DNA from: a bacterium
GTDB lineage: Bacteria; Elusimicrobiota; Elusimicrobia; Elusimicrobiales; UBA9959
Length of the DNA stretch: 64,000 nt
Reading direction: 5' to 3'
Assembly (NCBI GenBank): GCA_021786295.1
Contig: JAJYNO010000026.1
Coordinates: 124,001 to 188,000, forward strand
Part shown: positions 1-64,000 of the stretch, piece by piece
Layout of the letters: the number at the start of each line of letters is the position of its first letter
Numbering within the stretch: the first letter of the stretch is position 1
Notes under the pieces: generated by a model
What the model saw: only the letters and a program-made list of their open reading frames with translations
The model's database searches: none
Told to the model about the DNA's origin: nothing
Made by a program: the position numbers and the translations under genes

Positions 1-2580
1 TACTCCGCGGCCGAGGTGGTGGGCAGGGCCACGCCGGAGCTCGTACACCTGAAAGAGGAGATCGAGACCAGGGGCAGGGAGCTCTCCGCCTCGCTGGGGC
101 GGGAGGTCAGGGGCTTCGACGTCTTCGTGGAACTGGCGCGCGCCGGAGGACACGAGAGGCGCGAGTGGACCTACGTCCGCAAGGACGGCGCGAAGGTCCC
201 GGTGGAGCTGGTGGTCACAGGCGTCAAGGACCATTCAGGCCGGATGACCGGTTTCCTCGGGCTGGCCACGGATATCAGCTCCCGCAAGGAGTCCCAGCTT
301 CAAATGAGCAAGCTCTCCACCGCGGTGAAGTCCAGCCCCACGTCGATAGTCATCACCGGCAGGGACGGGGCTATCGAGTACGTCAACCCGAAATTCCTGG
401 AGCTTACGGGCTACGCGGAGAGCGAGCTCATCGGCCAGAACCCGCGCCTTATAGCCTCCGGCAGGACCCCCAGGAGCGTCTACAAAGAGCTCTGGGACAC
501 GCTGCTCTCCGGCCGGGACTGGCACGGCGAACTGCTGAACCGCAAGAAGAACGGGGAGCTTTTCTGGGAACACGCGGCCATCTCGCCCGTAAAGGACCCG
601 GCAGGGAATATAACCAATTTCGTCGCGGTGAAGGTGGACATCACCGACCGCAGGCTGGCCCAGGAGGAGATGGAAAAAGCTCGCGACGCGGCGGTGGAGC
701 TGGCCGGGCTGAAGTCGGAGTTCCTCGCCAACATGAGCCACGAGATCCGCACCCCGATGAACGCGATCATCGGCATGACGGGACTGCTGCTGGGCACGGA
801 GCTCTCTCCCCGTCAGCGCGAATACGCCGGCACCATAAGCTCAGCCGGAGAATCGCTGCTGGACATAATCAACGACATACTGGACTTCTCGAAGATAGAG
901 TCCGGCAGGCTGCAGCTGGAGACGGCAGAATTCGGTCTGCGCGAGACAGTGGAAAGCACGCTGGACCTGCTCGCCCAGCGCGCCCAGGCCAAAGGCCTGG
1001 AACTGGCGTCTTTCGTCGAGGAGGCGGTGCCGGACTCGCTGCGCGGCGATCCGGGCCGCTTGCGGCAGATACTGGTCAACCTGGTCGGCAACGCGGTAAA
1101 GTTCACCGATAAAGGCGAGGTACTGGCGACCGTTTCCTCCGCCGGAGCCTCGGCGGACGGGGTGACGCTGCTTTTTTCGGTGAGGGATACCGGTATAGGC
1201 ATAGCGCCGGGAGCGGGCAGGAACCTCTTCCAGGCCTTCACCCAGGCAGACGCCTCCACCACCCGCAAATACGGCGGCACGGGACTCGGCCTGTCGATCT
1301 GCAAGAAGCTGACGGAGATGATGGGCGGCGAGATAGGCTTCTCCAGCGAGCCTGGAAAAGGCTCGGAGTTCTGGTTCAGGCTGCCGTTCGGCAGGGCCGC
1401 CGGGCAGGCGGACAGCGGGACGCGCAGCGCCCTCGAAGGCCTGCGCGTCCTGGTGGTGGACGACAGCGGGGCCAGCCGGCGGATAGTGGAACATTATCTC
1501 GGCGCCTGGAAAATGGCCCCCTCCGGCGAGGCCTCCGGCGAAGCGGCCCTTGCCGCCCTGCGCGGCGCGGTCGCCGAAGGCCGCCCCTTCCGCCTGGCCG
1601 TGGTGGACATGGTGATGCCGGGCGTGGACGGAGCCGCGCTGGCCCGGAAGATAAAAGAGGACCCATCGGCCGGAGGTCCGGGAATAGTCCTGCTTGCCCC
1701 GCTGGGACTGGATCTTTCCGGCGAAGAACTGGACGCGGGCGGGATCTCAGCCTGCATACACAAGCCGGTGAAAAACGCCCTGCTCCGCGGCGCCCTCGAA
1801 GCCGCGCTGAAAGGGGCCAGCGGCGAGGAGAGAGGAGCGGAGCAGCCTAAGGACGCGGCGGCCCGCAAATATTTCAGGGTGCTGGTGGCCGAGGACAATA
1901 CCGTAAACCAGAAGGTGGCGCTGAACCAGTTGGAGCGCCTCGGCTACGAGGCGGACGTGGCGGCCAACGGGCTGGAGGCGGTGGAGGCGGTCAGGACCCG
2001 CCCCTACGACCTGGTGCTGATGGACTGCCAGATGCCGGAGATGGACGGCTTCCAGGCCGCGGCCGAGATACGCAGACTGCAGGCGGAGGACCAGCGGCGC
2101 ACGCCGATAGTGGCAATGACGGCCAACGCGCTTAAGGGCGACCAGGAAAAATGCCTGGCCGCCGGCATGGACGGCTATATCCCGAAGCCGGTCCGTATCG
2201 AGAAGCTGGCCGAGACCATGAAGCGCTGGGACGCCCCGCTCGATCCCTTCACGCTGAAGGAGCTGAAAGAGGCGGGAGGCAGGGGCGACCCAGGGCTCCT
2301 CTCGGACCTGGCCGAGGCCTACCTGAAGGACCTCAGGGCGCGCCTGGAGGCGATAGTCTCCGCCGCGGCCGCCGGCGACGGGGAGGAGCTGCGCAAGGCC
2401 GCCCACTCGCTCAAAGGAAGCAGCGCCAACCTCGGCGCGCGCCGCATGCAGAAACTCTGCGATATGCTGGAGCAGGCCGGCGCCTCCGGCGACCTGCGCA
2501 GGACAGGGGAACTCCTGGCGGCGCTGGCGGCCGCCGCCCGCGAGACGGCGCCGGCCCTGGCCGCGCTGATACAAGGATGA
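1..2580 (+). CDS. Hybrid sensor histidine kinase (PAS-PAS-HisKA-HATPase-REC-REC-Hpt), 5' partial
   Basis: The reading frame is open from the first base, so the N-terminus lies outside the window; 859 codons are visible. In order: the end of a PAS/PAC domain (to about residue 95), a second PAS/PAC (about 105-220), HisKA with SHEIRTPMN (phospho-acceptor His at visible residue 247), HATPase_c (N-box NLVGNAVKFTD about 360; DTGIGI; GGTGLGLSI about 425), receiver 1 (Asp536 in VVDMVMPG), receiver 2 (VAEDN; Asp675 in LMDCQMPEMDG) and a C-terminal Hpt (His802 in AAHSLKGSS). This is a complete internal phosphorelay of the BarA/LuxQ architecture. No transmembrane segment is visible, so the input may be cytosolic or encoded upstream. 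A TauE-type exporter follows after 29 nt and may be co-transcribed. The partner output regulator is not in the window. Confidence 0.93.
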   Translation, partial: YSAAEVVGRATPELVHLKEEIETRGRELSASLGREVRGFDVFVELARAGGHERREWTYVRKDGAKVPVELVVTGVKDHSGRMTGFLGLATDISSRKESQLQMSKLSTAVKSSPTSIVITGRDGAIEYVNPKFLELTGYAESELIGQNPRLIASGRTPRSVYKELWDTLLSGRDWHGELLNRKKNGELFWEHAAISPVKDPAGNITNFVAVKVDITDRRLAQEEMEKARDAAVELAGLKSEFLANMSHEIRTPMNAIIGMTGLLLGTELSPRQREYAGTISSAGESLLDIINDILDFSKIESGRLQLETAEFGLRETVESTLDLLAQRAQAKGLELASFVEEAVPDSLRGDPGRLRQILVNLVGNAVKFTDKGEVLATVSSAGASADGVTLLFSVRDTGIGIAPGAGRNLFQAFTQADASTTRKYGGTGLGLSICKKLTEMMGGEIGFSSEPGKGSEFWFRLPFGRAAGQADSGTRSALEGLRVLVVDDSGASRRIVEHYLGAWKMAPSGEASGEAALAALRGAVAEGRPFRLAVVDMVMPGVDGAALARKIKEDPSAGGPGIVLLAPLGLDLSGEELDAGGISACIHKPVKNALLRGALEAALKGASGEERGAEQPKDAAARKYFRVLVAEDNTVNQKVALNQLERLGYEADVAANGLEAVEAVRTRPYDLVLMDCQMPEMDGFQAAAEIRRLQAEDQRRTPIVAMTANALKGDQEKCLAAGMDGYIPKPVRIEKLAETMKRWDAPLDPFTLKELKEAGGRGDPGLLSDLAEAYLKDLRARLEAIVSAAAAGDGEELRKAAHSLKGSSANLGARRMQKLCDMLEQAGASGDLRRTGELLAALAAAARETAPALAALIQG

Positions 2581-2609
2581 GAGGCTCCCGGCCCGGGCGG
2601 ACATAGGAC

Positions 2610-3383
2610 ATGCATATGCTGCACTCCGCGCAAGCCCTGCTGCCGCTGGCCTCCCTGGTCTTCCTGGCCGGCTTCGTGGATTCCATCGCCGGCGGCGGCG
2701 GGCTGATAACCCTGCCCGCCTATCTGGCCCACGGCCTGGACCCGGCGCTGCTGCTGGGGACCAACAAGCTCTCCTCCGCGATGGGCACCTCGGTGGCCGC
2801 CGCGAAGCTGATAAAGGAGGCGCGCTTCGGCTGGGACTTCCTGTTCATCCTCGCAGTGCTGGCGGCCGGCGGCTCGTACCTGGGGGCCCGCGCCATCTCG
2901 CTGGTCCCGCCGGAAACGATACGCTACCTGCTGCTGGTGCTCCTGCCGCCGGTGGCCGTCTTCCTCGGCGCCAGGAAGACCTTCGGCCTTGCCGACACCA
3001 GCTCGGCCTACCCGGAGTGGAAGCTGCTGCGCCGTTCCGGCGGTCTGGCCTTCTTCGTGAGCGTCTACGACGGGCTTCTGGGCCCCGGAACGGGCACCTT
3101 CCTGGCGGTGGGTTTCGCCAGGCTCTGCGGCTACGACCTGCTGCGCTCCACGGCGCTGGCCAAGCTGCTGAACCTGGTCTCGAATCTCTCCGCTCTGGCC
3201 ACGTTCCTGTGGCTGGGGAGGGCCGATGTGCGGCTGGGCCTGGCCATGGGCGCGGCGGGGATGGCGGGCAACTTCGCCGGCTCGCACGTGGCGCTGAAGA
3301 AGGGCGCCTGGGTGATACGCCCGATGCTGTTCCTGGTCTCCGCGGCGCTGCTGGCCAGGATAGCCTGGACCATGCTGGGCTAG
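2610..3383 (+). CDS. TauE/SafE-family membrane transporter (putative sulfite/organosulfonate exporter)
   Basis: The 257-aa hydrophobic protein has about eight predicted membrane segments. The family hallmark lies near the N-terminus: GFVDSIAGGGGL followed by LLGTNKLSSAMGTS. The second half repeats the fold (VSVYDGLLGPGTG, then LLNLVSNLSAL), typical of the TauE/SafE duplication. Members export sulfite, sulfoacetate or related anions across the inner membrane, but the substrate cannot be read from sequence. It starts 29 nt after the histidine kinase. The Shine-Dalgarno site is weak, and a second in-frame ATG lies two codons downstream. It ends 7 nt from the convergent pgeF gene, with no clear terminator between them. 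Confidence 0.85.
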   Translation: MHMLHSAQALLPLASLVFLAGFVDSIAGGGGLITLPAYLAHGLDPALLLGTNKLSSAMGTSVAAAKLIKEARFGWDFLFILAVLAAGGSYLGARAISLVPPETIRYLLLVLLPPVAVFLGARKTFGLADTSSAYPEWKLLRRSGGLAFFVSVYDGLLGPGTGTFLAVGFARLCGYDLLRSTALAKLLNLVSNLSALATFLWLGRADVRLGLAMGAAGMAGNFAGSHVALKKGAWVIRPMLFLVSAALLARIAWTMLG

Positions 3384-3390
3384 CCGGCCG

Positions 3391-4170
3391 TCACTTCAGC
3401 ATGGCCAGCAGACCGAAGCGCCCCGTCCCCTCCCCGTCCCTGCGCCAGGAATAGAACAGTTCCTTTTCCGAGTACGTGCAGAGGTGCATGGACTCGTAGC
3501 GCCCCACGCCGAGAGACTCGAGCCTCTGCCTCAGCAGCTCGCGCAGGCTGAAGAAGTGGCGGCCTTCTTTCAGCATCAGGAAGGGCCGGTCGGCCCCGGC
3601 GGGGTAGAAGGATTTGAGGACCTTCAGGAAATCCTCCCTGACCGGGTAGTTGGCCGCCGAGATCATCGGCGAAACCCCGGCCGAGACGTCGCCCGGCTCG
3701 GTGCCGAAGTTCAGCCTCATCACGTCCAGGACCGCGCCGTACACGTCCAGCAGCGCGCCGCGCCAGCCGCTGTGCGCCACCGCCGCCGCCCTGTGGACGC
3801 GGTCGTAGAAGACCGTGAGCGCGCAGTCCGCGGACACGGCCAGCAGCGGAACGCCAGGCTCCCCCGTGACCAGCGCGTCGGTGTTCTCGGCCGGCGCCCC
3901 TCCGGCGCGGACCACGGCCACGTTGGCGGTATGGCGCTGGCGCATGCGCGCCAGCCTGCCGGGCTCCGCCCCCAGCGCGGCGCAGAAAAGGGCCAGATTG
4001 CGCTCCACGTTCTCAGGCGAGTCGCCGGACTCTGACCCCAGGTTGAGCCCCGCGTACCCGCCGGCGCTCGAGCCTCCTGCCCTGGTGGAAACGGCGCACT
4101 CCAGTCCCGGTTCGTCCCTGAAGACGTCGAACCGCAGCAGTTTCAGACCGTTCCGCTCTTCAGTGTGCAT
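3391..4170 (-). CDS. pgeF: Peptidoglycan editing factor PgeF / laccase-domain (DUF152, YfiH) protein
   Basis: The 259-aa protein has the YfiH/PgeF metal-site motifs in order: RQRHTANV (His ligand; most homologues have xVHGxxV), SADCAL (Cys ligand) and VAHSGWRG (second His). It also has the family N-terminal STRAGG...NLG and the late SPMIS (usually GPxIG) region. Family members are cytosolic. They have been described both as editing L-Ser misincorporation in peptidoglycan precursors and as acting on purine nucleosides. The start is ATG behind a GGGGGA stretch. It is divergent from the GNAT gene across 40 bp. Confidence 0.85.
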   Translation of the reverse strand: MHTEERNGLKLLRFDVFRDEPGLECAVSTRAGGSSAGGYAGLNLGSESGDSPENVERNLALFCAALGAEPGRLARMRQRHTANVAVVRAGGAPAENTDALVTGEPGVPLLAVSADCALTVFYDRVHRAAAVAHSGWRGALLDVYGAVLDVMRLNFGTEPGDVSAGVSPMISAANYPVREDFLKVLKSFYPAGADRPFLMLKEGRHFFSLRELLRQRLESLGVGRYESMHLCTYSEKELFYSWRRDGEGTGRFGLLAMLK

Positions 4171-4195
4171 TTTTCCCCCGACGCCCGCTATTTGT

Positions 4196-4201
4196 TATCA
4201 T
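4196..4201 (+). promoter_or_regulatory. -10 element (TATCAT) of the GNAT/DUF2156 pair
   Basis: TATCAT sits 9 nt before the ATG at 4211 and no Shine-Dalgarno sequence lies between. Transcription starting about 7 nt after the hexamer would give an essentially leaderless mRNA. No convincing -35 box is seen. Confidence 0.45.
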
Positions 4202-4210
4202 CTAGTTAAG

Positions 4211-4636
4211 ATGACCGATCTCAAAGTCCGGCTGGTCCGCAGACCTTCCCCCCGGCTCCTGAAAGGCATTATAACACTTTACCGTTCGCACGGCTGGTGG
4301 AAGCCAGGCGACACCGCCGCGGGCCTGCGAGCCTCCATCGCGGGGAGCCACTGCTTCGCGGTCGCCGTCTCGGGCGGCAGGGTCATAGGCATAGGCAGGG
4401 CCATCAGCGACGGCGCCTCCGACGCCTACATCCAGGACATGGCGGTCCTGCCGGAGGCGCGCTCGGGCGGGGTCGGCACGGCGCTGCTCAAGGCCCTCAT
4501 GCACAGGCTCCGCCAAGACGGCATAACGTGGGTGGCGCTGATAGCCCAGGACAACTCGGCCTATTTCTACCGGAAATCCGGCTTCCGGACCCTGAAGCGC
4601 GCTCACCCGATGCTCTCGGCCAAGACCTATGTTTAA
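4211..4636 (+). CDS. GNAT-family N-acetyltransferase
   Basis: The 141-aa protein begins MTDLKVRLVRR. It contains the GNAT acetyl-CoA core: the beta4 strand DAYIQDMAVLPE, the pyrophosphate-binding loop EARSGGVGTALL (R/Q-x-x-G-x-G/A pattern) and the C-terminal NSAYFYRKSGFR strand. The acceptor substrate is unknown. The open frame extends further upstream (to 3815), but that part is antisense to pgeF and the promoter-like hexamer just before 4211 argues for this start. Its last 8 nt overlap the start of the DUF2156 gene, so the two are probably translated together. Confidence 0.85.
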   Translation: MTDLKVRLVRRPSPRLLKGIITLYRSHGWWKPGDTAAGLRASIAGSHCFAVAVSGGRVIGIGRAISDGASDAYIQDMAVLPEARSGGVGTALLKALMHRLRQDGITWVALIAQDNSAYFYRKSGFRTLKRAHPMLSAKTYV

Positions 4637-5534
4637 CCGCCTCAGGCCAGAGGACTACCAGACCCTCAGGCCGTATTTCGAGAAGCACCGCTACCCGCTC
4701 TGCGAGTATTCGCTGGCCTCGGCTATCGTCTGGAACCGCTGCCTCTACGAAGTGGGCTGGGCGGTGGACGGGGACCTGCTGCTGCTGGCGGAGACCGACC
4801 TGCAGCCGCCCTCGGCCAAACGCCTGCTGATGCCGCTGCCGCTGCCTTTCAGGGAGCTCACCCCCGCAGAGCTGGCCGGCATAGCGGCCCGCCACCGCCA
4901 CACGCGCTACTATTACGTGCCGCAGGACTACCGCGAGCGCAACGCCGCCGAGCTGGAAAAGTTCTTTACGGTGGACGAGCAGCCGGGCTACATGGACTAC
5001 ATCTACAGCACCGCCGACATGGCCCAGCTCTCCGGGCACAAGTATTCCAAGAAAAGGAACCTGATCTCGCAGTTCTCCAAACAGACCGCGGCGGCCAGGA
5101 AGGTGAAAGTGGAGCGCCTTACGCCGGCCAACAACGGGGCCTGTCTGAACCTGCTGGACCGCTGGGCCAGGGACCCCGAGGCCGGCGCGCATCTGGACAT
5201 GCTGAACTGCGAGCGCAAGGCCATCATAAACGGCCTCAGGAATTTCAGGGAGCTGGAGCTTTCCGGAGTGCTGGTGCGCCTGGACCGGGAGATCTGCGGC
5301 TTCGCCTTCGGTTCGCGGCTTTCGGACGGCGTCTTCGTGCTGAACTTCGAAAAGGCCCTGGACAACGTGAAGGGGCTCTACCAGTTCCTGGACAACGAGC
5401 TGGCCAGGCACCTGCCCCCCGGCTACTCGTTCATTAACAAGGAAAGCGACCTCTGCAAGCCCGGCCTGGCCAAGGCCAAGGAATCCTACTACCCCGCCTT
5501 CAGGATAAGGTCCTACACGCTCACGCTGAAGTGA
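4629..5534 (+). CDS. DUF2156 (LPG-synthase C-terminal-like) protein
   Basis: The 301-aa protein shows the DUF2156 / phosphatidylglycerol lysyltransferase C-terminal signature: SGHKYSKKRNLISQFSK in the middle, and in the second half LDREICGFAFGSRL and VLNFEKALDNVKGLYQFLDNE, which resemble an acyltransferase-fold GNAT repeat. Characterised relatives transfer aminoacyl groups from tRNA to lipids. This stand-alone, soluble form lacks the membrane flippase half, so its true substrate is uncertain. It overlaps the upstream GNAT gene by 8 nt. It ends 12 nt from the convergent M14 peptidase. Confidence 0.82.
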   Translation: MFNRLRPEDYQTLRPYFEKHRYPLCEYSLASAIVWNRCLYEVGWAVDGDLLLLAETDLQPPSAKRLLMPLPLPFRELTPAELAGIAARHRHTRYYYVPQDYRERNAAELEKFFTVDEQPGYMDYIYSTADMAQLSGHKYSKKRNLISQFSKQTAAARKVKVERLTPANNGACLNLLDRWARDPEAGAHLDMLNCERKAIINGLRNFRELELSGVLVRLDREICGFAFGSRLSDGVFVLNFEKALDNVKGLYQFLDNELARHLPPGYSFINKESDLCKPGLAKAKESYYPAFRIRSYTLTLK

Positions 5535-5546
5535 CCCCGCCGGCCG

Positions 5547-6833
5547 CTACTGGTAGGGGTTCGCCGTCATGCTGAGCAGGTAGACGGCCGCCTTCACGTT
5601 GCGGTCCACCGTGCCCTTGATGACGGCAGGACCGGGATAGAAGCCGTCTCCTTCCAGCTCCACCGTGAAGGCCAGCACCTTGTCGGTGGCGTAGGCCCAA
5701 TCGCAGGAATCTCCGGTGGCTATATAAAGGGCGCTGGATTTCTCGGCGGTGTAGCCGGTCAGCTTTGCCATCTGGTCCGCTATCTTGACCAGGGCGGCCT
5801 TGTCCCTGGGGTCGGCCACGTCCTCGTCGCTGCCGCCGTAGGGATACAGGATCTCGCTGGCGTAGGAGTGATAGCTGATATGGGTCTTTATGTTCTTGTG
5901 CGCCAGGAAGAAGTCGCGGATGTCCCGGCTCTCCGGCTCGGAGAAAGCCTTGGGCCCGCAGTAGGTGTCCGACGGAGGATAGTGCGAGGCCCCCTCCCGG
6001 CACCACCAGGAATCGAAGTTGCGGTTCAGGTCCACTCCGAAGGAGCCGTCGGAGTTCTTCTCCATGTTCTTGCGGAAGTACTGGTACTGGCCGTCCTTGA
6101 TGTCGTACTCCACCCCGTCCGGGTTGGCCATCGGGATGATGAAGATGTCCAGCGTGGAGATATAGTTTTTGATCTCAGGATCGTTGCGGTGGTCCATCAG
6201 CCAGGACGCGAACAGGAGCGGCACCTCGTCGGCCAGGTGCTCCCGGGCGTGGATGTTCCCCATGAAGAAGGCGCCTGGCTTGTCGCTGGGGCCGTTCCCC
6301 TTGACGCTGGTATTGACGCGCAGGCACCAGATGTCCCGGCCCTGCACGGTCTTGCCGATGGAGAAGACCGAGGCTATATCCGGGTTCTTGGCCGCCAGCT
6401 GCCTGAGCAGGTCGGTGGTCTCCTGGTAGTTGTGGTAGACGGCGTCGGCCTGGGGGAAATCCCGGGAGACCCCGGAAGAGTAGTCCGCGAGAGGCCGGCT
6501 GCTGAGCACACTTACGGCCCTGGAAGAGAGGCGGTCCAGCAGGGCCTTGTCCGCTATGCCGGAGACGGTCCGTCTGTCCTTGCTGACCACCACTATATCG
6601 AAGCCCTCCTCAAGCAGGCGGGTGCGCGAGCGCTTATCCGGCGCCGCTATGGTGACCCAGTAACGCCCGTCGGCCCGCTGTCCCGGGACGGCCTTGGGGG
6701 CCGGCGCCGGCGCGGCTGGAGGCGGGGCCGATATCTGCTCCAGGAGCTGGGCATAGGATGAAGAGGAAGCGGCCGCCAGCGAGGGCAGAACAGAAAGCGA
6801 GGCTAGGATCAGCGGCACCAGTATCTTTTTCAT
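5547..6833 (-). CDS. Secreted zinc carboxypeptidase (peptidase M14)
   Basis: The 428-aa protein begins with a clear signal peptide (MKKILVPLILASLSVLPSLAAA), then a propeptide-like region to about residue 120. The catalytic M14 domain follows, with zinc ligands in GNIHAREH (His195, Glu198) and His322 of HISYHS, the substrate-binding DLNRNF motif, and the catalytic Glu392 in FTVELEGD. It should hydrolyse C-terminal residues of peptides outside the inner membrane. The start is supported by GGAGAG about 10 nt upstream. A long AT-rich stretch (6863-6885) upstream probably holds its promoter. It is not linked to an operon. Confidence 0.93.
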   Translation of the reverse strand: MKKILVPLILASLSVLPSLAAASSSSYAQLLEQISAPPPAAPAPAPKAVPGQRADGRYWVTIAAPDKRSRTRLLEEGFDIVVVSKDRRTVSGIADKALLDRLSSRAVSVLSSRPLADYSSGVSRDFPQADAVYHNYQETTDLLRQLAAKNPDIASVFSIGKTVQGRDIWCLRVNTSVKGNGPSDKPGAFFMGNIHAREHLADEVPLLFASWLMDHRNDPEIKNYISTLDIFIIPMANPDGVEYDIKDGQYQYFRKNMEKNSDGSFGVDLNRNFDSWWCREGASHYPPSDTYCGPKAFSEPESRDIRDFFLAHKNIKTHISYHSYASEILYPYGGSDEDVADPRDKAALVKIADQMAKLTGYTAEKSSALYIATGDSCDWAYATDKVLAFTVELEGDGFYPGPAVIKGTVDRNVKAAVYLLSMTANPYQ

Positions 6834-6930
6834 GTTGTCGATCTCTCCGCGAACTATTGATCTCGGTCAATATATATAAATTATGAGAGGAAACGCAAAT
6901 TTACTCAAGGCCAAAGGACCCACATGGGGG

Positions 6931-6946
6931 TAGGACTTAAGACCTA
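6931..6946. promoter_or_regulatory. 16-bp palindrome, operator-like (function unknown)
   Basis: TAGGACTTAAGACCTA is an inverted repeat with one mismatched pair, centred on the 6-bp palindrome CTTAAG. It lies in the 124-bp gap between the M14 gene (start 6833) and the end of the gene at 6958. A second small inverted repeat (GACCCACATGGGGGT) lies just beside it at about 6918-6932. It could be an operator for the M14 gene or part of the 3' structure of the 6958 transcript. Confidence 0.3.
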
Positions 6947-6957
6947 TATAGGCCGGA

Positions 6958-7572
6958 TCAAAAAAAAGGCTTCAGCCCCAGCGCCAGGTACCAGAGGCCG
7001 GCCAGCAGCAGCGTAAGGCGGCCTATCTCGTTAGCCCGGCTGCCCAGCCAGGGAGTACCGAGCATGACCGGCGCGGTGAAGAGCGTGGTGGCGGAGAAGA
7101 AACCGGTGAAGTAGACGAGACCTCTGGGCACGTCCGCAAGCTGGAGCAGGCGCATCAGCCCCGCTGCGAAGGGCGGGCAGACGTTTATTCCGGTGACGAA
7201 GCCGAGCAGCAGCGGGATGCGGCGGAACCAGGGGTTCAGGTCCGCCCTCAGCGGACAGGGGCCGCCGCCCCCGGAGACCCTGAAGACGGCCAGGAAAACC
7301 ATCAGGAGGCCGCAGGCCGCCATTCCGGCCGGCAGCGCCCACGCCGGCAGGGCGTAGCGGCCGGCCTCGCCGAGCGCGCTGGCCAGTACGGCGAAGAGGA
7401 GATAGGCGGCGAAGCGACCCCCGGTGAACTGCAGGAAGATGCCGAAATTGAACCACCAGGCCGTCTTCCCCTCCGCCAGCAGGTACGGGGCCAGCAGAGG
7501 CAGGCAGGAGGCAAGGCAGTAGAAGCCCGTGGAGAGGCCCAGCAAAAAGCCTTCCGAAAAAAGGGCCGGCAC
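6958..7572 (-). CDS. DsbD_2/CcdA-like membrane protein (sulfite exporter TauE/SafE-like superfamily)
   Basis: The 204-aa protein has six predicted membrane helices and the paired-cysteine pattern of the CcdA/DsbD membrane domain: GFYCLASCLPLL (Cys19, Cys23) in helix 1 and GINVCPPF in the second half. Such proteins pass reducing equivalents, or in related families metal ions or small solutes, across the inner membrane. I chose GTG at 7572, two bases after the stop of the Cys4 gene; the longer open frame to 7755 would run wholly over that gene. It is the last gene of the tight three-gene redox cluster 8922-6958. Confidence 0.72.
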   Translation of the reverse strand: MPALFSEGFLLGLSTGFYCLASCLPLLAPYLLAEGKTAWWFNFGIFLQFTGGRFAAYLLFAVLASALGEAGRYALPAWALPAGMAACGLLMVFLAVFRVSGGGGPCPLRADLNPWFRRIPLLLGFVTGINVCPPFAAGLMRLLQLADVPRGLVYFTGFFSATTLFTAPVMLGTPWLGSRANEIGRLTLLLAGLWYLALGLKPFF

Positions 7573-7574
7573 CG

Positions 7575-7769
7575 CTAGATAGTCACCGCCCTGTTGCAGC
7601 GCTTGCACCAGCCAGCGCCCTTGCCGAAGCTGTTCTTGCGGTTCAGCTGCACCGAAGCCTTGCAGCCCGGGCAGGACACCTCCATTCCGGCCAGGTCCAG
7701 CTTGGCGTAGTCCTTCTCGAATATTTCCCTGCTGGTATACCGCGGCTCCAGCCACTTTCCGTCTTTCAT
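7575..7769 (-). CDS. Small Cys4 zinc-ribbon-like protein
   Basis: This 64-aa protein has four cysteines in two knuckles, CPGC (33/36) and CKRC (55/58), spaced like a zinc ribbon or rubredoxin-type site. It has no signal peptide or membrane segment. It lies 19 nt after the polyferredoxin gene and 2 nt before the DsbD_2-like gene on the same strand, so it is very probably co-translated with them. Upstream GGAGGTGTAAG gives a strong ribosome site. I do not recognise the family; a metal-binding or electron-shuttle role is inference from the cysteines and neighbours. Confidence 0.75.
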   Translation of the reverse strand: MKDGKWLEPRYTSREIFEKDYAKLDLAGMEVSCPGCKASVQLNRKNSFGKGAGWCKRCNRAVTI

Positions 7770-7788
7770 CTTACACCTCCGTCGGGCT

Positions 7789-8922
7789 TCACCCGAAGAT
7801 CAGTTTGACCATGTCGCGCAGCGCCGCCGGGACCCACAGGGACGAGAAGGCCGTGGCCAGCGTCAGCGCCGAAAAAACGTAGAAATACTTCACCGATATC
7901 AGCGCGCCGGCGGCCCCGCCGAAGGACGGCAGCTCCAGGCCGAAGACAGTATAGCGCAGCGCACCGGAAGGGCAGGCGTCCAGACACTGGCCGCAGAGGT
8001 TGCAGTAGGCCAGTATCTCCGGCCGCGCGCCAGGGGCGGACCTTACGGCGTTCATCGGACAGGCGCGCCCGCAGGTCCCGCAGGCCGAGCACTTCGCGGC
8101 GTCGCAGGTCAGACGGAAAGGGTTCAGCCTGCCCCAGAAGGCCTGCCAGGCGGCAAAAGGGCAGAGATAGGAGCAGAAGGTCCTTTTCCCGGTCAGCAGC
8201 GGGCCCGCGACCAGCGCGGCCAGCGAAAGCCCCATCAGGCCGTACTGCGCGGCGCGCTCTCCGCCGTCCCTGGCGAGAAAGGCCCCGGTGAACTTGAACG
8301 GGCAGAGCCAGAGACAGTACTCCGGAGCCATGTTGGCCAGCGAGACCAGCAGGAAGAAGATCAGCAGCGCGGCGGGCAGGTCGCGCAGGGCGCGAAGGCG
8401 CCCGGTCCCGACCAGGGGGCGCCGCGCCGCGGAACTCAGCCCGTCGTCTATGCCGCCGTAGAAGCAGGCCCAGGAGCACCAGCCGCGGCCGATGGCCAGC
8501 GTGACAAAAAGCCACGCCGCGCCTAGGGACAGCGGCCCCCACAGCCGCCAGCCCGCGCTCATGAGCGCCAGGTACTGCTGGTAGAGATAGCCGAGAAAAT
8601 AGGGGGCCATGGCTATGTGGCAGTACGGGGCGCTGGCGAAGCAGGCCGGGGCGAGGGCCTTGTCCAGCAGACCCAGCTTGAAATGCGCCAGAAAAGCCAG
8701 GGCGGAGACGGAGAAGAAGAGCCTGCGGTAGAAGGAGACCCGCCCGGTGTAGGCTATGGCGAAAGCGGAGGCCCCGGCGAAAACGGCCCAGGCCAGGGCA
8801 TAAAAGCGGCTTATTTCCCGACCGACGATAAGTCCTGAAAAGATGAAAGCGGGAACAAAGACCAGCGCGGCGAAAAGACCCGCCGCCGCGGCTTTCCCCC
8901 CCCGTGAAACTGCCGGTTCCAT
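7789..8922 (-). CDS. NapH/NosR-type membrane polyferredoxin (4Fe-4S)
   Basis: The 377-aa membrane protein has an N-terminal block of about four helices, then NapH-type cysteine loops GRGWCSWACF, YCLWLCPF and FCSYLCPF. A C-terminal two-cluster ferredoxin domain follows: CSACGTCGRACPM and CNLCGQCLDACPSG. NapH/NosR/CcoG-type proteins move electrons between the quinone pool or cytoplasm and periplasmic partners. I placed the start at ATG 8922, which has GGAGG 8 nt upstream; the longer TTG start at 8937 overlaps that ribosome site. With the Cys4 protein and the CcdA-like protein it forms a trans-membrane redox module. No terminal reductase is seen nearby. Confidence 0.85.
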   Translation of the reverse strand: MEPAVSRGGKAAAAGLFAALVFVPAFIFSGLIVGREISRFYALAWAVFAGASAFAIAYTGRVSFYRRLFFSVSALAFLAHFKLGLLDKALAPACFASAPYCHIAMAPYFLGYLYQQYLALMSAGWRLWGPLSLGAAWLFVTLAIGRGWCSWACFYGGIDDGLSSAARRPLVGTGRLRALRDLPAALLIFFLLVSLANMAPEYCLWLCPFKFTGAFLARDGGERAAQYGLMGLSLAALVAGPLLTGKRTFCSYLCPFAAWQAFWGRLNPFRLTCDAAKCSACGTCGRACPMNAVRSAPGARPEILAYCNLCGQCLDACPSGALRYTVFGLELPSFGGAAGALISVKYFYVFSALTLATAFSSLWVPAALRDMVKLIFG

Positions 8923-8941
8923 CGGCTGCGCCTCCAATTAG

Positions 8942-8947
8942 TACAAT
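8942..8947 (+). promoter_or_regulatory. -10 element (TACAAT) of the gene at 8957
   Basis: TACAAT lies 9 nt before the ATG at 8957 with no Shine-Dalgarno sequence in between, again predicting a leaderless transcript. It falls in the 34-bp space between divergent starts at 8922 and 8957. Confidence 0.45.
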
Positions 8948-8956
8948 AATATCAAA

Positions 8957-11002
8957 ATGGGGCTTTTCCTTCTATTCGGGTTCTATTCGCTGCTGGCGCA
9001 GGTGCTGCTGCTGCGCGAGGCGAGCCAGGTCTTCGGCGCGCAGGAGCTTTCGCTGGCGGCCGCGCTTTCCTTCTGGCTCTTGTGGACCGCTGGCGGCGTC
9101 AGGCTGGGCTCCGGCGCGGCGAAGAAACTCCCCTTCGCGGCGGCCGCGCTGCTCTTGCCGGCGGCGGCCGCGCTGAACCTGCTGCTGGCCAGGCTGGGCC
9201 CCGCCTTCCTGCCCGCCCTCTCGCGGCCGGGGCTCTTCACGATGCTGGCCGGCTCCGCCCTGCTCTGCCTGCCGGCGGCCCTGGCCAACGGCTGGGCCGC
9301 CGGCGGCGCGCTGGCCGGCAGGCCTGCCTTATTCTACGCGGCCGAGGCGGCCGGCTCCGCCGCGGCGGGGCTCCTCAGCGTGGCGTACTACCGCTGGTTC
9401 CCCGGGCTGGACCCGGCGGCGCTGCTGGCAGCCGCGGCCCTGCCGCTGGCGGCCGCCTGCGCCCTTTCCCGCCCGATGTCGCGCCGCCGCGCGGCCGCCG
9501 CGGTCCTCTGCGTTCTGGTCTCGGCCGCCGCCGCGGGCCTCGCTCCGCGCTGCTACAGGCTCAAGCCGCCGGCCCCGCGCCCGGACTCCGTAGTGAACAC
9601 CGAAGGCTCGCGCCTGGCCCTGGCGAAGGACGGCGGGCTCTCCTTCTACGAGGACGGGCGCCTGCTGCACGCCCCGGAGGACCCCTCGCCGGAAGAACTG
9701 GTGCACGTACCGCTGCTCTCGCTGCGCCCGCGCAGGGTCCTGCTGCACGGCGCCGGCGCCTTCTTCGCCCTCCCCGAAGTGCTCAAGCACAAGCCGCGCG
9801 AGACCGCCATAGCCGAGCCCGACCGCTTTTTCGCCGCCGCGCTGGAAAAGCGCACCGGCGCCGACGCGGGGAGATTCACGCTGCTAGACGAGGACCCGCG
9901 CGCCATAAAGGGGAAGGACGGCTATTACTCCGCGATCCTCAACGCCGGGGGGCCGCCCGAGAACGCGGCCCAGAACAGGTTCTACACGCTGGAGTATTTC
10001 CGCAAGGCCGCCTCGCTGCTGGCCCCCGGAGGAGCGCTGGTCTTCCAGCTACCTTTCGCGGCCAATTACGTGCCTCCGGAGCAGGCCTACGGCGCGGCCT
10101 GCGTCCTGGCCTCGGCGCGAGAGGTCTTCCCGCACATAGAGCTGCTGCCGGGGAACAAACTGACGGTCATAGCCTCCTCCGGGGCGGTGGACCTGGACCA
10201 GGCGGACCTGGCCGCCGCGTACGCGGCCAGGGGATTAAAGACCAGGACGGTGGTCCCGTCGGCCTTCCCGTTCATGCTGGACCCCTACCGCCGGGCCTGG
10301 GCCGCGGCGGCTATCGGGGCGGTTAGGTCCCCCCCGCTAAACACCGACCTGAACCCGCTGGCCTACTTCAGGTTCTGGAAGGCCTGGCTTTCCATGGTGA
10401 TGACGCCCTCCTCGCTTCTGGGCCTGGCCGGACTGCTCCTGGCCGCGGCCGCAGCCGGGCTGAAACTGCGCCGGACGCTCAGGTTCTCCCCCGACGAGCG
10501 CACCGGGGAGGCCTTCCTGATGGGCTTCTGGGGGCTGGCCTTCGAGACGGCGGCGCTGCTGGCCTTCCAGTCGAGGACCGGCCGGCTCAGCCCCGAGCTG
10601 GGAGAGATGTTCGCGCTTTTCATGGCCGGGGCCGCGGCAGGAGCCTGGGCCGCCCGGCGGGCCGGCCGCCGGCGCATACCTGTCTTCGAGGGGGCGGCGG
10701 TACTGCTGGCCTTGCTCGCGGCGCTGCGGCCCGAGCTGGCCCAGCATGCCTGGGGAGCGCGAGCGCTGATCCTTTCCGGGGGCGCCGTCTCCGGGGCCTT
10801 CTTCGCGGCCGCGGCCGGCGCGACCGGGCCGCAGGTGTATTCCTGGGACCTGATAGGCGGGGCCGCTGGCGGGCTGGCCGCGGCGGCCTTCGCCGCCCCG
10901 ATGACCGGCATCGCCGGCGCCATGTACCTGGCCGCCGCCTCGGCGGCCGCGGCGCTGGCCGGCTACTTCGTCTCCCTGAAGGCGTCCACGGTAAAAGAAT
11001 AG
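8957..11002 (+). CDS. Membrane protein with degenerate spermidine-synthase-like domain
   Basis: The 681-aa protein has about seven N-terminal helices (residues 1-200), a soluble Rossmann-like domain (about 210-450) and a further C-terminal helical block (about 480-675). This is the layout of fused membrane/spermidine-synthase proteins. The middle domain retains LRPRRVLLHGAGAF, EPDRFF and the RFYTLEYFRKAASLL segment equivalent to LFTxEFYxxxxxxL. The usual GGGxG SAM loop has decayed to GAGAF, and the catalytic Asp region is not obvious. True polyamine synthesis is therefore doubtful. The last 40 nt overlap the convergent MEMO1-AMMECR1 gene. Confidence 0.72.
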   Translation: MGLFLLFGFYSLLAQVLLLREASQVFGAQELSLAAALSFWLLWTAGGVRLGSGAAKKLPFAAAALLLPAAAALNLLLARLGPAFLPALSRPGLFTMLAGSALLCLPAALANGWAAGGALAGRPALFYAAEAAGSAAAGLLSVAYYRWFPGLDPAALLAAAALPLAAACALSRPMSRRRAAAAVLCVLVSAAAAGLAPRCYRLKPPAPRPDSVVNTEGSRLALAKDGGLSFYEDGRLLHAPEDPSPEELVHVPLLSLRPRRVLLHGAGAFFALPEVLKHKPRETAIAEPDRFFAAALEKRTGADAGRFTLLDEDPRAIKGKDGYYSAILNAGGPPENAAQNRFYTLEYFRKAASLLAPGGALVFQLPFAANYVPPEQAYGAACVLASAREVFPHIELLPGNKLTVIASSGAVDLDQADLAAAYAARGLKTRTVVPSAFPFMLDPYRRAWAAAAIGAVRSPPLNTDLNPLAYFRFWKAWLSMVMTPSSLLGLAGLLLAAAAAGLKLRRTLRFSPDERTGEAFLMGFWGLAFETAALLAFQSRTGRLSPELGEMFALFMAGAAAGAWAARRAGRRRIPVFEGAAVLLALLAALRPELAQHAWGARALILSGGAVSGAFFAAAAGATGPQVYSWDLIGGAAGGLAAAAFAAPMTGIAGAMYLAAASAAAALAGYFVSLKASTVKE

Positions 11003-12435
11003 AGCTCCGTCCCTTTCTGCTTCCAGCAGTCGCGCGGAAGCCCCGCCTTCTGGGAGCAGAGCTCCCCCATGAAAGCGTCCTTGCCGGGCAGTTCCTCCCA
11101 GACCTGCGGCAGGAAGAGTCCGCTGTGGCCGTCCCTGGCCACCACCACGCCCTCCTTGCCCGGCTTTATGTCCCCGGCCTTGACCGGCGTTAGCGGCGAG
11201 AGGACCGAGACCTCTATCCTCACCTTGCCCAGTTCGTCACGCCCGAGCGGGCCGAACCTGCGGTCGCGGAAAGCCGCGCTGAAAGCGGCGAAGCGCACCG
11301 CGTCCATGAGCGTCATGGCCGGCTCCACCGTGCCTACGCAGCCGCGCAGCTTCCCGTCCTCGGTGAGCGTCACGAAGACCGACCCCGGCAGGTCCAGGCG
11401 CGGGTCGGGGTCCAGACCCGCCGGCTGAGGCTCGCCGGCGAAGACGCGCTCCAGCGTCCGGCGCGCCTCCTTCAGCAGGGCCTGCCGCTCGGCGGAGGAG
11501 AGGGCGAGGTCCGCCGGCTTTCCGGCGTCGGTGAAGACCCCGCTCATGTAACCCACCACCGACTCCGGCCCGGCCTCGCTGTTCTCCGCCGAGGAATCCG
11601 AGAGCGCCAGCGGAGCGAACGACTTCGCGCCCAAAAGCTTCGCCGCCGTCATGCCGGCCTCTATTGCCGCCTCGCCGCAGGCGCAGGTGACGAGCCCCGG
11701 GATGTTCTTGGCCAGCATGTAATGGGCCGCAGTCCAGACCAGGGCGGGGTCCAGGCTCTCGATGGCCAGCTTCATCGCGCCGTCGGACTCCGCAGCCGCG
11801 GCCTTCGGCGGATAATGCGAGAAGTCCGAGGAAATGACTATCAGCGCCTTCCTGCCCTTCAGCGCGGCGGCCAGCGCCCGCCCGACGGCCTCGGCCGTCG
11901 CCAGGTCGTCCGTGTTGAGCGTGGCGGCCAGCAGCTTGAACGGCTTCCTCAGGCGGCGCTGCAGGAAAGGCAGCTGCACCTCTATGGAGTGCTCCTTCGC
12001 GTGCGCGGCGGGATCGTCCTTGAAGAGGGGGTTCGACTTGATCAGCTCGGCGGCCAGGGTCCGGTCCGTCGGCACCTTCCCAAGGGGGGTGCTGTAGTCG
12101 TCCGAGGCCAGGAGCGCGGCGCCCCTGACCGGCACGTAATGGCCGGTGCCCAGCACCACCACGGTATCGTAGCCGGCGTCCAGGAACCAGTAGGACATGC
12201 CGGCCACGCGCCCGGAGAACTCGTAGCCGGCGTGCGGGGCTATGACGGCCAGCACCCTGCCGGCCGGCCGCCTGGCGTCCTTGGGGACGGAAAGCCAGCC
12301 GTCAACCCGCCTGGCCAGTTCCTCCGGGTCGGACGGATAGAACTTGCCGGCCACGGCTGGCTCGCGCGCGGCGGCAGGCCCTGGCAGCAGCGGCAGCGCC
12401 AAAAAGGCCAGCGCGGCGAAAATCTTATTGTTCAT
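10963..12435 (-). CDS. amrB-amrA: Fused MEMO1-AMMECR1 protein (AmmeMemoRadiSam proteins B and A)
   Basis: The 490-aa protein is a fusion. Residues about 23-290 are MEMO1-like, with the metal-site region VIAPHAGYEFSG, GTGHY (usually GPSHH) and TCACGEAAIEAG. Residues about 310-490 are AMMECR1, with the hallmark KLRGCVGT. A signal peptide precedes both (MNNKIFAALAFLALPLLPGPAAA), so the protein is predicted to be exported. The system's biochemical role is unknown. It lies 19 nt after the radical SAM gene, consistent with a single AmmeMemoRadiSam operon. The ribosome site is GAGGGGG before the ATG. Its 3' end overlaps the convergent gene by 40 nt. The domain identities are secure; export is a prediction. 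Confidence 0.9.
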   Translation of the reverse strand: MNNKIFAALAFLALPLLPGPAAAREPAVAGKFYPSDPEELARRVDGWLSVPKDARRPAGRVLAVIAPHAGYEFSGRVAGMSYWFLDAGYDTVVVLGTGHYVPVRGAALLASDDYSTPLGKVPTDRTLAAELIKSNPLFKDDPAAHAKEHSIEVQLPFLQRRLRKPFKLLAATLNTDDLATAEAVGRALAAALKGRKALIVISSDFSHYPPKAAAAESDGAMKLAIESLDPALVWTAAHYMLAKNIPGLVTCACGEAAIEAGMTAAKLLGAKSFAPLALSDSSAENSEAGPESVVGYMSGVFTDAGKPADLALSSAERQALLKEARRTLERVFAGEPQPAGLDPDPRLDLPGSVFVTLTEDGKLRGCVGTVEPAMTLMDAVRFAAFSAAFRDRRFGPLGRDELGKVRIEVSVLSPLTPVKAGDIKPGKEGVVVARDGHSGLFLPQVWEELPGKDAFMGELCSQKAGLPRDCWKQKGTELYSFTVDAFRETK

Positions 12436-12454
12436 AGTCCCCCTCAGTTCCGGG

Positions 12455-13684
12455 CTACTTCCAGATGCCGGGTATCCTGGTCCCGTCCCAAGGGCAGAGT
12501 CCGCCGGTGGGCGTCAGGCGGTCCTCCAGCACGGCGTAGCCGTAGCGGCGCACCAGCGCGCGCCCGCACTTAGGGCAGTAGGTGTTCTCCCCAGGGTCCC
12601 CCGGCACGTTGCCGACGTAGACGTAATGCAGGCCCTTGGCCATAGCGATCTCCCGCGCCTCGTCCAGCACGGCCGCTGGGGTCGGAGGCGTGTCGGTCAC
12701 CAGGTATTCGGGCATGAACCTGGAGAAGAACAGCGGCGTGTCGGCCCCCAGGTTGTCCTTCACCCAGCCGGACAGGGCGGCCAGGTCCCGCTGGGAGTCG
12801 TTCAGCCCCGGGATCACCAGGTTGACCACCTCCGTCAGCTTCCCCTTTTTCTTAAGCTGCAGCAGCGTCCGCTTGACGGCCTCCAGATCGCCCCCGGCGT
12901 AGCGGCGGTAGAAGGCGGGCGTGAAGCCCTTCAGGTCTATCTTCACCACGTCCATGTAGGGCAGCAGCTCGTCGAGCGGGCGGCGGTTTATGTAGCCCGC
13001 GCTGACCATGACGTTCTTCAGGCCGGCCGCGCGCGCCAGCTTAGCGGTGTCGTACATGTACTCGTAGAAGACCGAGGGCTCGGAATAGGTGAAGGCCACC
13101 GAGCGGCAGTGCGTGGCCTTGGCGTAGCGCACTATCTCCGCCGGGGAGAGAACTGAGGTTGGCGCCGCGGAGAGCTCGCCGTAAAGCCTGCCGTCCGGCC
13201 CCTTCCTCACGGCCAGGGCGGAAGGAACCGCCGCCGAGGGCGGGAGCTGCTCCGGGTAGACCTGAGAGATCTCCCAGTTCTGGCAGCCCCTGCACCTGAG
13301 GTTGCAGCCCGGGGCGGCCAGCGAATAGACCAGGCTGCCGGGGTACATGTGGTAGACCGGCTTCTTCTCGATCGGGTCCACGTGCACCGCGGCCGGCAGG
13401 GCGTAGACCAGGGTCTTCAGCTTGCCGCCGGAATTCATGCGCACCCGGCAGCGGCCGCGGGCGCCTTCCGGCAGGAAGCAGTTCCACGGACAGAGACGGC
13501 ACTGCACGCCGCCGCAGACGGAGACGGCGAAACGGGCGTCGCGGACGTGCGGGTTATCTTCGGGGAAGAGGGAGGCGAAGGTGGAAGGAGGCGGCCTGAA
13601 GGCCGTCAGGGCCGCGGCCGCCGCCGCCATGCCCGCGGCCGCGAAGGCCCAGGCGAAGGCGGCGGCCGCGCGCCGGCGGCTCAT
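12455..13684 (-). CDS. amrS: AmmeMemoRadiSam-system radical SAM enzyme
   Basis: The 409-aa protein has a radical SAM motif CNLRCRGCQNW, and upstream the family-specific cysteine cluster CRLCPWNCFLP...GRCRVR. Later come FTYSEPSVFYEYMYD, DLKGF and a C-terminal Cys4 knuckle (CPKCGRAL...GLCPWDG) typical of this family. The N-terminus MSRRRAAAAFAWAF is an RR-containing hydrophobic segment of about 30 residues, consistent with a Tat signal or membrane anchor. That is unusual for an oxygen-sensitive radical enzyme but matches the exported partner next door. It overlaps the LOG gene by ATGA. The substrate is unknown. Confidence 0.92.
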   Translation of the reverse strand: MSRRRAAAAFAWAFAAAGMAAAAAALTAFRPPPSTFASLFPEDNPHVRDARFAVSVCGGVQCRLCPWNCFLPEGARGRCRVRMNSGGKLKTLVYALPAAVHVDPIEKKPVYHMYPGSLVYSLAAPGCNLRCRGCQNWEISQVYPEQLPPSAAVPSALAVRKGPDGRLYGELSAAPTSVLSPAEIVRYAKATHCRSVAFTYSEPSVFYEYMYDTAKLARAAGLKNVMVSAGYINRRPLDELLPYMDVVKIDLKGFTPAFYRRYAGGDLEAVKRTLLQLKKKGKLTEVVNLVIPGLNDSQRDLAALSGWVKDNLGADTPLFFSRFMPEYLVTDTPPTPAAVLDEAREIAMAKGLHYVYVGNVPGDPGENTYCPKCGRALVRRYGYAVLEDRLTPTGGLCPWDGTRIPGIWK

Positions 13685-14550
13685 TTTTTACGGGCCTCTT
13701 CGTACGGGTGGGCCCTGTAGAAGGCCTCTATCCGCCCGAGGATCTCGGCGCCCGACTCGGCGAAGGAGAACAGGTCCAGGTCCTCCTCGGAGATGTAGCC
13801 CCACTTGGCGATGTTCTTGAAGTTGATGACGTCCTCCCAGTACTCCCGGCCCACCAGCACTATGGGCAGGCGGCTCTTCTTGCCCGTCTGCACCAGCGTC
13901 AGCACCTCGAAGAGCTCGTCCATCGTGCCGAAGCCGCCGGGGAACACCACCAGGGCCCTGGCCCGCATCACGAAGTGCATCTTTCGGATCGCGAAGTAGT
14001 GGAAGCGGAAGCAGAACTCGGGGGAAACGTAGGGGTTAGGCCCCTGCTCCATCTTCAGCGTGATGTTGAGGCCCACGCTGCGCGCGCCGGCCTCGTGGGC
14101 GCCGCGGTTGGCGGCTTCCATGATGCCGGGGCCGCCGCCGGTGACCACCACCAGTCTGCGGCCGTTGTTGAGCACGTCGGCCTGCGAGACCAGGCGTCCG
14201 AAATCGCGGGCCACCTCGTAGAACCTGGTGGAGGCCTTCAGGCGCTTCACGGAGGCCAGCTTGTTGCGGAGCACCGGGTTCTTCGGGTCCTTCTTCAGCA
14301 TGGCTTCGACGCTCTTTACGCGCTCGTCGGTCTGTTCCTTGTCCCAGCTGCGCGCGCTGCCGAAGACCACGACGGTGGACTTCACGTCGTGCTCCTCCAG
14401 CATCATCTCCGGTTTCAGCAGTTCCAGCTGCAGCCGCACGGGGCGCAGTTCGTCGCGGCTGAGGAACTCGGGATCGGTGTAAGCCTTGCGGTAGGCAGGC
14501 GACCTGCGCAGCGCCAGGACTTCCTTGCTGATTTTGGGCGTTTTATTCAC
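13681..14550 (-). CDS. LOG-family Rossmann-fold protein (TIGR00730-type)
   Basis: The 289-aa protein carries the LOG/lysine-decarboxylase-like signature: VVVTGGGPGIMEAANRGA and VVFPGGFGTMDELFEVLTL (the PGGxGTxxE motif). Homologues release free cytokinin-type bases by cleaving the N-glycosidic bond of nucleoside 5'-monophosphates, or act as general nucleotide hydrolases. The roughly 70-residue N-terminal extension is longer than in the minimal family. It starts at GTG with AAGGAG 6 nt upstream, and its stop overlaps the radical SAM start (ATGA). Its position between dxs/ispA and the AmmeMemoRadiSam pair does not explain its role. Confidence 0.87.
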   Translation of the reverse strand: MNKTPKISKEVLALRRSPAYRKAYTDPEFLSRDELRPVRLQLELLKPEMMLEEHDVKSTVVVFGSARSWDKEQTDERVKSVEAMLKKDPKNPVLRNKLASVKRLKASTRFYEVARDFGRLVSQADVLNNGRRLVVVTGGGPGIMEAANRGAHEAGARSVGLNITLKMEQGPNPYVSPEFCFRFHYFAIRKMHFVMRARALVVFPGGFGTMDELFEVLTLVQTGKKSRLPIVLVGREYWEDVINFKNIAKWGYISEEDLDLFSFAESGAEILGRIEAFYRAHPYEEARKK

Positions 14551-14580
14551 GGTGGGCTCCTTGTGTCTTGGTGTAAGCGG

Positions 14581-16464
14581 TCAAACTGCGGCTCCGGCTC
14601 GCCGGCCGAGCCAGGACGCCGCGGCCGCGGCCATCTTCTCCGGGGTCAGACCTATCTCCTCGTAAAGTTCTTCGGGCTTGCCCTGCTCCACGTACGAATC
14701 CGGGATGCCGAGGCGCAGCAGGCGCGGCTGCAGGTCCGCCGAGTTCAGGAACTCCAGCACGGCGGAGCCGAAGCCGCCGGCCAGGGAATTGTCCTCGGCC
14801 GTCACCAGGGGGCCAGCGGCGGCCAGCTCCCGTATCAGTTCCTCGTCCAGCGGCTTGACGAAGCGCATGTCGGCCACGCCGGCGTCCACGCCGGCCGCCC
14901 TCAGCAGCCCGGCCGCCTTCAGCGCCGGATGCACGCGGTTGCCTATCGCCAGGAAATTCAGGTCGCGGCCGCGCGAGAGAACGCGGCCCCTGCCTATCGG
15001 CAGCGCCTTTGGTTCCGGGTCCATTTCGACGCCGAAGCCTTTCCCGCGCGGGTAGCGCAGCAGCGCGGGCCGGCCGCAGGAAAGAGCCGTGGCCAGCATG
15101 TGCTGGAGCTCGTTCTCGTCGGCCGGCGCCATCACCACCACGTCGGGGACCATGCGGAAGAGGCCGAGGTCGAACACGCCGTGGTGGGTCGGGCCGTCCT
15201 CCCCCACCACGCCCGCCCGGTCCATAGCTATGACGACGGGCAGCTTCTGCAGCGAGATGTCGTGCTGCACCTGGTCGAAGGCGCGCTGCATGAAGGAGGA
15301 GTAGATCGCGGCCACCGGCTTCATGCCGTCGGCGGCGAGACCGGCGGCAAACGTTACGGCGTGCTCCTCGGCTATGCCCACGTCGTAATAGCGGCGCGGG
15401 AAGGCGTCGCGGAAAAGGTCCAGGCCCGTTCCCTCCGGCATCGCGGCGGTGATCGCGCAGATCTTCGGGTCCTTCCCGGCCAGTTCCACCAGCGTGCGGC
15501 CGAACACCTGCGTGAAGGTGGGCGCCAGGGCGCCGGCCGCGGGGGCTTTTTTCGCCTCGCCTGTCCGCACGTCGAACTTAGGAGCGCCGTGGAACTCGGT
15601 GGGCGAGTCCTCGGCGGGCTCGTAGCCGCGGCCCTTCTTGGTCACCACGTGCAGCAGCACGGGCCCCTTGAGGCCCTTCACGTAGCCCAGCACCTCCGCC
15701 AGCTCGGAGAGATTGTGGCCGTCCACCGGGCCGAAATAAGTGAAGCCCATCTCCTCGAAGATCATGCCGGGGAAGAACAGCACGCGGGCGCGCTTGGCCA
15801 CGCGCAGCGCCTGCTTTCCCCAGAACTGAAAACGGTTCAGGAACAGTTCGGCCTTGCGCCCGGCGTCCTGCACGGTGCCCAGCGTGAGCAGTTTCGTCAG
15901 GATATGGCCGAGCCGCCCGACGCGCTGCGAGATGAACATCTGGTTGTCGTTGAGCACCACCAGCAGGTCGGTGCGCAGCTGGCCGATGTTCTGCATGGCC
16001 TCCCAGGCCATCCCGCCGGTCATCGCGCCGTCGGCCACCACGGCGACGACGCGGTGCGAGGCGCCCTGCTGATCGCGGGCCGCCGCCATGCCGGCCGCGG
16101 CGGAGAGCGCCGTGGAAGCGTGGCCGGCGCCGAAGGCGTCGTACTCCGACTCGTAGCGTTTCAGGAAGCCGGAGAGCCCCCCCTTCGTGCGTATCGTCCG
16201 GAACCTGTCGGCGCGGCCGGTCAGGATCTTGTGCGCGTAGGCCTGATGGCCGGTGTCGAAGACGATGCGGTCGCGCGGCGTGTCGAAGACGTAGTGCAGG
16301 GCCAGTATCAGGTCCGTCGCGCCCAGGCTTGAGGCCAGATGCCCGCCGGTGCGGCTGACGCCCTCCACGATCAGCTTGCGGACCTCCGCCGCCAGGGCCG
16401 GCAGCTGTTCCACCGAAAGCTTCCTGATGTCCTCCGGCCCGCGGATGTTCTTAAGAAGTTCCAT
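14581..16464 (-). CDS. dxs: 1-deoxy-D-xylulose-5-phosphate synthase
   Basis: The 627-aa length is typical for Dxs. It has the thiamine diphosphate motif GDGAMTGGMAWEAMQNIG...NDNQM, the N-terminal ASSLGATDLILALHYVFDTP and DTGHQAYAHKILTGR, and the pyrimidine-domain IAEEHAVTFAAGLA and DRAGVVGEDGPTHHG. It condenses pyruvate and glyceraldehyde-3-phosphate, the first step of the MEP isoprenoid pathway, in the cytosol. It starts 2 nt after the ispA stop, so the two are translationally coupled. Together they supply the prenyl diphosphate backbone for undecaprenyl phosphate and quinones. Confidence 0.97.
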   Translation of the reverse strand: MELLKNIRGPEDIRKLSVEQLPALAAEVRKLIVEGVSRTGGHLASSLGATDLILALHYVFDTPRDRIVFDTGHQAYAHKILTGRADRFRTIRTKGGLSGFLKRYESEYDAFGAGHASTALSAAAGMAAARDQQGASHRVVAVVADGAMTGGMAWEAMQNIGQLRTDLLVVLNDNQMFISQRVGRLGHILTKLLTLGTVQDAGRKAELFLNRFQFWGKQALRVAKRARVLFFPGMIFEEMGFTYFGPVDGHNLSELAEVLGYVKGLKGPVLLHVVTKKGRGYEPAEDSPTEFHGAPKFDVRTGEAKKAPAAGALAPTFTQVFGRTLVELAGKDPKICAITAAMPEGTGLDLFRDAFPRRYYDVGIAEEHAVTFAAGLAADGMKPVAAIYSSFMQRAFDQVQHDISLQKLPVVIAMDRAGVVGEDGPTHHGVFDLGLFRMVPDVVVMAPADENELQHMLATALSCGRPALLRYPRGKGFGVEMDPEPKALPIGRGRVLSRGRDLNFLAIGNRVHPALKAAGLLRAAGVDAGVADMRFVKPLDEELIRELAAAGPLVTAEDNSLAGGFGSAVLEFLNSADLQPRLLRLGIPDSYVEQGKPEELYEEIGLTPEKMAAAAASWLGRRAGAAV

Positions 16465-16466
16465 AT

Positions 16467-17393
16467 TCAGTTTTCCCGCCTGTACACGAAATCGGCTATG
16501 CCGGCCAGCGCCTTCTTCGGGGCTTCGGCCCCGCTCACCTTGGCCAGCCGCGCGAGTGAGCGCGACATCAGCCCCTCGGCCCGGCGACGGGCCTCTTCGA
16601 CCCCGAGCAGGGAGGCGTAAGTGAGCTTGCGGTTGCGCGCGTCGCTGCCGCTCTTGCCCAGCTTCTTTTTGTCGCCGACCACGTCCAGGATGTCGTCGGC
16701 CACCTGGAAGCAGAGGCCGAGCTCCCGCCCGAAGGCCGAGAGCGCCCTGAAATCCCTCTCCGGGGCTCCGGCGAGCGCGGCCCCCATCTCCACCGCGGCG
16801 GTCAGCAGGTCCGCGGTCTTGTGCAGATGTATGTAGGAAAGCAGTCCCAGCCCCTTGCGCCTGCGGGCCGGCGTAAGCTTCGCGTCCAGGAAACCTTCGG
16901 CCTCCAGGTCTGCCGCCTGGCCGGAGACCATGCCGCGCGCCCCGGCCCGGGCGGCCAGCACCGAGGCCGCTTTCAGCAGGAACGCCGGCTTAACGCGGGC
17001 CGGATACCGGGAGGACAGCAGCACGGTGAAGGAATCGGTCAGCAGCGCGTCGCCGGCCAGCACGGCCAGCGCCTCGCCGTAGACCTTGTGGCAGGTGGGC
17101 CTGCCGCGGCGCAGGTCGTCGTCGTCCATGGCAGGGAGATCGTCGTGCACCAGGGAATAGGTGTGCACCATCTCAAGCGCGCAGGCGGCGGGGAGTATGT
17201 CGCGGGCGCGGCCGCCGAAGATCTCGTAGGCCGCCCCCATCAGCACCGGGCGCAGGCGCTTGCCGCCTGCGGCCAGGGTATAGGTCATCGCTTCCGCCAG
17301 GCGCGGCTGTGCGCCCCTGAGGCGCGAAACGAAGACCGGAAGCGCCCCGCTGACCTCTTCAGCCCTTTTTCTGAGGTAGAGCTCCGTAGACAT
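16467..17393 (-). CDS. ispA: Polyprenyl (farnesyl/geranylgeranyl) diphosphate synthase
   Basis: The 308-aa trans-prenyltransferase has the first Asp-rich motif [17 protein letters not shown], of the bacterial FPP/GGPP type with two extra residues, and the second, [13 protein letters not shown]. The [11 protein letters not shown] motif near the N-terminus binds IPP. The product chain length (C15 or C20) is not certain from sequence. The start is ATG 17393; an upstream TTG adds one residue. A TATAAT box ends 8 nt before it and no Shine-Dalgarno is present, so it probably heads a leaderless mRNA running ispA-dxs-LOG-radical SAM-MEMO1/AMMECR1. Confidence 0.93.
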
Positions 17394-17401
17394 CAAAATA
17401 A

Positions 17402-17407
17402 ATTATA
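17402..17407 (-). promoter_or_regulatory. -10 element (TATAAT) before ispA
   Basis: A perfect TATAAT on the minus strand lies 8 nt before the ispA ATG with no ribosome site between. It lies in the 46-bp gap after the PorV-like gene. Confidence 0.55.
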
Positions 17408-17439
17408 CAAATATTGAAGGCCGCGGAGGGGCGGAGCGG

Positions 17440-18471
17440 CTACCAGACCATCTGGAACCCGAACCGGTGGGTGGCGCCCAGCTCGCCGTAGCCGACGTAG
17501 GAGTAATCTATCCGGGTACCCCCCAGCAGGCTGTCCTTGTCAGAGACGCTGTCGAAGCTGAGCCCGAAACCGCCGCTGACCTTGGAGCCGGCGTCCTTCA
17601 GCGAGGTATAGCCAACGCGCAGCTGGAAGAGGCGCATGATGTCCACCTGCAGGCCGGTGTCCGAGATGTAGTCCTGATCGCGGTACTTCACCAGGTCGGA
17701 GGCTACGGTGAAGATCATGATGTCGTCCACGGTATGGAAATCCTTGGCCAGGCCGGCGCGCAGCGAGGAGGGCAGCTGCGCGGATGATTCCTGGAACTTT
17801 TCATCCGAGCCGAAGTCGAGCGCGGAGGCGCCCAGCTGCAGATGGTGCGGCAGCACCAGCAGGACGCCAGCGTCGAACGCCATGGCCGAGGAGGAGGTTC
17901 CGGCAAGGTCCTCGCTGATCTGCTTTACGGTGGCCCCGGCGGAAAAACGGTAGACCTTGGGGCGATAATCGCGCACCGGTTCTATGCGGGTCCAGGGCGG
18001 AGTTATCAGCATGGGATCCAATTTGCCGGCGTCCTGCGGGTAATGCGGCCAGCTCTGCGCGAACGAAAGTTCGGCGAAGCGGTGGCTGGTGGAGGCCTTG
18101 CCTATCGGCATGTCGTTCTGGTCGTAGGCGTCTATCTGCCCGCTGGAAAGCGCTGAATAGGCGGCGCCGACCGTCCCGAAAGGGAAGCGCCAGGAGAGGG
18201 AGAGGTAGCCCTGATTAACGCCCAGGATGTACTGGTTGTACGAGGCGGAAAGGGCCGAATAGCTGAGCAGGCCGAGGCCCGCGGGGTTATAGAGGATGGA
18301 GTCCGGCCCCACCATCGCGGTATAGGCCTCCCCCATTCCCGAGGGGATGGCCGCCACCGGGATCTTCAGGAAATCCGCCGCCGAGGTGCCGGCGGAGGCG
18401 GCGTACAGCGCAACGCGCCCGGCGGCCAGCAGGACCGCGGCGAGAAGGAGTATAGGAGCGCGCTTCGGCAT
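17440..18471 (-). CDS. PorV/PorQ-family (UPF0164) outer-membrane protein, copy 1
   Basis: The 343-aa protein has signal peptide MPKRAPILLLAAVLLAAG, then the family start AADFLKIPVAAIPSGMGEAYTAMVG...ILYNPAGLGLL, shared with the two other PorV-like proteins of this window. The rest is beta-strand-rich and ends DYSYVGYGELGATHRFGFQMVW, the family C-terminus (tyrosine-rich, G-E/D-LG-x-xHR). PorV/PorQ proteins form outer-membrane barrels; in type IX secretion PorV carries cargo. I chose ATG 18471 because the TATACT box at 18525-18530 lies too close to the earlier starts at 18522/18534, and because the 343-aa length matches copy 3. There is no clear Shine-Dalgarno sequence. Confidence 0.8.
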   Translation of the reverse strand: MPKRAPILLLAAVLLAAGRVALYAASAGTSAADFLKIPVAAIPSGMGEAYTAMVGPDSILYNPAGLGLLSYSALSASYNQYILGVNQGYLSLSWRFPFGTVGAAYSALSSGQIDAYDQNDMPIGKASTSHRFAELSFAQSWPHYPQDAGKLDPMLITPPWTRIEPVRDYRPKVYRFSAGATVKQISEDLAGTSSSAMAFDAGVLLVLPHHLQLGASALDFGSDEKFQESSAQLPSSLRAGLAKDFHTVDDIMIFTVASDLVKYRDQDYISDTGLQVDIMRLFQLRVGYTSLKDAGSKVSGGFGLSFDSVSDKDSLLGGTRIDYSYVGYGELGATHRFGFQMVW

Positions 18472-18524
18472 AGTGTGCAAGCGAGGCGGCCGGAAGCGGG
18501 AAGCAGCCTTCCGGAACCGCATAA

Positions 18525-18530
18525 TAGTAT
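18525..18530 (-). promoter_or_regulatory. -10 element (TATACT) for PorV-like copy 1
   Basis: TATACT on the minus strand predicts transcription start near 18515, about 45 nt before the chosen ATG at 18471. It is divergent from the motor-operon promoter. Confidence 0.45.
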
Positions 18531-18601
18531 ACACTAATGGGCGGCTGTTTCAATAACAGATTTGTTACGGCGCGGGGAAAGAACGCCGGCGCGCCTTTTG
18601 A

Positions 18602-18607
18602 TATAAT
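18602..18607 (+). promoter_or_regulatory. -10 element (TATAAT) of the motor-like operon
   Basis: A perfect TATAAT lies 46 nt before the ATG at 18654. The predicted leader of about 40 nt contains GGGGGAAA as a distant ribosome site. No clear -35 box is seen, which leaves room for an activator. Confidence 0.55.
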
Positions 18608-18653
18608 ATCCCGTTGTAACGCCACACAAGACAAGCGGGGGAAACGTTCCGTT

Positions 18654-20162
18654 ATGATCAGACAGATTCCGTTCATGCTCGTTCTGACCGCGCAAGCGCT
18701 GCTCTGCGGCGCCCCGGTTTTCGCCCAGGCCTCCACCAAGACCTCGCTGGAGGCCCAGCTCGCGCTGGAGAGCTCCCTGGAGAAGCGCGTCCAGATGGTG
18801 CTCTCGGAGGCGCTGGGCACGGACGACGTCATAGTCATAATCTCGGCCGAACTCCAGCAGCAGAACAAGAAAGCCCCCGAGTTCCTGCCCGGCGTGCCGC
18901 AGGAGGGCAGGATGGGCGAACCCTCCCTCTCGAGTTCCCTGACCATGGTAAAGTCCATCTCGGCCCAGCTGATCCTGGACAAGGCGATGCCGGAGGCCGA
19001 CGTGAACCTCGCGAGGAAACTCACGGCCGGCCTGCTGGGCCTGCCGCCCGACAGGGAGGACCTGGTCAGCGTGGAAAGGATGGATTTCCGCCGAGCCAAA
19101 CCGATGACGGCCTACGACCTGCTGGCCCCTGCCAACTTCTGGAGCCTGGCCTGGATCATCGTGGTAGTCCTGCTAGCCCTTTTTACGGTCTCGGTCTTCC
19201 TGGCGCCGGCCTCCAGGAGCCTGAGGACCTTCGCCGAAGCCGCTGCTGCGAGGACAGCCGCGCAGGAAACCGCCCCCGCCGCTGGAAGGGAGACGGTACG
19301 GGAACCGGAACCTGACGAACCGGCGCCCGGACAGGACCGGCAGACCGCGCCCCCCCGCCCCGCGGAGACGGACGGGCCAAAGACTCCCTTCCAGTTCCTC
19401 TCCCTGTCCCACCTTTCCAGCCTGGCCTTCTTAATGAAGGAGCGCCCGGCCGAAGACCTCACCATCCTGCTTAGCTACGCCCCGCCCGAGCTGGCAGGCA
19501 AACTGGCGGAAGCGCTGTATCCCAGGAGCGCGGAGGCGCTGGCCGCGCTGCCCCGCGTCACGCTGATGCCGGAAGGGCGCGTCCGGGCCCTGGAGACCGA
19601 GATCAGGAACGCGCTGGATTTCGTGGTGGGCGGAGAGGACAAGACCGTGGAGATCCTGAACGGCCTGGACGAGAGCGTTCAGGAGAAGGCCCTGGCGGCC
19701 GTCTCCCGTCTGAACCCGGCCATGGCGCGGAAGGTCCGCGCCTCCGTAGTGCGGCTGGCCAATGTGCTTGACCTGGAACCGGCGCACGCGCAGGCCCTGG
19801 CCAGGCGCCTGCCGATGCGGGTCCTCGCCGCCGCGCTCAAAGGCACTCCCTACGCCTCACCCTTCGCGGCAAGGCTGGCCGGCGGCATGCAGGAGCGCTT
19901 CCGGCAGGAGCTGGACCTCACAAGGGACCTCGCTCCGGAGGCCTACAAGGGCGACCGCGCGAAGGTGGTGGAGGCCATGCGCCAGATGCTCAAGGAGGGG
20001 CTTATCGCCATGAAGCCGCAGGCCGCGGGGCTCCACGCTGCCAGGCCAGCCGGCCCGCACCCAGCCGCCCCGCATCAGCCGGCGCCCGCCGCGGCTGGGG
20101 CGGCCCCGGCGCAGCCCGCCGCTCAAGCCGCCGCCCCGCATCAGCCGGCGCCTAAACTCTGA
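18654..20162 (+). CDS. FliF(RBM3)-FliG(M+C) fusion protein of a non-flagellar motor-like operon
   Basis: The 502-aa protein has a signal-like N-terminus (MIRQIPFMLVLTAQALLCG). Residues about 30-150 resemble the last periplasmic ring domain of FliF: LEKRVQMVLSEALGTDDVIV, then ISAQLILDKAMPE...LTAGLLGLPPDREDLVSVERMDF. A single TM follows (about 164-185), then a Pro/Glu-rich linker. Residues about 246-465 match FliG middle and C-terminal domains: ERPAEDLTILLSYAPPELAGKL, GGEDKTVEILNGLD, LAAALKGT, and a torque-helix-like segment GGMQERFRQELD with R415, E419 and D421. FliF RBM1/2, its first TM and FliG-N are missing. It ends in a His/Pro/Ala tail with two APHQPAP copies. Coupled MotA/MotB genes follow. 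Family alignment was made by eye, and the function as a rotor is inference. Confidence 0.8.
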   Translation: MIRQIPFMLVLTAQALLCGAPVFAQASTKTSLEAQLALESSLEKRVQMVLSEALGTDDVIVIISAELQQQNKKAPEFLPGVPQEGRMGEPSLSSSLTMVKSISAQLILDKAMPEADVNLARKLTAGLLGLPPDREDLVSVERMDFRRAKPMTAYDLLAPANFWSLAWIIVVVLLALFTVSVFLAPASRSLRTFAEAAAARTAAQETAPAAGRETVREPEPDEPAPGQDRQTAPPRPAETDGPKTPFQFLSLSHLSSLAFLMKERPAEDLTILLSYAPPELAGKLAEALYPRSAEALAALPRVTLMPEGRVRALETEIRNALDFVVGGEDKTVEILNGLDESVQEKALAAVSRLNPAMARKVRASVVRLANVLDLEPAHAQALARRLPMRVLAAALKGTPYASPFAARLAGGMQERFRQELDLTRDLAPEAYKGDRAKVVEAMRQMLKEGLIAMKPQAAGLHAARPAGPHPAAPHQPAPAAAGAAPAQPAAQAAAPHQPAPKL

Positions 20163-20183
20163 CGAAGGACGAGGTAAAGAAAA

Positions 20184-20966
20184 ATGGACCTGATGACTTT
20201 TCTGGGCGCCGCCACCGGCATGGGCGTCATCGTCTTCGTCCTCTCCTCCGGCGGGATGCTGCGCTTCCTGCTCAACTGGGAGGCGATCATCCTCATTTTC
20301 GGAGGCACGCTGGGCTCGGTGATGATAGCCTACCCGTGGGCCGCGCTGAAATGGGTGAAGTCCTCGCTGGTTATGGTGATCTTCCCCCCCAAGCGGGCCC
20401 CGATCAACGAGCTGATCCGCGCGATCGTCCGCTTCGCCGAAATAGCCAAGAGGAGCGGCGTCGACGCTATAGCCGGGGAACTGCGCTCCTCGCCGCACCC
20501 GTTCCTGACCGACGGCCTGCAGATGATGCTCGACGGCGTGGACATCCACATCCTGCGCGAGCGCATGGAGAACGACATCAACACCACCCGCCTGCGTCAC
20601 CAGCAGCAGACCAACATCTTCAACTCGGCCGGCACGTTCGCGCCGATCTTCGGCCTGCTGGGCACGCTGATCGGCGTCGTGCAGGTCCTGCGCAACATCC
20701 AGAACCCGCAGATGATGGGCTCCTCGATGGCCATCGCGATGACCGCGTCTTTCTACGGCATCTTCTCCGCCAACTTCCTCTTCCTGCCGATAGCCAGCAA
20801 GCTGGGCTACTATTCCGACGAGGACATCCTCAGCCGGGAGATCATCGCCAAGGGCGTGCTGTCGGTCTACGAGGGCGACGTGCCGTGGCTGGTCTCCAAG
20901 AAGCTGGAGGGCTACCTGTCGCTGGCCCTCAGGCGCAAGGCGAAAGCCGGGAAGCAGGGAGCCTAG
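20184..20966 (+). CDS. MotA-family proton-channel subunit
   Basis: The 260-aa protein has four predicted helices and the long cytoplasmic loop of MotA rather than the short TolQ/ExbB form. It has NWEAIILIFGGTLGSVMIAYP in TM2, the pore motif FAPIFGLLGTLIGVV with the conserved Pro154 (equivalent to E. coli P173), and a final helix with Pro202 (equivalent to P222). MotA surrounds the MotB dimer and pushes on FliG during proton flow. Here the preceding gene encodes a FliG-like domain, which is the expected partner. It starts 21 nt after the FliF-FliG gene (GAGG site) and lies 21 nt before the first MotB. Confidence 0.93.
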   Translation: MDLMTFLGAATGMGVIVFVLSSGGMLRFLLNWEAIILIFGGTLGSVMIAYPWAALKWVKSSLVMVIFPPKRAPINELIRAIVRFAEIAKRSGVDAIAGELRSSPHPFLTDGLQMMLDGVDIHILRERMENDINTTRLRHQQQTNIFNSAGTFAPIFGLLGTLIGVVQVLRNIQNPQMMGSSMAIAMTASFYGIFSANFLFLPIASKLGYYSDEDILSREIIAKGVLSVYEGDVPWLVSKKLEGYLSLALRRKAKAGKQGA

Positions 20967-20987
20967 CGCGGGACCAAAAGGCCGAAG

Positions 20988-21662
20988 ATGAAGTTCTTCA
21001 TCGAACGCTACACTAAGCGCAAGATAGAGGAGAACCCCCTCTGGCTGGTCGTGCTGTCCGACATCATGACCAACCTGATGCTTTTCTTTTTGATCCTCTA
21101 CGTCTTCGCGATCCAGCCGGAGTCGGACGCGCGGGCGATGTTCATGAGCGGCTTCGACAAGGAGGCCGCCCAGAAGATGAAGGAAAAGAAGGCCGAAGAA
21201 GTGGTCAAGAAGTTCACCGAAGAGGACGTGGCGAAGAAGCTCGACGAGGACCTGCTCAGGGCCGGCATGAAGGACATGGCGCAGGTGCAGGTGACCTCCA
21301 AGGAGATAAAGATAAACATAGCCGCCCCGATACTTTTCCCCTCCGGCAGCGCGGACCCTGCGCCCTCCTCGGCGCGGGTCCTCGGGCCGGTGGCCGGGAT
21401 ACTCAACAGGCTCCCGAACGACGTGATAGTGGAAGGTTTCACCGACAACGTGCCGATAAAGTCCGGCAGGTACGCCACCAACTGGGAACTCTCCGCCGCC
21501 CGGGCCACGGCCATCGTGGACCTGCTGGCGGACAAGTACTCGGTCCCGCAGGCCAGGATGATCGCCGCGGCCTACGGCGAGTACCGCCCCGTCGCGGACA
21601 ACAATACGCGCGAGGGGCGGGCGCGGAACCGCCGCATCGAGATCATAGTGCCGCGCAAATGA
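20988..21662 (+). CDS. MotB-family protein 1 (plug/TM plus OmpA peptidoglycan-binding domain)
   Basis: The 224-aa protein has one N-terminal TM, ENPLWLVVLSDIMTNLMLFF, with Asp25 at the position of the proton-carrying MotB Asp32. A charged linker (KEKKAEEVVKKF) follows, then an OmpA/MotB domain with VEGFTDNVPI, NWELSAARA and NRRIEIIV. Compared with flagellar MotB (about 300 aa) the linker is short. The stop overlaps the start of MotB 2 (ATGA), so the two are made in step. This favours a joint stator or a heterodimer. Confidence 0.92.
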   Translation: MKFFIERYTKRKIEENPLWLVVLSDIMTNLMLFFLILYVFAIQPESDARAMFMSGFDKEAAQKMKEKKAEEVVKKFTEEDVAKKLDEDLLRAGMKDMAQVQVTSKEIKINIAAPILFPSGSADPAPSSARVLGPVAGILNRLPNDVIVEGFTDNVPIKSGRYATNWELSAARATAIVDLLADKYSVPQARMIAAAYGEYRPVADNNTREGRARNRRIEIIVPRK

Positions 21663-22318
21663 GAGCGACCGAGGCGAAAAAGGCCAACACCCAGCTCTGG
21701 ATGGTGCCCTACGCGGACCTGATGTCCACGCTGGTGATACTTTTCCTGGCGCTGTACGGCTTCGCCTACAACTCCAAGCGCCCCGAATACGAGGAGGCTC
21801 TTGCCAGGATGCAGGAGGAACTGGGCATACGGCCTCCGCAGGAGCGCAAGAAGGAGATCGAGGCCGCCTCTAAGGTGGAGAGCGAGCTGAAGGACCGGAT
21901 CAAGGAGGGCAGCCTCGGCATGGAAGTGACGGTCTCGCGGATAAAACTGACCTTCCCCTCCCCGGTGCTCTTCGACTCCGGCTCCGCCGCGCTGAAACCC
22001 GCCGCCAGGCGCGTCCTCGACCCCATAGCGGGCAGCCTCCTTAAGATGGACAACCAGGTGATCGTGGAGGGCTACACGGATTCCTCCCCCGTCGTCGGCC
22101 GCAGGTTCGCCTCGAACAGGGAGCTCTCGCTGATGAGGGCCTTCTCCGTGATAGACTACCTGGTGAAGAAAGGAGTGGACCCGTCGCGCCTGACGGCTTT
22201 CGGCTACGGCGAATACCGCCCTGCCGCGCCGAACGACACGCCCCAGGGACGGCTGAAGAACCGCCGGATAGAGCTGATCATAGTGCGGCAGGCGGGCAAG
22301 GAGGAAGGCACCCCATGA
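21659..22318 (+). CDS. MotB-family protein 2 (plug/TM plus OmpA peptidoglycan-binding domain)
   Basis: The 219-aa protein has one TM, LWMVPYADLMSTLVILFLAL, with Asp20 at the MotB Asp32 position. A linker and an OmpA domain follow: VEGYTDSSPV, FASNRELSLMRAF, GYGEYRP and NRRIELIIV. It is clearly diverged from MotB 1: NWELS has become NRELS, and the TM sequence differs. The 4-nt overlaps on both sides make it part of one translational unit. Whether the two form a mixed B-dimer inside one MotA ring or belong to two stators cannot be told from sequence. Confidence 0.92.
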   Translation: MRATEAKKANTQLWMVPYADLMSTLVILFLALYGFAYNSKRPEYEEALARMQEELGIRPPQERKKEIEAASKVESELKDRIKEGSLGMEVTVSRIKLTFPSPVLFDSGSAALKPAARRVLDPIAGSLLKMDNQVIVEGYTDSSPVVGRRFASNRELSLMRAFSVIDYLVKKGVDPSRLTAFGYGEYRPAAPNDTPQGRLKNRRIELIIVRQAGKEEGTP

Positions 22319-23202
22319 GAAGTCTCACGCTTACGGTTCTGATGCTGGCAGCGCCGGCCGCGGCCGCGCCCCCCCGGGACCAGCCGCTCGACGCCGACCT
22401 GAAGGGCTACTACGACAAGGCCTTCACCTATTACGTGGACGGCGACTATCAGAAGGCCATAGAGCAGTGGAACATGGTCCTGCGGGAGGACCCGAAGCAG
22501 ACCACGGCCAGGAACATGATAGACGAAGCCCGGAGAAAAATGGCCGGCTCCGCCGGGAAGCTGAAGAACGAGTTCATGGGTCTGGTCGACCGGGGCCGCT
22601 ACCAGGACGCTCTGCTCAAGCTGGAGGAGCTCCTCGCCACCGACCCGACTAATCCGTATTACCTCCGCGCCCAGTCCAGGCTGCAGCGGATCGCGGGGAC
22701 GGTCAGGGCCAGCCGGCGCTCCGCGGCCTGGCGCGCGGCGGAGAAGGGGATCAGCGCCTGGCTGGGCGGCGAAGAGGACCTTCCCTTCGCCTACGACGCC
22801 CTGCGCTACGCCGAGGAGCTGGCCCCCGCGGAAAAGGCCTTCCCCAGCCTGGTGGCGGACCTGGAGAGGGAGTCCCCGCAGCTGAAGCTCAACGACACGA
22901 AGCCCCCCGGCACGCCCGTCCTGGAACACAAGAAGGACCTGGCGCTGCAGGATATCTACGACACCAAATACTATCTGGCGGTAAAGGAACTGGAAGAGGT
23001 GCTGAGGCTGGCGCCAGACGACCTGACGGCCCTGAAGCGCCTCGGCTCCGCCTATCTACAGCTCAAGGATTATCCCCGCGCCCGGCGCGCGTGGCAGAAA
23101 GCCCTCCGCCTCTCGCCAGACGACGACCAGCTCAAGCAGTACCTCGCCGCGCTGGACAGACTGAAGCGGCCGGCCGGCGGCTCCGCCGGCGGGGCCAGGT
23201 AG
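22315..23202 (+). CDS. Exported TPR protein of the motor-like operon
   Basis: The 295-aa protein has a short signal peptide (MRSLTLTVLMLAAPAAAA). N-terminal TPR-like helices follow (YYDKAFTYYVDGDYQKAIEQW; GRYQDALLKLEELL), then a middle helical region and two C-terminal TPRs (TKYYLAVKELEEVLRL; YLQLKDYPRARRAWQKAL). It is predicted to be periplasmic. It would be a candidate scaffold or bushing around the MotB/FliF-like parts, comparable in principle to periplasmic TPR helpers in other envelope machines; this is inference. It overlaps MotB 2 by ATGA, with GGAGG 12 nt upstream. A strong GC hairpin is embedded in its last codons. Confidence 0.85.
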   Translation: MRSLTLTVLMLAAPAAAAPPRDQPLDADLKGYYDKAFTYYVDGDYQKAIEQWNMVLREDPKQTTARNMIDEARRKMAGSAGKLKNEFMGLVDRGRYQDALLKLEELLATDPTNPYYLRAQSRLQRIAGTVRASRRSAAWRAAEKGISAWLGGEEDLPFAYDALRYAEELAPAEKAFPSLVADLERESPQLKLNDTKPPGTPVLEHKKDLALQDIYDTKYYLAVKELEEVLRLAPDDLTALKRLGSAYLQLKDYPRARRAWQKALRLSPDDDQLKQYLAALDRLKRPAGGSAGGAR

Positions 23203-23211
23203 TCTGCCTGC

Positions 23212-25128
23212 CTAGAAAGAATAATTATAGCGGGTGAGGAGGTTGAGGCTGGTGCCTGTATTGGCCGTGCAGACCTTGTCCGTCCTTGAGACGCCGCCTA
23301 CCCCGAAAGTGAACCTGGAGTTCTGGCTGCTGACCCAGACCGTCTCCACGTTCACCGACAGGGAACTGTTCCTGGCAGGGGTCTGGACGGAATCGTTCCT
23401 GGCCGAGGTAAGCGTGACCCAGCACTGCACGGCCATCGCGCGCCGGGGCATGGCGTAGGAGACGTTCCCGGTCACGCTGGTGTTCCTGGCAGTGGAGGAG
23501 TCCACCTTGTCCCTGGTGCCGGAATCCACCAGCCCGGCGGACAGGTTCAGCACCCTGGAGAGCGGGAAGTTGGAGTTGAACGAGAACAGGGAAGTGCTGA
23601 GGTCGTGCGACAGGTGAGTATTGTCCCTGAACTCGCTCTGCTGCATGCCCGCGGTGAGCGTGTTCCGGCCCAGCGGCTGGGTGACGCTGAAGTTGAGGGT
23701 GGTGGTCCTGTTGTCCTGCACTCCGGCCTGCTTGGCCTTGGCGGCGCTGGAGCTCAGCGACGTGCTGAGCACCGTCCTCCCGCCCAGGCGCAGCATGTTG
23801 CCTACCGTCGCCTGGGTCTGGGTCGTGGTGGTCTTGGCCGGATCTGAATCCAGGTTGTCGGTATAAGTATTCAGGGAGGCGGAAAAGGAGGTCCAATCCG
23901 CCGGGAAGAGGCCGAACTCCGCGTCGACTGTCCGCCTGTCCGGGATCACCGACGGGCTGGCGAAGGAGTAGAAATCCGGAGCGACGCGCGACATCGAGCC
24001 CCTGGCGGTCAGCAGGCCGGACTTGTACTTGAGTTCCTGCCTCCAGGCGGTCCCGCCCACGCCCGCCGCCCCGGACTGCAGGTCGGCCTTATAGGAGCTC
24101 AGCTGATAATCGCTGTTGAGCGAGAAGCGGTCCCAGAAACGCCAGTCGGCGTTCAGGCCGTAGACCAGGTTCTGCTGTGGCTTGACCAGGAGCGTGTCCG
24201 TAGTGATCGCGATGGAATGCAGGTCGTCGCGGCTCAGCACCGCGTCGGCCGAGACGGTAAGGTTCGGGCGGAGGTGCCAGCCCGCCTTGAAGCCTCCTGA
24301 GTAGCGGGCGTACCTCCCCCCGTCGCTGAGGCCGGGTTCCTGGGGAGCGACTATTCGCCCTATCAGCGCGGTGACGGAGTAGTCCGCGGTGTTCCGGTCG
24401 TAGGAAACGCCACGCATGCCCTGCCCGTCCATGGAGAGCGGCGTCAGCGACGGGGAGATGTCCCCCGCCGCCAAGGTCCCCCACGGGGCGTAATAATCGA
24501 GCAGCACCACGGTCGGCGTGACCGGCTTGTTGTAGGAGTGGACGATATAGGTGTTGAACAGGAAAGAGGACTGCTTTATCCTGCCTACCAGATTGGCCGA
24601 AGTGATCGCCTGCGACCCGTCCCAGGAATTGTCGCTGGAGTTCTTGTAGGTGAATGAGACGTCCCCGCCGACCTTGAAATCCTGCGGGATCGGCGGGCGC
24701 AGCTCCTTCTCCACCACCTGGAATCCCCTGTAGTCGGTAGCCAGTATCCGCTTGCCGTCCTTGATCAGGAAGACCCGGTAAAGCAGCCGCCGGCCCTGCA
24801 GGTTGTCGGGCACCTGGAACGGCAGCTGCTCCCCCTGGGCCGCGCCCGGGGGCACGTCCTCGTCGGGGGAAAGCGCGTCGGTCTGCGCCAGGAACTTCCG
24901 GCTGTCACCGTCTATCTCGTAGATCTCGGCTATCCAGTAGTACGTGCCCCGCTTCCAGACCGTGGAGCCGGTGTTCACCGCCAGCGTCTGAAGGCGCACC
25001 TCCTCGCCAGCCATCACCGGGTCGGGGGCGGCCACGGTGAACTGGAGGCTGGCGCCGTCGTCGGCGTAGCAGGCGCCGGCGGGAAAGGACGCCAGTAACA
25101 GCAGCGGGAGGAGTCTTTTTTTCAGCAT
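23212..25128 (-). CDS. Putative outer-membrane beta-barrel protein with N-terminal Ig-like domain
   Basis: The 638-aa protein has signal peptide MLKKRLLPLLLLASFPAGACYA and an Ig-like domain (about 25-150; LQFTVAAPDPVMAGEEVRLQ). About 450 residues of alternating amphipathic strands follow, ending in LLTRYNYSF with a C-terminal Phe, a typical BAM recognition end. The strand motif AAGDISPSLTPLSMDGQGMRG resembles segments of large outer-membrane translocon barrels, but I cannot assign a family. It ends 9 nt from the convergent end of the motor-like operon. It is the last gene of the surface cluster, with its own TATAAT box just after the upstream stop. Confidence 0.7.
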   Translation of the reverse strand: MLKKRLLPLLLLASFPAGACYADDGASLQFTVAAPDPVMAGEEVRLQTLAVNTGSTVWKRGTYYWIAEIYEIDGDSRKFLAQTDALSPDEDVPPGAAQGEQLPFQVPDNLQGRRLLYRVFLIKDGKRILATDYRGFQVVEKELRPPIPQDFKVGGDVSFTYKNSSDNSWDGSQAITSANLVGRIKQSSFLFNTYIVHSYNKPVTPTVVLLDYYAPWGTLAAGDISPSLTPLSMDGQGMRGVSYDRNTADYSVTALIGRIVAPQEPGLSDGGRYARYSGGFKAGWHLRPNLTVSADAVLSRDDLHSIAITTDTLLVKPQQNLVYGLNADWRFWDRFSLNSDYQLSSYKADLQSGAAGVGGTAWRQELKYKSGLLTARGSMSRVAPDFYSFASPSVIPDRRTVDAEFGLFPADWTSFSASLNTYTDNLDSDPAKTTTTQTQATVGNMLRLGGRTVLSTSLSSSAAKAKQAGVQDNRTTTLNFSVTQPLGRNTLTAGMQQSEFRDNTHLSHDLSTSLFSFNSNFPLSRVLNLSAGLVDSGTRDKVDSSTARNTSVTGNVSYAMPRRAMAVQCWVTLTSARNDSVQTPARNSSLSVNVETVWVSSQNSRFTFGVGGVSRTDKVCTANTGTSLNLLTRYNYSF

Positions 25129-25147
25129 TGGAAGCAGAAGCCCATTA

Positions 25148-25153
25148 ATTATA
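25148..25153 (-). promoter_or_regulatory. -10 element (TATAAT) before the outer-membrane barrel gene
   Basis: TATAAT on the minus strand begins 12 nt after the stop of the Kelch/Fn3 gene and lies 19 nt before the barrel ATG. It predicts a leader of about 12 nt and would let the barrel be transcribed apart from the long surface operon. Confidence 0.45.
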
Positions 25154-25165
25154 TGTTTTTTGCCT

Positions 25166-28100
25166 TTACCTGATAACGGCGAACTTCTTCACGGCTTTTC
25201 CCGTGGCGCCCGTCGAATCGTCCCTGACGCGCAGGATGTAGAGATAGACCCCGGGGGCTATCCCGTCGCGCGCCACGTCCCAGGTGACGATATACCCCAC
25301 GGAGTACGGGGCCCTGCTGTACGAATCCAGGGTCTTCACCAACCGGCCTGTTATGTCGAAGATCTGCACCGTCGCGGTGAACGCTGCCGCCGACGGGGCG
25401 AAATGGAAGTTGACCGTAGTTCTGGCCGGATTCGGATAAGCGTAAACATCGCCCTTGTCGAAGAGGTCGAACTTCGGGGAGAAGACCAGCCGCTGGCCGG
25501 GCGAGAGCGTGACGGTCTCCATCCGGCTGAAGGCCGTGCCGTTGAAGACGCGCAGCCCGTAGGTCCCCGGCAGCAGGTTGGGCACCGTGAAGGCCCCGGA
25601 GGCGTCGGTGAAGGCGGCCCCGATCCGCCGCCCGCGGCTGTAGACCTCCACGAAGGGCGGCGAACCCTCGGAGGAGGAGACCTCGCGGGTGGTATAGCGG
25701 GTTTCGGCCGGGCGGATCCCGGAGGCCGGCAGGTAGCCGGACGGGATGACGCCGGAGACGGAGGCCAGCTGGTAGGCGACGCTCAGCCTGAAATCCACCC
25801 CGGAGGAGCCGTTGAGGACCGAATCCTTGGAGACGGAACTCTCTATATCCTCGGCGGTCCAGGCCGCCCTGACGGTGAGGTAGAGCGAATTAAGGCCTGG
25901 GATGGAATAACGCCCGAAAGCGTCGGTGTAGTCCGTGCCCTCCAGGGCCCCGGCCTGGCCGAAGGCCTGAACCAGGACCCCGGTGATGGGCTGCGTGGAG
26001 GCGTCCAGCACGCTGCCGGAGAGCGCGCCGCTGCCGGCGGAACCGGGCGGAGCCGACGCTTCGTTCGAAGGAGGCGACCAGTTGCCGGCGTCGTCCTGCG
26101 TCCAGAGCGTGAAGTAGCAGGTCACCCCCGGCTCCAGCGAATTGACGGTGAACTGCTGGGTGGAGCCGGCCGTGACAGCGGAGGTCGTTATGCTGATCTG
26201 CGCCGCAGCAGTGGAGACCCAGGCCCCGCTGTAGGTCGAGTACGCCACCTTGTAGGCCCCGGACAGCAGGTAGCCGGACGCGCCGTTGTCCCCGGCGCTG
26301 CGCCACAGCAGGGTCACGGCCCCCGGGTAAGCCCCGGGGGCGGCGGCCAGGTCCGCCGTGGCCGGCGGCGGGGTCTCGTCCAGGTAGGTAAAGGTGGCGC
26401 CGGAGACGAAGAACTCCCCAGCGTTAGGCGGAGTCGCGGCGTCGAAGGCGCGCACGGTCGCGTAATACGAGGCGCCGTCGGCCAGGGAATCGCGCAGGTA
26501 GGGCGGGAAGGTCCAGGTCCAGAATTCCGTGGTGCCGGCCGCCAGCGGGACCGGCCCGCTACCCCATGACGACAGGGAGGCGTTCCACCATTTTCCGTCG
26601 GAGAGGCGCTGCAGCGCCGCCTCCACGGACGTCAAACCGGAAACGGGGTCTGCCGCGGTCCCGCTTATCGAGACGGCCGAAGGCGCGGAGGCCCCGGCCG
26701 CGGGATAAAGGACCGCGGCCGAAGGCGGCTCGGAGTCGAAGGTGAACGTGCGCGTGTCGAACACCTGCGAATAATCCCCCGCCGAATCCGAGGACCTGGC
26801 CACTACGGCGTACTCCCGGCCGTTCACCAGAGGCAGGCCGCTCAGGGTCAGCGTGAAAGAGCTCGCCTGCTGCGAGGCGTCCTGCCAGACCGCCGACGCA
26901 GAGAGGAAAGCGCTCCCGTCGTAGTAGAGGCCGGTGTAGAGGTCCCTGAGATAGAGCTCCGTGCCCAGCACCGGGTGGCCGTTGGTCTCCGCGGTAGTTC
27001 CCGACACGGCCGTGAAGGTGGAAAGGTACATGGCGGACGGCGAGGAGATATAGACCACCGGGCCCGAGACGTTCTTCGCCACGGCGAACGCGTCGAGAAG
27101 CGTGGTCGTGGACCCGGCCACGTCCACGGCCCGGAGGCTGAAATAGTTGGAAGCGGCGTTGGCCAGCTGGTTGAAGCTGTAGGAGAGCGCGGGAGCGTAC
27201 CAGGTGGCGCCGGCGGCCAGCGGGCCGATATCGGTCCACGGGATCACGTTCCCGTCGGCGAAGCCTTTATCCGTGCTGACGCTGAACTGCGCCTTCTGCA
27301 GGCCGGAGAGGCCGTCCGAGAAGCTCAGCCCGGTGGCGTCCCCCGGATAATCCGCGAACCAGGCCGAGGAAACGGAATAGGTCGAGACGACCGCGGGCGG
27401 CACGGCGTCCTTCAGGACGGAGAAGGTGTCGGCCAGCACGGTGTAGTTGGGCGGGCTGGCGTTGTCGTAGACGCGCACCGAGATGTAGTTTGACGCCCCG
27501 TCCAGCATGGAATCCCAGACCGTCTCCGGGATAGTCCAGGGAACGTCGTAGGAAGGCTGGTCTATGGCCGTGACCGCGTCCATCCAGGGAGTGAACGGCC
27601 GGCCTGGAACGGTGGAGACCTGCAGCTGGAACTTGGACAGGCCGGAAGCCCCGACGTCGGCGAAATAGATGTGGCACAGGAAGGTGTTGGTGCTCTTCCA
27701 GCCCTGGAAATCCGGCTGCTGGTCGTTTATGGTCGGACTGTCCACGTCCAGGGTCGGGTCGAACGTGGTGCGGACAGGCGGCAGCGCGGCGAAGCGGGAG
27801 GCGCGGCCGGCCGCGTCCAGCACCCTGACCTCGGCGTAGTAGGTCGTGCTCTGGGAGAGCCCGGTAAGCGTCAGCGAGCTGCCGGACGCGGTGAAGGCAG
27901 CCGAGCCGGAGAAATCCGGCGAGGTGGAGCTGACCAGCTCGTAAAGCGTTCCGGACGGGTTGCCAGCGGGGTCCCAGCTGGCCGTAGCCGAATCCACCCA
28001 GACCCCGAACCACGGGGCCGTGGCGGGGATCGCGGCGTACGTGATGGTGGAGCCGGACAGGGAATAGTCCGTCTCCACGCCGGTCCAGTTGCGGGCCTTG

Positions 28101-29740
28101 GCGCGGAAATAATAGGTCGTGTCCGGCCGCAGCTCCCCGAAATCGGCCGCCGGAGAAGAGTTCCAGCCCGAGGATCTCAGGCCGGAGCTGAAATCCGGAC
28201 TTTCGGCCACCTGCACCAGATAGCCGGCGCCGGGAACCGGAGCGTAGAGCTCGTCCGAAAGAGGAGAAGCTCCGGAGGAGCCGCCGAAGAGATAGAGGCG
28301 GGACCCAGCCAATTCGGCCGCAGCGAATTGCCGCGGGCCGGGCAGCGGCGCCCCCCCTTCCCACGGCGAAAGCCCCTCGGGCGTCACCGTGGTCTGAAAG
28401 ACCTGGGCCTGAGCCGAGTAGCCGTTGTTGCCTCCTATCACGTAGAGGCGGGTGCCGGACGCGGCGGCCTGGTGCCCGTAGCGCGGAGAGGGCAGCGGGG
28501 CGTAATCGGACCAGTGGCCGGACGCGAGATCGTAGGTCCAGACCTCAGAACGGGCGGAAACGCCGTCCTTTCCGCCGGCTATCACCAGTTCCCCGGGCAG
28601 CAGGGTCATCGAGTGGGCGTAGCGCGGGGCCGGCAGCGTAGAGGTGGTCACCCAGGTCTGCAGCGACCCGTCATCCGACAGGTCCGCGTATTCGAGGCCG
28701 GCGAGCACCCCGGAGCCGCTGCTGTACCCACCGGAGACGTAGATCCTGCTCCCCGCCAGGGCGGCGGCCTGGAAATAGGCCGGCACCGGGAGGGAAGCCT
28801 CCCTCTCCCAGCTCCCCGGCGCGCCGGAGGATGAGATATCGGCCGACCAGACGTCGGCCCGGGAACCGTCTGACGCGTAGCCGCCAAGCACATAGAGCCG
28901 GCCCCTGGCCGCCACCGTCTGGTGCCCGTAAAGCCCGGCCGGCATGTACCCCGCCGTCCGCCAGCTCCCTACGGTCCCGTCCTGTGCGACCGGAGCCATG
29001 TACACCGCGCTGGAGAAATAGACCCCGTCAAAGCCGCCGCTCACGTAGACGTAGGTGCCGTAGACCACGGAGGCTTCCCCGTAGAGGGAGCGCGGGAGCT
29101 GCGCCGCTGGCGACGTCCAGCCCTGTATCTGCGGCGGCGGAGCGTCCTGGTAGCCGGCGAAAGAAAGGGAAAGGGTGTTGTGGCCGGCGTCCGACAGGGT
29201 CAGAGCGCCGGTCGACGGGACCACGGCCAGCGTTACCGCCGTGGTAGAGGCCGGCGAGGAATAGTCGCCATCCATGTAGTTGGCTACGGCGAAGGAGTAA
29301 TAGCTGGTGTTCGGGGCGAGCGACTCCACCGGATAGCCGTTCTGGTCGGTGGAATAATAGACCATGTACGGGTCGGCCTCGGCCCACGTGGAGATGAAAA
29401 TGTCGTAAGTGGTTCCGGCCGGCTCGGCGGCAGTGCCGTAAACTACGGTATAACTGCTGACGCCGTCGGGAGAATAAGCGAACGCGGCCGGAGAGGAGAC
29501 CAGGCGCGAATAGAAGCCCGACTCCAGCGCGGACGCGGAGCCGCCGACGATGGACAGTTCGTGAGCCACGGCGGACAGCCCGCCCTGGACCACGGAGACG
29601 CCGGCGGCCTGGCCGGAACTGGCCGACGAATAGTCGTCCGCGTCCCCGAGCACGGTGACGGCGCCAGCCGTTTTGTTCCCGGCCAGGGCCGGCCGGCCCA
29701 GCGCCAGGGCGAGGCAGACCGCGGCCAACAACGTCCTCAT
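25166..29740 (-). CDS. Giant surface protein: Kelch propeller, Fn3 repeats, FlgD-like sorting-type C-terminus
   Basis: The 1524-aa protein has signal peptide MRTLLAAVCLALALGRPALA. An Fn3-like N-terminal part is followed by about six Kelch motifs between residues about 210 and 500 (repeating YVSGG / YVLGG / YVIGGN / YLFGGS with following W-x-L-P-x-P-R), and several Fn3 and Ig-like domains (about 510-1240). Two CarboxypepD_reg-like beta sandwiches come next (TQPITGVLVQAFGQ; DASGAFTVPNLLPGTY). The C-terminus, from YAYPNPARTTVNFHF to KKFAVIR, matches FlgD-like/type IX-like sorting domains and closely resembles the end of the protein at 39053. It is predicted to be cell-surface or secreted. The ligand is unknown. 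Confidence 0.85.
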   Translation of the reverse strand: MRTLLAAVCLALALGRPALAGNKTAGAVTVLGDADDYSSASSGQAAGVSVVQGGLSAVAHELSIVGGSASALESGFYSRLVSSPAAFAYSPDGVSSYTVVYGTAAEPAGTTYDIFISTWAEADPYMVYYSTDQNGYPVESLAPNTSYYSFAVANYMDGDYSSPASTTAVTLAVVPSTGALTLSDAGHNTLSLSFAGYQDAPPPQIQGWTSPAAQLPRSLYGEASVVYGTYVYVSGGFDGVYFSSAVYMAPVAQDGTVGSWRTAGYMPAGLYGHQTVAARGRLYVLGGYASDGSRADVWSADISSSGAPGSWEREASLPVPAYFQAAALAGSRIYVSGGYSSGSGVLAGLEYADLSDDGSLQTWVTTSTLPAPRYAHSMTLLPGELVIAGGKDGVSARSEVWTYDLASGHWSDYAPLPSPRYGHQAAASGTRLYVIGGNNGYSAQAQVFQTTVTPEGLSPWEGGAPLPGPRQFAAAELAGSRLYLFGGSSGASPLSDELYAPVPGAGYLVQVAESPDFSSGLRSSGWNSSPAADFGELRPDTTYYFRAKARNWTGVETDYSLSGSTITYAAIPATAPWFGVWVDSATASWDPAGNPSGTLYELVSSTSPDFSGSAAFTASGSSLTLTGLSQSTTYYAEVRVLDAAGRASRFAALPPVRTTFDPTLDVDSPTINDQQPDFQGWKSTNTFLCHIYFADVGASGLSKFQLQVSTVPGRPFTPWMDAVTAIDQPSYDVPWTIPETVWDSMLDGASNYISVRVYDNASPPNYTVLADTFSVLKDAVPPAVVSTYSVSSAWFADYPGDATGLSFSDGLSGLQKAQFSVSTDKGFADGNVIPWTDIGPLAAGATWYAPALSYSFNQLANAASNYFSLRAVDVAGSTTTLLDAFAVAKNVSGPVVYISSPSAMYLSTFTAVSGTTAETNGHPVLGTELYLRDLYTGLYYDGSAFLSASAVWQDASQQASSFTLTLSGLPLVNGREYAVVARSSDSAGDYSQVFDTRTFTFDSEPPSAAVLYPAAGASAPSAVSISGTAADPVSGLTSVEAALQRLSDGKWWNASLSSWGSGPVPLAAGTTEFWTWTFPPYLRDSLADGASYYATVRAFDAATPPNAGEFFVSGATFTYLDETPPPATADLAAAPGAYPGAVTLLWRSAGDNGASGYLLSGAYKVAYSTYSGAWVSTAAAQISITTSAVTAGSTQQFTVNSLEPGVTCYFTLWTQDDAGNWSPPSNEASAPPGSAGSGALSGSVLDASTQPITGVLVQAFGQAGALEGTDYTDAFGRYSIPGLNSLYLTVRAAWTAEDIESSVSKDSVLNGSSGVDFRLSVAYQLASVSGVIPSGYLPASGIRPAETRYTTREVSSSEGSPPFVEVYSRGRRIGAAFTDASGAFTVPNLLPGTYGLRVFNGTAFSRMETVTLSPGQRLVFSPKFDLFDKGDVYAYPNPARTTVNFHFAPSAAAFTATVQIFDITGRLVKTLDSYSRAPYSVGYIVTWDVARDGIAPGVYLYILRVRDDSTGATGKAVKKFAVIR

Positions 29741-29788
29741 AGCGTTCCCGACTCAGCTCCTCTTCGCGGTCCCATGCTCTGCACGGTC

Positions 29789-32700
29789 CTAATTCAGTTT
29801 CACCACTGTCATAACCCCGCTGGGCGAGTACCCCGAGGCCGAGTATCCGGAAAGCTGCACATAGTCTCCGGCCCCGAGCGCCACCGGATAAGAGATGGTC
29901 AGCGATTCTACGGAGGCGTTATTGTCGCCCAGTCTGGTCTGCATGTACTGCGGGGACGCCGCGCCGTTCTTGTTTATGCCAATGCCGACAAGCGTGGACA
30001 CGGCGCTGCTGAACGACAACATCCCCGAGACCAGGTACATACCCGGGCTGGAAGCCGTGAATTTTCCGGTAGTATAGTCGAACTCGTTCTGCGTGTTGAT
30101 CGTCGGCACACTATAGTAGGTAATGGAGGACCAGCTCCCGGCAGCCAGGGACGCGCCTGAGAACTGGGCCTCCGACATGGACTGCAGAGGCATGCCTACC
30201 ACGCCGCCGCTGGAAACGTTCAGCATCGCGGGCAGCGTGCCGGTGCCCACGCGCAGCACGTATGGGTCCGCCGCGGCCGTATCCGAGATCATCGTCATCG
30301 CGCCGGCGGCCGGCGGAACGCCCATCCCTATCCGCCCGTTCGTCCCGCTGCTGGTCATGTAGACGTTCCCCTCGAAACGGGCGGCGTAGCCGGAGCCGTA
30401 GGAGACGCCCTTGACGGCCGAGGCGTTGCTGGAGGCGGAGCTGAAGCCGTAGACCGCCGCGTCGGTGGCGGCCCCGCCGCTGTCGCTGAAGCCGGAGATG
30501 GCCCCCGCGAAGTCGGAATGCACCTCGAGCTTCACCGCTGGGGACATTGTGCCTATCCCGACCCTGTTGTTGGTGTCCACGTAAAAAGCCGGGGCCGAGA
30601 TCGCCGTGCCGGTGGAGACCCAGAAACCGCCGGCGGCCTCGAACATCACCTGGTCCGGCACGTTGTTCTCCAGGGAACCCGGGGAAGAGTCCTTCCACGT
30701 GAAGGTGCCCATAGCGGTGGAAGAGGACTGATAGCCGGCCGCGAAGGAATACTGGGCGACCGCGGAGTTCTCCAGCCCGCCGGGAACGGAGGAATAATCC
30801 CCGTTAGCATGGTTGTATTTCCCGGCGCCGACGAACGCGCCCTGGCCAGAAGCCTGGTTGTACTGCCCGCCGCCCACGAAGGAAGCCATCCCGGTCGCGG
30901 TATTGGTGGAACCTCCCACTACCGCGGCGTAGCCCCCGTTAGCGTTGTTAGACACCCCGCCCATTACGGCGGAGTATGCGGCGGCGGAGTTGCCCTGGCC
31001 GCCGCCCAGGCTCGCGTACATCCCGGAAGCTCCGTTGCCGGAGCCGCCTCCGATGAAGGCCCCGTTCGCCCCCGACGCGACGGCGTTCATGTAACCGCCG
31101 GAGACGGAGGCGTAGTCGGCGTAGGCGTTATTGTTCTGGCCGCCGGCTATCACCGCGTAGCTGCCGCTGACGACGTTGAAGTCGCCGCCCCCGATCATCG
31201 AAAAAGGCATCTGCACGTCGTTCTGATAACCGCCGCCGATGAACGAATAGGGGGCCGCGGCCTCCACGTAGTTGGTCTCGCCGCCGGCTATGGCGGCGGC
31301 GTTCGACTCGGCCGTATTGTTGGCTCCGCCGCCGATCACGGAATAGTCGCCGCTGGCGACCTGGGCCGGGCCGCTGCGGTAGGTCTGCAGGTCCACAGCG
31401 CCGCTGCCGCGCGGGTTGCCGGCCACGGTTCCGTTGCCGACGCCCGCAGTCTGGACCGCGCCGGCGGTGGAGATGGTGATACCGTCGCCGCGGAAGGCCG
31501 CCGCGAACACGTCGCTGGAAGTATAGATCCCGTAGATCCCGAAACTCGCCGTGCCGGTGGAGGTGTTCACCGTGCCGGCGCCGATGGCCACGCTGCCGGG
31601 CGCGGTGGCGCGCGCGTAGGAGCCCAGCGCGGTGCCGGAGGAATTGGCGTACGAGTACGCTCCGAAGGCGCTGGCGAAGTTCTGATTATTCTGGGAATAA
31701 GCCCCTACGCCGACGCCGTAGCCGGAGTTGCCGACGGCGGACGCTCCCACGCCCACGCCGTAACCGGAGTTGTTAAAAGCGCCAACTCCCACCCCCACGC
31801 CGTTGCCGGAGTTGCCGGAAGCGCCCGACCCGACACCCACGCCGCCGAGGTTGTTGCCGGAAGCGCCGAATCCCACTCCCACTCCGGAGTTGTAGTTATT
31901 AGAGGCGTCATATCCCATCCCCACGCCATAGCTGTAGTTGTCGTAGGTATCGGAGCCTATGGATATCCCATAGGCGTAGTTGCTGCCGCCGGTGCCGGCC
32001 GGCACGATGGCCAGACTGTCCCCGGCGATGGTTATCGTGGACACTGCGGGCAGGCCGATCCCTGTCAGCCCGGAGCCGTTGCCGTAGAAGTAGCCCTGCG
32101 AGGTCACGGAGGAGACGGCGTTGCCGTTGGAGTCGCGCCAGATCTGCGCGTAAACGTTGGGCGCGGTGCCCGTGGAGACCACGTCCAGAGCGGCCTGAGG
32201 CGCGCCGGTGGAGACGCCCAGCCGCCCGTCGCCGGTCATGAAGACGCCGCGGTTAACGGTGGCGGAAATGGTGGGTATCGTAGAGCCGGTCACCAGGAAC
32301 CCCCCTTTGGCCTTGAAGACGACTCTGTCGTTTACCGAATTATTCAGAAAGTTGCCGCCGCTGTCCTGCCAGGTAAAGGTGTTAGCGCCCGTGGACTGAG
32401 AGGCATAGCCGGCCGCGAAAGAGTACTGGCCCGAGGCGGTATTGTAAGCCCCGCCGGGCACAACGGCGTCAAGCTGGGACGCGGTATTCTCCTCGCCGCC
32501 CCCCACTACGGCATACGTGCCGGAAGCTGCCTGGGCGTTGCTGGTGCGCATGACCTGCAGGTCGATGGCGCCCGAGCCGCGCGGCCCGGCAATAACACCG
32601 CCGACACCCGGGCCCTGCGTCTGCAGGGCGCCCAAAGGCGTTACCAGTATGCCGTTGGCCCCGGAGTAGGGCGAAGTGGCGATGCGCAGCCCGTCCCCCA

Positions 32701-35470
32701 CGACGGTAAGCGAAGAGACGTTCAGCAGCGGGTTTGCCGACAGATCTATGCTGCCGGTCATCGTGCCGCCGGCCAGCGGCAGCTTGCTGTTGTCCGTGGC
32801 GCTGACGCCGGTGATCCCCGAGCCGTCCCCGACGAACTTATTCGCGGACAGTATGCCGGTCGCTGTGAGCGAGGAGACTATGTTACCGCCGGAGCCCCGC
32901 CAGATTTGCGCGTAGACGCCGGCGGAGACCACGTCCAGAGCGGCCTGAGGCGCGCGCGTGGAAATACCGATGGCCTTCGCGGAAAGGTCGCCGTACAGCA
33001 CGCCGCCGATGTTCAGCTCGTTGCTGGCCGCAGGCGCTGAGGTATCCATGCTGCCGCCGATAACGATATTCCCGGAGCCGGAGGTCACGGAGGCCCCGGC
33101 CTGGTAGCCGATCAGGATGTTGTTATTAGAGGCGGCCAGGTGCCATCCAGCCCTATAGCCCAGTACGGTGGAACTGGAGATGTTGCCGCCCCCGCCGCCC
33201 GCGCCGCCGGTCTCATTGCCGGCCATAACATTAGCCGAACCGACGTCGTTCCCCCAGCCGGACGCGTAGCCCAAATAGGAATTATTGGAGCCCGTGGTAT
33301 TGTCAGTGCCCGACTGATTGCCGATGAAGGAATTATTCTCACCCGTCGTGTTGAAGCCGCCCGAGGCATACCCGAGGAAAGAGTTCAAATTCCCGCTGGT
33401 GTTGTTCAGGCCCGCGTCGGAGCCGACGAACACGTTCTGTCCCCCGTTCGCGTTCAGGTGCCCTGACCTATAGCCGAGGAAGACATTGTCCGAGCCGGTA
33501 TCAAGTTCTCCCGCGCTGAGGCCAAGCCCGAGGCTGGTGCCCCCCGCGAATACCGCCATCACCGTGCTGGAGTTCACCTGGTAATAGCCGGCCGACACGG
33601 CGCTGGCCCCCACCACCGCGTAGTTGTTCATTTTCAGCGGCTGCGTGGCCGTATGGTCGCCCAGATTGTCGCCGGGCACGCCGGTCAGGCCGGCGCCGCT
33701 GCCGTGGAAGGTGGCGGCGAAGACGTCGCTCGAGGTATAGATGCCGTACGTCCCGAAGCTCGCGGTATCGGTGGAGTTATTAACCGTGCCGTTGCCTATG
33801 GCCACGCTGTTGGGGGCGGTGGCCTGCGAATTGGCGCCCAGCGCCGTGCCCGATGAATTGGCGTACGAATACGCGCCGAAAGCCGCGGCGAAGTTCTGGT
33901 TATTGGCGGAATACGCGCCCACGCCCACGCCGTAATTGCTGTTATTGGCGGCGCCTGCGCCGACGCCTACGCCGTAGGTGTAGTTGTTGTAGCTGAAAGG
34001 ACCGACTCCCACGCCGGAATTGTTGTTGCCATAGGAGGTGTTGCCGACGCCAACGCCGTTAGCGTTGTTGTCGTGGGCGTTGCGTCCTATGCCGACGCCG
34101 CCGTTGTAATTGTTGTAAGCCTGGTAGCCCACGCCCACGCCGGAGCTATAGTTGACGTTAGAGAGCTCTCCTACGCCAACGCCGCCGTAGTAGTTCTGGC
34201 TGGCCGAGTAGCCTACGCCAACGCCGCCTGAATAATTCGCATAAGCGCCCGCGCCCACTCCGACCCCGACGGAATAGTTGTCGTAGGTGTTAGAGCCTAT
34301 AGAGATACCGTAAGCGTTGTTGCTGCCGCCGGTCCCGGATGGGACCATGGCTATGCTGCCGCTCTGGATGGTAATGGTGGACACGTTTGCGACGAGGTAG
34401 CCGGCCATGTCTATGCCGCCGGCCATGGTGCCGCCGGTGAGGTGCAGGGCGTTGGGGTCGGTGCCGGAGGCGCCGGTAACGCCGCTGAGACCGGAGCCGT
34501 CACCCACGAACTTCAGCGCGTGGACGGCATAGCTGGACACCCACATCACGTCCCCGGAAGCGCTGGAGACGACCAGCGCGTAGGCCGGAGCGGAGGTCCC
34601 TATGCCGACGTTGCCGGCGAAATAAGAGGACGCGTTAACGTCCTCCGAGTACAGGGCGTAGGGCCTGTGGACCTGCGTCCCCCCGGTCTGGGAGGCTATA
34701 TATACGCCGTAGGTGTCCGTTATGGAGCCCTTGTTGTCGAGGGCGTCGACCATCAGCCCGATAGACTGCGGCGAACTGCCAGCCGCATCCACCGCGTTGC
34801 GGGTACGGACCCCTACCAGCATGCCGTTCTTGCCGGCGGGCACCTCTGCCTCGAAATTGCCCCCGGCCATGGCGTCCGCCGGGTCCGGGGTCTGCGAATA
34901 GACTCGCCCCTCTACCGCCACCCGGATATCCTGAACGCCTGTGCCGGAGAGGTTCTGAAGCACCGCGTAACCCTCTACCGCGGCGTCGGTGGAAAGCTGC
35001 ACGCCGGCGTCTCCTGCCGCCAGGCTCCCGGCCACTATGACGTTGGTGGACGCAGAGATCCCGGGGCCGGAAGAGGCGGCCAGGGCCGAGGCCGTGGAGG
35101 CCGAAAGTGCGTAGACGGAGTACGGCACGAAGGTAAGACGCTCTCGCGGGGACAGGGCCTGCGGCAGGGCCGGCGGCACGCTCACGGCCACCTGCAGGTA
35201 CCAGGGGCCGGCGGAAAAGTCCACGGTAGGCAGCGTGAAAGTGGACTTGAAAAGCCCGTTCGCCACCTCGAAAGACTGCGCGCCGTCCGGCGAGGCCGTG
35301 CAGCCGGTGATATTGGCGAGGCTGTCGCAGATACTGAACGAGAAGCTGCGCGTCCCGGTGACCGGCAGGTCGGACTCCTTGAGCCTCCCCTGGTAGGTCA
35401 TGATCGTAGCGGCGGACGACGGCGGCGTCCACCAGCAGAAAAGCGCGAGCGAAAGCATCAGCTTCTTCAT
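29789..35470 (-). CDS. Giant adhesin-like protein: YadA-type head repeats with C1q/TNF-like C-terminus
   Basis: The 1893-aa protein has signal peptide MKKLMLSLALFCWW. A conserved N-terminal domain follows (MTYQGRLKESDLPVTG...LTFVPYSVYALSA, common in bacterial fibre proteins), then head-type repeats: nine 14-aa GVGVG units, FLGY..G..NTTG repeats, six more GVGVG units and a block of GGG..N.A.G.YA repeats. The last about 105 residues look like a C1q/TNF fold (YTTGKFTASSPGMYLVSG; GINKNG; LGAGDYVQLSG). There is no YadA membrane anchor and no FlgD-like tail, so attachment must differ from its neighbours. The start at 35470 has GGAGG 9 nt upstream; the longer frame to 35521 adds an unlikely N-terminus. 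It probably trimerises. Confidence 0.87.
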   Translation of the reverse strand: MKKLMLSLALFCWWTPPSSAATIMTYQGRLKESDLPVTGTRSFSFSICDSLANITGCTASPDGAQSFEVANGLFKSTFTLPTVDFSAGPWYLQVAVSVPPALPQALSPRERLTFVPYSVYALSASTASALAASSGPGISASTNVIVAGSLAAGDAGVQLSTDAAVEGYAVLQNLSGTGVQDIRVAVEGRVYSQTPDPADAMAGGNFEAEVPAGKNGMLVGVRTRNAVDAAGSSPQSIGLMVDALDNKGSITDTYGVYIASQTGGTQVHRPYALYSEDVNASSYFAGNVGIGTSAPAYALVVSSASGDVMWVSSYAVHALKFVGDGSGLSGVTGASGTDPNALHLTGGTMAGGIDMAGYLVANVSTITIQSGSIAMVPSGTGGSNNAYGISIGSNTYDNYSVGVGVGAGAYANYSGGVGVGYSASQNYYGGVGVGELSNVNYSSGVGVGYQAYNNYNGGVGIGRNAHDNNANGVGVGNTSYGNNNSGVGVGPFSYNNYTYGVGVGAGAANNSNYGVGVGAYSANNQNFAAAFGAYSYANSSGTALGANSQATAPNSVAIGNGTVNNSTDTASFGTYGIYTSSDVFAATFHGSGAGLTGVPGDNLGDHTATQPLKMNNYAVVGASAVSAGYYQVNSSTVMAVFAGGTSLGLGLSAGELDTGSDNVFLGYRSGHLNANGGQNVFVGSDAGLNNTSGNLNSFLGYASGGFNTTGENNSFIGNQSGTDNTTGSNNSYLGYASGWGNDVGSANVMAGNETGGAGGGGGNISSSTVLGYRAGWHLAASNNNILIGYQAGASVTSGSGNIVIGGSMDTSAPAASNELNIGGVLYGDLSAKAIGISTRAPQAALDVVSAGVYAQIWRGSGGNIVSSLTATGILSANKFVGDGSGITGVSATDNSKLPLAGGTMTGSIDLSANPLLNVSSLTVVGDGLRIATSPYSGANGILVTPLGALQTQGPGVGGVIAGPRGSGAIDLQVMRTSNAQAASGTYAVVGGGEENTASQLDAVVPGGAYNTASGQYSFAAGYASQSTGANTFTWQDSGGNFLNNSVNDRVVFKAKGGFLVTGSTIPTISATVNRGVFMTGDGRLGVSTGAPQAALDVVSTGTAPNVYAQIWRDSNGNAVSSVTSQGYFYGNGSGLTGIGLPAVSTITIAGDSLAIVPAGTGGSNYAYGISIGSDTYDNYSYGVGMGYDASNNYNSGVGVGFGASGNNLGGVGVGSGASGNSGNGVGVGVGAFNNSGYGVGVGASAVGNSGYGVGVGAYSQNNQNFASAFGAYSYANSSGTALGSYARATAPGSVAIGAGTVNTSTGTASFGIYGIYTSSDVFAAAFRGDGITISTAGAVQTAGVGNGTVAGNPRGSGAVDLQTYRSGPAQVASGDYSVIGGGANNTAESNAAAIAGGETNYVEAAAPYSFIGGGYQNDVQMPFSMIGGGDFNVVSGSYAVIAGGQNNNAYADYASVSGGYMNAVASGANGAFIGGGSGNGASGMYASLGGGQGNSAAAYSAVMGGVSNNANGGYAAVVGGSTNTATGMASFVGGGQYNQASGQGAFVGAGKYNHANGDYSSVPGGLENSAVAQYSFAAGYQSSSTAMGTFTWKDSSPGSLENNVPDQVMFEAAGGFWVSTGTAISAPAFYVDTNNRVGIGTMSPAVKLEVHSDFAGAISGFSDSGGAATDAAVYGFSSASSNASAVKGVSYGSGYAARFEGNVYMTSSGTNGRIGMGVPPAAGAMTMISDTAAADPYVLRVGTGTLPAMLNVSSGGVVGMPLQSMSEAQFSGASLAAGSWSSITYYSVPTINTQNEFDYTTGKFTASSPGMYLVSGMLSFSSAVSTLVGIGINKNGAASPQYMQTRLGDNNASVESLTISYPVALGAGDYVQLSGYSASGYSPSGVMTVVKLN
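30760..31350 (-). repeat. GGG..N.A.G.YA head repeats (coding)
   Basis: About eleven to twelve degenerate units of roughly 16 aa lie in tandem within the 1893-aa gene (VIGGGANNTAES, FIGGGYQNDV, MIGGGDFNVV, VIAGGQNNNAY and so on). The units have diverged, so this is an old protein repeat, not a recent DNA expansion. Confidence 0.75.
31680..31990 (-). repeat. 42-bp (14-aa) GVGVG head repeats, block 2, six units
   Basis: Six consecutive 14-aa units of the form x-x-G-V-G-V-G-x-x-A-x-x-N-x lie in the 1893-aa gene. The flanks (AYGISIGS before; NFAxAFGAYSYANSSGTALG after) are shared with block 1, showing an internal duplication of a whole module. Confidence 0.8.
33130..33500 (-). repeat. FLG/VG..G..NTTG..N fibre repeats (coding)
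   Basis: About six to seven units of 16-18 aa (NVFLGYRSGHLNANGG, NVFVGSDAGLNNTSG, SFLGYASGGFNTTG, SFIGNQSGTDNTTG, SYLGYASGWGNDVG) form a phage-fibre/YadA-head-like beta structure between the two GVGVG blocks. Confidence 0.7.
33890..34310 (-). repeat. 42-bp (14-aa) GVGVG head repeats, block 1, nine units
   Basis: Nine consecutive 14-aa units (SVGVGVGAGAYANY, SGGVGVGYSASQNY, YGGVGVGELSNVNY and so on) lie in the 1893-aa gene. The period is 42 bp on the DNA. They share flanks with block 2. Confidence 0.82.
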
Positions 35471-35564
35471 AAAATACCGCCTCCAGAGCGGTCCGCGACC
35501 GGAACACGATCGAACGTTCAAATAAACGCGGGGGCCGCGCTTGTTTCAACGCCGAAGATCCGGC

Positions 35565-36491
35565 CTAGAACTTCATTCCCACCGAGAACCTGTGGGCGGT
35601 CCCCAGGTCGCCGTACGGCAGCATCGCGTAGTCGAACGCGAAACCTGAGTACTCGAAACCGGCCCCGGCGAAGAAGCCGTACATGCCGTCGACGCCGGAA
35701 ACCCCTCCGTAGCCCCGCCCCAGTATCGCGTCCCGCTGGCCGGGGGCCGCAGTCTTATAGCCCAGGCGCAGAGCTATCCCCTCGAGGCCCTTGTACTCCG
35801 CGCCCGCCATCAGGGCCGCAGGCCCGTCGTTGGGGAACTCGGCGTCCAGCGCCAAGAGCAGCCGCGGGGCCGCGAAATCAGCCGCGGCTCCGGCCTTCAG
35901 CTTCAGCGGCAGCGGGAAGCTGTCGTCCTCGAACCTCACGCGCGTGCCGAAGTTGAGGAGGGCCGCCCCCAGAGAATAGGGGGTGCCGCGGAACCTGTAG
36001 AGCAGTCCCAGATCGGCCGCCAGCGACGTGGCCCCGCTGGACTTTATCGTCTGGCTTATAACCTTGCCGCTCACGCCGGCCTCCAGCCGCCCGAGGGAGA
36101 AGCCCCTGGAGAGCTGCGCCGCCACGTCCCTGGCCGTGAAGTTCCCGGTAGGATTGGCGTAGACGTCCCGGCCCTCCAGTTCGCCGGCGGAGAAATAGGT
36201 CAGGGCGGCGGCGTAGGGCCTGCGCATGAAGACCGCCTGGGAGACGGAAGTCCCCTCCAGGTGGGCCGCGTAGGCCAGGTCCAGCCGTTTCCCGGCGTCC
36301 CCCGAGGCCAGGCCGGCCGGGTTGTAGTAGGCGCAGGAGGGCCCCTGCGCGACGGCCGTATATGCCTCTCCCATGCCCAGGGCCTTCGCGCCGAAGCCCA
36401 GGTTCAGGAACTGCGCCGCCGCGGTCCCGGCCGCGCCGGCCCGCGCGGCCGGGACCGCGAGCAGCGCGGCCAGCACTATTCCCGCTCTCAT
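35565..36491 (-). CDS. PorV/PorQ-family (UPF0164) outer-membrane protein, copy 2
   Basis: The 308-aa protein has signal peptide MRAGIVLAALLAVPAARA. The family opening follows: AAQFLNLGFGAKALGMGEAYTAVAQGPSCAYYNPAGLASG. A beta-rich barrel ends DYAMLPYGDLGTAHRFSVGMKF. It is the smallest of the three copies. It lies inside the surface cluster, 28 nt after the FecR-domain gene and 94 nt before the YadA-head adhesin, and GGAGGGG precedes the ATG. By analogy with PorV of type IX secretion it may help bring the neighbouring exported proteins to the surface, but no Por core gene is seen here. Confidence 0.85.
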   Translation of the reverse strand: MRAGIVLAALLAVPAARAGAAGTAAAQFLNLGFGAKALGMGEAYTAVAQGPSCAYYNPAGLASGDAGKRLDLAYAAHLEGTSVSQAVFMRRPYAAALTYFSAGELEGRDVYANPTGNFTARDVAAQLSRGFSLGRLEAGVSGKVISQTIKSSGATSLAADLGLLYRFRGTPYSLGAALLNFGTRVRFEDDSFPLPLKLKAGAAADFAAPRLLLALDAEFPNDGPAALMAGAEYKGLEGIALRLGYKTAAPGQRDAILGRGYGGVSGVDGMYGFFAGAGFEYSGFAFDYAMLPYGDLGTAHRFSVGMKF

Positions 36492-36519
36492 ATCCCCTCC
36501 GCCCGCAGCTTCGCCGCCC

Positions 36520-37251
36520 TCATTTCTTCTTGAGGGAGCCTTCTATCTGCTTCACCGAACCGTCGGGCATCCGGATGGAGGTCTTCAGCGTCTTGCCGGA
36601 GGCGGAGCTGTCCTTGAGCAGCTTTATGAACTTGTCGTAGTCGCTCACCTTGACCTCGTTCTGCCACTTGCCCTCCTCGGACGCGGACATCTTCCTGGCG
36701 GCGGCCGGGGCGGCGTTGGCGCCCGCCACCGTGGTCATCTGGCCGGCGTGCAGTTCCTGTCTGCCCAGCGAATTCTGCACGTCCACGTGCCCTTCGTAGA
36801 CCTTCACGGTCAGCAGGCTGCGCTGCTCTATGTCGGCCTCGGTGCCGCGTACGGCGCAGACCGCGGAAGGCGTGCGCACGTTCAGCTTGGACATCTTGGT
36901 CAGCATGCGGGTCCAGAGCTGGCCGAAAGTAAGCCTCAGCATCTCGCGGAGCTTCCCCTCCCTGGAGACCTCGAAACTGGAGTCCGCGTTGAGACGCACC
37001 TCGGCCCCTCCCTTGGTCACTATGCCGGCCATGGACTCCTTGCCGGTCTTCACCACGTCCCCGCCGTAGAGCATGTCGCTGACGCTCAGCGCGGAGAACT
37101 TTCCCTCCCCGTAACGCTTCACCTGCACGTCGCCGGAGACGTACACGGTCACGGCCGCCGCGGGAGCGCTGTAGGCCCTGGCCCCCCATCCCGCCACGCA
37201 GCACGCCGCCAGCGCCGCACAGGCCGCCGCTCTCCTCATCGTTCTGGTCAT
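36520..37251 (-). CDS. Exported FecR-domain protein
   Basis: The 243-aa protein has signal sequence MTRTMRRAAACAALAACCVAGWGARA. A FecR-type beta domain follows: VTVYVSGDVQVKRYGEGKFSALSVSDMLYGGDVVKTG, AEVRLNADSSFEV, VRTPSAVCAVRGTEADI and VYEGHVDVQN. In this non-sigma-factor context FecR domains occur in periplasmic or surface proteins with LysM or TPR partners, rather than as regulators of iron uptake. The C-terminus is charged and ends in KKK. I chose ATG 37251 with GGGAGGAG directly upstream; the longer frame reaches into the preceding gene. It sits between the CARDB/PrcB-like and PorV-like genes. Confidence 0.85.
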   Translation of the reverse strand: MTRTMRRAAACAALAACCVAGWGARAYSAPAAAVTVYVSGDVQVKRYGEGKFSALSVSDMLYGGDVVKTGKESMAGIVTKGGAEVRLNADSSFEVSREGKLREMLRLTFGQLWTRMLTKMSKLNVRTPSAVCAVRGTEADIEQRSLLTVKVYEGHVDVQNSLGRQELHAGQMTTVAGANAAPAAARKMSASEEGKWQNEVKVSDYDKFIKLLKDSSASGKTLKTSIRMPDGSVKQIEGSLKKK

Positions 37252-37301
37252 AACTCCTCCCGTTCCTCTTACCTGCCCGGTCCGCCCCGCGGCTCGCCGG
37301 T

Positions 37302-39041
37302 TCAATCACCCACGTCCAGTCTCGCCAGCGACGCCTTCTCGTCGGAGCGCTTGTAGACGCGGAAAATATAGGGCACCCTGGCCGCGGACGCCCCGGCCGG
37401 GGCCGCGATCTGGTAATAATCGAAGGCTATCCCGTCGTCGGTCCTGCGCCGGCCGAGCAGGCGCACCGCCGCGGCCCGGTCCTCAGAACCAGAGATGACC
37501 CCGACTATCATCGACTCGCCGAAATCCACTTTCGGGACCTCCTCGGAGGAGATAGTCCCCCAGACCTCGGCCCATTGTTTCGAGCCGCGGATCACGAAGG
37601 TGGAGGTCTTTTTTCCCTGCGGCCTGGCGTAGCCGGACCACTCTCCCGGAACGGAGGCATTGACCGGCTCCAGGTCGAAAGAGGTCCCGCCGGAGGAGCT
37701 CTCCCCTGGCTGCTCCCCGGCGGCCGTCGTCTTGGCCTGCTGGGCGGTCGGCTCGGGGGTCTCGGCACCGGAGCCCTCGTCGGCCACCGAGGCGCTGACG
37801 AGCTGCGCGTCGCCGCTTATCAGCGCGGCTATGACCTGCTGCAGTTCGCCCTGGCTGCAGTTGTCGCAGCCAAGCGACTCGAACGTGTAGCCCTGCAGGC
37901 TCTTGGCCGCGTCCGGGCCGAGCCGCTTCAGTATGGCCTGGAAGATCTCGTCGTAACTGAGCTGGGCGCCGGAGCCTCCGGCGGGCTGCCGGGCCCCGGG
38001 AGTGTTCCCGACCAGCAGCGTTTTGCAGTTGTCGGTCATATTGTCGTCGAACAGGTCGGCGCAGGCCACGGCCAGCGCCTGCTCCTGGCCGGGCGGCATG
38101 AAGGCGCTGAAATCCAGCTGCACCGTCTGCCCCGGGGCGAGCGAGACGACGCGCCTGGGGGAGTCCCCCGAAGGAAGGCCCCCCAGCGAGAAGCTCACCG
38201 AGACGTCGGCCTCGGGGGACGACCCCGCATCGGTCAACGAGGCGCTGAAGGAGAGCGGCTTGGAGAGGTCCAGGGCCGGGGAGACCAGGTCCAGCCGAGT
38301 CACCGCCACGTCCCTGGTCAGCGAGGCGGTCTGGCTCTCCATCGAGAAGTTATAGACGCTGCTCTCCGAGATGACGTTGCCTGCGGCGTCCAGCCCCTCT
38401 ATCTTCCAGTAATAGACCTGGTCAGGCACGAGCTTCTGGCGCGGGTCCGTCGGACTCTCCGGATAGGAAGCGGAATTCTCCCCGGAGTTGACCGCTGAAT
38501 AAGGGGCGTTATAAAGGCCGGGGTTGTCCGCCACCGTCAGCCGGTAGCGGGTGGCGCCGCTGGAGGTCCAGCGGAAGGTAAGAGGGTCGTCGGAAAGCCC
38601 CCTCGCCCCGTAGGGAGGATAGAGCAGGATGATGTTGGGCGAAGAGACCATGAAGGAGGCCGTCTGCGTCACGGTCTCGGTCCCTAGGGAGGCTTTTCCG
38701 CGGAACGTGTAGCCGCCCGGCTGAGTATAGAACTTGCTTATGGATATTCCGGAGAGCTGGCTCTGCGCCCCGCCCGCGGTGCCGGGCGCCGCGTTCCCGG
38801 TCTGGGAGAACACCACCGTTCCGGCGGGGCTCAGGATCTCGAAGGTGAAGGTGACGCTGCCCTGGGTAGTGGTGTTGATGTTCACCTGCTGACGCAGCGT
38901 TATCGTCTCTCCGCTGCTGAAGGCGTAGCGCGGCTGGCCGGAGGAATCGGCCACCGAAGCGCCGGTACCGGTAAGGTTCTGGGCGTAAGCCGCCGGCGGC
39001 AGCAGCAGAAGAAGAAAGACCGCGGTTCTCAGTGCTCTCAT
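37302..39041 (-). CDS. Exported protein with Ig/CARDB-like domains and PrcB-like C-terminus
   Basis: The 579-aa protein has signal peptide MRALRTAVFLLLLLPPAAYA. Ig-like domains follow (about 25-300; PPYGARGLSDDPLTFRWTSSGATRYRL is Fn3/CARDB-like), then a CARDB-like domain (VTRLDLVSPALDLSKPLSF), a Gln/Ser/Glu-rich linker and a C-terminal domain reading WAEVWGTISSEEVPKVDFGESMIVGVISG. That domain resembles PrcB_C, a protease-complex-associated fold. I chose ATG 39041 with GAGGAG 5 nt upstream; an ATGA-overlap start at 39056 is possible. The substrate or partner is unknown. It is the second gene of the surface operon, coupled to the Fn3 protein upstream. Confidence 0.75.
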   Translation of the reverse strand: MRALRTAVFLLLLLPPAAYAQNLTGTGASVADSSGQPRYAFSSGETITLRQQVNINTTTQGSVTFTFEILSPAGTVVFSQTGNAAPGTAGGAQSQLSGISISKFYTQPGGYTFRGKASLGTETVTQTASFMVSSPNIILLYPPYGARGLSDDPLTFRWTSSGATRYRLTVADNPGLYNAPYSAVNSGENSASYPESPTDPRQKLVPDQVYYWKIEGLDAAGNVISESSVYNFSMESQTASLTRDVAVTRLDLVSPALDLSKPLSFSASLTDAGSSPEADVSVSFSLGGLPSGDSPRRVVSLAPGQTVQLDFSAFMPPGQEQALAVACADLFDDNMTDNCKTLLVGNTPGARQPAGGSGAQLSYDEIFQAILKRLGPDAAKSLQGYTFESLGCDNCSQGELQQVIAALISGDAQLVSASVADEGSGAETPEPTAQQAKTTAAGEQPGESSSGGTSFDLEPVNASVPGEWSGYARPQGKKTSTFVIRGSKQWAEVWGTISSEEVPKVDFGESMIVGVISGSEDRAAAVRLLGRRRTDDGIAFDYYQIAAPAGASAARVPYIFRVYKRSDEKASLARLDVGD

Positions 39042-39052
39042 GGTTCTCCTCG

Positions 39053-42000
39053 TCATCTTACCACGGCGAACTTGCGCGTGACCTCCGAGGAATTTCCGCC
39101 GAGGTCGTCGGCCAGGCGGACTGTGTAGAAATAGACGCCGCTGGCCGGGGCCCGGCCCGAGAAATCCCATCTGTACTCGTACGGGGCCGAGCTGTTTATC
39201 TCCCCCTCGGCCTTCTGGACCAGCCGCCCGTCCAGCGAGAAAACGGATATTTTTACCCTCGCGGGGAAAATGCCGCTCTGCACGTGGAACGTGACCCACG
39301 CCGAAGCCGGGTCCGGGTAGGCGTACACGGAAGCCTTGTCCAGCAGCGTCCCGAGCGGCTTCAGCTGCAGGTCCTGGCCAGGGGCCAGGTTTATATCGAG
39401 GGTCTTCCAGGCGCCTCCGTCCGTGACGCGCAGCGTGTATTCCCCGGGGATAAGGTTCCGGATCGCGAACCTGCCGGAGAGATCGGGCAGGGCCCGGGCC
39501 AGCATGCGCGTCCCGCGCCAGAGCTGGGCCTCCCCGCCCGAGGAGGACGGGCGCGGGCCGGCGGCCGCCGAGGCCGGGGAGAGCACGCCGGAGACGCTGG
39601 CCAGCTGGTAGTCCAGCGACAGCACGAAGTCCGCGTCGGCGTAGCCCATCGGGACCTCGTCCTTGGCGACGGCGCTGGCGAAGCCGTCCTGCACCCAGGT
39701 GGCCTGAACGCGGTAAATGCCGTCAGGCAGCGGAGTGAGCGAGAAAGAGCCCAGCCCGTCGTCCAGGGTGTACGAGGTGGCGGCAATTACCCCGTCCCCG
39801 TTAACGGCATCCACGATGACTCCCGTAACCCCGGTCCCGGCAGGGGTCTTGACGGTGCCGGCTATCGTATCGTTCAGGCGGTTCCCCGAAAGCGTGGAGG
39901 AGAGGGACGACGGACCGGACCAGTTTCCGCCGTCGTCCAGCACCCACATCCGCAGGTAGTACGTGGTCTCCGGCTGCAGCCCGGAGAGCGTGTAGGACTG
40001 GTAGGCCCCTGGCTGGACCATCGCTGTGGAGATCAGTACCTGGGCTGTCCCTGTGCTGAAGGCCGCGGCCGCGAAAGTGGAGTACTGCACGGCGTACTGG
40101 CCGTAGGTCAGGGCCAGCTGGCCGCCGTCGTCCCCGGGGAAGGTCCACGCGAGGTCTATGCGCCCCGGAGAGGTGCCGGTGGAAGGGGCGAAGGCCGTCA
40201 CGGCGTCCGGGGGCACCGTGTCCACCCAGGTAAAGGTGGAGCCGGCGGCCCCGAAAGGGGTAACGTTGGGCGGCAAGGCGGCGTCCTCGGCCACGGCCGC
40301 CACGAAGTAGGACCGGCCGCTGGCTACCGCGCCGCGCAGCCCGGAGCCGGGCGTGAAGGTCCAGGAAGCGCCGGCCGCCGTAGCGCTGGCTACCGGCACG
40401 CCGCCCCAGGAGTCGGTGGCGAAGTTCCACCATTTTCCGTCGGCCAGGCTCTTCACGTAAATATCCACCGCGTAAAGCCCGGCCGGGCCGGAGTCCGCGG
40501 CGGTCCCCTGCACCGTATCCAGGCTGTAGACCGTGGAGCCGGCCGGGAGCGGCGTGGAGACCCAGACCGAGGGAGCCTGCTGGTCCAGCTGGAAGGTCAC
40601 CGACGGGTACGGGGAGGCGGTCAGCAGGCCGGAGGAGTCCCTGGCCCTGGCGGTGAGAGCATATTCCGTCCCCTGCGCGAAAGGGACCGTAGACGCGTCG
40701 TATGACCAGGTCGCAGTGCCGGACGCGTCCAGCCAGACCTGGGAAGCCGAGGAGAAGGAGGCCCCGTCGTAATAGAGTCCCCCGGCCAGCTCCCTCAGGG
40801 AGACCTGCGTCCCGACGGGCGGACTGCTCTCCACCATCGGCGACGCGGTCCCGGAGAAGGCGGTGACGGTGGAGACCCAGGCCCCGCCGGGAGAGGTTAT
40901 GACGACCGGCGGCCCTAAGGTGTTCTTCAGCAGCTTAAACGCGTCGGCGTAGGTCCGCGCGTTGCCGGCCGCGTCCACCGCGCGCACGCTTATGTAGTTG
41001 GTGACCCCGTCGCGCAGCGCGGCGAAGTCCACGCCCCACGGCGCCGCGTAAGAGGGGCCGGGCGAGAACCCGGGCACGGAGGTCCAGGGCAGGATAGCCC
41101 CGTCGGCGGCGCCCGGGACGGCGCTCGCGCTGTAGAGGAACTGCTGCAGCCCGGAAAGGGCGTCGGCGGCCTCCACGTCGAAGACGGGACCGGGGTCGGA
41201 GGAAAGCCAGCCCTGGGGGGAGACGGCGTTGTCGGCCAGCGTCGGCTGGGTGGTGTCGCGCAGAACGTAGAAGGCGTCCGGATAGACCGTGCTGTTGCCG
41301 GCGTTGTCGTAGACGCGCACGGAGACGTAGGTGGTCACGTCCTGCTGTATGGCCGTGAAGACCTGCGGAGGCAGCATCCACGGAGTATTGTATTCGGCCG
41401 CGTCTATGCCCGTGACCACGTCCGTCCAGGTGGAGACGGCGGTCCCGCTGAACGCCGGGCCGGTATCGGCCAGCACCTGGAACCTGGCCAGCAGGGAACC
41501 GTAATCCGAGAACTGCACGTTGTAGGAGCCGCTGACGGAACCGCGCCAGACGTCGTCGCCCGGCTGCAGGTCTATCACGGACGGGGGAACCGTATCGGCG
41601 CCCGACAGCGTAACGGCCGAGCCCAGATAAAGCCAGCCGCTGGTCCTGCCGGCCGAGTCCCGGGCGCGGACGCGAAAATAGAAGAGAGTGGCCGGGTAAA
41701 GCCCCGTTACGGTTAGGGCGGGGCCGGCGGCCCATTGGCGGGGGCCGAAGTCCGTTCCGAGAAAATCCGCGGACGTGGCCACCCCGACGTAATACTCGGT
41801 GTAGCCCGGGTTGCCGTTGGGCGACCACTGCACCGGCACGCTGTCGGGCCCCGGGGAGCCGATGTCGGGCGGATTGTCGGCGGGCGCAGCCGCGTAGGTC
41901 AGCGTTGAACCGAAGGCCGTGAAGGCGGAGTAGGCGCCGCCCCAGCCGTAGGCCGCGGCCCTGAAATAGAAGGTGGTGTTCGGCTGCAGGCCGCCGGCCT

Positions 42001-42766
42001 CGTAATAATTCCCCGGCGTCACGGTTGAGGCGTCGAGACTGGAGAACCCGTCGGTGGAGACCTGCAGCAGGTAGCGGGTCCAGGCCGGGTTGCCGTTGCC
42101 GTCCCAGAACACCGACATGCCGGTAGACCCGACCAGGGCGTAGTCCCCGGCGCCGGGCTGGTAGGGGAGCGTGATCGTCGACAGCGTCACGAAGCCGGAA
42201 TCCTGCCCCCCGGCCCCCAGCGCCCTGACCCGCATGAAATAGGTGGAGTCGGGGTTCAGGCCGGTATAAAGGGCCGTCAGGCCGGTCCCGCTCGAAACGG
42301 AAGTAATTGCGAAGGCGTCGTCCATCGAAACCTCCGCCCAGTACTGCGTGCCGGCCGCGTTATTGCCGGAGTTCCAGCCCAGCGTAAAGCCGGAAGGCCC
42401 CAGGCCCAGCACGGCCGCGCCCTGCGGCTCCTGAGGCGGCGTCAGCGTGGAGACAGGCACGGAGTAGGCGCTGTCCGGTTCGGTGGCGACCTTTACCGTG
42501 AAATAGTAGGTGGCGTTGGAAAAAAGACCGTAATAGCCGGTGGCCTGCTGGCCGAGAGCCAGGGCGGCGCTGGAGAAGAAGGTCGAGAAAGTGGGGTCTT
42601 GCGAGATGGCCGCCCACGGCGTCTCCGAGGACGGGGCGTCGAGCTGCCAAGACACGGAGGCCGAACCCGTGGAAGCGGACACGAACTGGACATTAGCCGG
42701 AACGGCGCCCATTGAGACCCCCGTAAAGATGCCGACAAGAAAGCCAACCCAAACGGCCAGTTTCAT
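39053..42766 (-). CDS. Large Fn3-repeat surface protein with FlgD-like sorting-type C-terminus
   Basis: The 1237-aa protein begins with signal peptide MKLAVWVGFLVGIFTGVSMG. Four to five Fn3 domains (about 22-390) share the recurrent phrases SSxTYYFRVRA and WSPNGNPGYTEYYV. Ig-like repeats containing WxxxxxDTxxPxxxD follow, then another Fn3 (about 870-985), two CarboxypepD_reg-like sandwiches and a C-terminal domain, YAYPDPASAWVTFHV...VFSLDGRLVQ...SGVYFYTVRL...KFAVVR. This architecture and end match the 1524-aa protein at 25166, so the two are paralogues flanking the cluster. It is the first gene of the surface operon, read from a TATAAT 8 nt before its ATG. Confidence 0.86.
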   Translation of the reverse strand: MKLAVWVGFLVGIFTGVSMGAVPANVQFVSASTGSASVSWQLDAPSSETPWAAISQDPTFSTFFSSAALALGQQATGYYGLFSNATYYFTVKVATEPDSAYSVPVSTLTPPQEPQGAAVLGLGPSGFTLGWNSGNNAAGTQYWAEVSMDDAFAITSVSSGTGLTALYTGLNPDSTYFMRVRALGAGGQDSGFVTLSTITLPYQPGAGDYALVGSTGMSVFWDGNGNPAWTRYLLQVSTDGFSSLDASTVTPGNYYEAGGLQPNTTFYFRAAAYGWGGAYSAFTAFGSTLTYAAAPADNPPDIGSPGPDSVPVQWSPNGNPGYTEYYVGVATSADFLGTDFGPRQWAAGPALTVTGLYPATLFYFRVRARDSAGRTSGWLYLGSAVTLSGADTVPPSVIDLQPGDDVWRGSVSGSYNVQFSDYGSLLARFQVLADTGPAFSGTAVSTWTDVVTGIDAAEYNTPWMLPPQVFTAIQQDVTTYVSVRVYDNAGNSTVYPDAFYVLRDTTQPTLADNAVSPQGWLSSDPGPVFDVEAADALSGLQQFLYSASAVPGAADGAILPWTSVPGFSPGPSYAAPWGVDFAALRDGVTNYISVRAVDAAGNARTYADAFKLLKNTLGPPVVITSPGGAWVSTVTAFSGTASPMVESSPPVGTQVSLRELAGGLYYDGASFSSASQVWLDASGTATWSYDASTVPFAQGTEYALTARARDSSGLLTASPYPSVTFQLDQQAPSVWVSTPLPAGSTVYSLDTVQGTAADSGPAGLYAVDIYVKSLADGKWWNFATDSWGGVPVASATAAGASWTFTPGSGLRGAVASGRSYFVAAVAEDAALPPNVTPFGAAGSTFTWVDTVPPDAVTAFAPSTGTSPGRIDLAWTFPGDDGGQLALTYGQYAVQYSTFAAAAFSTGTAQVLISTAMVQPGAYQSYTLSGLQPETTYYLRMWVLDDGGNWSGPSSLSSTLSGNRLNDTIAGTVKTPAGTGVTGVIVDAVNGDGVIAATSYTLDDGLGSFSLTPLPDGIYRVQATWVQDGFASAVAKDEVPMGYADADFVLSLDYQLASVSGVLSPASAAAGPRPSSSGGEAQLWRGTRMLARALPDLSGRFAIRNLIPGEYTLRVTDGGAWKTLDINLAPGQDLQLKPLGTLLDKASVYAYPDPASAWVTFHVQSGIFPARVKISVFSLDGRLVQKAEGEINSSAPYEYRWDFSGRAPASGVYFYTVRLADDLGGNSSEVTRKFAVVR

Positions 42767-42774
42767 CCGGGTAT

Positions 42775-42780
42775 ATTATA
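42775..42780 (-). promoter_or_regulatory. -10 element (TATAAT) of the surface operon
   Basis: A perfect TATAAT on the minus strand lies 8 nt before the ATG at 42766, with no Shine-Dalgarno sequence between. It predicts a leaderless mRNA for the first gene of the 20-kb surface cluster. Confidence 0.55.
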
Positions 42781-42865
42781 GTTAATAAAGGGACTCCGCC
42801 GTAAGGTGACGGCGTATACTTTTAGCGGAAGTTACATCCGGCCTGCCCCGCCGGCGAGGGCCGTC

Positions 42866-43504
42866 TCAATACCCCAGTTCCTCGTTGATCAGCATTACGA
42901 GGATATCGCTCGACCAGGGACGCTTCCAGAGCGTCGTCACCTGGTTGCAGATGCGCGAGGGCGAGGCGCAGTCCACGCAGCGGCCGGCCTTCACACAGGG
43001 ATTGTCCTTGGCTAGGCGCAGGTTGTTGGCGATAGCGGCCACGTTGCGAGCCCGCCACAGGCCTTGCTGCTCGTCGCGCGCCAGCTTGTTGACGCCGGCG
43101 AGCAGAACTATCTTCCGCGGGCCGTAGATGACCGCCGCGCCCCGGTTGCCGTTGGAGTCCACGAACAGCAGTTTGCCGTCCAGCGTCACCGCCTGCGGGG
43201 ACGCGAGGTAGATATCGGAGGCCTGCGCGGCCAGCCAGACGGCGCGCCGCTCCTCCGCGGGCATGCCGTGCGAGTGCGTGACGATGGTATTGCCCGCCTT
43301 CTCAAGCGCCGCGGGGAGCCCCAGCGAGGCGACGGTCATCGAGCCGCCCAGGCCTATCCTCTTCCCGGAGCCCGCGAGCCGGAGCAGAGCCGCGGCCGCC
43401 TCTGCTCCGGAGGCGTGGACCTCCGCCGAGAAGTTGTTAGCGCGCAGCGCCTTAGCCGTGTTCTCCAGCAACTTCATACCGAGTTCCACTATCCTGTCCT
43501 CCAT
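42866..43504 (-). CDS. LUD-domain protein (LutB/LutC-like, DUF162)
   Basis: The 212-aa protein contains the LUD fold: IGLGGSMTVASLGLPAALE, VTHSHGM, GVNKLARDEQQGLWRARNVAAI and a C-terminal cysteine set CVKAGRCVDCASPSRIC. LUD proteins take part in lactate utilisation as part of LutABC, but single stand-alone members with the C-terminal cysteines have no settled function. I placed the start at ATG 43504 (GGAGGAG 4 nt upstream); the open frame further upstream is antisense noise. It begins 26 nt after the pullulanase stop and is probably in one transcript with it. Confidence 0.85.
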   Translation of the reverse strand: MEDRIVELGMKLLENTAKALRANNFSAEVHASGAEAAAALLRLAGSGKRIGLGGSMTVASLGLPAALEKAGNTIVTHSHGMPAEERRAVWLAAQASDIYLASPQAVTLDGKLLFVDSNGNRGAAVIYGPRKIVLLAGVNKLARDEQQGLWRARNVAAIANNLRLAKDNPCVKAGRCVDCASPSRICNQVTTLWKRPWSSDILVMLINEELGY

Positions 43505-43530
43505 GGTCTCCTCCGCTGCCTGAGCCGGCC

Positions 43531-46020
43531 TCACCGGGAGCGCAGCACCTCCAGCGTCAGCGGCGCGACTGAAACGTAGCCGGAGACCGGTTTGCCGGGC
43601 TCCTTCGCCAGGCCGGAGGCGTCGAAGGCCCTGACCCAGCCGCCGGACGGCAGCACGAACCTGCGCGCGTCCCTCTCGGGGTTGATAAGCACGACGATGC
43701 GCTTCCAGCTGTCTCCGACCTTGTCGCCGTAGAGTTCGTAGGCGATGGCCGGCTGGTTCACCCGCAGCCCCAGTTGCTCGTAGAACTTCAGGTAGTCGCG
43801 GACCTGCTCCCCGGTCCTCATGCGGAAGGCCGGGTGGGCCTTGCGCATGGCTATCAGGTCGCGGTAGTACTCGAAGACGGCGTAGTTCTTCTTCTTGAGG
43901 TCCCAGTCCAGCTCGTTGACCGAATCGGGCAGGTTGTAGGAATTGTCCTGCCCTCCCTTGGTCCGCAGGAACTCCTCGCCGGCGTGCAGGAACGGTATGC
44001 CCTGCGAGGTAAGCACTATGGCGTTGGCAAGCTTGTCCATGGCCACCTTGCTCGCGTAGGGCGCGTCGGGGACCGACAGGTCGATGCGGTCCCACAGCGT
44101 GTTGTTGTCGTGGCAGGAGACGTAGTTCATCGTCTCCAGCGGTCCGTCGGTGAAATCGTCCACCGCGCCGCGGATGCCGCGCATCACGCCCTCGCGGTTC
44201 CTGGCGGCCTCCACGTAGCCCAGGTCCTTCAGGGAGAACACGCTGCCCTTTATCGCGTCGCGGAAGCCGTCGTTGAACACGGCGAAGCCGAGCCCGCGCT
44301 GGCTGCCCTTCGCCACCCCGCTGACCGGGGAGTCGCCGGCCTTCCAAGGCTCGCCGTAGACGATGACGCCCGGCTCGGCCTTCTCCAGCGCGGCCATGAC
44401 GCCGGCCGCGGTCGTTGTGTCCATCAGGCCCATCAGATCGAAGCGGAAGCCGTCCACTTTGTAGTCGCGCACCCAGTGCAGCAGGCTGTCGACGATGAAC
44501 TTGCGCGCCATAGGCGCCTCGGTCTTGAACTCGTTGCCGCAGCCGGAGCCGTTGTAGTACGTGCCGTCGGGTTTCACGCGGTAGTAGTAGTCCGGCGCGG
44601 CCGCGTTGAAGTTGTAGGTTTTGGCGGGCGTTTCGGCGGTGTGGTTATACACGACGTCCATGATCACCTTCAGGCCCTTGCGGTGGAACGCGTCTATCAT
44701 CTCCTTCAGTTCGCGCACGCGAGAGCCGTTCAGCGGGTCCGTGGAGTAGGAGCCCTCCGGCGAGTTGTAGTTGACCGGCATGTAGCCCCAGTTGTAGGCA
44801 GTCGTGCTGTCCCCGTTCTCGAAGTCCTGCACTGGCAGTATGTGCACGGCGTTGACGCCCAGTTCCTTCATGTGGTCCAGGCCGGTCTCTATGTCCGGGA
44901 ACTCGGTGTCGCGCGTGCCGGATTCGGCCGCTCCGAGGTATTTGCCCTTCAGCTTCACTCCGGAATGAGGGTCCATGGTGAGGTCGCGCAGATGCACCTC
45001 GTACACTATCGCCTCCGAGCGGTCGAAGACGGGGCCGGCGGAGACCGGCGTCGTGTCCCGCAGCACCAGCGCGCGCCCGTCGTCGGCGGTGACGCAGGCG
45101 GCGTAAGGGTCCAGCCCCTCGCGGACTTTCCCGTCCTCCTCCGTCCTGATGCGGTAGGACTTGCCTTCCAGGGAAAACCCGAAGTCCTTCGCCCAGACGC
45201 CGTGCCCCTCCGGGGACAGTTCGTAGACTGCGGGCCGCGTAGACGCGGCGTCGTCGTACACCAGCATCTCCGCCTTGGCCGCGTACGGGGCGAACAGGCG
45301 GAAGACCGGCCTGGCCGGGTCGCCGGAAAGGCCCATTTTCTCCGTCGTATAGAAGTAGGGGCCGTAGACGACGTCCCCCAGTCTCAGCGTCACCGGCCCG
45401 TAGTCGGCGGAGCGCAGGGCGTACTCCCCCCTGTTGACGGCCATGTAGGGCGGGTCGAAGTCCTTGAAGACGAAGCGCGCCGCGCGGGAACGCTCCCCCC
45501 CCAGCGGCTCGGCGGAGAGCGGCTTCAGCGTCTCCGTTCCGCGCTCGAGGACGAAGTTCTGCGACTCCAGGAACGCGCGGCCGACCGGGCGCGTGAAGGC
45601 GGCGCGCACGACTCCCGGCGCGTCCAGCCAGGCCCCGGTGACGTCCGTGGAGACCGCCGGCGGGGAGTCGTAGACCTTCGGGTCTCCCTCCAGCAGGTAG
45701 ACTTCGCCCGGCCGCGCGGAAGGCATCACCCGGTCCGGAGCGTCCTTGTCCTCCCAGTCGCCCTTCCTGGGCAGGAAGCCGGCCGCCCTGCCGGAAAGGC
45801 CGGACGAGTCCAGGTCCAGTTCGAAGAACGTCCCGAACGCGTCCTCTCCGGCCGGGCGCAGCTCGAAGCCGGGCTTCTTGTCCGACTCGTCCCAGACCCA
45901 GAGGTTCCAGCCGGCGTAGGACTTGTCCAGCCGGTTGTAGTGGACGATCAGGTTATCGGCGGCGTAAGCCCGGAGCGGCATAAGCAAAGCCCCCATCATA
46001 AGGATTTTAAGTCTTTTCAT
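43531..46020 (-). CDS. pulA: Type I pullulanase (GH13), exported
   Basis: The 829-aa protein has signal peptide MKRLKILMMGALLMPLRAYA. A CBM41-like starch-binding domain follows (LIVHYNRLDKSYAGWNLWVW), then an Ig/CBM48-like domain and the GH13 barrel. The pullulanase signature is YNWGYMPVNYN; the next conserved regions are DVVYNHT, FRFDLMGLMD with the nucleophile Asp528, VYGEPW with the acid/base Glu557, and CHDNNTLWDR with Asp638. It cleaves alpha-1,6 branches of pullulan, glycogen or starch. An exported form points to external or periplasmic alpha-glucans. The downstream LUD gene is probably unrelated in function. It is divergent from the DUF4015 gene across 44 bp. Confidence 0.95.
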   Translation of the reverse strand: MKRLKILMMGALLMPLRAYAADNLIVHYNRLDKSYAGWNLWVWDESDKKPGFELRPAGEDAFGTFFELDLDSSGLSGRAAGFLPRKGDWEDKDAPDRVMPSARPGEVYLLEGDPKVYDSPPAVSTDVTGAWLDAPGVVRAAFTRPVGRAFLESQNFVLERGTETLKPLSAEPLGGERSRAARFVFKDFDPPYMAVNRGEYALRSADYGPVTLRLGDVVYGPYFYTTEKMGLSGDPARPVFRLFAPYAAKAEMLVYDDAASTRPAVYELSPEGHGVWAKDFGFSLEGKSYRIRTEEDGKVREGLDPYAACVTADDGRALVLRDTTPVSAGPVFDRSEAIVYEVHLRDLTMDPHSGVKLKGKYLGAAESGTRDTEFPDIETGLDHMKELGVNAVHILPVQDFENGDSTTAYNWGYMPVNYNSPEGSYSTDPLNGSRVRELKEMIDAFHRKGLKVIMDVVYNHTAETPAKTYNFNAAAPDYYYRVKPDGTYYNGSGCGNEFKTEAPMARKFIVDSLLHWVRDYKVDGFRFDLMGLMDTTTAAGVMAALEKAEPGVIVYGEPWKAGDSPVSGVAKGSQRGLGFAVFNDGFRDAIKGSVFSLKDLGYVEAARNREGVMRGIRGAVDDFTDGPLETMNYVSCHDNNTLWDRIDLSVPDAPYASKVAMDKLANAIVLTSQGIPFLHAGEEFLRTKGGQDNSYNLPDSVNELDWDLKKKNYAVFEYYRDLIAMRKAHPAFRMRTGEQVRDYLKFYEQLGLRVNQPAIAYELYGDKVGDSWKRIVVLINPERDARRFVLPSGGWVRAFDASGLAKEPGKPVSGYVSVAPLTLEVLRSR

Positions 46021-46050
46021 TATCAGCCCCTGTTGCTGTCCAGTAAATTG

Positions 46051-46056
46051 TAAAAT
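46051..46056 (+). promoter_or_regulatory. -10 element (TAAAAT) of the DUF4015 gene
   Basis: TAAAAT lies 8 nt before the ATG at 46065 with no ribosome site between, the same spacing as at the ispA and surface-operon starts. Confidence 0.4.
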
Positions 46057-46064
46057 ATCTGCCT

Positions 46065-47228
46065 ATGCTGATTACAGCGCTTTCTTTGCTCCTCGCCGCT
46101 CAGCCCGGCGCTGCCGCCCCCGCGGCCCGGACGTCCACCGCCCCGGCCGTGGCGATCTCGACTTCCGCCATCCTCAAGCTCACCGAGGAGAGCCCCCGCG
46201 TGCGCGGCATACACATCACCTCCTGGGCCGCAGGCTCCGCCAGGGAGCGAGAGCGGTTAATGGAGCATATCTCCGGCACGGTAATAAACACTGTGGTGAT
46301 CGCGGTGAAGGAGACCGACGGCCACGTCTATATTCCAGGAGTCAAAAAGGCCGAAGAATACGGCTCCTACATGGGCGCCATCCAGAAGCCGGAGGAGATG
46401 CTCAGGGATTTCAAGGGAGAGGGCCTCTACACCGTCGCCAGGATAGTGGTCTTCAAGGACCAGGTCCTTCCGAAGAGGCGCCCCGACCTGGCCGTCAGGA
46501 CACCCGGGGGCGGCCTTTGGAAAAGCCATAACGGAGCCACCTGGCTGGACCCGTACAACAGGAAGGTCTGGGACTACACGCTCGACATAGCCGAGCGCTG
46601 CGCGCAGCTCGGTTTCGACGAGATACAGTTCGACTACCTGCGCTATCCCTCCGAGGGGGACACCAGGCTCTGCCGCTACTCCAAGCCGCACACCCCGGCC
46701 ACGGCCATCAGGAACCTCGGCGAGTTCCTGGCCTACGCCCACAAGCGGCTGGCGGGCTACAAGGTAAAGGTCTCCGCCGACGTGTTCGGTCTGACCACCT
46801 CGGCCAAGACGGACATGGGGATAGGCCAGGACCTGGCCACTCTCGCCTCCGGCGCGGATTATATCTACCCTATGATGTACCCCTCGCATTACGCCCCCGG
46901 GGAATACCATCTGAAGAACCCGAACGCCGCCCCTTACGCCGTCATAGACCACGGTCTCAAGGACGCGCTGCGCAGGCTGGGGCCGCACTACGCGCGCCTG
47001 CGCCCTTACCTGCAGGACTTCTCGCTTTTCGGAGTTCACTACGGGCCGGAGCAGGTGCGCGCGCAGATCATAGCCGCGCGCCGCAACATGCTGAACAGCT
47101 GGGTGCTGTGGAACCCGGCGAACAAGTACACCTGGTCCGCGCTTACCCCCCACTCCTACCGCGCCTTCGTGGACCCTCAGTTCCCCTACGACTGGCACGA
47201 GATCAAGCCGGCCGCCAGGACCCGATAA
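46065..47228 (+). CDS. DUF4015 putative glycoside hydrolase, exported
   Basis: The 387-aa protein has signal peptide MLITALSLLLAAQPGAAAPA. A TIM-barrel DUF4015 domain follows: GIHITSWAAGS, NTVVIAVKETDGHVYIPGVKKA, YTVARIVVFKD, WLDPYNRKVWDYTLDIAERCAQLGFDEIQFDYLRYP and YIYPMMYPSHYAPGEY. The Asp/Tyr-rich QFDYLRYP segment is the likely active-site strand. The family is classed as glycoside-hydrolase-like with unknown substrate; the divergent pullulanase suggests a polysaccharide role, as inference. It ends just before a strong hairpin at 47236. Confidence 0.88.
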   Translation: MLITALSLLLAAQPGAAAPAARTSTAPAVAISTSAILKLTEESPRVRGIHITSWAAGSARERERLMEHISGTVINTVVIAVKETDGHVYIPGVKKAEEYGSYMGAIQKPEEMLRDFKGEGLYTVARIVVFKDQVLPKRRPDLAVRTPGGGLWKSHNGATWLDPYNRKVWDYTLDIAERCAQLGFDEIQFDYLRYPSEGDTRLCRYSKPHTPATAIRNLGEFLAYAHKRLAGYKVKVSADVFGLTTSAKTDMGIGQDLATLASGADYIYPMMYPSHYAPGEYHLKNPNAAPYAVIDHGLKDALRRLGPHYARLRPYLQDFSLFGVHYGPEQVRAQIIAARRNMLNSWVLWNPANKYTWSALTPHSYRAFVDPQFPYDWHEIKPAARTR

Positions 47229-47235
47229 GCGCCGA

Positions 47236-47273
47236 GACCGCGTCCGCCCTGCGGACGGGCGCGGTCAGCTTTT
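47236..47273 (+). terminator. Rho-independent-like terminator after the DUF4015 gene
   Basis: The stem GACCG-CGTCCGC, loop CCT, returns as GCGGACG-(GGCG bulge)-CGGTC and is followed by AGCTTTT. It lies between the convergent ends at 47228 and 47265 and overlaps the stop of the DeoB-like gene by a few bases. Confidence 0.6.
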
Positions 47274-48491
47274 AACTATCTTGCGGTACTCGTCCCGCAC
47301 CCCGAAATACTGGGCGAGGACGCTCCCTATGTCGGTAAGACCAGGCAGCAGGCCGGTCTTCAGGCCGCCGAGCCCCGCGCCGTAACCCTTGCGCCAGGCC
47401 AGAAAGGGGAGAGGCTCGTTGTTGTGGTAGCCGTAATCCTCCCTGTGCAGCATGCCGTGGTCCGCCGTTATCATCAGCAGGTCCCCGTTGGCCATGTTCC
47501 TCTCCAGCAGCGGCAGGCAGCGGTCTATCTCCTGGATGGACTTCAGCCCCCCCTCTATCTCTCGCGTGTGGCCGTAGACGCTGTCGGTGTCGACCAGGTT
47601 CGTGAAAACGAAGGTTCCTCTGGGGCGGTAGACCGCGCGCGCGGCCTGCAGGGCGTTCACGGTGCCCTGCAGCGAGAAAGGGTTGGTGTCCTTCTTCTTC
47701 GGGTGCACGAAGCGCAGCTTCAGCGCCGGGTCCAGATAGACCTCGCTGTGCAGCTTTATCTTGGCGTGGTACGAGGTGTTGACCAGGTCGCTGGTCTTGC
47801 CGACCGCCACCGTCCAGACTGCGGCGTCGTGCAGCACGTCCACCAGCGTGCGCTGGCCGATAGGCAGCACGGCGTCGTGGCGGTTGGAGGTGCGGATGAG
47901 CTCACCCTGCGCGTTCCTGACGTAGGGGCGCGCTATCGCGCGGGTTATCGGGATCCCCATCTCCATGCCCAGCGAGAACGCCGCCTCCGCGATGCGGTGC
48001 TGCTCGGCCACCGGGATGACCGCCTCGTTCATCGCCAGCTGTATCAGCGGGTCGCATTTGCTGGCGTAGACTATGGGCCGGCCGGTGCGCTCGTGCTCCG
48101 CGGCGTTGAGCTCTATGGCCTCCATGCCGCCGGCCATCCTGTTGAAGAAGGTCTTGCGGCCGATGCGCCGCTCCAGCTCGTCGAGATACTTCCGGCCGAA
48201 GCCGTCAGGGAAGAGGTCGTACGTGCGGTGGTCTATCACGCCCATCATCTCGCGGTGGCCCACCAGGCTGTCGGCCGTGGCCGAAACCTGGACCACGCGC
48301 GCCGCGTAGGCGTCTCCCGAGGCCCTGCCGAAGCGCTTCCGGAACTCGGGACGGACTATCCCGCCCAGGCCGAGGCGGCTCAGGTTCGGAAAGCGGACCT
48401 TGCCGGGATACTTGGAAAGCAGGTACTCAAGGGTGGTAAGCCCCACCGCGTCTATCACCATCAGCAGCGCTGTCCTCTGTTCGCGTTTCAT
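47265..48491 (-). CDS. deoB: Phosphopentomutase-like alkaline-phosphatase-superfamily protein
   Basis: The 408-aa protein has the DeoB layout. The first metal-site Asp is in VIDAVG. The phospho-residue loop is SATADSLVGHREMMG (DeoB usually GKDTxTGHWE). The later metal ligands are in NLVDTDSVYGHTRE, ITADHGMLH and YHNNEPLPFL. DeoB interconverts ribose-1- and ribose-5-phosphate using two Mn ions. The active-site loop differs from canonical DeoB (Ser and Arg in place of Thr and Trp), so it may be a subfamily mutase with another sugar phosphate. NupC at 57815 would give a nucleoside-salvage link. AAGGAG precedes the ATG. Confidence 0.82.
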   Translation of the reverse strand: MKREQRTALLMVIDAVGLTTLEYLLSKYPGKVRFPNLSRLGLGGIVRPEFRKRFGRASGDAYAARVVQVSATADSLVGHREMMGVIDHRTYDLFPDGFGRKYLDELERRIGRKTFFNRMAGGMEAIELNAAEHERTGRPIVYASKCDPLIQLAMNEAVIPVAEQHRIAEAAFSLGMEMGIPITRAIARPYVRNAQGELIRTSNRHDAVLPIGQRTLVDVLHDAAVWTVAVGKTSDLVNTSYHAKIKLHSEVYLDPALKLRFVHPKKKDTNPFSLQGTVNALQAARAVYRPRGTFVFTNLVDTDSVYGHTREIEGGLKSIQEIDRCLPLLERNMANGDLLMITADHGMLHREDYGYHNNEPLPFLAWRKGYGAGLGGLKTGLLPGLTDIGSVLAQYFGVRDEYRKIVKS

Positions 48492-48525
48492 GCTCTCTCC
48501 TTGAAGGTCGCCTCCGCCGTGCGTT

Positions 48526-49167
48526 TCAGGCCGCTGCGTCCAGGACGGCCTTCAGCATGGCCGGCTCCGGCTGCAGGCCGACGAGGGTTATGCTGTCGTT
48601 GACCACGATCTGCGGCACGCCGGAGACGTTGTACCTGTCAGCCAGCTGAGGGAACTCCGACGATTCCACCATCTCGGCGGTTATCTGCGGCGAGACCAGC
48701 GCGAACTTGTGCGCCATCACCACGGCCCCGGGGCAGTACGGGCAGGAGGGCGTGACGAAGACCTTTATGTTCACCGGCTTGGCCACCCCGCCCAGCGCGG
48801 TCACTGTCTCAGGCTGCAGGTCCTGCGAGGCCGAAACGGAGTTCTTCAGCGCTTCCAGCAGGGAGACGAACTCGTACCCGGCGGGGATGCCGTAGAAGCG
48901 CACTCGCGAGCCGTTGGCCCCCTCTATAACTGCGGCGGGGGTCTTGTCTATGCCGTAGGCCGAGGCCTTTTCGGTGTCGGTGACCCTGTTGTATACCTCC
49001 AGCTTCACTTTTGGGGAGAGCGAGGCGAGTTCCTTGTAGAGCTCCTCGGTCGGGCCGCAGGTCTCGCAGAGCATCGTTTCCTTGAAATAGACTATCTTGA
49101 CCTCTCCGGCCAGTTCGGAAAGCCTCTTTTTAACCTCGTCCGCGGTCTGCTGGTCCATGAAAGACAT
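48526..49167 (-). CDS. Tandem-thioredoxin-fold protein (PDO-like), two CxxC sites
   Basis: The 213-aa protein consists of two thioredoxin folds, each with an active site: LCETC (Cys34/37) in the first and CPYC (Cys142/145) in the second, the latter followed by the cis-Pro loop VSGVPQIVVN. This is the protein disulfide oxidoreductase / glutaredoxin-like PDO architecture, best known from thermophiles and anaerobes. It has no signal peptide, so it should work in the cytosol. The ribosome site AGGAGG and a TATAAT inside the end of rluA show that it has its own promoter. It lies 34 nt before the DeoB-like gene on the same strand. Confidence 0.88.
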   Translation of the reverse strand: MSFMDQQTADEVKKRLSELAGEVKIVYFKETMLCETCGPTEELYKELASLSPKVKLEVYNRVTDTEKASAYGIDKTPAAVIEGANGSRVRFYGIPAGYEFVSLLEALKNSVSASQDLQPETVTALGGVAKPVNIKVFVTPSCPYCPGAVVMAHKFALVSPQITAEMVESSEFPQLADRYNVSGVPQIVVNDSITLVGLQPEPAMLKAVLDAAA

Positions 49168-49232
49168 AGTAGCGCCTCCTTTTCCTCCATCCGTTTTAGA
49201 TGCCGGCCCGGAATGAAAGTTTCGTCCGGCCT

Positions 49233-49238
49233 ATTATA
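49233..49238 (-). promoter_or_regulatory. -10 element (TATAAT) of the PDO-like gene
   Basis: TATAAT on the minus strand overlaps the TAA stop of rluA. The roughly 57-nt leader contains an imperfect hairpin (about 49203-49230), then GGAGGAAAAGGAGG before the ATG at 49167. The hairpin might act as a weak terminator for rluA or as a leader structure. Confidence 0.5.
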
Positions 49239-49893
49239 GCACCTTCAGCACGCCCAGGAAATCCGGCGGCGGGTCCGCCTCGAAAGAGAGCTGCCGGCCG
49301 CCCATGTCCTTGAACTTCAGCTTCCACGCGTGCAGCATCAGCCGGGGATATTTCGCCTGTCTGGCGCTGTCCCCGTAAAGCGCGTCCCCGATGACCGGAT
49401 GGCCTATGGAATACAGGTGCGCCCGTATCTGGTGCCTGCGGCCTGTCAGGATGGAGACCTCCAGCACGGCTGCGCCTCGCAGCTGCTCCAGCACGGCGTA
49501 GCGCGTCACCGAGGGCTTGCCGTCGAAGGCCACCGACACCCGGCCCGAACCGCGCTGCTTGAGCGGCTTGTCTATCTCCCCCCGCTTTTCCTCCATCCGC
49601 CCCTCGGCCGCCACCAGGTACCTCTTCTCCACCTCGCGCGTCTCGAAAAGCCCGGAATAGTAGCGGTGGGCCTCCGGAGTGCGCGCGAAGAGTATCAGGC
49701 CGCTGGCGTCCCTGTCCAGCCGGTGGGTCACGAAGACCCGGCCGAAGCGCTGGTGCAGCAGACCGACCAGGTGCTTCTCTCCCGCCAGGCCTCCCCGGGC
49801 CGGCATGGTCAGCAGGCCCGAGGGCTTGTTGACCACCAGCAGCTCCGGCGTTTCCCTGACCACCTCGATATCCTCTGGTTTCATTTGTTTCAT
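49234..49893 (-). CDS. RluA-family pseudouridine synthase
   Basis: The 219-aa protein has the catalytic motif HRLDRDASGLILFAR with Asp60, and the later RYAVLEQL, GRRHQIRAHLYSIGHPVIGDALYG and LMLHAWKLKF of the RluA/RluC/RluD catalytic core. No S4 domain is present, so it is a short form such as RluA, TruC or a YlyB-like enzyme. It isomerises uridine in rRNA or tRNA; the target cannot be read. The first 4 nt overlap the MFS stop. An alternative ATG lies three codons in. Confidence 0.92.
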   Translation of the reverse strand: MKQMKPEDIEVVRETPELLVVNKPSGLLTMPARGGLAGEKHLVGLLHQRFGRVFVTHRLDRDASGLILFARTPEAHRYYSGLFETREVEKRYLVAAEGRMEEKRGEIDKPLKQRGSGRVSVAFDGKPSVTRYAVLEQLRGAAVLEVSILTGRRHQIRAHLYSIGHPVIGDALYGDSARQAKYPRLMLHAWKLKFKDMGGRQLSFEADPPPDFLGVLKVL

Positions 49894-51098
49894 GCGGGGC
49901 AGAAGTCCTTTTTATAGCATTCGCCGGCGGCTATAGAGGTCAGCCCGCCGAAGACAAGATAGAACACGGCCAGCAGAATGGCCAGCGAAAGGCCGGCCCT
50001 GTCGGAGACCACCCCCAGCAGGAACGGCGAGAGCGCGTCGCCGAGAGCGTGGATGATGAAGATGTTCACCGCGAAGGCCATCGAGCGCATCGTCACCGGG
50101 ACCGTCTCCACGATGGCCGCGTGGTAGGGGCCGGAATAGGCGAAGATGAATAATTCCGCCGCGAAGATCAGCGCCAGGCACGAATAAAGCGACCCCGAGA
50201 AGACGGCCGCCGCTCCGAAAGGCGCGCTGAGGAAGAAGCTGAGGTAGCCCACCACGAAATAGGCCCGCTTCGTGCGCCGCCGCAGCCAGTCGGCCGCCCA
50301 GCCACCGGCGAAGTTGCCGGACAGACCGGCGGCGACCGTCACCGCGCCGAACAGGAACCCCGCCCTCGCCACCGTAAGGCCGAACTCGCGCACGAAGTAG
50401 GAAGGCATCCACGCCGCTAGCCCGCCGACGGAGAAGGTGCCTATCGACTCGGCCAGGCAGAGCAGCAGGAAGGTGCGGTTCCGGAACAGCGCCCGGTAGC
50501 CGGACAGGGCTATATGCTCCGCGCGGCGCGTCTTCTCCGGGGTCTCCGGCATGAACAGCGAGGCCAGGCCCAGCAGCGCGCCGGGCAGCGCCACGATGAA
50601 GAAAGCGTTGCGCCACCCGAAATGCTGGCCCAGCAGCCCGCCTAGCAGGTAGCCGATGGCGCTGCCGGCCGGTATGGCCAGCGCATAGACGGCCATCACG
50701 CGGGCGCGGCGGTCCTCGGGGAACCATTCGGCCAGGAACGACGGCGAGACCGTCCCGAAGCCGGCTTCCCCGACGCCGACCGCGGAGCGCGTGCCGGCCA
50801 GCTGCCAGTAACTGCGGACCAGGCCGCTGAAAGCGGTGGAAACGCTCCAGAACAGGCCGCTCAGCCCTATGATAACGGGCCGGCTCAGGCGGTCTCCTAG
50901 ATAGCCGGTCAGCGGCGCCACGCACATGTAGACCAGCATGAACGACGAGGCCAGCAGGCCCAGCCTGGCGTCGGTCAGATGCAGGTCGGCCTTTATAAGC
51001 GGGAAAACGGCGTAGAGGGCCTGCCGGTCTATGTAGTTGAACAGGCTCAGGCAGAAGATGAGAGCCAGCGCCCTGCGCCCGTACTTTTTCTCGTCCAT
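49890..51098 (-). CDS. Major facilitator superfamily transporter
   Basis: The 402-aa protein has 12 predicted helices. The MFS loop 2-3 motif is TGYLGDRLSRPVIIG, and the family start is LIFCLSLFNYIDRQALYAVFPLIKADL, which recalls the spinster/hexuronate-like (ACS) group. Later motifs are GVGEAGFGTVSPSFLAEWFPEDRRARVMAVY and FNFAGGWAADWLRRR-like repeats. The substrate is probably an organic anion or lipid-type compound, but this is unresolved. A TATCAT box and GGAGG lie directly before the ATG. It is coupled to rluA by a 4-nt overlap. Confidence 0.88.
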   Translation of the reverse strand: MDEKKYGRRALALIFCLSLFNYIDRQALYAVFPLIKADLHLTDARLGLLASSFMLVYMCVAPLTGYLGDRLSRPVIIGLSGLFWSVSTAFSGLVRSYWQLAGTRSAVGVGEAGFGTVSPSFLAEWFPEDRRARVMAVYALAIPAGSAIGYLLGGLLGQHFGWRNAFFIVALPGALLGLASLFMPETPEKTRRAEHIALSGYRALFRNRTFLLLCLAESIGTFSVGGLAAWMPSYFVREFGLTVARAGFLFGAVTVAAGLSGNFAGGWAADWLRRRTKRAYFVVGYLSFFLSAPFGAAAVFSGSLYSCLALIFAAELFIFAYSGPYHAAIVETVPVTMRSMAFAVNIFIIHALGDALSPFLLGVVSDRAGLSLAILLAVFYLVFGGLTSIAAGECYKKDFCPA

Positions 51099-51239
51099 CG
51101 GTCCTCCAATGATAGCAATCCTTCCGCCGCGGCGTAAATGAGCCGGCGCCGGCGCCGCCAGCCGCCGGGAGATTTATTTTTTATGCTAAGATATGCCGAG
51201 AGGTTTTTCACCGTCCATTCCACCCCGACAGGAGAACAT

Positions 51240-52679
51240 ATGCCCGCCAAGACCGCAAAGAAACGCCCCGCCGCCGACCTCGCCTACGCCAGCAAGAACG
51301 GCTACGAGAGGATCTCCCCCGCCGAACTCAAGCGCTGCGAGGAGATAAATCAGGCCTATATACGGTACATCGGCAGCGCCAAGACCGAGCGCGAGGCCCA
51401 CGACGAGGCAGTGGCGCTGCTGGAGGCGGCGGGCTTCAAGGACATGCGCGGGTACGAGCGCACCGGCGCCAGGCTGGTCCCCGGCGACAAGGTCTACCGC
51501 TCCAGCGAGGGCAAGACCCTTATGGCGCTGGTGGTGGGCAAGAAGCCGTTCGAGGCCGGCATGCACATCGTCGGCGGCCACACCGATTCCCCCCGCATAG
51601 ACCTGAAGCAGAACCCGCTCTACGAGAGCGGCGACATGGCCCTGCTCGACACGCACTATTACGGCGGCATCAAGAAGTACCAGTGGGTCACGATACCGCT
51701 CGCGCTGCACGGCGTCTTCGTGAAGCCCGACGGCAGGAAGATAAAGGTCTCCGTCGGCGAGGACCCGGCCGACCCGGTGTTCTGCATCACCGACCTGCTG
51801 CCGCACCTGGCCGCGGACCAGTACAAGAAGACCATCGGCGAGGCCGTCACGGGCGAGGGCCTGGACGTGGTGGCCGGCTCCGTGCCGGCGAGCGAGAAGG
51901 ACAGGAAGGAAAAGTTCAAGTACAACGTGCTGAAGCTGCTGCATGACAAGTACGGCGTCACCGAGCAGGACTTCCTCTCGGCGGAGCTCGAGATAGTGCC
52001 AGCCGGCAAGCCGCGCGAGGCGGGGCTCGACCGCTCGATGATCCTGGCCTACGGGCACGACGACCGCGTCTGCGCCTGGGCCGGCCTGAAGGCGCTGATA
52101 GACCTCAAGGGCACGCCGGACTACACGGCCTGCGTGCTGCTGTGCGACAAGGAGGAGATAGGCTCCGTGGGCGCCACCGGCATGGCCTCGAACCTGTTCG
52201 AGAACGCGGCCTCCGAGCTGCTCAACCTGACCTCGCAGTCCTACAGCGAGCTCTCGCTCAAGCGCGGGCTGCACAACTCGTGGATGCTCTCCGCCGACGT
52301 GAACGCGCTGTTCGACCCGATGTTCCCCTCGGTGTCCGAGAAGCGCAATTCGGCGCACCTGAACCACGGCCTCTGCGTGACCAAGTACACGGGCTCGCGC
52401 GGCAAGTCGGGCTCCTCCGACGCCTCGGCCGAGTTCCTCGCGCACATCCGCCGCATCTTCGACAAGGGCGGCGTGATCTGGCAGACGGGCGAGCTGGGCA
52501 AGGTGGACCAGGGCGGCGGCGGCACGATAGCCTACCTGATGGCCCGCTACGGGATGCAGGTGGTGGATTGCGGCGTGGGCCTGTTCTCGATGCACGCGCC
52601 GATGGAGCTGGCGGGCAAGCTGGACATCTACATGGCCTACAAGGGCTACCTGGCCTTCATGAAGGACGGCCGAAAATAG
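51240..52679 (+). CDS. M18-family aminopeptidase (aspartyl aminopeptidase type)
   Basis: The 479-aa cytosolic metallo-aminopeptidase has GGHTDSPRIDLKQNPLY (zinc His/Asp site), DTHYYGGIKKYQWVTIPLALHG, CDKEEIGSVGATG (catalytic and bridging Glu), a YGHDDRVC segment, ALFDPMFPSV and LGKVDQGGGGTIAYLMA before the C-terminal His. M18 enzymes remove N-terminal acidic or neutral residues and form dodecamers. I chose ATG 51240 with AGGAG 6 nt upstream; the longer frame from 51138 gives an Arg-rich, unlikely N-terminus. Divergent from the MFS gene. A short AT-rich stretch at 51185-51193 may be its -10. Confidence 0.93.
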   Translation: MPAKTAKKRPAADLAYASKNGYERISPAELKRCEEINQAYIRYIGSAKTEREAHDEAVALLEAAGFKDMRGYERTGARLVPGDKVYRSSEGKTLMALVVGKKPFEAGMHIVGGHTDSPRIDLKQNPLYESGDMALLDTHYYGGIKKYQWVTIPLALHGVFVKPDGRKIKVSVGEDPADPVFCITDLLPHLAADQYKKTIGEAVTGEGLDVVAGSVPASEKDRKEKFKYNVLKLLHDKYGVTEQDFLSAELEIVPAGKPREAGLDRSMILAYGHDDRVCAWAGLKALIDLKGTPDYTACVLLCDKEEIGSVGATGMASNLFENAASELLNLTSQSYSELSLKRGLHNSWMLSADVNALFDPMFPSVSEKRNSAHLNHGLCVTKYTGSRGKSGSSDASAEFLAHIRRIFDKGGVIWQTGELGKVDQGGGGTIAYLMARYGMQVVDCGVGLFSMHAPMELAGKLDIYMAYKGYLAFMKDGRK

Positions 52680-52680
52680 G

Positions 52681-52824
52681 CTTCCCGGGATGCCAGCCGG
52701 GCAGGAACGCAAAACACGGCGTCGCGAACACCGTTCGCGCGCCTCGTCACTCGGCCTCGTCGCTTACGCAAGCCTCGGCCTCCGTGACGGTTTTGTTTAT
52801 CCCGCCCGGCCGTCATCCCGGAAG
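52681..52824. repeat. About 145-bp imperfect palindromic element (MITE/REP-like)
   Basis: Left arm CTTCCCGGGATGCCAGCC (52681 onward) matches the reverse complement of the right arm ending at 52824 (CTTCCGGGATGACGGCC) with about 80% identity over some 35-38 bp. A nested inverted repeat (CGTCAC..GGCC at about 52746; GGCC..GTGACG at about 52778) lies inside. It fills most of the gap between the M18 aminopeptidase stop and the asparaginase-like start. No clear target-site duplication is seen. Copy number elsewhere in the genome is unknown. Confidence 0.45.
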
Positions 52825-52836
52825 ACTTTTTAACCT

Positions 52837-53325
52837 ATGACGATAAAACTTCTCATCACCGGCGGGACGTTCGACAAGGAGTACAACGAGCTCAACGGCG
52901 AGCTTTTCTTCCGCGAGACGCACCTGGAAGAGATGCTCAAACTGGGCCGCTCCCGCGTTCCGGTGAAGGTAAAGACGCTGATGATGATAGACAGCCTCCT
53001 CATGAAGGCCTCGCACCGCGCGAAGATACTCGCCGAGTGCCTGGCCTCGAGGGAAAAGCGCATCGTCATCACGCACGGCACCGACACCATGCCTGAAACG
53101 GCGCGCGTGCTTGGCCCCAGGATAAAGGACAAGACAGTGGTGCTGACCGGCGCGATGGTGCCCTACAAGTTCGGTTCCTCCGACGGCATGTTCAACCTGG
53201 GCTCGGCCCTGTCGTTCGCCCAGACTCTGCCGCGCGGCGTCTACATAGCGATGAACGGGCGCTACTTCGACTGGGACAACGTGCGCAAGAACCGCGCGAA
53301 GGGAGAGTTCGAGGAAGCCCGCTGA
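52837..53325 (+). CDS. Single-domain asparaginase-like protein (N-terminal half only)
   Basis: The 162-aa protein matches the N-terminal domain of L-asparaginase: LLITGGTFDK (nucleophile-loop Thr), VITHGTDTMPETARVL (second Thr-Asp pair) and TVVLTGAMVPYKFGSSDGMFNLG. Full-length enzymes are 320-340 aa and need a C-terminal domain to form the tetramer and complete the site. It ends in EFEEAR at a clean stop, and no remnant of the C-terminal domain follows. It may be a functional short family or a truncated relic. No Shine-Dalgarno sequence is present. A strong terminator follows at 53347. Confidence 0.85.
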   Translation: MTIKLLITGGTFDKEYNELNGELFFRETHLEEMLKLGRSRVPVKVKTLMMIDSLLMKASHRAKILAECLASREKRIVITHGTDTMPETARVLGPRIKDKTVVLTGAMVPYKFGSSDGMFNLGSALSFAQTLPRGVYIAMNGRYFDWDNVRKNRAKGEFEEAR

Positions 53326-53346
53326 CCCCCTGCCGCGCGGGAACGG

Positions 53347-53376
53347 AAAAGACCGGGGAAGCCTCCCCGGTCTTTT
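53347..53376. terminator. Bidirectional Rho-independent terminator
   Basis: A perfect 13-bp stem (AAAAGACCGGGGA / TCCCCGGTCTTTT) with a 4-nt loop AGCC, flanked by A and T runs on either side, lies between the convergent ends of the asparaginase-like gene (53325) and apbE (53391). It serves both strands. Confidence 0.88.
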
Positions 53377-53390
53377 CGCGCCGCGGCGGG

Positions 53391-54413
53391 TCAGAACAAG
53401 CGGAAAGCCTTCTTCCAGGCGGCGCCGCTGTCCTTATTGAGCAGAAGTGTCTCGCGCCCGGAGCCGTCTATCCAGACGGCGGCGGTCCCGTTCATCCTCG
53501 AGAGCAGCGAAAAGGCCTTCTCCCGCCCCATCACGGCCAGCATCGCGGAGGACATATAGTCCTCCCCGGAAATGCGCGGGAAATAGACCACCAGGCTGGA
53601 GAAATCCGGCAGCGGGTAGCCGGTCTTGAGGTCGAGGATGTGCGAGAACAGCTTCCCCTCTATCTGGACGAAGTGCTCGCGCCCCGAGGAGGAAAGCACC
53701 ACGCCCCCCTTGAAGCGGAAAGTGCCGAAGACCTTGCTCTCGTCGAAAGGGTCCGCCACGCGGTATTCCCAGTCGCGGCCGCCGTAAGCCATCATGTCGC
53801 TGCCCAGCCGGAGTTCCACCGGGAAGGCCGGCTTCATCTCCCGCAGCAGCCGGGACGCTCTCACGAAACAGTAGCCGCGCAGCACCCCGCCGAGGTTTAT
53901 CTGCACCGGCCTGGTGAAGCGGACCCTGTTCCCGGAGTAGTCAGCCTGCACGTACTCCGAGCCCACGTTGGCCAGGGCCTTGGCTATGGCCTCCCTGGAC
54001 GGCATCCTGTGCGTGGAGGCGGCGTCCTGCCAGATGGGCCAGAGAGGGGCGAAGGTTATGTCGAAAGCCCCGCCGGTGAGGCGGTAATAGTCCAGCGACA
54101 GCCGCAGCAGTCCCATGAACTCCGGATCGGTCCGGACCCACTGCCCGTAGGCGCGCGCGTTGACCACCGAGGTTATGCTGGAGGGATCGCTGTAGCTGAA
54201 GTCCGAAGAGATGCGGTTCCATTCGGCGAAGACCGCGTCGGCGATCCTCTTGCCCTCGGCCGGGTCCGCGCCGTAGACGCGGACCTGGGCCGGCACGCTC
54301 AGGATATAGGCTTTTTGCGTGTAAGCGGCAGCCCCCCCGCGGCCGCAGCCGGAAAACAGCAGGGCCGGCAGCGCCGCAAGCAGGAGCGCGCGTCCCGGCA
54401 GCGTTCTTCTCAT
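53391..54413 (-). CDS. apbE: ApbE-family FAD:protein FMN transferase (lipoprotein)
   Basis: The 340-aa protein has a lipoprotein signal (MRRTLPGRALLLAALPALLFSGCG; lipobox FSGC). The ApbE fold follows: AFDITFAPLWPIW, INLGGVLRGYCFVRA (family GGxxKGYxxD, with Lys replaced by Arg and the Asp absent), HILDLKTGYP and the metal-binding DYMSSAMLAVMG. ApbE attaches FMN to Ser/Thr of periplasmic partners such as Rnf/Nqr subunits. The altered GGxxKG motif leaves activity uncertain. No obvious FMN-acceptor motif was seen in the nearby genes. I chose ATG 54413; the frame continues upstream into antisense. Confidence 0.85.
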   Translation of the reverse strand: MRRTLPGRALLLAALPALLFSGCGRGGAAAYTQKAYILSVPAQVRVYGADPAEGKRIADAVFAEWNRISSDFSYSDPSSITSVVNARAYGQWVRTDPEFMGLLRLSLDYYRLTGGAFDITFAPLWPIWQDAASTHRMPSREAIAKALANVGSEYVQADYSGNRVRFTRPVQINLGGVLRGYCFVRASRLLREMKPAFPVELRLGSDMMAYGGRDWEYRVADPFDESKVFGTFRFKGGVVLSSSGREHFVQIEGKLFSHILDLKTGYPLPDFSSLVVYFPRISGEDYMSSAMLAVMGREKAFSLLSRMNGTAAVWIDGSGRETLLLNKDSGAAWKKAFRLF

Positions 54414-54528
54414 GGGGTTACGATAACTTTTTTCCGCCCCTTTTTCAATGCGTTCCTGTTCCGGACGGCCCGTATATTTGGTATCCTTGAAGCGCCGGGG
54501 GCCAAGCCTTCCGGCAAGGGGATATCGG

Positions 54529-56100
54529 ATGAAGAAGAGAATTCTCGCTCTGGTTCTGGCGGCCGCCTGTCCCGTTCTCGGGTGGGCCGAGACCGCGCCG
54601 TCGTCGCAGCTGGCCGGCCTGGCGGCTTCGCTGGGGAAGGCTCTCGGGGACCGCCCAGGCCTCAAGCTGGCCGTGCTCCAGTTCCCGTACGTCGGCGGCG
54701 GCGCCGCCGCCGGCCCGGAGGTGGTGCAGGAGCGCCTGACCACGGAACTGGCGCAGAACAAGAAACTTACGCTCGTGGAACGGGCGCTGCTGGACAAGGT
54801 CATGCAGGAACTCAAGCTGGAAGCCTCCGGCGCGATCGACGAGGCCGCGGTAAAGAAGCTGGGCGAACAGCTGGGGGCGGACGCGGTGGTCACCGGCACG
54901 CTGAGCGACCTGAAGGACGGCGGCACCGAGGTCAACGCCCGCGTAGTGGAGACCGGGACCGGCAGGATACTGGCCGCGGCCTCGGCCGTGGTGCGTAAGG
55001 ACTGGGCCGACTCCCCCGCCCCGCCCAAGCCGGCCCCGAAGGATTTCGGCGGCAAGCCGCTGGTGCAGGTGGCCATCCTGCTCGACACTTCCAATTCCAT
55101 GGACGGGCTGATAAACCAGGCCCGGACCCAGCTCTGGAAGATAGTCAACGAGCTCGTCACCGCCGAGAAGAGCGGCTCCCGCCCGACGATAGAGGTGGCG
55201 CTCTACGAGTACGGCAACACCGCCCTGCAGCAGAAGGACGGCTGGATACGGCAGGTGACGCCCTTCACCTCCGACCTCGACAAGGTCTCCGCCGAGCTTT
55301 TCTCGCTGAAGACCAACGGCGGCGACGAGTACTGCGGCCAGGTCATCGGGGACGCGGTGGACGGCCTGAGGTGGAGCCCCAGGAACGACGTCTACAAGGC
55401 TATCTTCATAGCCGGCAACGAGCCCTTCACGCAGGGCGAAGTCCCCTTCCAGGATTCCGTGACTAAAGCCAAGGCCAAGGGCATCTTCGTCAACACGATC
55501 TTCTGCGGGCCGCGCCAGGAGGGCATAGCCGAGCAGTGGAAGGCCGGGGCGGACCTGGCCGACGGCGACTACGCCAGCATAGACCAGTCGCTGCAGGGCT
55601 ACGCCGCGGCCGCGCCGCAGGACGACAGGATCGCCGAATTGAGCTCGCGGCTGAACGACACCTACATCGCCTACGGGGCCTCCGGCAAGGACCGCCTCAT
55701 GGCCAAGGAGAGTTCGCTCTCGCTGGCCAGGGGCGCCGGCGCCGCGGTGGTGGCCGAGCGAGGCGCCTACCAGGCCGCCCCGGCGGCGGCGCGCGCCGAC
55801 GCCTCCTGGGACGTGGTCTCGGCCCTTGACAGCGGGGCCTTGAAGAAAAGTGACATCAAGGAGGACCAGCTGCCCGAGAGCCTGCGCGCCATGAGCAAGG
55901 CCGACCGGGACAAGTACATCGCCGCGAAGCTCGCCGAGAGAAAGAAGATAACGGCCGAGATAAACGCGCTGCAGGCCGGGCGCAAGGCGTACCTGGCCGC
56001 GCAGGAGCGCAAACAGGCCTCTGCCGCGACGCTGGACACCGCTATGATAAACGCCATACGCAGGCAGGCCTCCGAACGGGGCTACAGCTTCCAGAAGTGA
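54529..56100 (+). CDS. Exported FlgO/CsgG-like protein with von Willebrand A domain
   Basis: The 523-aa protein has signal peptide MKKRILALVLAAACPVLGWA. Residues about 35-165 match the FlgO/CsgG-N type: LKLAVLQFPYV, ERLTTELAQNKKLTLVERALLDKVMQEL and LGADAVVTGTL. A VWA domain follows (about 180-360) with the MIDAS motif DTSNSM and the later TNGGDEYCG and IFIAGNEPF. The C-terminus (about 390-523) is helical, Ala/Lys-rich. VWA domains bind metal-dependent ligands; CsgG-N folds occur in outer-membrane secretion and flagellar FlgO proteins. Combining them in one exported protein is unusual. I chose ATG 54529. It overlaps the GH3 gene by ATGA. Confidence 0.82.
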   Translation: MKKRILALVLAAACPVLGWAETAPSSQLAGLAASLGKALGDRPGLKLAVLQFPYVGGGAAAGPEVVQERLTTELAQNKKLTLVERALLDKVMQELKLEASGAIDEAAVKKLGEQLGADAVVTGTLSDLKDGGTEVNARVVETGTGRILAAASAVVRKDWADSPAPPKPAPKDFGGKPLVQVAILLDTSNSMDGLINQARTQLWKIVNELVTAEKSGSRPTIEVALYEYGNTALQQKDGWIRQVTPFTSDLDKVSAELFSLKTNGGDEYCGQVIGDAVDGLRWSPRNDVYKAIFIAGNEPFTQGEVPFQDSVTKAKAKGIFVNTIFCGPRQEGIAEQWKAGADLADGDYASIDQSLQGYAAAAPQDDRIAELSSRLNDTYIAYGASGKDRLMAKESSLSLARGAGAAVVAERGAYQAAPAAARADASWDVVSALDSGALKKSDIKEDQLPESLRAMSKADRDKYIAAKLAERKKITAEINALQAGRKAYLAAQERKQASAATLDTAMINAIRRQASERGYSFQK

Positions 56101-57773
56101 GCCGCCGGCGCCTGACGGCTCCCGCCCCGCGGGCCCTTTTCTTCCTGTGCGCGGCCCTGGCCCTGCTGCCGGCCGCTTCGTGCGCCCAGCCGACCACGGA
56201 GCAGAAAGCGGCCCAGCTCCTGATCGTCTCCTACGACTCTTCCGAGCTTGACCAGGCCGCGGCGGCCGCCAGGGACGGCGTCGGCGGGATACAGCTGGAA
56301 TGGGGCTCCTACTCGCTCGAGAGGACGCGGGAGACCACTAAGAGGCTGCAGAAAGCCGCCGCAGCCTCGCCGCTCGGCGCCCCGCTCTTCATAGCCGTGG
56401 ACTACGAGGGCGGCAGCGTCTACTCTCCCACCACGCTGGGGCTCCTGGAACTGCCCACCAACATGATGCTGGGGGCCGCCGACGACGAGAACGACACGTC
56501 CATCCTGTTCTACCTGGCCGGCAAGGAGCTGCGCAGGGCAGGCATAAACATGGCCTTCGGCCCGGTGCTCGACGTCAATACCAACCCCAAGAACCCGATC
56601 ATAGGCATCCGCTCCTTCGGCTCCGACCCGCTGGAGGCGGCCAGGCTGGGCGGGGCCGTGATAAGCGGCTTCAGGGCCGCCGGCATCGTCCCGGTGGCCA
56701 AGCACTTCCCGGGCCACGGCGCGGCGGAAAAGGATTCCCACAAGACCCTGCCGGTCATAGACCTCTCCACGGCCGCGCTGGAGGCCACCCACCTGGTGCC
56801 CTTCAAGACCGCCATAGCGCAGGGCGTTCCGGCGATAATGACCGCGCATATCATATACCCGGCCCTCGACGACAGACCGGCCACCCTCTCCAGCGCGGTC
56901 ATCCAGGGCCTGCTTGAGGGACGGCTGGGCTTCCGCGGGCTGGTGGTGACCGACAGCCTGGACATGAAGGCCATCACCTCGCTGCTGCCTCCGCCGGCCG
57001 CCGCAGCGGCCGCGCTGAAAGCCGGCGCGGACCTGCTGCTGCTCGGGAAAGGCGACTACCGCGCGGCCGTACGGGAGATAACGGAACAGGTGCGAACCGG
57101 GAAGATCCCGGAGGCCCGGTTGAACGACGCCTACGCCAAAGCGACCGAGGCCAAGCGCGCCGCGGGCCTTTTCTCTCCGCCGGAAACCCCTTCGCCCTTC
57201 GACAAGGCCTACAAGGACATCACCGGAGAACTGTCGCGCAAGGCGGTCACGCTGGTGCGCGGCGGAGGGCTGGTCCCGCTGCCGGAAGGCAAGAAGGTGG
57301 CCGTCATCATCTTCTCTCCTGCGCGCTTCGCCGGCAACGCCCTGAGCCTCTACAGGGCCCTGCTCGAGGCCGGCTACAGCGCCAAGCAGTATTACTTCGG
57401 CATAGGCCTGCGGCCGGGCGAACTGGCCCAACTGACGCGCGCCGCCGCCGGGGCCGACGTGCTGGTGCTGGGCGGCTTCCAGTGGGCCGGCGAGCAGAAC
57501 GTCTCTCAGCGGGACGCGATAAACGTGCTGATAAACTCGGGCAAGCCCGCCGTGCTGCTGAGCCTGATGAGCCCCTACGACATCCCTTCCTATCCCGGCG
57601 CCGCGGCGGTGATGGCCCTCTACGGCATGACGGAGCAGACGATGCGGGCGGCCGGGGACATCCTGACCGGACGGCTCGATCCCTCGGGCCGGCTTCCGGT
57701 CGGGCTCCCCGGCCGGCCTCGAGGCCGCGCGGGCCGCGCCGGCGGGCGGCGCTTGAGGGGCGATTTAAAATAA
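56097..57773 (+). CDS. Exported GH3 beta-N-acetylhexosaminidase, NagZ-like
   Basis: The 558-aa protein has a signal region (ALFFLCAALALLPAASC) with a possible but weak lipobox. The GH3 barrel carries the NagZ motif KHFPGHGAAEKDSH (Lys202-His207, and the Asp213/His215 dyad that replaces the usual acid/base) and the nucleophile Asp286 in VVTDSLDMKAI. A GH3_C-like alpha/beta domain extends from about 380. It ends in an Arg/Gly-rich tail unlike typical homologues. Such enzymes remove N-acetylglucosamine from muropeptides; the exported, two-domain form fits a periplasmic or surface role. It overlaps the VWA gene start and is followed by NupC. Confidence 0.88.
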   Translation: MSRRRLTAPAPRALFFLCAALALLPAASCAQPTTEQKAAQLLIVSYDSSELDQAAAAARDGVGGIQLEWGSYSLERTRETTKRLQKAAAASPLGAPLFIAVDYEGGSVYSPTTLGLLELPTNMMLGAADDENDTSILFYLAGKELRRAGINMAFGPVLDVNTNPKNPIIGIRSFGSDPLEAARLGGAVISGFRAAGIVPVAKHFPGHGAAEKDSHKTLPVIDLSTAALEATHLVPFKTAIAQGVPAIMTAHIIYPALDDRPATLSSAVIQGLLEGRLGFRGLVVTDSLDMKAITSLLPPPAAAAAALKAGADLLLLGKGDYRAAVREITEQVRTGKIPEARLNDAYAKATEAKRAAGLFSPPETPSPFDKAYKDITGELSRKAVTLVRGGGLVPLPEGKKVAVIIFSPARFAGNALSLYRALLEAGYSAKQYYFGIGLRPGELAQLTRAAAGADVLVLGGFQWAGEQNVSQRDAINVLINSGKPAVLLSLMSPYDIPSYPGAAAVMALYGMTEQTMRAAGDILTGRLDPSGRLPVGLPGRPRGRAGRAGGRRLRGDLK

Positions 57774-57775
57774 AC

Positions 57776-57781
57776 TACACT
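57776..57781 (+). promoter_or_regulatory. Possible -10 element (TACACT) before nupC
   Basis: TACACT lies 33 nt before the nupC ATG, just after the GH3 stop. The leader contains AAGGAG 5 nt before ATG 57815. No -35 box is clear. Confidence 0.3.
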
Positions 57782-57814
57782 TAATCGTCCGCCCCGCTTA
57801 TCCAAGGAGAACAC

Positions 57815-59053
57815 ATGAGGATCGTCAGCTTCTTCGGAATGTTCGTCATGCTAGGCATAGCCTGGCTCTTCAGCAGGAACAAGAAAGCCATAAACTACAA
57901 GGCGGTCGCGGCGGGGACCCTGCTGCAGATAATACTCGCCGCCCTGATCATGAAGGTGCCGGCCGGCCAGCGTTTCTTCATGTTCCTCAACGACGTCATC
58001 GTCAAGCTCCTCTCGTTCACCAACGAGGGCTCCAAGTTCGTCTTCGGCGGGCTGATGAACACTTCCTCCGTCGGCTTCATCTTCGCCGTGCAGGTTCTGC
58101 CGACGATAATTTTCTTCTCGTCGCTGATGGGCGTCCTTTATTACCTGGGCATCATGCAGAAGATAGTGATGGCCTTCGCCTGGGTGATGACGCGCTTCAT
58201 GAACTCCTCCGGGGCCGAGTCGCTGGTGGCCAGCGCCAACATCTTCGTCGGCCAGACCGAGGCGCCCCTGGCGATACGCCCGTACATGGCCTCGCTGACC
58301 GAGTCGGAGCTCTTCGTGGTGATGACGGCCGGCATGGGGACCCTCGCCGGCGGCGTGATGGGTTCCTACACCGGCATGCTGCTGCCCTACGTTCCGGGCA
58401 TCGGCGGGCACCTGCTGGCGGCCTGCATCATGTCATCGGTCGGCTCGCTCGTGATAGCCAAGATCATCGTCCCGGAGACGGACGACCCGGTCACGCGCGG
58501 CAAGCTGGACATGAAGCTGGAGCTGCCGGACAAGAACGTGATAGACGCGGCGGCCAACGGCGCCACCACCGGCATGCAGATGGCGCTGAACGTCGGAGCC
58601 TGCCTGCTGGCCTTCATGGCGCTGCTGGCGATGCTGAACTTCATCGTCGGGCACCTTGGCGCTCTGGCCGGCCACCCGTCGCTGTCGCTGGAGAAGATCT
58701 TCGGCTGGGTCTTCACCCCGATAGCCTGGCTGACGGGCGTGCCGCTGAAGGAGGCCCCGCAGATAGGCACGTGGATAGGCCAGAAGACCGTGCTCAACGA
58801 GTTCGTCGCCTACTTCAGCATGGCGGACTTCCTGAAGGCCAACCCGGCGGCTATCAGCCAGCGCTCGCTGATCATAGCGGCGCACGCGCTGGCCGGCTTC
58901 TCCAATTTCCTGTCGATAGCCATACAGATAGGCGGCCTGGGCGCGCTGGCCCCGGAGCGCCGCCACGAGATAGCCCGGCTGGGGCTCTACGCCGTGCTGG
59001 CGGGGTCGCTGGCCTGTTTCATGAGCGCGGCCATAACCGGCTTCCTGATCTGA
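57815..59053 (+). CDS. nupC: NupC-family nucleoside transporter (concentrative)
   Basis: The 412-aa CNT-family protein has about ten membrane segments and the family motifs GVLYYLGIMQKIV, GQTEAPLAIRPY (substrate-binding QTEA), SVGSLVIAKIIVPETD, NVGACLLAFMALLAMLN and LNEFVAYFSM, with SNFLSIAIQIGGLGALAPERR near the end. It imports nucleosides by Na+ or H+ symport across the inner membrane. AAGGAG 5 nt upstream supports the start. The DeoB-like enzyme at 47265 would use such nucleosides. It is followed after 27 nt by the glycosyltransferase. Confidence 0.95.
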   Translation: MRIVSFFGMFVMLGIAWLFSRNKKAINYKAVAAGTLLQIILAALIMKVPAGQRFFMFLNDVIVKLLSFTNEGSKFVFGGLMNTSSVGFIFAVQVLPTIIFFSSLMGVLYYLGIMQKIVMAFAWVMTRFMNSSGAESLVASANIFVGQTEAPLAIRPYMASLTESELFVVMTAGMGTLAGGVMGSYTGMLLPYVPGIGGHLLAACIMSSVGSLVIAKIIVPETDDPVTRGKLDMKLELPDKNVIDAAANGATTGMQMALNVGACLLAFMALLAMLNFIVGHLGALAGHPSLSLEKIFGWVFTPIAWLTGVPLKEAPQIGTWIGQKTVLNEFVAYFSMADFLKANPAAISQRSLIIAAHALAGFSNFLSIAIQIGGLGALAPERRHEIARLGLYAVLAGSLACFMSAAITGFLI

Positions 59054-59080
59054 CCAGGACCTCCGCCTGACCTGCGCGAC

Positions 59081-60292
59081 ATGGGCCTTAAGCTGCTTAT
59101 AAACTCGCTCTACCGCGGCGGCGCCGAAAAGCAGTTCGCGGCCCTGGCGGGGCGGCTGCCGCACGACGCGCTGATACTGCTGGAGGACGAGGTCTCGCAG
59201 CCGGTGGCGGAGCGGCCAGTAACCCTTTCCTCGCACAAGGCCTCAGCCTCTTCCGTCCTCAAGACCGCCGCCATACCCCTCTACGCCGGACGCCTGGCCG
59301 CCATGACCGGGCCGGGCGACACCGTGCTCTCCTTCATGGAGAGGGCGAACATCGTCAACGTGCTGGGCGCGGCCCGCTCCGGCCACCGCGCCGTGATCTG
59401 CGAGCGCACCAGCCCTTCCGGAGAGTTCTCCGGGCTGCGCGGGGCCCTGATGCGCCCGCTGATACGCCGCTATTACCCGCGCGCCTCGCTGGTGGTGGCC
59501 AACTCCGAGGGGGCCGGGCGGGACCTGGCGGAGAACTTCGCCGTTCCGAAGGAGAAGCTGCGCGTCGTCCACAACGGCTGCGACACCGCGGCCATAGCCC
59601 GGCAGGCGGCGGCGCCGCTGCCGGAAGGCTGGGCCGGGGTCTTCGAAAGGCCGGTGATAGTTACCGGCGGCAGGCTGACCGCCGCCAAAGGCCACTGGCA
59701 CCTGCTGCGCATCTTCGGGGAGTTTAAAAAAAGCGTGCCCGGCGGGGCTCTGCTCTTCCTCGGGGAGGGAGAGCTTGAATCTTACCTGCTGGCGGTCTGC
59801 TCCGCTCTCGGCCTGAAGGCCTTCCGCGGGCCCGGCCTCCCCCCGCCCGACGCGGACGTCTATTTCGCCGGCTACCGGCCGAACCCCTATCCGTTCATCG
59901 CCCGCGCCCGGCTGTTCGCCTTCACCTCGCTGTGGGAGGGATTCCCCAACGCGCTGCTGGAAGCCATGGCGGCGGGCGCGCCAGTGCTGGCCGCCGACTG
60001 CGAGTCGGGCCCCAGGGAGATCCTGGCGCCGGGCTCCGCGCCCGGGCCGGCTTCGGCCTCTCCCGTGGAGACGGACTTCGGGATACTCATGCCCCGGCTG
60101 TCCGGCCGGCGTCTGCCGGCGGGGGTCCCGCCGGAGCCGGCGGAGGCGGCCTGGGCCGCGAAGATGGCGGAGATGGCCCTGGCCCCGGCCGCCCTCAGGA
60201 TCTACGCGCGCGCGGGACTGCGCAGGGCGGCCGATTTCGAGCTGTCCGCCTCGGCGGCGCGCTGGCGCGACCTGCTGGGCCTCACCACATGA
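59081..60292 (+). CDS. Glycosyltransferase family 4 (GT-B) protein
   Basis: The 403-aa GT-B enzyme has the N-terminal motif NSLYRGGAEKQFAALA, the linker VHNGCDTAAIARQ, the nucleotide-sugar site VTGGRLTAAKGHWHLLRIFGEF and the family acceptor motif FTSLWEGFPNALLEAMAAGAPVLAADCESGPREI (E-x7-E). It transfers a sugar from a nucleotide donor to an unknown acceptor, probably a surface glycan. It lies 27 nt after nupC without a Shine-Dalgarno sequence. Its last 11 nt overlap the convergent PorV-like gene. Confidence 0.92.
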   Translation: MGLKLLINSLYRGGAEKQFAALAGRLPHDALILLEDEVSQPVAERPVTLSSHKASASSVLKTAAIPLYAGRLAAMTGPGDTVLSFMERANIVNVLGAARSGHRAVICERTSPSGEFSGLRGALMRPLIRRYYPRASLVVANSEGAGRDLAENFAVPKEKLRVVHNGCDTAAIARQAAAPLPEGWAGVFERPVIVTGGRLTAAKGHWHLLRIFGEFKKSVPGGALLFLGEGELESYLLAVCSALGLKAFRGPGLPPPDADVYFAGYRPNPYPFIARARLFAFTSLWEGFPNALLEAMAAGAPVLAADCESGPREILAPGSAPGPASASPVETDFGILMPRLSGRRLPAGVPPEPAEAAWAAKMAEMALAPAALRIYARAGLRRAADFELSASAARWRDLLGLTT

Positions 60293-61313
60293 AGTAGACG
60301 TCTCCGGACTGCGTCCCCTTCCCCTGTTTTTCCCCGTTACCGGAGGAGCGCTCCGGCTTGGGCCTCGGCGGCGGCAGCCCGTAATAGGAGCCCCTGGAGA
60401 GCTCCGCCGGGCGCTCGGCGCCGAAACGGACGGAAAGCGTCACGCGATGGGTATCGCCCAGTTCGCCGTACGGAGCGTAGGCGTAATCCAGCCGGAAAGC
60501 CCCGCCAGACACGCCCGCTCCGGCGGTGACCCCGCTCCCGGCGTAGGAGCTGCGCCCGGTCTTGTAGCCGGCCCTCAGCAAGAAGTACTCCCCGGGCCCG
60601 GTATTGAGCCTAACCTCCGCCCCCACGGCGGCCGTCGCGTCCGAGGAGCCCGCCTTCACCGCCTCCGCAGCCAGAGTATAGTTGTCCAGGTACGTATACG
60701 ATATCCCCCCGCGCAGCACGCGCGGCAGGTCGAAACCTGCGCTCCCGAGCTTCAGGGGCGAGCCGTAGTTGGCGGCGGCCGCCCCGATACGCCAGTCGCC
60801 GATGCGCTTGAGCAGGCCCGCGTCCCCGGCCAGGGCGGAAGCCCTGTAGCCAGCGGCCTGCTGCGAAAGCTCCTTGAGGGCGGCGGCGCCGTAGAACCCG
60901 TCCCCGAGATCCGCCGAGACGCCCGCCGAGACGGCGGCCTCCAGAGCGCTGAAGGAGCCGTCAGGGGCCCCGCCGGCGTCGTAGCGGGGCATGCTGCCGC
61001 TCAGCAGCGCGTTCACCCCGGCGAAAGCGGTGAGGGAGGGGCCCAGCGGCTGCGCGTAGGCCAGCAGTTCGTTGCGTATGCCTTCGAGCCACTCGGTATG
61101 CCCGAGCAGCAGCTCCTTCCTGTCCAGCAGGGCGGTGCCGGCGGGATTGTAGAAAACGCTGAGCGCGTCGTCGCCGAGCGCCGAATAAGCCCCGGACATG
61201 GCCGCGCCGCGGGCGCCCGCGTCCACCTTCAGGAAAGGCATGGCGTCCCCGGCCGGCCCGGCCTTTGCGGCCGGCGCGTAGAGGAGCAGCATGAGGACCG
61301 CGAGTCTTTTCAT
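60282..61313 (-). CDS. PorV/PorQ-family (UPF0164) outer-membrane protein, copy 3
   Basis: The 343-aa protein has signal peptide MKRLAVLMLLLYAPAAKA. The family opening follows: AMPFLKVDAGARGAAMSGAYSALGDDALSVFYNPAGTALL. The barrel part ends YAYAPYGELGDTHRVTLSVRFG and is followed by a Pro/Lys/Gly-rich tail ending DVYFMW. Its ATG lies 1 nt after the stop of the papain-family protease (TGATATG), so the two are translationally coupled. The pairing of a sorting-type cargo with a PorV-like protein is repeated in the central surface cluster. Confidence 0.87.
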   Translation of the reverse strand: MKRLAVLMLLLYAPAAKAGPAGDAMPFLKVDAGARGAAMSGAYSALGDDALSVFYNPAGTALLDRKELLLGHTEWLEGIRNELLAYAQPLGPSLTAFAGVNALLSGSMPRYDAGGAPDGSFSALEAAVSAGVSADLGDGFYGAAALKELSQQAAGYRASALAGDAGLLKRIGDWRIGAAAANYGSPLKLGSAGFDLPRVLRGGISYTYLDNYTLAAEAVKAGSSDATAAVGAEVRLNTGPGEYFLLRAGYKTGRSSYAGSGVTAGAGVSGGAFRLDYAYAPYGELGDTHRVTLSVRFGAERPAELSRGSYYGLPPPRPKPERSSGNGEKQGKGTQSGDVYFMW

Positions 61314-61314
61314 A

Positions 61315-64000
61315 TCACCAGACTATGAAGAACTTCCCTTTCGCTTTGCCGTAATTGTCGGTACGCGCCAGGTAGATATAGAGCCCGCTGGCGGCCTTGG
61401 CCCCGCGCGAATCCTTGCCGTCCCAGGACGCCACGTTCATGTCGTCTATCCCGTCTCCCCTGGAGAGGGTGCGCACCAGCTCTCCGGCCTCGTTGTAGAT
61501 GTAGACGCGCGCGTTGACGGCGTCCACCGGGATGTTGGAGATATAGAAGCGGTAGGGCGCGGAGCGGAAATCGCAGGGATTGGGATACCCCTTCAGCGAG
61601 GACATATCCTGGTAGGCCCCTCCGGCGGCCCTCACGGAGTAGACGGAGAAATGCGAGACCTGAGCGGTGAGGGTGTTGGCGACGGTATCCCGCGTCACGG
61701 ACTGCAGCGGCGTCCATTTGCCCAGCGCCGGGTCCAGGTAGTAGAGCCAGGCCTGCGTCTCCGGGATCAGGTCCATGTCTATGCGCCCGTCGTTGTCTGC
61801 GTCGGGGTAGCTCAGGGTTATCGTCACCGGCTTAGGGAAAGAGGTGACGGCGTTGCCCGAGCCGTCCGTGGCGGTGAACTGCCGCGTCAGGTCCTTGGAG
61901 TAGATCTTGCGCGAGTCCGGGGAGGCGGCGTCGGCCGAGGCGTAGACGGAGGACGGCACGGTGGAGATCCGCACGTAGAGCGCGCCGGAGGCCTCGCCGG
62001 GCGGTATCAGGACGGAGTCCCCGTCGCTGTTCGAGACGGAGCCGCCGGCGGTCCCGGAGACGGACTGGTCTATGGCGAACGAGGCTCCGGAAGTGATCTG
62101 AGCCCCCCTGTTGCCGGCCGCGTCGACGGCGGCGAAGGCGAGCGTGGCCGTGCCGGTGGAATAATAGGTCTCGATATAGCCGTCGGCCCGCCAGCTGAGG
62201 GCGCCGAGCTGGGTAAGGGTCAGCGGGGCCGTCTCCCCGTCCGGCGCCAGGAAGGAGAGCGAGGGCGCGCCTGCCAGAGCCCCGGCCTCGGTCACGTTCA
62301 GCGTGGCCGAGAAGGGCCCGTTGCCCACCGTGCCCGTAATGGAGACGGAAGCGGTGGGGCTGGTCACGTCCACGGTCTGGCCGTTGGAGACCGCGACGTT
62401 GGAATAGATCCCGTTGTTATTCTTGGCCCTGACCGCGAAGTAATAGGTCTTACCCTCCGTCAGCGCGGAGGCCGAGTTCCAGGTGACCGCGTAAGCCGAA
62501 GGGCCGAGGGAGGTCCAGCCCTGCACGTCGACAGTGCCAGGCGCGGTGCCTATGGCGTACTGATAGTCCGTCACGCTGCCGCCGTAGAAGTAAGACGCCC
62601 CCCAGTTGGCGGAAAGCGCGCGCAGCGAGGAGACGTAGGCGACGTCGGCGCCGGTCCCGTCGTAGACGTACGGGATGTCGGTAGGCTGGTTGACGTCCAC
62701 GGTCTGGCCGTTGGACCAGGCCGGGGTCGAGTAGAGCCCTACGCCGTTGACCGCCTTGACGCCGAAATAATAGGTCTGGCCGTTGGCGAGGCTCAGGCCG
62801 CCGCGCGTGACGGAAAGGGCCGAGCCGTTGCTGACCCATCCCCCGGTGACGCTGGTATCCCCGACGGAGGTGCCGATGGCGTAGTAATAGGCCGCCACGC
62901 CCGATTCCGGATCGCTGGAGGCGGTCCAGTTGGCCGAAAGCGAGGTGGTGGAGCCGGTGACCGAGATGTCGGCCCCGAGCCCGTCGTTGACCGCGGCTAC
63001 GGTCGTCGGCGGCGTGGAATCGTCGTCCGTGTAGACCTTCAGGCAGACGTTGGCATGGGAGTAGTTGTCGCCGCTATAGCTCGGGTCGAGGGTCGTCAAA
63101 TCCGTCCAGTTAGTCCCGTCATTGCTGTAATAGCTCTGCCCCGGTGAAGCGGTCGCCGAATTGCTGTAGTTGTAGGGAGTATGCAGATCGGTGGTCGGCA
63201 TCTCCACGGCTATGGGATATTTGTAGGAAGGATCGGTGAGCTTCACCGCCACGGAGAACCTCTGCCCGGAGGCCACCGGCACAGCGGGGATAGCGACGGT
63301 ATGGTAGCCGAGCATGGCGAAGCCGCCGCTGCCGCTGTAGGCCAGCGTGCCGCTGCGCGGGCTGCCGGAGGCGACCCCGGTATAGACGTAGATCTCGTAA
63401 CTGACGTTGACGTCCGTGGTGTAGAAACCCGCGGCTTTTATGTTCCCGGCCGAAGAGGCGGTGAAGATGTTAGACATCCACTCATAAGCGGAGTCCGTAC
63501 CGGTAGCGTCCCCGTTGCCCATGTCGTAGGTATAGCCGAGCCGGTCGTACTGGTACACCGTGGTGTAATTAGAGGTCGCCTGGGCCACGTCGAAGACCGA
63601 GGTCTCCCCGCCGAGCGAGGTGTCGTAATAGGAAATGTAGAAATAGCCTCCGTTGCCCCAGGCGTTCCCCCAGCTGTTCCTGGCCAGGAAGGCGCCGTTG
63701 CCCGGCGCGGCGGGAGAGAAATTAGAGGCGGCGTAACTGTCGTCCCAGCCCACCAGCGCGACGGCATGCCCGCCGCAATTGGAGGAGTGGCACGAACAGC
63801 TCCCTCCGGAACCGTAAGGGCCGCTGCAATAACTGTCGTAATAGGCCGCGTTCCCGGAATTGTAAGCGGCGTCGTCCCAGTAGAGGCTGGCGTAGGCGGC
63901 GCCGTAGCCGCTTACCGCAGCTTTCACGTTGTCCCTGAAGGCCGTTTCCCCGGGCGAGGCCTCTATAGGCAGCCAGAAAACATCCTGCAGATGCTTGCGG
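61315..64000 (-). CDS. Papain-family (C1A) surface protease with Fn3 repeats and sorting-type C-terminus, 5' partial
   Basis: The frame stays open to the window edge, so the N-terminus and catalytic Cys lie outside; about 895 codons are visible. The catalytic His is in GGHAVALVGWDD and the Asn in ARNSWGNAWGNGGYFYISYYD. A jelly-roll/lectin-like domain follows (IKAAGFYTTDVNVSYEIYVYTG), then about three Fn3 domains, a ZU5-like region and a C-terminus YPNPCDFRSAPYRFYISNIP...NEAGELVRTLSRGDG...SGLYIYLARTDNYGKAKGKFFIVW, the FlgD-like sorting-type domain. It is predicted to be secreted or surface-bound. The coupled PorV-like gene lies directly downstream. Confidence 0.88.
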   Translation of the reverse strand, partial: RKHLQDVFWLPIEASPGETAFRDNVKAAVSGYGAAYASLYWDDAAYNSGNAAYYDSYCSGPYGSGGSCSCHSSNCGGHAVALVGWDDSYAASNFSPAAPGNGAFLARNSWGNAWGNGGYFYISYYDTSLGGETSVFDVAQATSNYTTVYQYDRLGYTYDMGNGDATGTDSAYEWMSNIFTASSAGNIKAAGFYTTDVNVSYEIYVYTGVASGSPRSGTLAYSGSGGFAMLGYHTVAIPAVPVASGQRFSVAVKLTDPSYKYPIAVEMPTTDLHTPYNYSNSATASPGQSYYSNDGTNWTDLTTLDPSYSGDNYSHANVCLKVYTDDDSTPPTTVAAVNDGLGADISVTGSTTSLSANWTASSDPESGVAAYYYAIGTSVGDTSVTGGWVSNGSALSVTRGGLSLANGQTYYFGVKAVNGVGLYSTPAWSNGQTVDVNQPTDIPYVYDGTGADVAYVSSLRALSANWGASYFYGGSVTDYQYAIGTAPGTVDVQGWTSLGPSAYAVTWNSASALTEGKTYYFAVRAKNNNGIYSNVAVSNGQTVDVTSPTASVSITGTVGNGPFSATLNVTEAGALAGAPSLSFLAPDGETAPLTLTQLGALSWRADGYIETYYSTGTATLAFAAVDAAGNRGAQITSGASFAIDQSVSGTAGGSVSNSDGDSVLIPPGEASGALYVRISTVPSSVYASADAASPDSRKIYSKDLTRQFTATDGSGNAVTSFPKPVTITLSYPDADNDGRIDMDLIPETQAWLYYLDPALGKWTPLQSVTRDTVANTLTAQVSHFSVYSVRAAGGAYQDMSSLKGYPNPCDFRSAPYRFYISNIPVDAVNARVYIYNEAGELVRTLSRGDGIDDMNVASWDGKDSRGAKAASGLYIYLARTDNYGKAKGKFFIVW

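Follow-up and report, generated by a model that had tools for sequence, protein, structure and literature searches.

The AmmeMemoRadiSam trio, which consists of MEMO1-type, AMMECR1-type and radical SAM proteins, is widely conserved, and its role is unexplained. Radical SAM enzymes normally work in the cytosol, where SAM and low-potential electron donors are found; the need for SAM, for a strong reductant and for a protected cluster is the usual reason to regard their chemistry as cytosolic, and we know of no SAM pool outside the cytoplasm. Our search of the open-licence literature returned single mentions of AmmeMemoRadiSam, no periplasmic radical SAM enzyme and no study of AMMECR1, MEMO1 and a radical SAM enzyme together. 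In a passage of PMC10924467, a radical SAM gene figures as a neighbour only. Human MEMO1 binds iron or copper, with H49 and H81 among its iron ligands, according to PMC11081632.

Here, we describe this trio in the window, i.e., the whole 64,000-nucleotide stretch of Elusimicrobiota DNA that was analyzed. All three families scored above their curated NCBIfam cut-offs (TIGR04335, TIGR04336 and TIGR04337), the genes are adjacent, and A and B are fused. Unlike the known system, however, both chains carry predicted N-terminal export segments, and the membrane neighbors are conserved. From the computed signals, partner concordance, TatC correlation, neighbors, fusions and folds, we infer location, electron flow, SAM supply and target, and we consider it rather probable that an extracytoplasmic version of AmmeMemoRadiSam exists with its own supply of electrons and possibly of SAM.

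Table 1. Features of the AmmeMemoRadiSam locus in the window.
Feature	Position	Strand	Basis
MEMO1-AMMECR1 fusion (AmmeMemoRadiSam B + A, single chain), predicted exported	10963..12435	-	TIGR04336 and TIGR04335 above cut-off; Pfam Memo, AMMECR1
Predicted signal peptide of fusion, residues 1-23, AAA before REPAVAG	12367..12435	-	Sequence; hydrophobic maximum 2.87 over 10 residues
MEMO domain of fusion	11533..12366	-	TIGR04336; invariant His residues
AMMECR1 domain of fusion, with L363-R364-G365-C366-x-G368	10978..11481	-	TIGR04335, alignment
AmmeMemoRadiSam radical SAM enzyme with N-terminal anchor, 409 aa	12455..13684	-	TIGR04337, 327.5 bits; PF04055
N-terminal positive and hydrophobic segment of radical SAM enzyme, residues 1-29, predicted N-in/C-out anchor	13598..13684	-	Sequence, relatives
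Cluster-binding CxxxCxxC of radical SAM enzyme (C126, C130, C133)	13286..13309	-	Invariant alignment columns
MFS-like membrane protein with inserted spermidine-synthase-like domain	8957..11002	+	AlphaFold model, structure matches
Spermidine-synthase-like domain (about residues 200-480), predicted extracytoplasmic	9554..10396	+	Positive-inside alternation over 50 homologues
NapH-like membrane 4Fe-4S protein	7789..8937	-	TIGR02163 napH, 57.7 bits (below cut-off of 213); Pfam Fer4_5, Fer4
DsbD_2 (CcdA/DsbD-type) membrane protein	6958..7572	-	PF13386, 36.1 bits (cut-off 24.9)

The MEMO1-AMMECR1 Fusion

Profile searches placed AmmeMemoSam_B at residues 24–301 of the 490-residue fusion (219.7 bits, cut-off 26) and AmmeMemoSam_A at residues 319–486 (165.6 bits, cut-off 99), in the order B then A, and Pfam Memo and AMMECR1 both matched. 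Residues 1–23 (MNNKIFAALAFLALPLLPGPAAA) read as a predicted cleavable signal peptide, and they change fast: of their 23 codons, 3 differ synonymously and 7 non-synonymously from those of the congener L042. The sequence-only reading of this protein as MEMO1 and AMMECR1 joined behind a cleavable-looking signal peptide is thus borne out. The fusion itself was discarded as a sign of export, since the loci read have it generally, signal-less ones (L062–L064, L142, L147 and L163) included.

In the alignment of fusions, H68, H99, H149 and H207 of the MEMO domain were present in 55 of 55 sequences and C253 in 54. H49 and H81 of human MEMO1 align with H68 and H99, and C253 is the inferred counterpart of human C244. 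On the other hand, the window's MEMO domain is joined to AMMECR1 and predicted to be secreted. The AMMECR1 motif was equally constant (L363, R364, C366 and G368 in 55/55; G365 in 54/55). Among solved structures, the fusion matched 1zq7 with 88 bits and human MEMO1 (7kq8) with 83 bits; none matched the radical SAM enzyme by sequence.

The N-Terminus of the Radical SAM Enzyme

The radical SAM enzyme (TIGR04337 cut-off 220 in the profile search) begins with MSRRRAAAAFAWAFAAAGMAAAAAALTAF, a hydrophobic segment with positive charges ahead of it and no clear cleavage site, which looks more like a membrane anchor than like a signal that is cut off. It lies outside the family model, in which profile position 10 corresponds to roughly residue 58. 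A mis-called start was excluded as its source by two observations: codons 1–57 differ from those of L042 by 8 synonymous and 4 non-synonymous changes (the remainder of the gene has 55 and 28), and of the 13 loci in the window's subtype (the window and L035–L046), 12 have a hydrophobic N-terminus and L040 lacks one. The RR-containing hydrophobic start noticed earlier is therefore real, but its RR varies in relatives (MSPKGR, MTLQGR, MRPLPT) and so is not a Tat motif. No TatC match was found in the window's genome (79% complete), and among 21 genomes searched TatC matched in three, once below the cut-off; Tat export was consequently dropped for this enzyme. By our own rule, both chains of the window pair show the charged n-region and hydrophobic core of a Sec signal or anchor, kept in orthologues. 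Homologues without the segment, which the sequence-only reading had set against its own proposal, do occur, as a separate class of radical SAM enzymes and as exceptions, and the second TIGR04337 gene of the window's genome (L047) has no N-terminal segment; within the window's subtype, the segment stands.

Predicted Export Classes Across Phyla

A survey of N-termini, as had been proposed, covered 135 radical SAM genes from many phyla, with classes assigned by a simple hydropathy/motif rule rather than SignalP, so that locations are predictions. Export-type N-termini were found in 90 (49 Tat-like and 41 Sec/anchor), and 45 had none. TatC-bearing genomes host 46 of the 49 Tat-like enzymes, which combine an RRxF-type motif with TatC, versus 16 of the 41 Sec/anchor enzymes; the three Tat-like enzymes for which no TatC was found are L105, L113 and L120. 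In a second sample, from Omnitrophota, 7 of 8 Tat-like enzymes (7/7 after hand correction) and 5 of 37 Sec enzymes were in TatC-bearing genomes. Of 55 pairs of MEMO fusion and radical SAM enzyme, 50 agreed on the presence of a signal: 44 had one on both chains and 6 on neither. Where the enzyme is of an export type, the fused partner has a signal too in 44 of 45 pairs; the signal was on MEMO only in L040, L108, L114 and L144, and on the radical SAM enzyme only in L159. Several MEMO fusions (L078, L114, L226) carry a lipobox. The export-type N-termini, the co-exported partner and the Tat-like forms in TatC-bearing genomes support the earlier proposal of action outside the cytoplasm.

Could the radical SAM enzyme be merely tethered by its N-terminus, with catalysis in the cytosol, the MEMO1-AMMECR1 fusion alone secreted and the membrane neighbors serving otherwise? 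The cytosolic location of SAM and low-potential donors would fit, as would an Omnitrophota subgroup in which signal-less radical SAM genes adjoin exported MEMO. We nevertheless regard this as unlikely: Tat-like signals appear in 49/135 enzymes, 46 of them in TatC-bearing genomes, and Tat exports its substrates; some Sec-type signals have short cleavable-looking ends (L075, L072, L116); the window segment is preceded by positive charges; and in five genomes out of 59, a DsbD2 protein and the radical SAM enzyme form one open frame (PF13386 and PF04055 in one chain); among the 5 chains read, the distribution of charges puts the radical SAM domain outside in 4, L171 being incomplete.

The signal-less Omnitrophota enzymes are an exception to the extracytoplasmic model. 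Several of their loci contain an exported lipoprotein or a signal-bearing MEMO (L226, L228, L262, L251; also L114), which would place the partners in different compartments unless the enzyme is co-exported. When 13 loci with signal-less enzymes were scanned for hitch-hiking by Tat, a convincing signal was seen in L234 only, on an overlapping ORF.

A Proposed Electron Supply

The window's DsbD_2 neighbor belongs to the DsbD/CcdA thiol electron carriers, scoring above the PF13386 cut-off with paired membrane cysteines, which are invariant in the sequences aligned (first-helix C...C in 28/28; later-helix C.P in 27/27). Here, however, the partner is a radical SAM enzyme, and electron transfer is putative. 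The open frame of this gene runs to 7755, and the GTG at 7572 is its likely start, inferred from relatives. DsbD2 lay within 5 kb of 24 of 41 Sec-type enzymes (17 had none), 0 of 49 Tat-like and 1 of 45 signal-less ones; kinship-controlled pair tests had only 3–5 usable pairs and show nothing, so Fisher p-values for these counts are inflated. In Omnitrophota, the Sec versus Tat contrast was not significant (20/37 v 2/8, p = 0.24; corrected, 21/37 v 1/7, p = 0.095).

NosR and NapH, the electron-supply proteins of periplasmic reductases, offer a second likeness. The window has a NapH-like protein, and DsbD_2–FMN_bind–Fer4_5 chains stand beside the radical SAM gene in L096 and L098 (L092 is similar in look). 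The window protein is, however, below the napH cut-off, and in L096 and L098 the NosR-like domains are fused to DsbD_2. Such DsbD/CcdA-like and NapH-like or NosR/FMN-like proteins would pass electrons across the membrane. A Sec-exported enzyme would arrive unfolded, and DsbD-like electrons may keep its cluster cysteines reduced and possibly reduce the 4Fe-4S cluster.

Fold and Likely Target

In a model of the L141 DsbD2 fusion, the closest solved fold to the radical SAM domain was pyruvate formate-lyase activase (Z 23.1, 225 residues, rmsd 2.1), with the next-best folds at Z 16–17. The DsbD2 half was barely covered in this structure search. The likeness to glycyl-radical activases is a fold match on a model: the window enzyme matched NCBIfam activases weakly, below every activase cut-off, no glycyl-radical enzyme was noticed beside it, and it is predicted to be exported. 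Since the fold is that of an activase, the likeliest target would be a protein partner, first the MEMO1-AMMECR1 fusion.

The exported class might instead consist of degenerate or repurposed folds that bind metal and perform no SAM chemistry outside, as a periplasm with no known SAM or reductant, and metal binding by human MEMO1 (PMC11081632), could suggest. This appears quite improbable, because 37 columns are invariant when 30 enzymes, exported and signal-less together, are aligned, including the CxxxCxxC cysteines (columns C101, C105 and C108, 30/30), and the supply-type neighbors are conserved.

The MFS-Spermidine Protein and a Possible SAM Supply

The AlphaFold model of the membrane protein encoded at 8957–11002 (pLDDT 90.9) combines two folds in one chain, matching spermidine synthases with Z up to 26.8 and several MFS transporters (SV2A, G6PT1, FLVCR1) with Z 21–25.0 over 308–337 residues (rmsd 3.7–4.5). 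The MFS helical fold is thus present on the model, and transport is putative. Unlike in spermidine synthase, the inserted domain is predicted, from the charge pattern over homologues, to be extracytoplasmic, and position 330, which we equate with the leading catalytic Asp of a DSSD-type motif, is Ala in the window protein; in 50 homologues it is Asp in 6 and Asn in 18, counts that depend on the alignment. We found no report of a fused MFS-spermidine synthase in the open-licence literature. Relatives of this protein are near 51 of 90 exported versus 4 of 45 signal-less radical SAM genes; in Omnitrophota, 10 of 44 signal-less ones adjoin it. The window gene is convergent to the fusion gene and shares 40 bp with its 3' end.

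The MFS-spermidine protein may export and hold SAM, or take back the adenosine or methionine products of SAM. In the extracytoplasmic model that we consider rather probable, the radical SAM enzyme would sit on the outside of the cytoplasmic membrane (by a Sec-type anchor in the window and a Tat signal in many other lineages) beside the secreted fusion. In the fullest form of this model, which we offer tentatively and think doubtful as a whole, the enzyme would receive electrons through DsbD/NosR-like carriers and SAM through the MFS protein with its outside SAM-binding-type domain and, like pyruvate formate-lyase activase, would mark the fusion with a radical or a radical-made modification, perhaps at R-G-C-x-G. 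Cells would use either Tat, for a folded holo-enzyme and without DsbD2, or Sec together with DsbD2, for an enzyme that arrives unfolded and is matured outside. If the extracytoplasmic model is true, new routes for electrons and SAM are required, with the neighbors described here as named candidates for both, and the compartment narrows the substrate of the trio to envelope or secreted molecules.

Isoprenoid Genes

The sequence-only reading had also suggested a prenylated envelope lipid as the substrate, on account of ispA and dxs upstream. Within the window's own family, 10 loci do have both genes beside the radical SAM and fusion genes, but dxs is near the radical SAM gene in those 10 of 134 loci only and was not seen in the other exported loci examined, which makes this substrate highly improbable, and the link was set aside as synteny of one family. 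An ispA gene is found in the same 10 loci and in one more, about 6 kb away. The shared gene order of these loci also takes in PorV and LOG.

Export Signals on the Window Pair

The AmmeMemoRadiSam radical SAM enzyme (TIGR04337, here rSAM) and the MEMO-AMMECR1 protein (TIGR04336/TIGR04335) of the window are likely, by prediction, to be located outside the cytoplasm. The signal peptide that the sequence-only reading had assigned to the fused MEMO-AMMECR1 protein is present, and the hydrophobic segment that it saw at the rSAM N-terminus is real: 12 of the 13 loci of this rSAM subtype (the window and L035–L046) have one, L040 being the exception, and the region is kept at the protein level. The fusion gene, with a purine-rich ribosome site upstream (GAGGGGGACT ATG), lies 19 bases from the rSAM gene.

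Features of the window and of two compared loci
Feature	Position	Strand	Basis
MEMO and AMMECR1 domains in one chain, with signal peptide	10963-12435	-	domain matches, sequence
Matching radical SAM enzyme, N-terminal anchor	12455-13684	-	TIGR04337 match, sequence
LOG-like gene, 4-base overlap with the rSAM start	13681-14550	-	TIGR00730
Secreted-looking protein, just past the DsbD_2 gene	5547-6833	-	
DUF362-ferredoxin protein, overlapping a Sec-type rSAM gene where that gene ends	L111:1413-2519	+	
Paired side-by-side rSAM genes	L076:6056-8249		

The subtype (13 loci) is marked by an insert of ~28–30 residues after CQNWEISQ (residues ~141–172 of the window enzyme), which splits the TIGR04337 match. 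The genome containing the window (2.3 Mb, 79% complete) has a second TIGR04337 gene (L047) without an N-terminal segment. In the sample of the window's phylum, TIGR04337 was matched in 90 of 198 genomes, 60 of them above the cut-off; the rSAM and neighbours of L116, a locus titled Elusimicrobia, resemble those found there.

Export Classes and TatC

Named genomes were scanned with a 30-row alignment (A1), and the best 80 loci among the matches listed were joined with the window-phylum loci into a main sample of 135 rSAM ORFs at 134 loci (L035–L167 and the window; ORFs of ≥200 bits, with the short loci L001–L034 left out). N-termini were classed by a motif and hydropathy rule in two passes, with one change by hand (L103 to Sec). 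The survey across phyla that the sequence-only reading had suggested found export-type N-termini in 90 of these 135 ORFs among the matches listed (49 Tat-like, 41 Sec/anchor and 45 with no signal), a multi-phylum sample that favours the exported class because A1 begins with an exported protein. Textbook Tat starts, such as SRREFLK, were seen in loci titled Omnitrophota, Desulfobacterales, Bacteroidales, Planctomycetota, Latescibacterota and others.

TatC gave a separate, independent check. Among the matches listed, it was found in the main sample for 46 Tat-like rSAMs and not found for 3 (L105, L113 and L120), compared with 16 and 25 for Sec/anchor and 22 and 23 for the signal-less class (Tat versus Sec, Fisher p = 1.3e-8, with some genomes counted twice). 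In Omnitrophota, TIGR04337 was matched in 117 of 145 genomes, and the sample comprised 90 loci minus L235 and L247, which duplicate L103 and L145. Under the rule, in the genomes tested, TatC was found/not found at 7/1 for Tat, 5/32 for Sec and 23/5 for no signal. After correction by hand (L280 and L250 became Sec, the second of the L242 genes Tat and L211 signal-less; the broken L230 was dropped), the values were 7/0 for Tat and 5/32 for Sec. We consider it highly likely that the exported rSAM class is located outside the cytoplasm. A tree of 223 rows shows a minimum of 10 changes of export state and 11 between Sec and Tat.

One Omnitrophota group is an exception: its rSAM starts directly at the first cysteine motif and looks cytosolic, yet an MFS-like membrane protein with a spermidine-synthase-like insert (MFS-spermidine) lies nearby, in some of these loci together with exported MEMO or NosR-like proteins. 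L226 and L262 combine a signal-less rSAM with an exported lipoprotein MEMO and an adjoining ORF that we take to resemble Lgt, a lipoprotein-modifying enzyme.

The MEMO-AMMECR1 Partner as a Candidate Target

Among the matches listed, both proteins were exported in 44 of 55 rSAM–MEMO pairs within 5 kb (leaving out any MEMO cut by a locus end) and neither in 6; MEMO alone was exported in 4 (L040, L108, L114 and L144) and rSAM alone in 1 (L159). MEMO was fused to AMMECR1 in 57 of the 58 MEMO matches listed; in the exception, L102, the locus ends within MEMO, and AMMECR1 is the next ORF. The MEMO proteins of L078, L114, L226, L228 and L262 have lipobox ends, which place MEMO outside the inner membrane.

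The best fold match of the rSAM domain, in the model from L141 (pLDDT 87.0), is pyruvate formate-lyase activase, an enzyme that places a radical on a protein and whose fold the domain shares. Because of this activase-like fold, and because the metal His residues of MEMO (55/55) and likewise R-G-C-x-G of AMMECR1 are kept, the secreted fusion is the first candidate target of the rSAM.

Neighbours of the Exported Class

A census of families among 1646 ORFs, made with no prior labels, returned two recurrent neighbours of the exported class besides rSAM and MEMO/AMMECR1: MFS-spermidine and the CcdA/DsbD-type membrane protein DsbD_2 (PF13386, DsbD2). Within 5 kb, among the matches listed, MFS-spermidine accompanied 24/41 Sec, 27/49 Tat and 4/45 signal-less rSAMs, DsbD2 24/41, 0/49 and 1/45, and a napH-like gene 14/41, 1/49 and 2/45. 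In Omnitrophota, where 30 loci span only ~1.5 kb on each side, DsbD2 was found by rule at 20/37 Sec, 2/8 Tat and 1/44 signal-less rSAMs (p 0.24) and, after correction, at 21/37, 1/7 and 0/44 (p 0.095); corrected MFS-spermidine counts were 19/37, 7/7 and 10/44. Thus, the Sec–DsbD2 link recurs in a second phylum, and the Sec-versus-Tat contrast is shown only in the main sample. Kinship-controlled pairs, just 3 to 5 in number, gave no link.

The AmmeMemoRadiSam family itself is already known; in the open-licence literature searched, no extracytoplasmic version with DsbD2 and MFS-spermidine partners was found. The isoprenoid link that had been drawn from ispA-dxs finds no support: dxs and ispA, like LOG and PorV, are next to the rSAM as synteny of the window's own family, and among the loci compared only there does the LOG-like gene accompany the rSAM. 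The secreted-looking product past the window's DsbD2 gene presumably resembles an M14 zinc carboxypeptidase.

Could DsbD2 be the reductant for the exported rSAM? It may well be. Some ties go beyond gene proximity. DsbD_2 and rSAM form one open frame in L141 (titled Lentisphaeria), and such a frame runs without an internal stop in 5 of 59 related genomes (G262, G289, G291, G298 and G295, the last with its match in two pieces within one 684-residue frame). Positive loops follow helices 1, 3 and 5 in 4 of the 5 chains read (L171 being incomplete), which puts the rSAM domain outside. The first cysteine pair of DsbD2 is kept in 28/28 proteins and the third in 27/27; L096 and L098 encode DsbD_2 fusions with FMN_bind and Fer4_5 domains.

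The window MFS-spermidine protein was modelled at pLDDT 90.9. Matches were obtained to spermidine synthases for the insert (Z 26.8, rmsd 2.7 over 270 residues) and to MFS transporters for the helices (SV2A, Z 25.0; G6PT1, 24.4; FLVCR1, 23.4). Over 50 homologues, mean K+R per loop alternates ahead of the insert (0.06, 3.12, 0.94, 2.48, 0.70, 2.70) and past it (2.82, 0.60, 3.80, 1.20, 2.14), and the insert is therefore predicted to be outside. Its presumed catalytic Asp is gone in most homologues. The protein may handle SAM; that it supplies SAM is a tentative, rather unlikely idea.

Side-by-side rSAM genes of this family occur in L242 and L076, and in the L076 pair one gene has a signal and the other has none.

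What the first reader, a model, noticed from the sequence alone, without database searches (positions are those of the whole stretch)
18654..23202. A compact non-flagellar motor-like operon: FliF-FliG fusion, MotA, two MotBs, TPR protein
Seen: the first protein carries a FliF RBM3-like domain, one TM and FliG middle plus C-terminal domains in one chain, with GGxxxxxEILN and LAxALKG motifs retained. It is followed within 21 nt by a true MotA and two MotBs. Known: FliF forms the MS ring, FliG-C is the surface on which MotA generates torque, and natural flagella need FlhA/FliP, rod, hook and filament genes. None of these is present here. Inference: rotor and stator have been kept and the rest discarded, giving a reduced proton-driven machine that could turn or push envelope components. 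The convergent 20-kb surface cluster is the obvious candidate load. I know of no described system with this gene set.
Basis: partly seen in the sequence, partly recalled or inferred. Interest (0 to 1): 0.9.

Follow-up and report, generated by a model that had tools for sequence, protein, structure and literature searches.

The report
Flagellar motor core without a flagellum
Bacteria of two phyla that mostly cannot build a flagellum carry a five-gene set keeping only the flagellum's engine (rotor ring fused to the torque protein, plus ion-driven stators), which suggests an undescribed machine that uses flagellar torque to move parts of the cell envelope or surface.

Summary
Window 18654-23202 is a tight operon: signal peptide + FliF RBM3 + one transmembrane helix + FliG middle/C domains in one chain, then MotA, two MotBs and a secreted TPR protein. 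The host is an Elusimicrobia-class bacterium (draft, 79% complete).

The same five-gene order recurs in dozens of Elusimicrobia loci and in nine Nitrospirota genomes. Of 147 genomes of the class, 87 encode FliG_C, nearly all as fusions; FlhA occurs in 3 and FliM/FliN in 2, both of the latter with ordinary separate fliF and fliG. No Nitrospirota carrier has FlhA, and each has the fusion as its only FliG_C. The fusions form one tree clade apart from the three flagellar FliGs used.

Torque parts are kept selectively: MotA prolines, MotB Asp, MotA K/R90 and FliG E288/289 are conserved, while the E98-R281 pair and the FliM-binding motif are lost. Nitrospirota keep the Asp in only one of two MotBs.

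Best reading: an ion-driven rotor-stator unit without export gate, switch or filament, probably acting on outer-membrane or surface proteins. The load is unproven; type 9 secretion exists without it, so it is not simply that system's motor. No description was found in the papers searched.

The parts
18654..20162 (+). FliF(RBM3)-TM-FliG(M+C) fusion, 502 aa: signal peptide about 1-26, RBM3 28-145, TM within helix 159-204, FliG_MC 245-452, Pro/Ala tail
20184..20966 (+). MotA of the flagellar stator type (260 aa); both channel prolines kept
20988..21662 (+). MotB1: TM helix with proton-binding Asp, plug, OmpA/peptidoglycan-binding domain
21659..22318 (+). MotB2: second MotB, also with the Asp here (replaced by Thr/Ala in Nitrospirota)
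22315..23202 (+). TPR protein with signal-peptide-like N-terminus, inferred periplasmic; fifth gene of the conserved cluster
23212..25128 (-). Outer-membrane barrel (about 26 strands) with N-terminal Ig-like domain; recurrent neighbour in Elusimicrobia, candidate partner
25166..29740 (-). Kelch/fn3 surface protein with type 9 sorting tail; recurrent neighbour, candidate load
17440..18534 (-). PorV/PorQ-family outer-membrane protein, divergent from the operon; neighbour within the own family

Best explanation
The five genes encode an ion-driven rotor-stator unit that is not a flagellum. Shown by sequence and structure comparison: the fusion joins the S-ring-forming RBM3 domain of FliF through one membrane helix to the torque-receiving middle and C domains of FliG; MotA and two MotBs form the stator, tied to peptidoglycan by OmpA domains. 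Inferred: the fusion assembles into a membrane ring, and proton or sodium flow through MotA5-MotB1-MotB2 turns it, using one of the two known MotA-FliG charge pairs. Inferred and weaker: the ring's periplasmic face, through the TPR protein and (in Elusimicrobia) the neighbouring barrel and PorV-type proteins, moves outer-membrane or surface proteins, as in gliding motility. No switch (FliM/FliN) was found, so rotation is probably one-way or regulated otherwise.
For: Domain identity. Gene order conserved in Elusimicrobia and in nine Nitrospirota genomes. Non-flagellar: 87/147 class genomes have FliG_C but FlhA occurs in 3 and FliM/N in 2; the two FliM/N genomes have ordinary separate fliF and fliG; the nine Nitrospirota carriers have no FlhA and one FliG_C each, the fusion. 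Selection on the torque interface: FliG acidic residue at 289 (A 47/47, Nitrospirota 9/9) or 288 (B 10/10); MotA K/R90 in 68/69; MotA prolines 68/69 and 69/69; MotB Asp 57/61 and 49/60; peptidoglycan residues about 100%; the partner pair MotA E98 / FliG R281 mostly lost on both sides. Tree: 50 fusions on one side of a 100/99 branch from the 3 flagellar FliGs. Surface/OM neighbours. Engineered FliF-FliG fusions form rings in non-motile hosts (PMC6079021) and still rotate (PMC4768692).
Against: No experiment; rotation and ring formation are inferred. AlphaFold domain packing is uncertain (pTM 0.44). The load differs between phyla (OM barrel and T9SS-tailed proteins versus multiheme cytochromes), and no single load protein is common to all. 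No complex prediction could be run. Part of the locus set was collected with MotA as bait, which biases the MotA linkage counts (set fetched without MotA as bait: 36 of 40).
Confidence: 0.66

Rival explanations
1. It is the missing energiser of type 9 secretion: FliFG-MotAB replaces GldLM and powers SprA/PorV-dependent export of surface proteins.
For: An SprA homologue occurs in 139/147 class genomes, own genome 3.9e-41 but below the equivalog cut-off; no GldL found in any; all 87 FliG_C genomes have type 9 sorting tails against 25 of 60 without FliG_C; PorV-family proteins and tailed cargo are neighbours.
Against: Full-size FliG_C-negative genomes such as G003, G013 and G017 still have 9-11 tailed proteins; the small-genome order keeps SprA without the fusion; Nitrospirota carriers lack SprA apart from one marginal hit. 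The GldL search had no working positive control. Genome size and ancestry confound the correlation.
Confidence: 0.17
2. The unit moves or tensions the envelope itself (peptidoglycan/outer-membrane remodelling, Tol-Pal-like) or an extracellular electron conduit, rather than driving motility or secretion.
For: Two OmpA-domain MotBs and an inferred periplasmic TPR protein recall Tol-Pal/CpoB; Nitrospirota neighbours are multiheme cytochromes; the Elusimicrobia OM barrel has a chain of the Mtr complex as nearest fold.
Against: The flagellar torque interface and FliG_C would not be needed for Tol-like action; barrel similarity is general (TM about 0.5); no barrel homologue was found in the Nitrospirota flanks.
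Confidence: 0.1
3. The ring and channel are a static scaffold or ion channel; no rotation takes place.
For: R281, R297 and the EHPQ motif are lost, and MotB2 lost its Asp in Nitrospirota.
Against: The other charge pair, channel prolines and at least one MotB Asp per operon are conserved over two phyla.
Confidence: 0.05
4. Remnant or unusual variant of a flagellum, or a contaminating contig.
For: All parts are homologous to flagellar proteins; three class genomes have FlhA.
Against: The 92-100% complete same-genus genomes and the nine Nitrospirota carriers lack FlhA; flagellate relatives have ordinary separate fliF and fliG; conserved synteny and residues speak against decay and contamination.
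Confidence: 0.02

Closest known systems
Bacterial flagellar motor (FliF MS ring, FliG, MotAB)
   Same: Homologous RBM3, FliG_MC, MotA and MotB; same channel residues; one of the two known MotA-FliG charge pairs
   Different: No export gate (FlhA), no FliM/FliN; RBM1/2, FliF's first TM helix and FliG_N missing from the window protein; one chain; two MotBs plus TPR protein; E98-R281 pair lost
Chlamydia FliF-FliG fusion (PMC4768692)
   Same: FliF-FliG fusion in bacteria not thought to be flagellated
   Different: Chlamydia's keeps RBM2 and FliG_M and occurs beside FlhA and an injectisome; per that paper its cytosolic part matches FliG_M; here RBM3 plus FliG_M and FliG_C with MotAB and no FlhA
Bacteroidota GldLM / T9SS gliding motor (PMC12635249, PMC13104615)
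   Same: Ion motor of the inner membrane acting on the outer membrane, associated with PorV-type and type-9-sorted proteins
   Different: GldL not detected; here a true MotAB with a FliG rotor; T9SS exists without it and Nitrospirota lack SprA
Myxococcus AglRQS gliding motor
   Same: One MotA-like and two MotB-like subunits (from general knowledge), no flagellum
   Different: AglRS is placed in the generic ion transporter group (PMC12505986) and has no FliG partner to my knowledge; here MotA is of flagellar type with a FliG partner

Membership tests
Bacterial flagellum | Flagellar export gate (FlhA) | tested here: not met
   absent from own genome, same-genus genomes and nine Nitrospirota carriers; controls positive
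Bacterial flagellum | Switch proteins FliM/FliN | tested here: not met
   2/147 genomes, both with separate fliF and fliG and no fusion found
Bacterial flagellum | FliG torque domain with MotAB stator | tested here: met
Bacterial flagellum | Rod, hook and filament genes | not tested
   not searched one by one; FlhA and FliM/N used as markers
T9SS / GldLM motor | GldL | tested here: inconclusive
   0/147 but no control genome rang
T9SS / GldLM motor | Co-occurrence with the SprA translocon | tested here: not met
   SprA present with and without the fusion in Elusimicrobia; essentially absent in Nitrospirota carriers
Chlamydia-type FliF-FliG fusion | FlhA in the same genome | tested here: not met
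   Chlamydia gene set from PMC4768692
Flagellar-type stator (FIT, PMC12505986) | Full-length MotA with torque-generating cytoplasmic domain and channel prolines; MotB with Asp, plug and OmpA | tested here: met
   MotA aligns over residues 1-246 with flagellar MotA

The most novel reading that the evidence does not exclude
A third class of MS-ring machine beside the flagellum and the injectisome: a FliG-MotAB rotary motor with no export gate or switch, with a heterodimeric MotB1-MotB2 stator (one-Asp in Nitrospirota), that drives surface or gliding movement in two phyla.
Probability: 0.35. Interest if true: 0.95.

Novelty: categorically new. Interest (0 to 1): 0.88.

Why it matters
FliG and flagellar-type MotAB have been treated as flagellum-specific: a 2025 survey of 205 genomes places flagellar stators in one group apart from non-flagellar ones, and its text does not mention Elusimicrobia. 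Here that pair occurs in lineages without export gate or switch, in several paralogous forms. That separates torque generation from flagellar export, gives a minimal rotor-stator set to build and test, offers a natural experiment on which charge pair is needed, and predicts a power source for envelope or surface movement in bacteria whose motility is little known. The parts are homologous to known ones; 'categorically new' refers to the composition and context, with function unproven.

Tried and rejected
Alignment-based scan with the 21 fusions failed for lack of conserved stretches; MotA was used instead, which biases the linkage counts in that set. Flagellar remnant and contamination rejected on FlhA, FliM/N and synteny data. 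Simple 'T9SS motor' reading downgraded. Mtr-like fold of the OM barrel taken as general barrel similarity. GldL absence not used as proof because no control rang. Papers: nine searches found no description of a non-flagellar FliG-MotAB unit; the groundwater Elusimicrobia paper looked up was not held. A first PorV count was inflated by TPR matches and replaced.

Full report
OBSERVATION. The window lies in a 2.3-Mb draft, 79% complete. Its closest relatives in named collections are Elusimicrobia MAGs. Pfam gives FliG_C, MotA, MotB_plug+OmpA twice, and TPR above cut-off; FliF_C is below cut-off in this one protein but is found in 25 of 45 homologues, with FliG_C in 45 and FliG_M in 24. PDB sequence searches find FliG and MotA. 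The AlphaFold model (pLDDT 79, pTM 0.44) has the helix-strand-strand-helix-strand RBM fold, a membrane helix and FliG_MC; Foldseek returns FliG, FliF S-ring structures and FliG bound to MotAB. The FliF match rests on Pfam in relatives, the fold search and the PGVP/RBM3 layout together; its Foldseek E-values alone are weak (about 0.02-0.1).

DISTRIBUTION. With the fusion as query, 87 of 147 sampled genomes of the class match. With the curated FliG_C family also 87 match, and nearly all complete matched ORFs are much longer than a free FliG. The small-genome group f2 lacks it almost entirely. The own genome has a second fusion (655 aa, with TPR) at C8, in a cluster with a PorV-TPR protein, a coiled-coil protein, MotA, MotB and a predicted lipoprotein. 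I call the window form type A, this form B, and more distant ones C. Of 40 loci fetched without MotA as bait, 36 hold a MotA. All 20 type-A loci of that set carry fusion-MotA, and the five-gene order is complete where the contig allows. A MotA-profile scan of 84,980 species genomes brought in 71 loci, including nine Nitrospirota genomes with the same order fusion-MotA-MotB-MotB-TPR. In Nitrospirota the neighbours are multiheme cytochromes and an RCC1-repeat protein.

NOT A FLAGELLUM. FlhA is absent from the own genome, from the six same-genus genomes that are 92-100% complete, and from all but 3 of 147 class genomes. FliM/FliN occur in 2, both with FlhA and ordinary separate fliF and fliG. One fusion-bearing genome (G125) also has FlhA. 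The nine Nitrospirota carriers have no FlhA and exactly one FliG_C, the fusion. Rod, hook and filament genes were not searched singly. In a tree of 53 FliG_MC domains the 50 fusions lie on one side of a 100/99 branch from three flagellar FliGs; with only three long-branched outgroups this supports, but does not prove, a single origin of the family, and it does not tell the direction of change.

MECHANISM EVIDENCE. Shown: the FliG GG motif is nearly invariant; the acidic residue at E. coli position 289 is E in all type A and Nitrospirota fusions, and type B has E at 288. MotA position 90 is K/R in 68/69 and both channel prolines are kept. The second known pair, MotA E98 with FliG R281 (pairs as given in PMC12505986), is mostly lost on both sides: R281 is G in 65 of 66 A, B and Nitrospirota fusions, and MotA E98 is mostly A/S/Q. 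The free flagellar FliG of a flagellate Elusimicrobium keeps R281. Type C is more variable. The EHPQ motif (FliM binding, general knowledge) is degenerate, in line with the absence of FliM. The MotB Asp is present in 57/61 MotB1 and 49/60 MotB2; all nine Nitrospirota carriers have Thr or Ala in MotB2. Peptidoglycan-binding residues are invariant or nearly so. Inferred: ring assembly, rotation, heterodimeric stator, TPR protein in the periplasm.

LOAD. In Elusimicrobia the barrel protein at 23212-25128 (Ig domain + about 26 strands, pLDDT 87) lies near the motor in many loci (47 of 101 fusion loci within 9 kb); a PorV-family protein is found in 49 of 111 loci; the 25166-29740 protein carries a type 9 sorting tail. 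SprA homologues are near-universal in the class. All 87 FliG_C genomes have type 9 tails, against 25 of 60 others. But type 9 tails and SprA also occur without the fusion, and Nitrospirota carriers lack SprA apart from one marginal hit. So the motor is not simply the T9SS engine; surface or gliding movement is the favoured but unproven load.

COMPARISON. The Chlamydia FliF-FliG fusion (PMC4768692) is the closest published protein, but it occurs with FlhA and its cytosolic part is described as FliG_M only. Engineered Salmonella fusions make rings and rotate (PMC6079021, PMC4768692). The 2025 MotAB survey (PMC12505986) assigns this stator type to flagella, and its main text does not mention Elusimicrobia. 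A 2019 genome paper noted the absence of flagellar genes in Elusimicrobia (PMC7031533); here a few Elusimicrobia do have flagellar genes.

VERDICT. The paper library is partial, so prior description cannot be excluded.

Noticed in passing
L070:8676-14087 (own genome C31) and class survey: SprA-like type 9 translocon (3.9e-41, below equivalog cut-off) in 139 of 147 Elusimicrobia genomes, with type 9 sorting tails, outside Bacteroidota; no GldL found but the search had no working control.
   Followed up: partly
L146 (G006) and L147 (G029): Two Elusimicrobia genomes have ordinary flagellar genes (separate fliF and fliG, fliM, fliN; FlhA), although the class is described as lacking them.
   Followed up: partly
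L128-L138, e.g. L135: In Nitrospirota the five-gene motor cluster sits between multiheme cytochrome genes and RCC1/NHL-repeat protein genes.
   Followed up: partly
L130, L131, L133-L138, L128 MotB2: MotB2 has Thr or Ala where MotB normally has the proton-binding Asp, while MotB1 keeps it.
   Followed up: yes
L003:10765-13251: 828-aa coiled-coil protein with a Pro-rich N-terminus between the type B fusion and its MotA; no Pfam match.
   Followed up: no
L061:10848-12806: PorV-TPR protein near a type C fusion has a weak match to the PorP/SprF family.
   Followed up: no
window:29789-35521 (-): 1910-aa protein with a borderline C1q-like domain at its C-terminus.
   Followed up: no
window:23212-25128 (-): Predicted barrel's best PDB fold match is the 'B' chain of the Mtr electron-conduit complex (6r2q, TM 0.5); probably general barrel similarity.
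   Followed up: partly

Follow-up and report, generated by a model that had tools for sequence, protein, structure and literature searches.

Conserved linkage of a surface-protein cassette to a predicted FliFG-MotAB motor operon in Elusimicrobiota

Gene content of the two operons

The window analysed here is a 64,000-nt stretch (G000:C27:124001-188000) of a 2.3-Mb, 37-contig Elusimicrobiota MAG that is 79% complete. The features under study are listed in Table 1. The genomes used for comparison are mostly MAGs of 63-100% completeness, whose genes were located using a simple gene caller or tblastn. The relatives that carry FliFG are all labeled Elusimicrobia, Elusimicrobiota or 'bacterium' MAGs.

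Table 1. Genes of the cassette, the motor operon and the divergent neighboring gene, in window coordinates
Gene	Position	Strand	Description	Profile match (cut-off)
PorV_up	17440..18471	-	divergent PorV/PorQ-family gene	NF033709 101.9 bits
FliFG	18537..20162 (conserved start 18654)	+	FliF RBM3-like exported domain, then a TM helix and, in the cytoplasm, the FliG M+C domains	FliG_C 42.9 bits
MotA	20184..20966	+	MotA-type stator subunit	PF01618 86.5 bits
MotB1	20988..21662	+	plug and OmpA domain	PF13677, PF00691
MotB2	21659..22318	+	plug and OmpA domain	PF13677, PF00691
TPR	22315..23202	+	exported TPR protein, last motor-operon gene	TPR_2 63 bits
A1	23212..25128	-	Ig-like domain and predicted ~24-strand outer-membrane beta-barrel; the motor's most conserved partner
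A2	25166..29740	-	exported protein of 1524 aa with Kelch and Fn3 domains and a T9SS type-A-like sorting domain; variable insert	Kelch 118.6 bits; TIGR04183 29.2 bits (23)
A3	29789..35470	-	exported YadA-head-like/C1q-like protein; variable insert	C1q 23.5 bits (23.7)
A4	35565..36491	-	PorV/PorQ-family outer-membrane protein, candidate shuttle	NF033709 145.3 bits (90)
A5	36520..37251	-	exported FecR-domain protein	PF04773 51.1 bits (24)
A6	37302..39041/39056	-	exported protein, 579-584 aa; weak Ig/NEW3-like matches	Pfam, sub-threshold
A7	39053..42766	-	exported protein of 1237 aa with Fn3 repeats and, at the C-terminus, a T9SS type-A-like sorting domain; first cassette gene	fn3 69 bits; TIGR04183 25.1 bits (23)

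An earlier note on this DNA had described seven exported proteins, encoded on one strand and ending 9 nt from a motor-like operon. This description is accurate: A7 to A1 are all found on the minus strand (23212-42766), their N-termini look signal-peptide-like when judged by eye, and 9 nt separate the end of A1 from the TPR gene. The intergenic gaps, previously given as 11-95 nt, amount to about 11-104 nt and vary with the start codon chosen. The ORF 36488-37309 of the supplied ORF list is in the wrong frame and overlies the FecR gene. The cassette ORFs are regarded as real genes because orthologues of each core member recur in an unchanged order in many genomes; A6 orthologues occupy a fixed place in the cassettes and those of A7 likewise come first in the core. 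A2 and A3 are the most variable surface genes of the cassette.

Profile searches confirmed the FecR, PorV-like, Kelch and Fn3 labels of the earlier note (Table 1), and A4 falls below the cut-offs of both the PorV and the PorQ equivalog profiles. The YadA-head/C1q label of A3 stands in part, as the GVGVG repeat is present with a period of 14 residues and the C1q match is marginal. Two labels were dropped. The tails of A2 and A7, formerly read as FlgD-like, score instead above the cut-off of TIGR04183, the type-A sorting domain of the T9SS, and the CARDB/PrcB identity of A6 is not supported by Pfam, where all matches are sub-threshold.

The outer-membrane barrel label of A1 is consistent with the predicted model (pLDDT 67, pTM 0.50), in which an N-terminal Ig-like domain precedes some 24 long strands, predicted at residues 152-637, and a Phe stands at the end. 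Structure comparison aligned the barrel with MtrB (Z 18.4, rmsd 6.3) and with the chaperone-usher pores FimD and PapC (Z 16-17, rmsd 3.2-5.4; alignments over 295-375 residues have Z 14-17). The latter resemblance is accompanied by differences, namely 10-13% identity, the N-terminal Ig-like domain and the linkage to a motor, and a Pfam search of A1 gave no match to the usher family. Overall, the fold matches (TM 0.42, 8-13% identity) are generic for big barrels. The fold assignment goes no further than a generic large barrel, and on the basis of the model we take A1 to be a large outer-membrane pore or platform rather than a member of the MtrB or usher families.

The motor operon reads FliFG-MotA-MotB1-MotB2-TPR. 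The FliFG model (mean pLDDT 65.5) contains a periplasmic domain with the pattern alpha-beta-beta-alpha-beta, a single long membrane helix and, on the cytoplasmic side, an ARM-like part. Using Foldseek, it was matched to the middle and C-terminal domains of FliG (1lkv, E 3.4e-8) and weakly to FliF ring-building and SctJ domains (E 6e-4 to 0.05). Four residues of the FliG torque helix (G450, Q457, E458 and L461) are invariant in 40/40 homologues, the TM aspartate is present in 40/44 homologues of MotB1 and 36/44 of MotB2, and MotA displays 80-99% identity within the genus. The operon thus shares with the flagellar motor a FliG M/C fold with a conserved torque helix, a FliF-like periplasmic RBM, MotA, and MotB with plug and OmpA domains. 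It differs in that a single chain with an exported N-terminus carries both the FliF-like and the FliG domains, in its two MotBs, and in being linked to surface proteins and a barrel of the outer membrane. FlhA, the core component of the flagellar export gate, is required for a flagellum. No FlhA match was found in 10 genomes, using a search whose control matched in E. coli, B. subtilis, C. vibrioides and T. maritima. An exported protein of about 416 aa (VTFDQxGSV...) is conserved upstream of FliFG in many relatives, where it is placed between PorV_up (or ispA) and FliFG (L032, L033, L034, L037 and L038); it is missing from the window genome.

Conservation of the linkage in the genus and the phylum

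The distribution of the two operons was compared among 32 genomes of the genus. Both are present in 26 genomes, both are absent from 6 and neither is ever found alone. FliFG gave a strong match in 25 of the 32 genomes. The 26th, G027, carries MotA-MotB1-MotB2-TPR at a contig start, adjoining A1; its reading as a cassette without a motor was rejected, since the motor is present and lacks FliFG only because the contig ends there. Two other candidates for discordance, G033 and G034, taken as motors without a cassette, were unusable as FliFG lies at the contig edge. A1 occurs in exactly the 26 motor-bearing genomes, with one full copy each. Among the six genomes devoid of both operons (G001, G016, G020, G023, G026 and G029), G020 and G026 reach a completeness of only 63-66%, and the remaining four display an intact empty site in which PorV_up is directly followed by the LUD or pul genes normally located beyond A7. 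PorV_up therefore persists where the motor and the cassette are absent. Independent occurrence of the two operons, the refutation that the earlier note had named, was thus sought and not encountered in the genus. The Fisher probability of this 26/6/0 distribution is 1/906,192 when descent is ignored. Once descent is counted, the pattern is not significant by itself, as only two independent contrasts fall on well-supported branches of a species tree resting on one gene, DXS; an independent-pairs sign test has too few contrasts for significance, and hence no power.

The position of the cassette is variable within the genus: A1 is adjacent to the motor in 16 of the 26 genomes, found elsewhere in 6 and hidden by contig ends in 4. 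The six relocated cassettes are retained in one copy each and preserve the core order A7-A6-(A5)-A4-A1. A2 and A3 form an insert between A4 and A1 that is specific to clade alpha and absent from clade-beta cassettes. These clades correspond to a well-supported split in the A1 tree: clade alpha is motor-adjacent and carries A2, and clade beta lacks A2 and is either adjacent or elsewhere. G018 carries an alpha and G028 a beta cassette, yet the two form a pair in the DXS tree; whole cassettes were thus replaced, and in no case was the motor left without one.

The phylum was then covered with an A1 profile search, which matched 59/294 genomes. Flanking sequence was retrieved for 36 A1 loci from outside the genus, of which 5 end at a contig edge and 31 are evaluable; L209, L210, L213, L215 and L217 duplicate L114, L112, L117, L118 and L122, and each of these loci was counted once. 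Motor genes adjoin A1 in 28 of the 31 evaluable loci, with A1 identity decreasing from 63% to 26%, and the stretches fetched around A1 in L228, L230 and L232 contain no motor. Conservation as neighbors, the check proposed in the earlier note, is therefore observed well beyond the genus. Near relatives display the convergent arrangement of the window. In other families, cassette and motor genes are found on one strand, as in L231, whose order is Fn3CTD-CARDB-FecR-X-A1-FliFG-MotA-MotB1-MotB2-TPR with successive gaps of -4, -13, 13, 66, 3, 2, 23, 1 and -4 nt, and in L229 (Kelch-CARDB-FecR-FliFG-MotA-MotB1-MotB2-TPR-A1), where TPR and A1 overlap by 4 nt. The order A1-FliFG-MotA-MotB1-MotB2-TPR, likewise on a single strand, is found in L234, L239 and L243. 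The FecR gene A5 also adjoins motor genes in other families, and the TPR protein is kept with the motor across the phylum.

Adjacency that persists through changes of orientation over such distances is predicted by a shared machine. Two separate systems, placed side by side by chance or through shared synteny, would be consistent with the six genus genomes in which the cassette sits elsewhere. This explanation is highly improbable given that no genus genome is discordant, that the adjacency recurs in different families and classes despite changes in orientation, and that the genes share same-strand operons; a mere chance neighborhood was rejected on the phylum-wide adjacency. That the surface operon belongs with the motor operon is strongly supported by their co-presence and co-absence, co-retention, phylum-wide adjacency and single-strand operons. 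Comparison of the genome sequences thus establishes the two operons as one conserved genetic module.

Of all the cassette members, A1 shows the tightest association with the motor. This association, together with the alignment of a large barrel bearing a periplasmic Ig-like domain to usher pores and MtrB, would fit a reading of A1 as an energized pore, through which the motor drives the transport of a polymer, a nutrient or fiber subunits in a TonB-, Lpt- or usher-like manner. The generic level of the fold matches argues against it, and it leaves the co-operonic CTD/Fn3 surface proteins unexplained; we consider it improbable, slightly more so than the export reading discussed below.

T9SS-related parts and similar motor loci

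In Bacteroidota, a PorV shuttle collects type-A CTD cargo, and GldLM provides the power for secretion as well as for the movement of SprB (PMC12618676, PMC8986121). The roles proposed below for the cassette are based on this T9SS/gliding precedent, which serves as their basis and not as a test. The window genome encodes 13 proteins, A2 and A7 included, with a type-A CTD (TIGR04183) above cut-off. It also contains, outside this locus, an SprA-like homologue of 1795 aa (G000:C31:35699-41086, L077), matched in three collinear stretches (E 3.8e-41); its score of 140.5 bits falls short of the equivalog cut-off of 200 bits. The T9SS is said to be restricted to Bacteroidota (PMC4793230); the SprA-like protein of Elusimicrobiota lies outside that phylum. 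Nine genomes of the genus contain 22-36 PorV-family genes each, compared with 4-5 in two gut relatives. A further PorV-family gene is located in the window at 60282-61313 (minus strand), beside a CTD-bearing ORF (61315-63999, minus strand) and separate from the cassette. The export route is nevertheless incomplete by these searches, whose controls are weak: in 10 genomes, only the CTD part of NF033707 (PorU) was matched and its catalytic part was not found, with no true PorU control above cut-off, and GldM gave no match in the same number of genomes.

The presence of PorV and CTD genes in the cassette, of an SprA homologue in the genome and the lack of a GldM match could indicate that the motor replaces GldLM on SprA/PorV, powering T9SS-like export of the CTD proteins and not the movement of finished surface proteins. 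The GldM result counts for little, as the GldM control gave no match either. Furthermore, the SprA homologue is encoded outside the locus and is present in all 37 of 37 Elusimicrobiota genomes, including gut relatives without a FliFG match; SprA can therefore do without the motor, and this speaks against a motor simply devoted to secretion. This export reading is consequently judged unlikely.

Other FliFG-MotAB loci in these genomes also adjoin PorV and CTD proteins. One of these (G000:C8:71399-118879, L074-L076) starts with an exported ORF of 12,795 aa bearing a weak, sub-threshold T9SS-type CTD, followed by PorV-TPR, a second FliFG (FliG_C 98 bits, FliG_M 41 bits), a coiled-coil protein, FlbD/SwrD (84 bits), MotA, MotB and a lipoprotein. 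A long CTD-ended ORF is found within about 4 kb of the FliFG paralogue of this type in 7 of the 8 genus genomes checked, and G018 carries two more such loci. A third motor type (L132, G018:C15, 4316-19999) combines a long CTD-ended ORF, a PorV-like protein, a FliF/FliG-like protein, MotA, two MotBs and a second PorV. In a fourth (L131 and L134; G018:C11 and G009:C4), MotA/MotB are divergent from a FliFG-like gene and accompanied by a PorV-like protein, a short protein with the type-B-CTD-like motif 'ITPNGD', and sensor and response-regulator genes. A PorV-family gene lies within 10 kb of about 22/33 flagellar-type MotA genes versus 1/14 of the ExbB/TolQ type, counts that are not independent since the loci are orthologous between genomes.

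A putative trans-envelope machine

A trans-envelope motor acting through A1 on the surface proteins is the best explanation of the module, and one that we consider fairly likely from the gene content and its conservation. The mechanism can be briefly outlined as follows. MotA and the two MotBs would constitute ion-driven, peptidoglycan-anchored stators, and FliFG an inner-membrane ring exposing a FliG torque face, without the flagellar export gate. The periplasm would be bridged by the TPR protein, A5 (FecR) and A6. Force or rotation may then be passed to the A1 barrel, which would move, extrude or present A7, A2 and A3. A7 and A2 would reach the surface via a T9SS-like route involving the SprA homologue and the PorV-family shuttle A4. 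Adhesion and surface motility (gliding) would be the likeliest use.

The earlier note had suggested that such an apparatus was made of parts unrelated to those of known gliding systems. This is partly wrong, as the motor is homologous to that of the flagellum (FliF/FliG/MotAB) and PorV, the CTDs and the SprA homologue are T9SS-related. The module resembles Bacteroidota gliding/T9SS (PMC8986121, PMC12618676) in linking a MotAB-like ion motor to sorted surface proteins and in its type-A CTD and PorV-family proteins, with the SprA homologue elsewhere in the genome. It differs from the Bacteroidota system by a FliF/FliG-type rotor with MotA/MotB instead of GldL/GldM, by the dedicated A1 barrel, and in that the PorU catalytic part and GldM were not found in the searches described above. 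The Agl-Glt gliding machinery of Myxococcus (AglRQS) likewise associates one A-type and two B-type stator subunits with outer-membrane partners and TPR proteins; unlike it, the present module has MotB homologues with OmpA domains and a FliG rotor. Gliding specifically would be a plausible use of the module.

The most detailed version, a non-flagellar FliF/FliG/MotAB rotary motor coupled via a dedicated A1 barrel to exchangeable T9SS-sorted surface proteins, has in our estimate an even chance of being correct. In broader terms, the module points to a so far undescribed machine, driven by ions and working at the cell surface, whose use would probably be adhesion or gliding. Within the searchable open-access literature, no description of Elusimicrobiota motility, of a T9SS or of such a machine in this phylum was found. 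To our knowledge, known FliG-MotA rotors turn flagella. Elusimicrobiota have been described as lacking flagellar genes (PMC7031533).

If correct, this reading would add to the architectures by which bacterial surface adhesins are moved, and would give the FliG-MotA rotor a role outside the flagellum. With FliFG-MotAB tied to a barrel and surface proteins in genomes without FlhA, the flagellar rotor-stator pair would serve another machine, which would bear on the origins of flagella and gliding motors. Elusimicrobiota would gain a testable route to movement or attachment.
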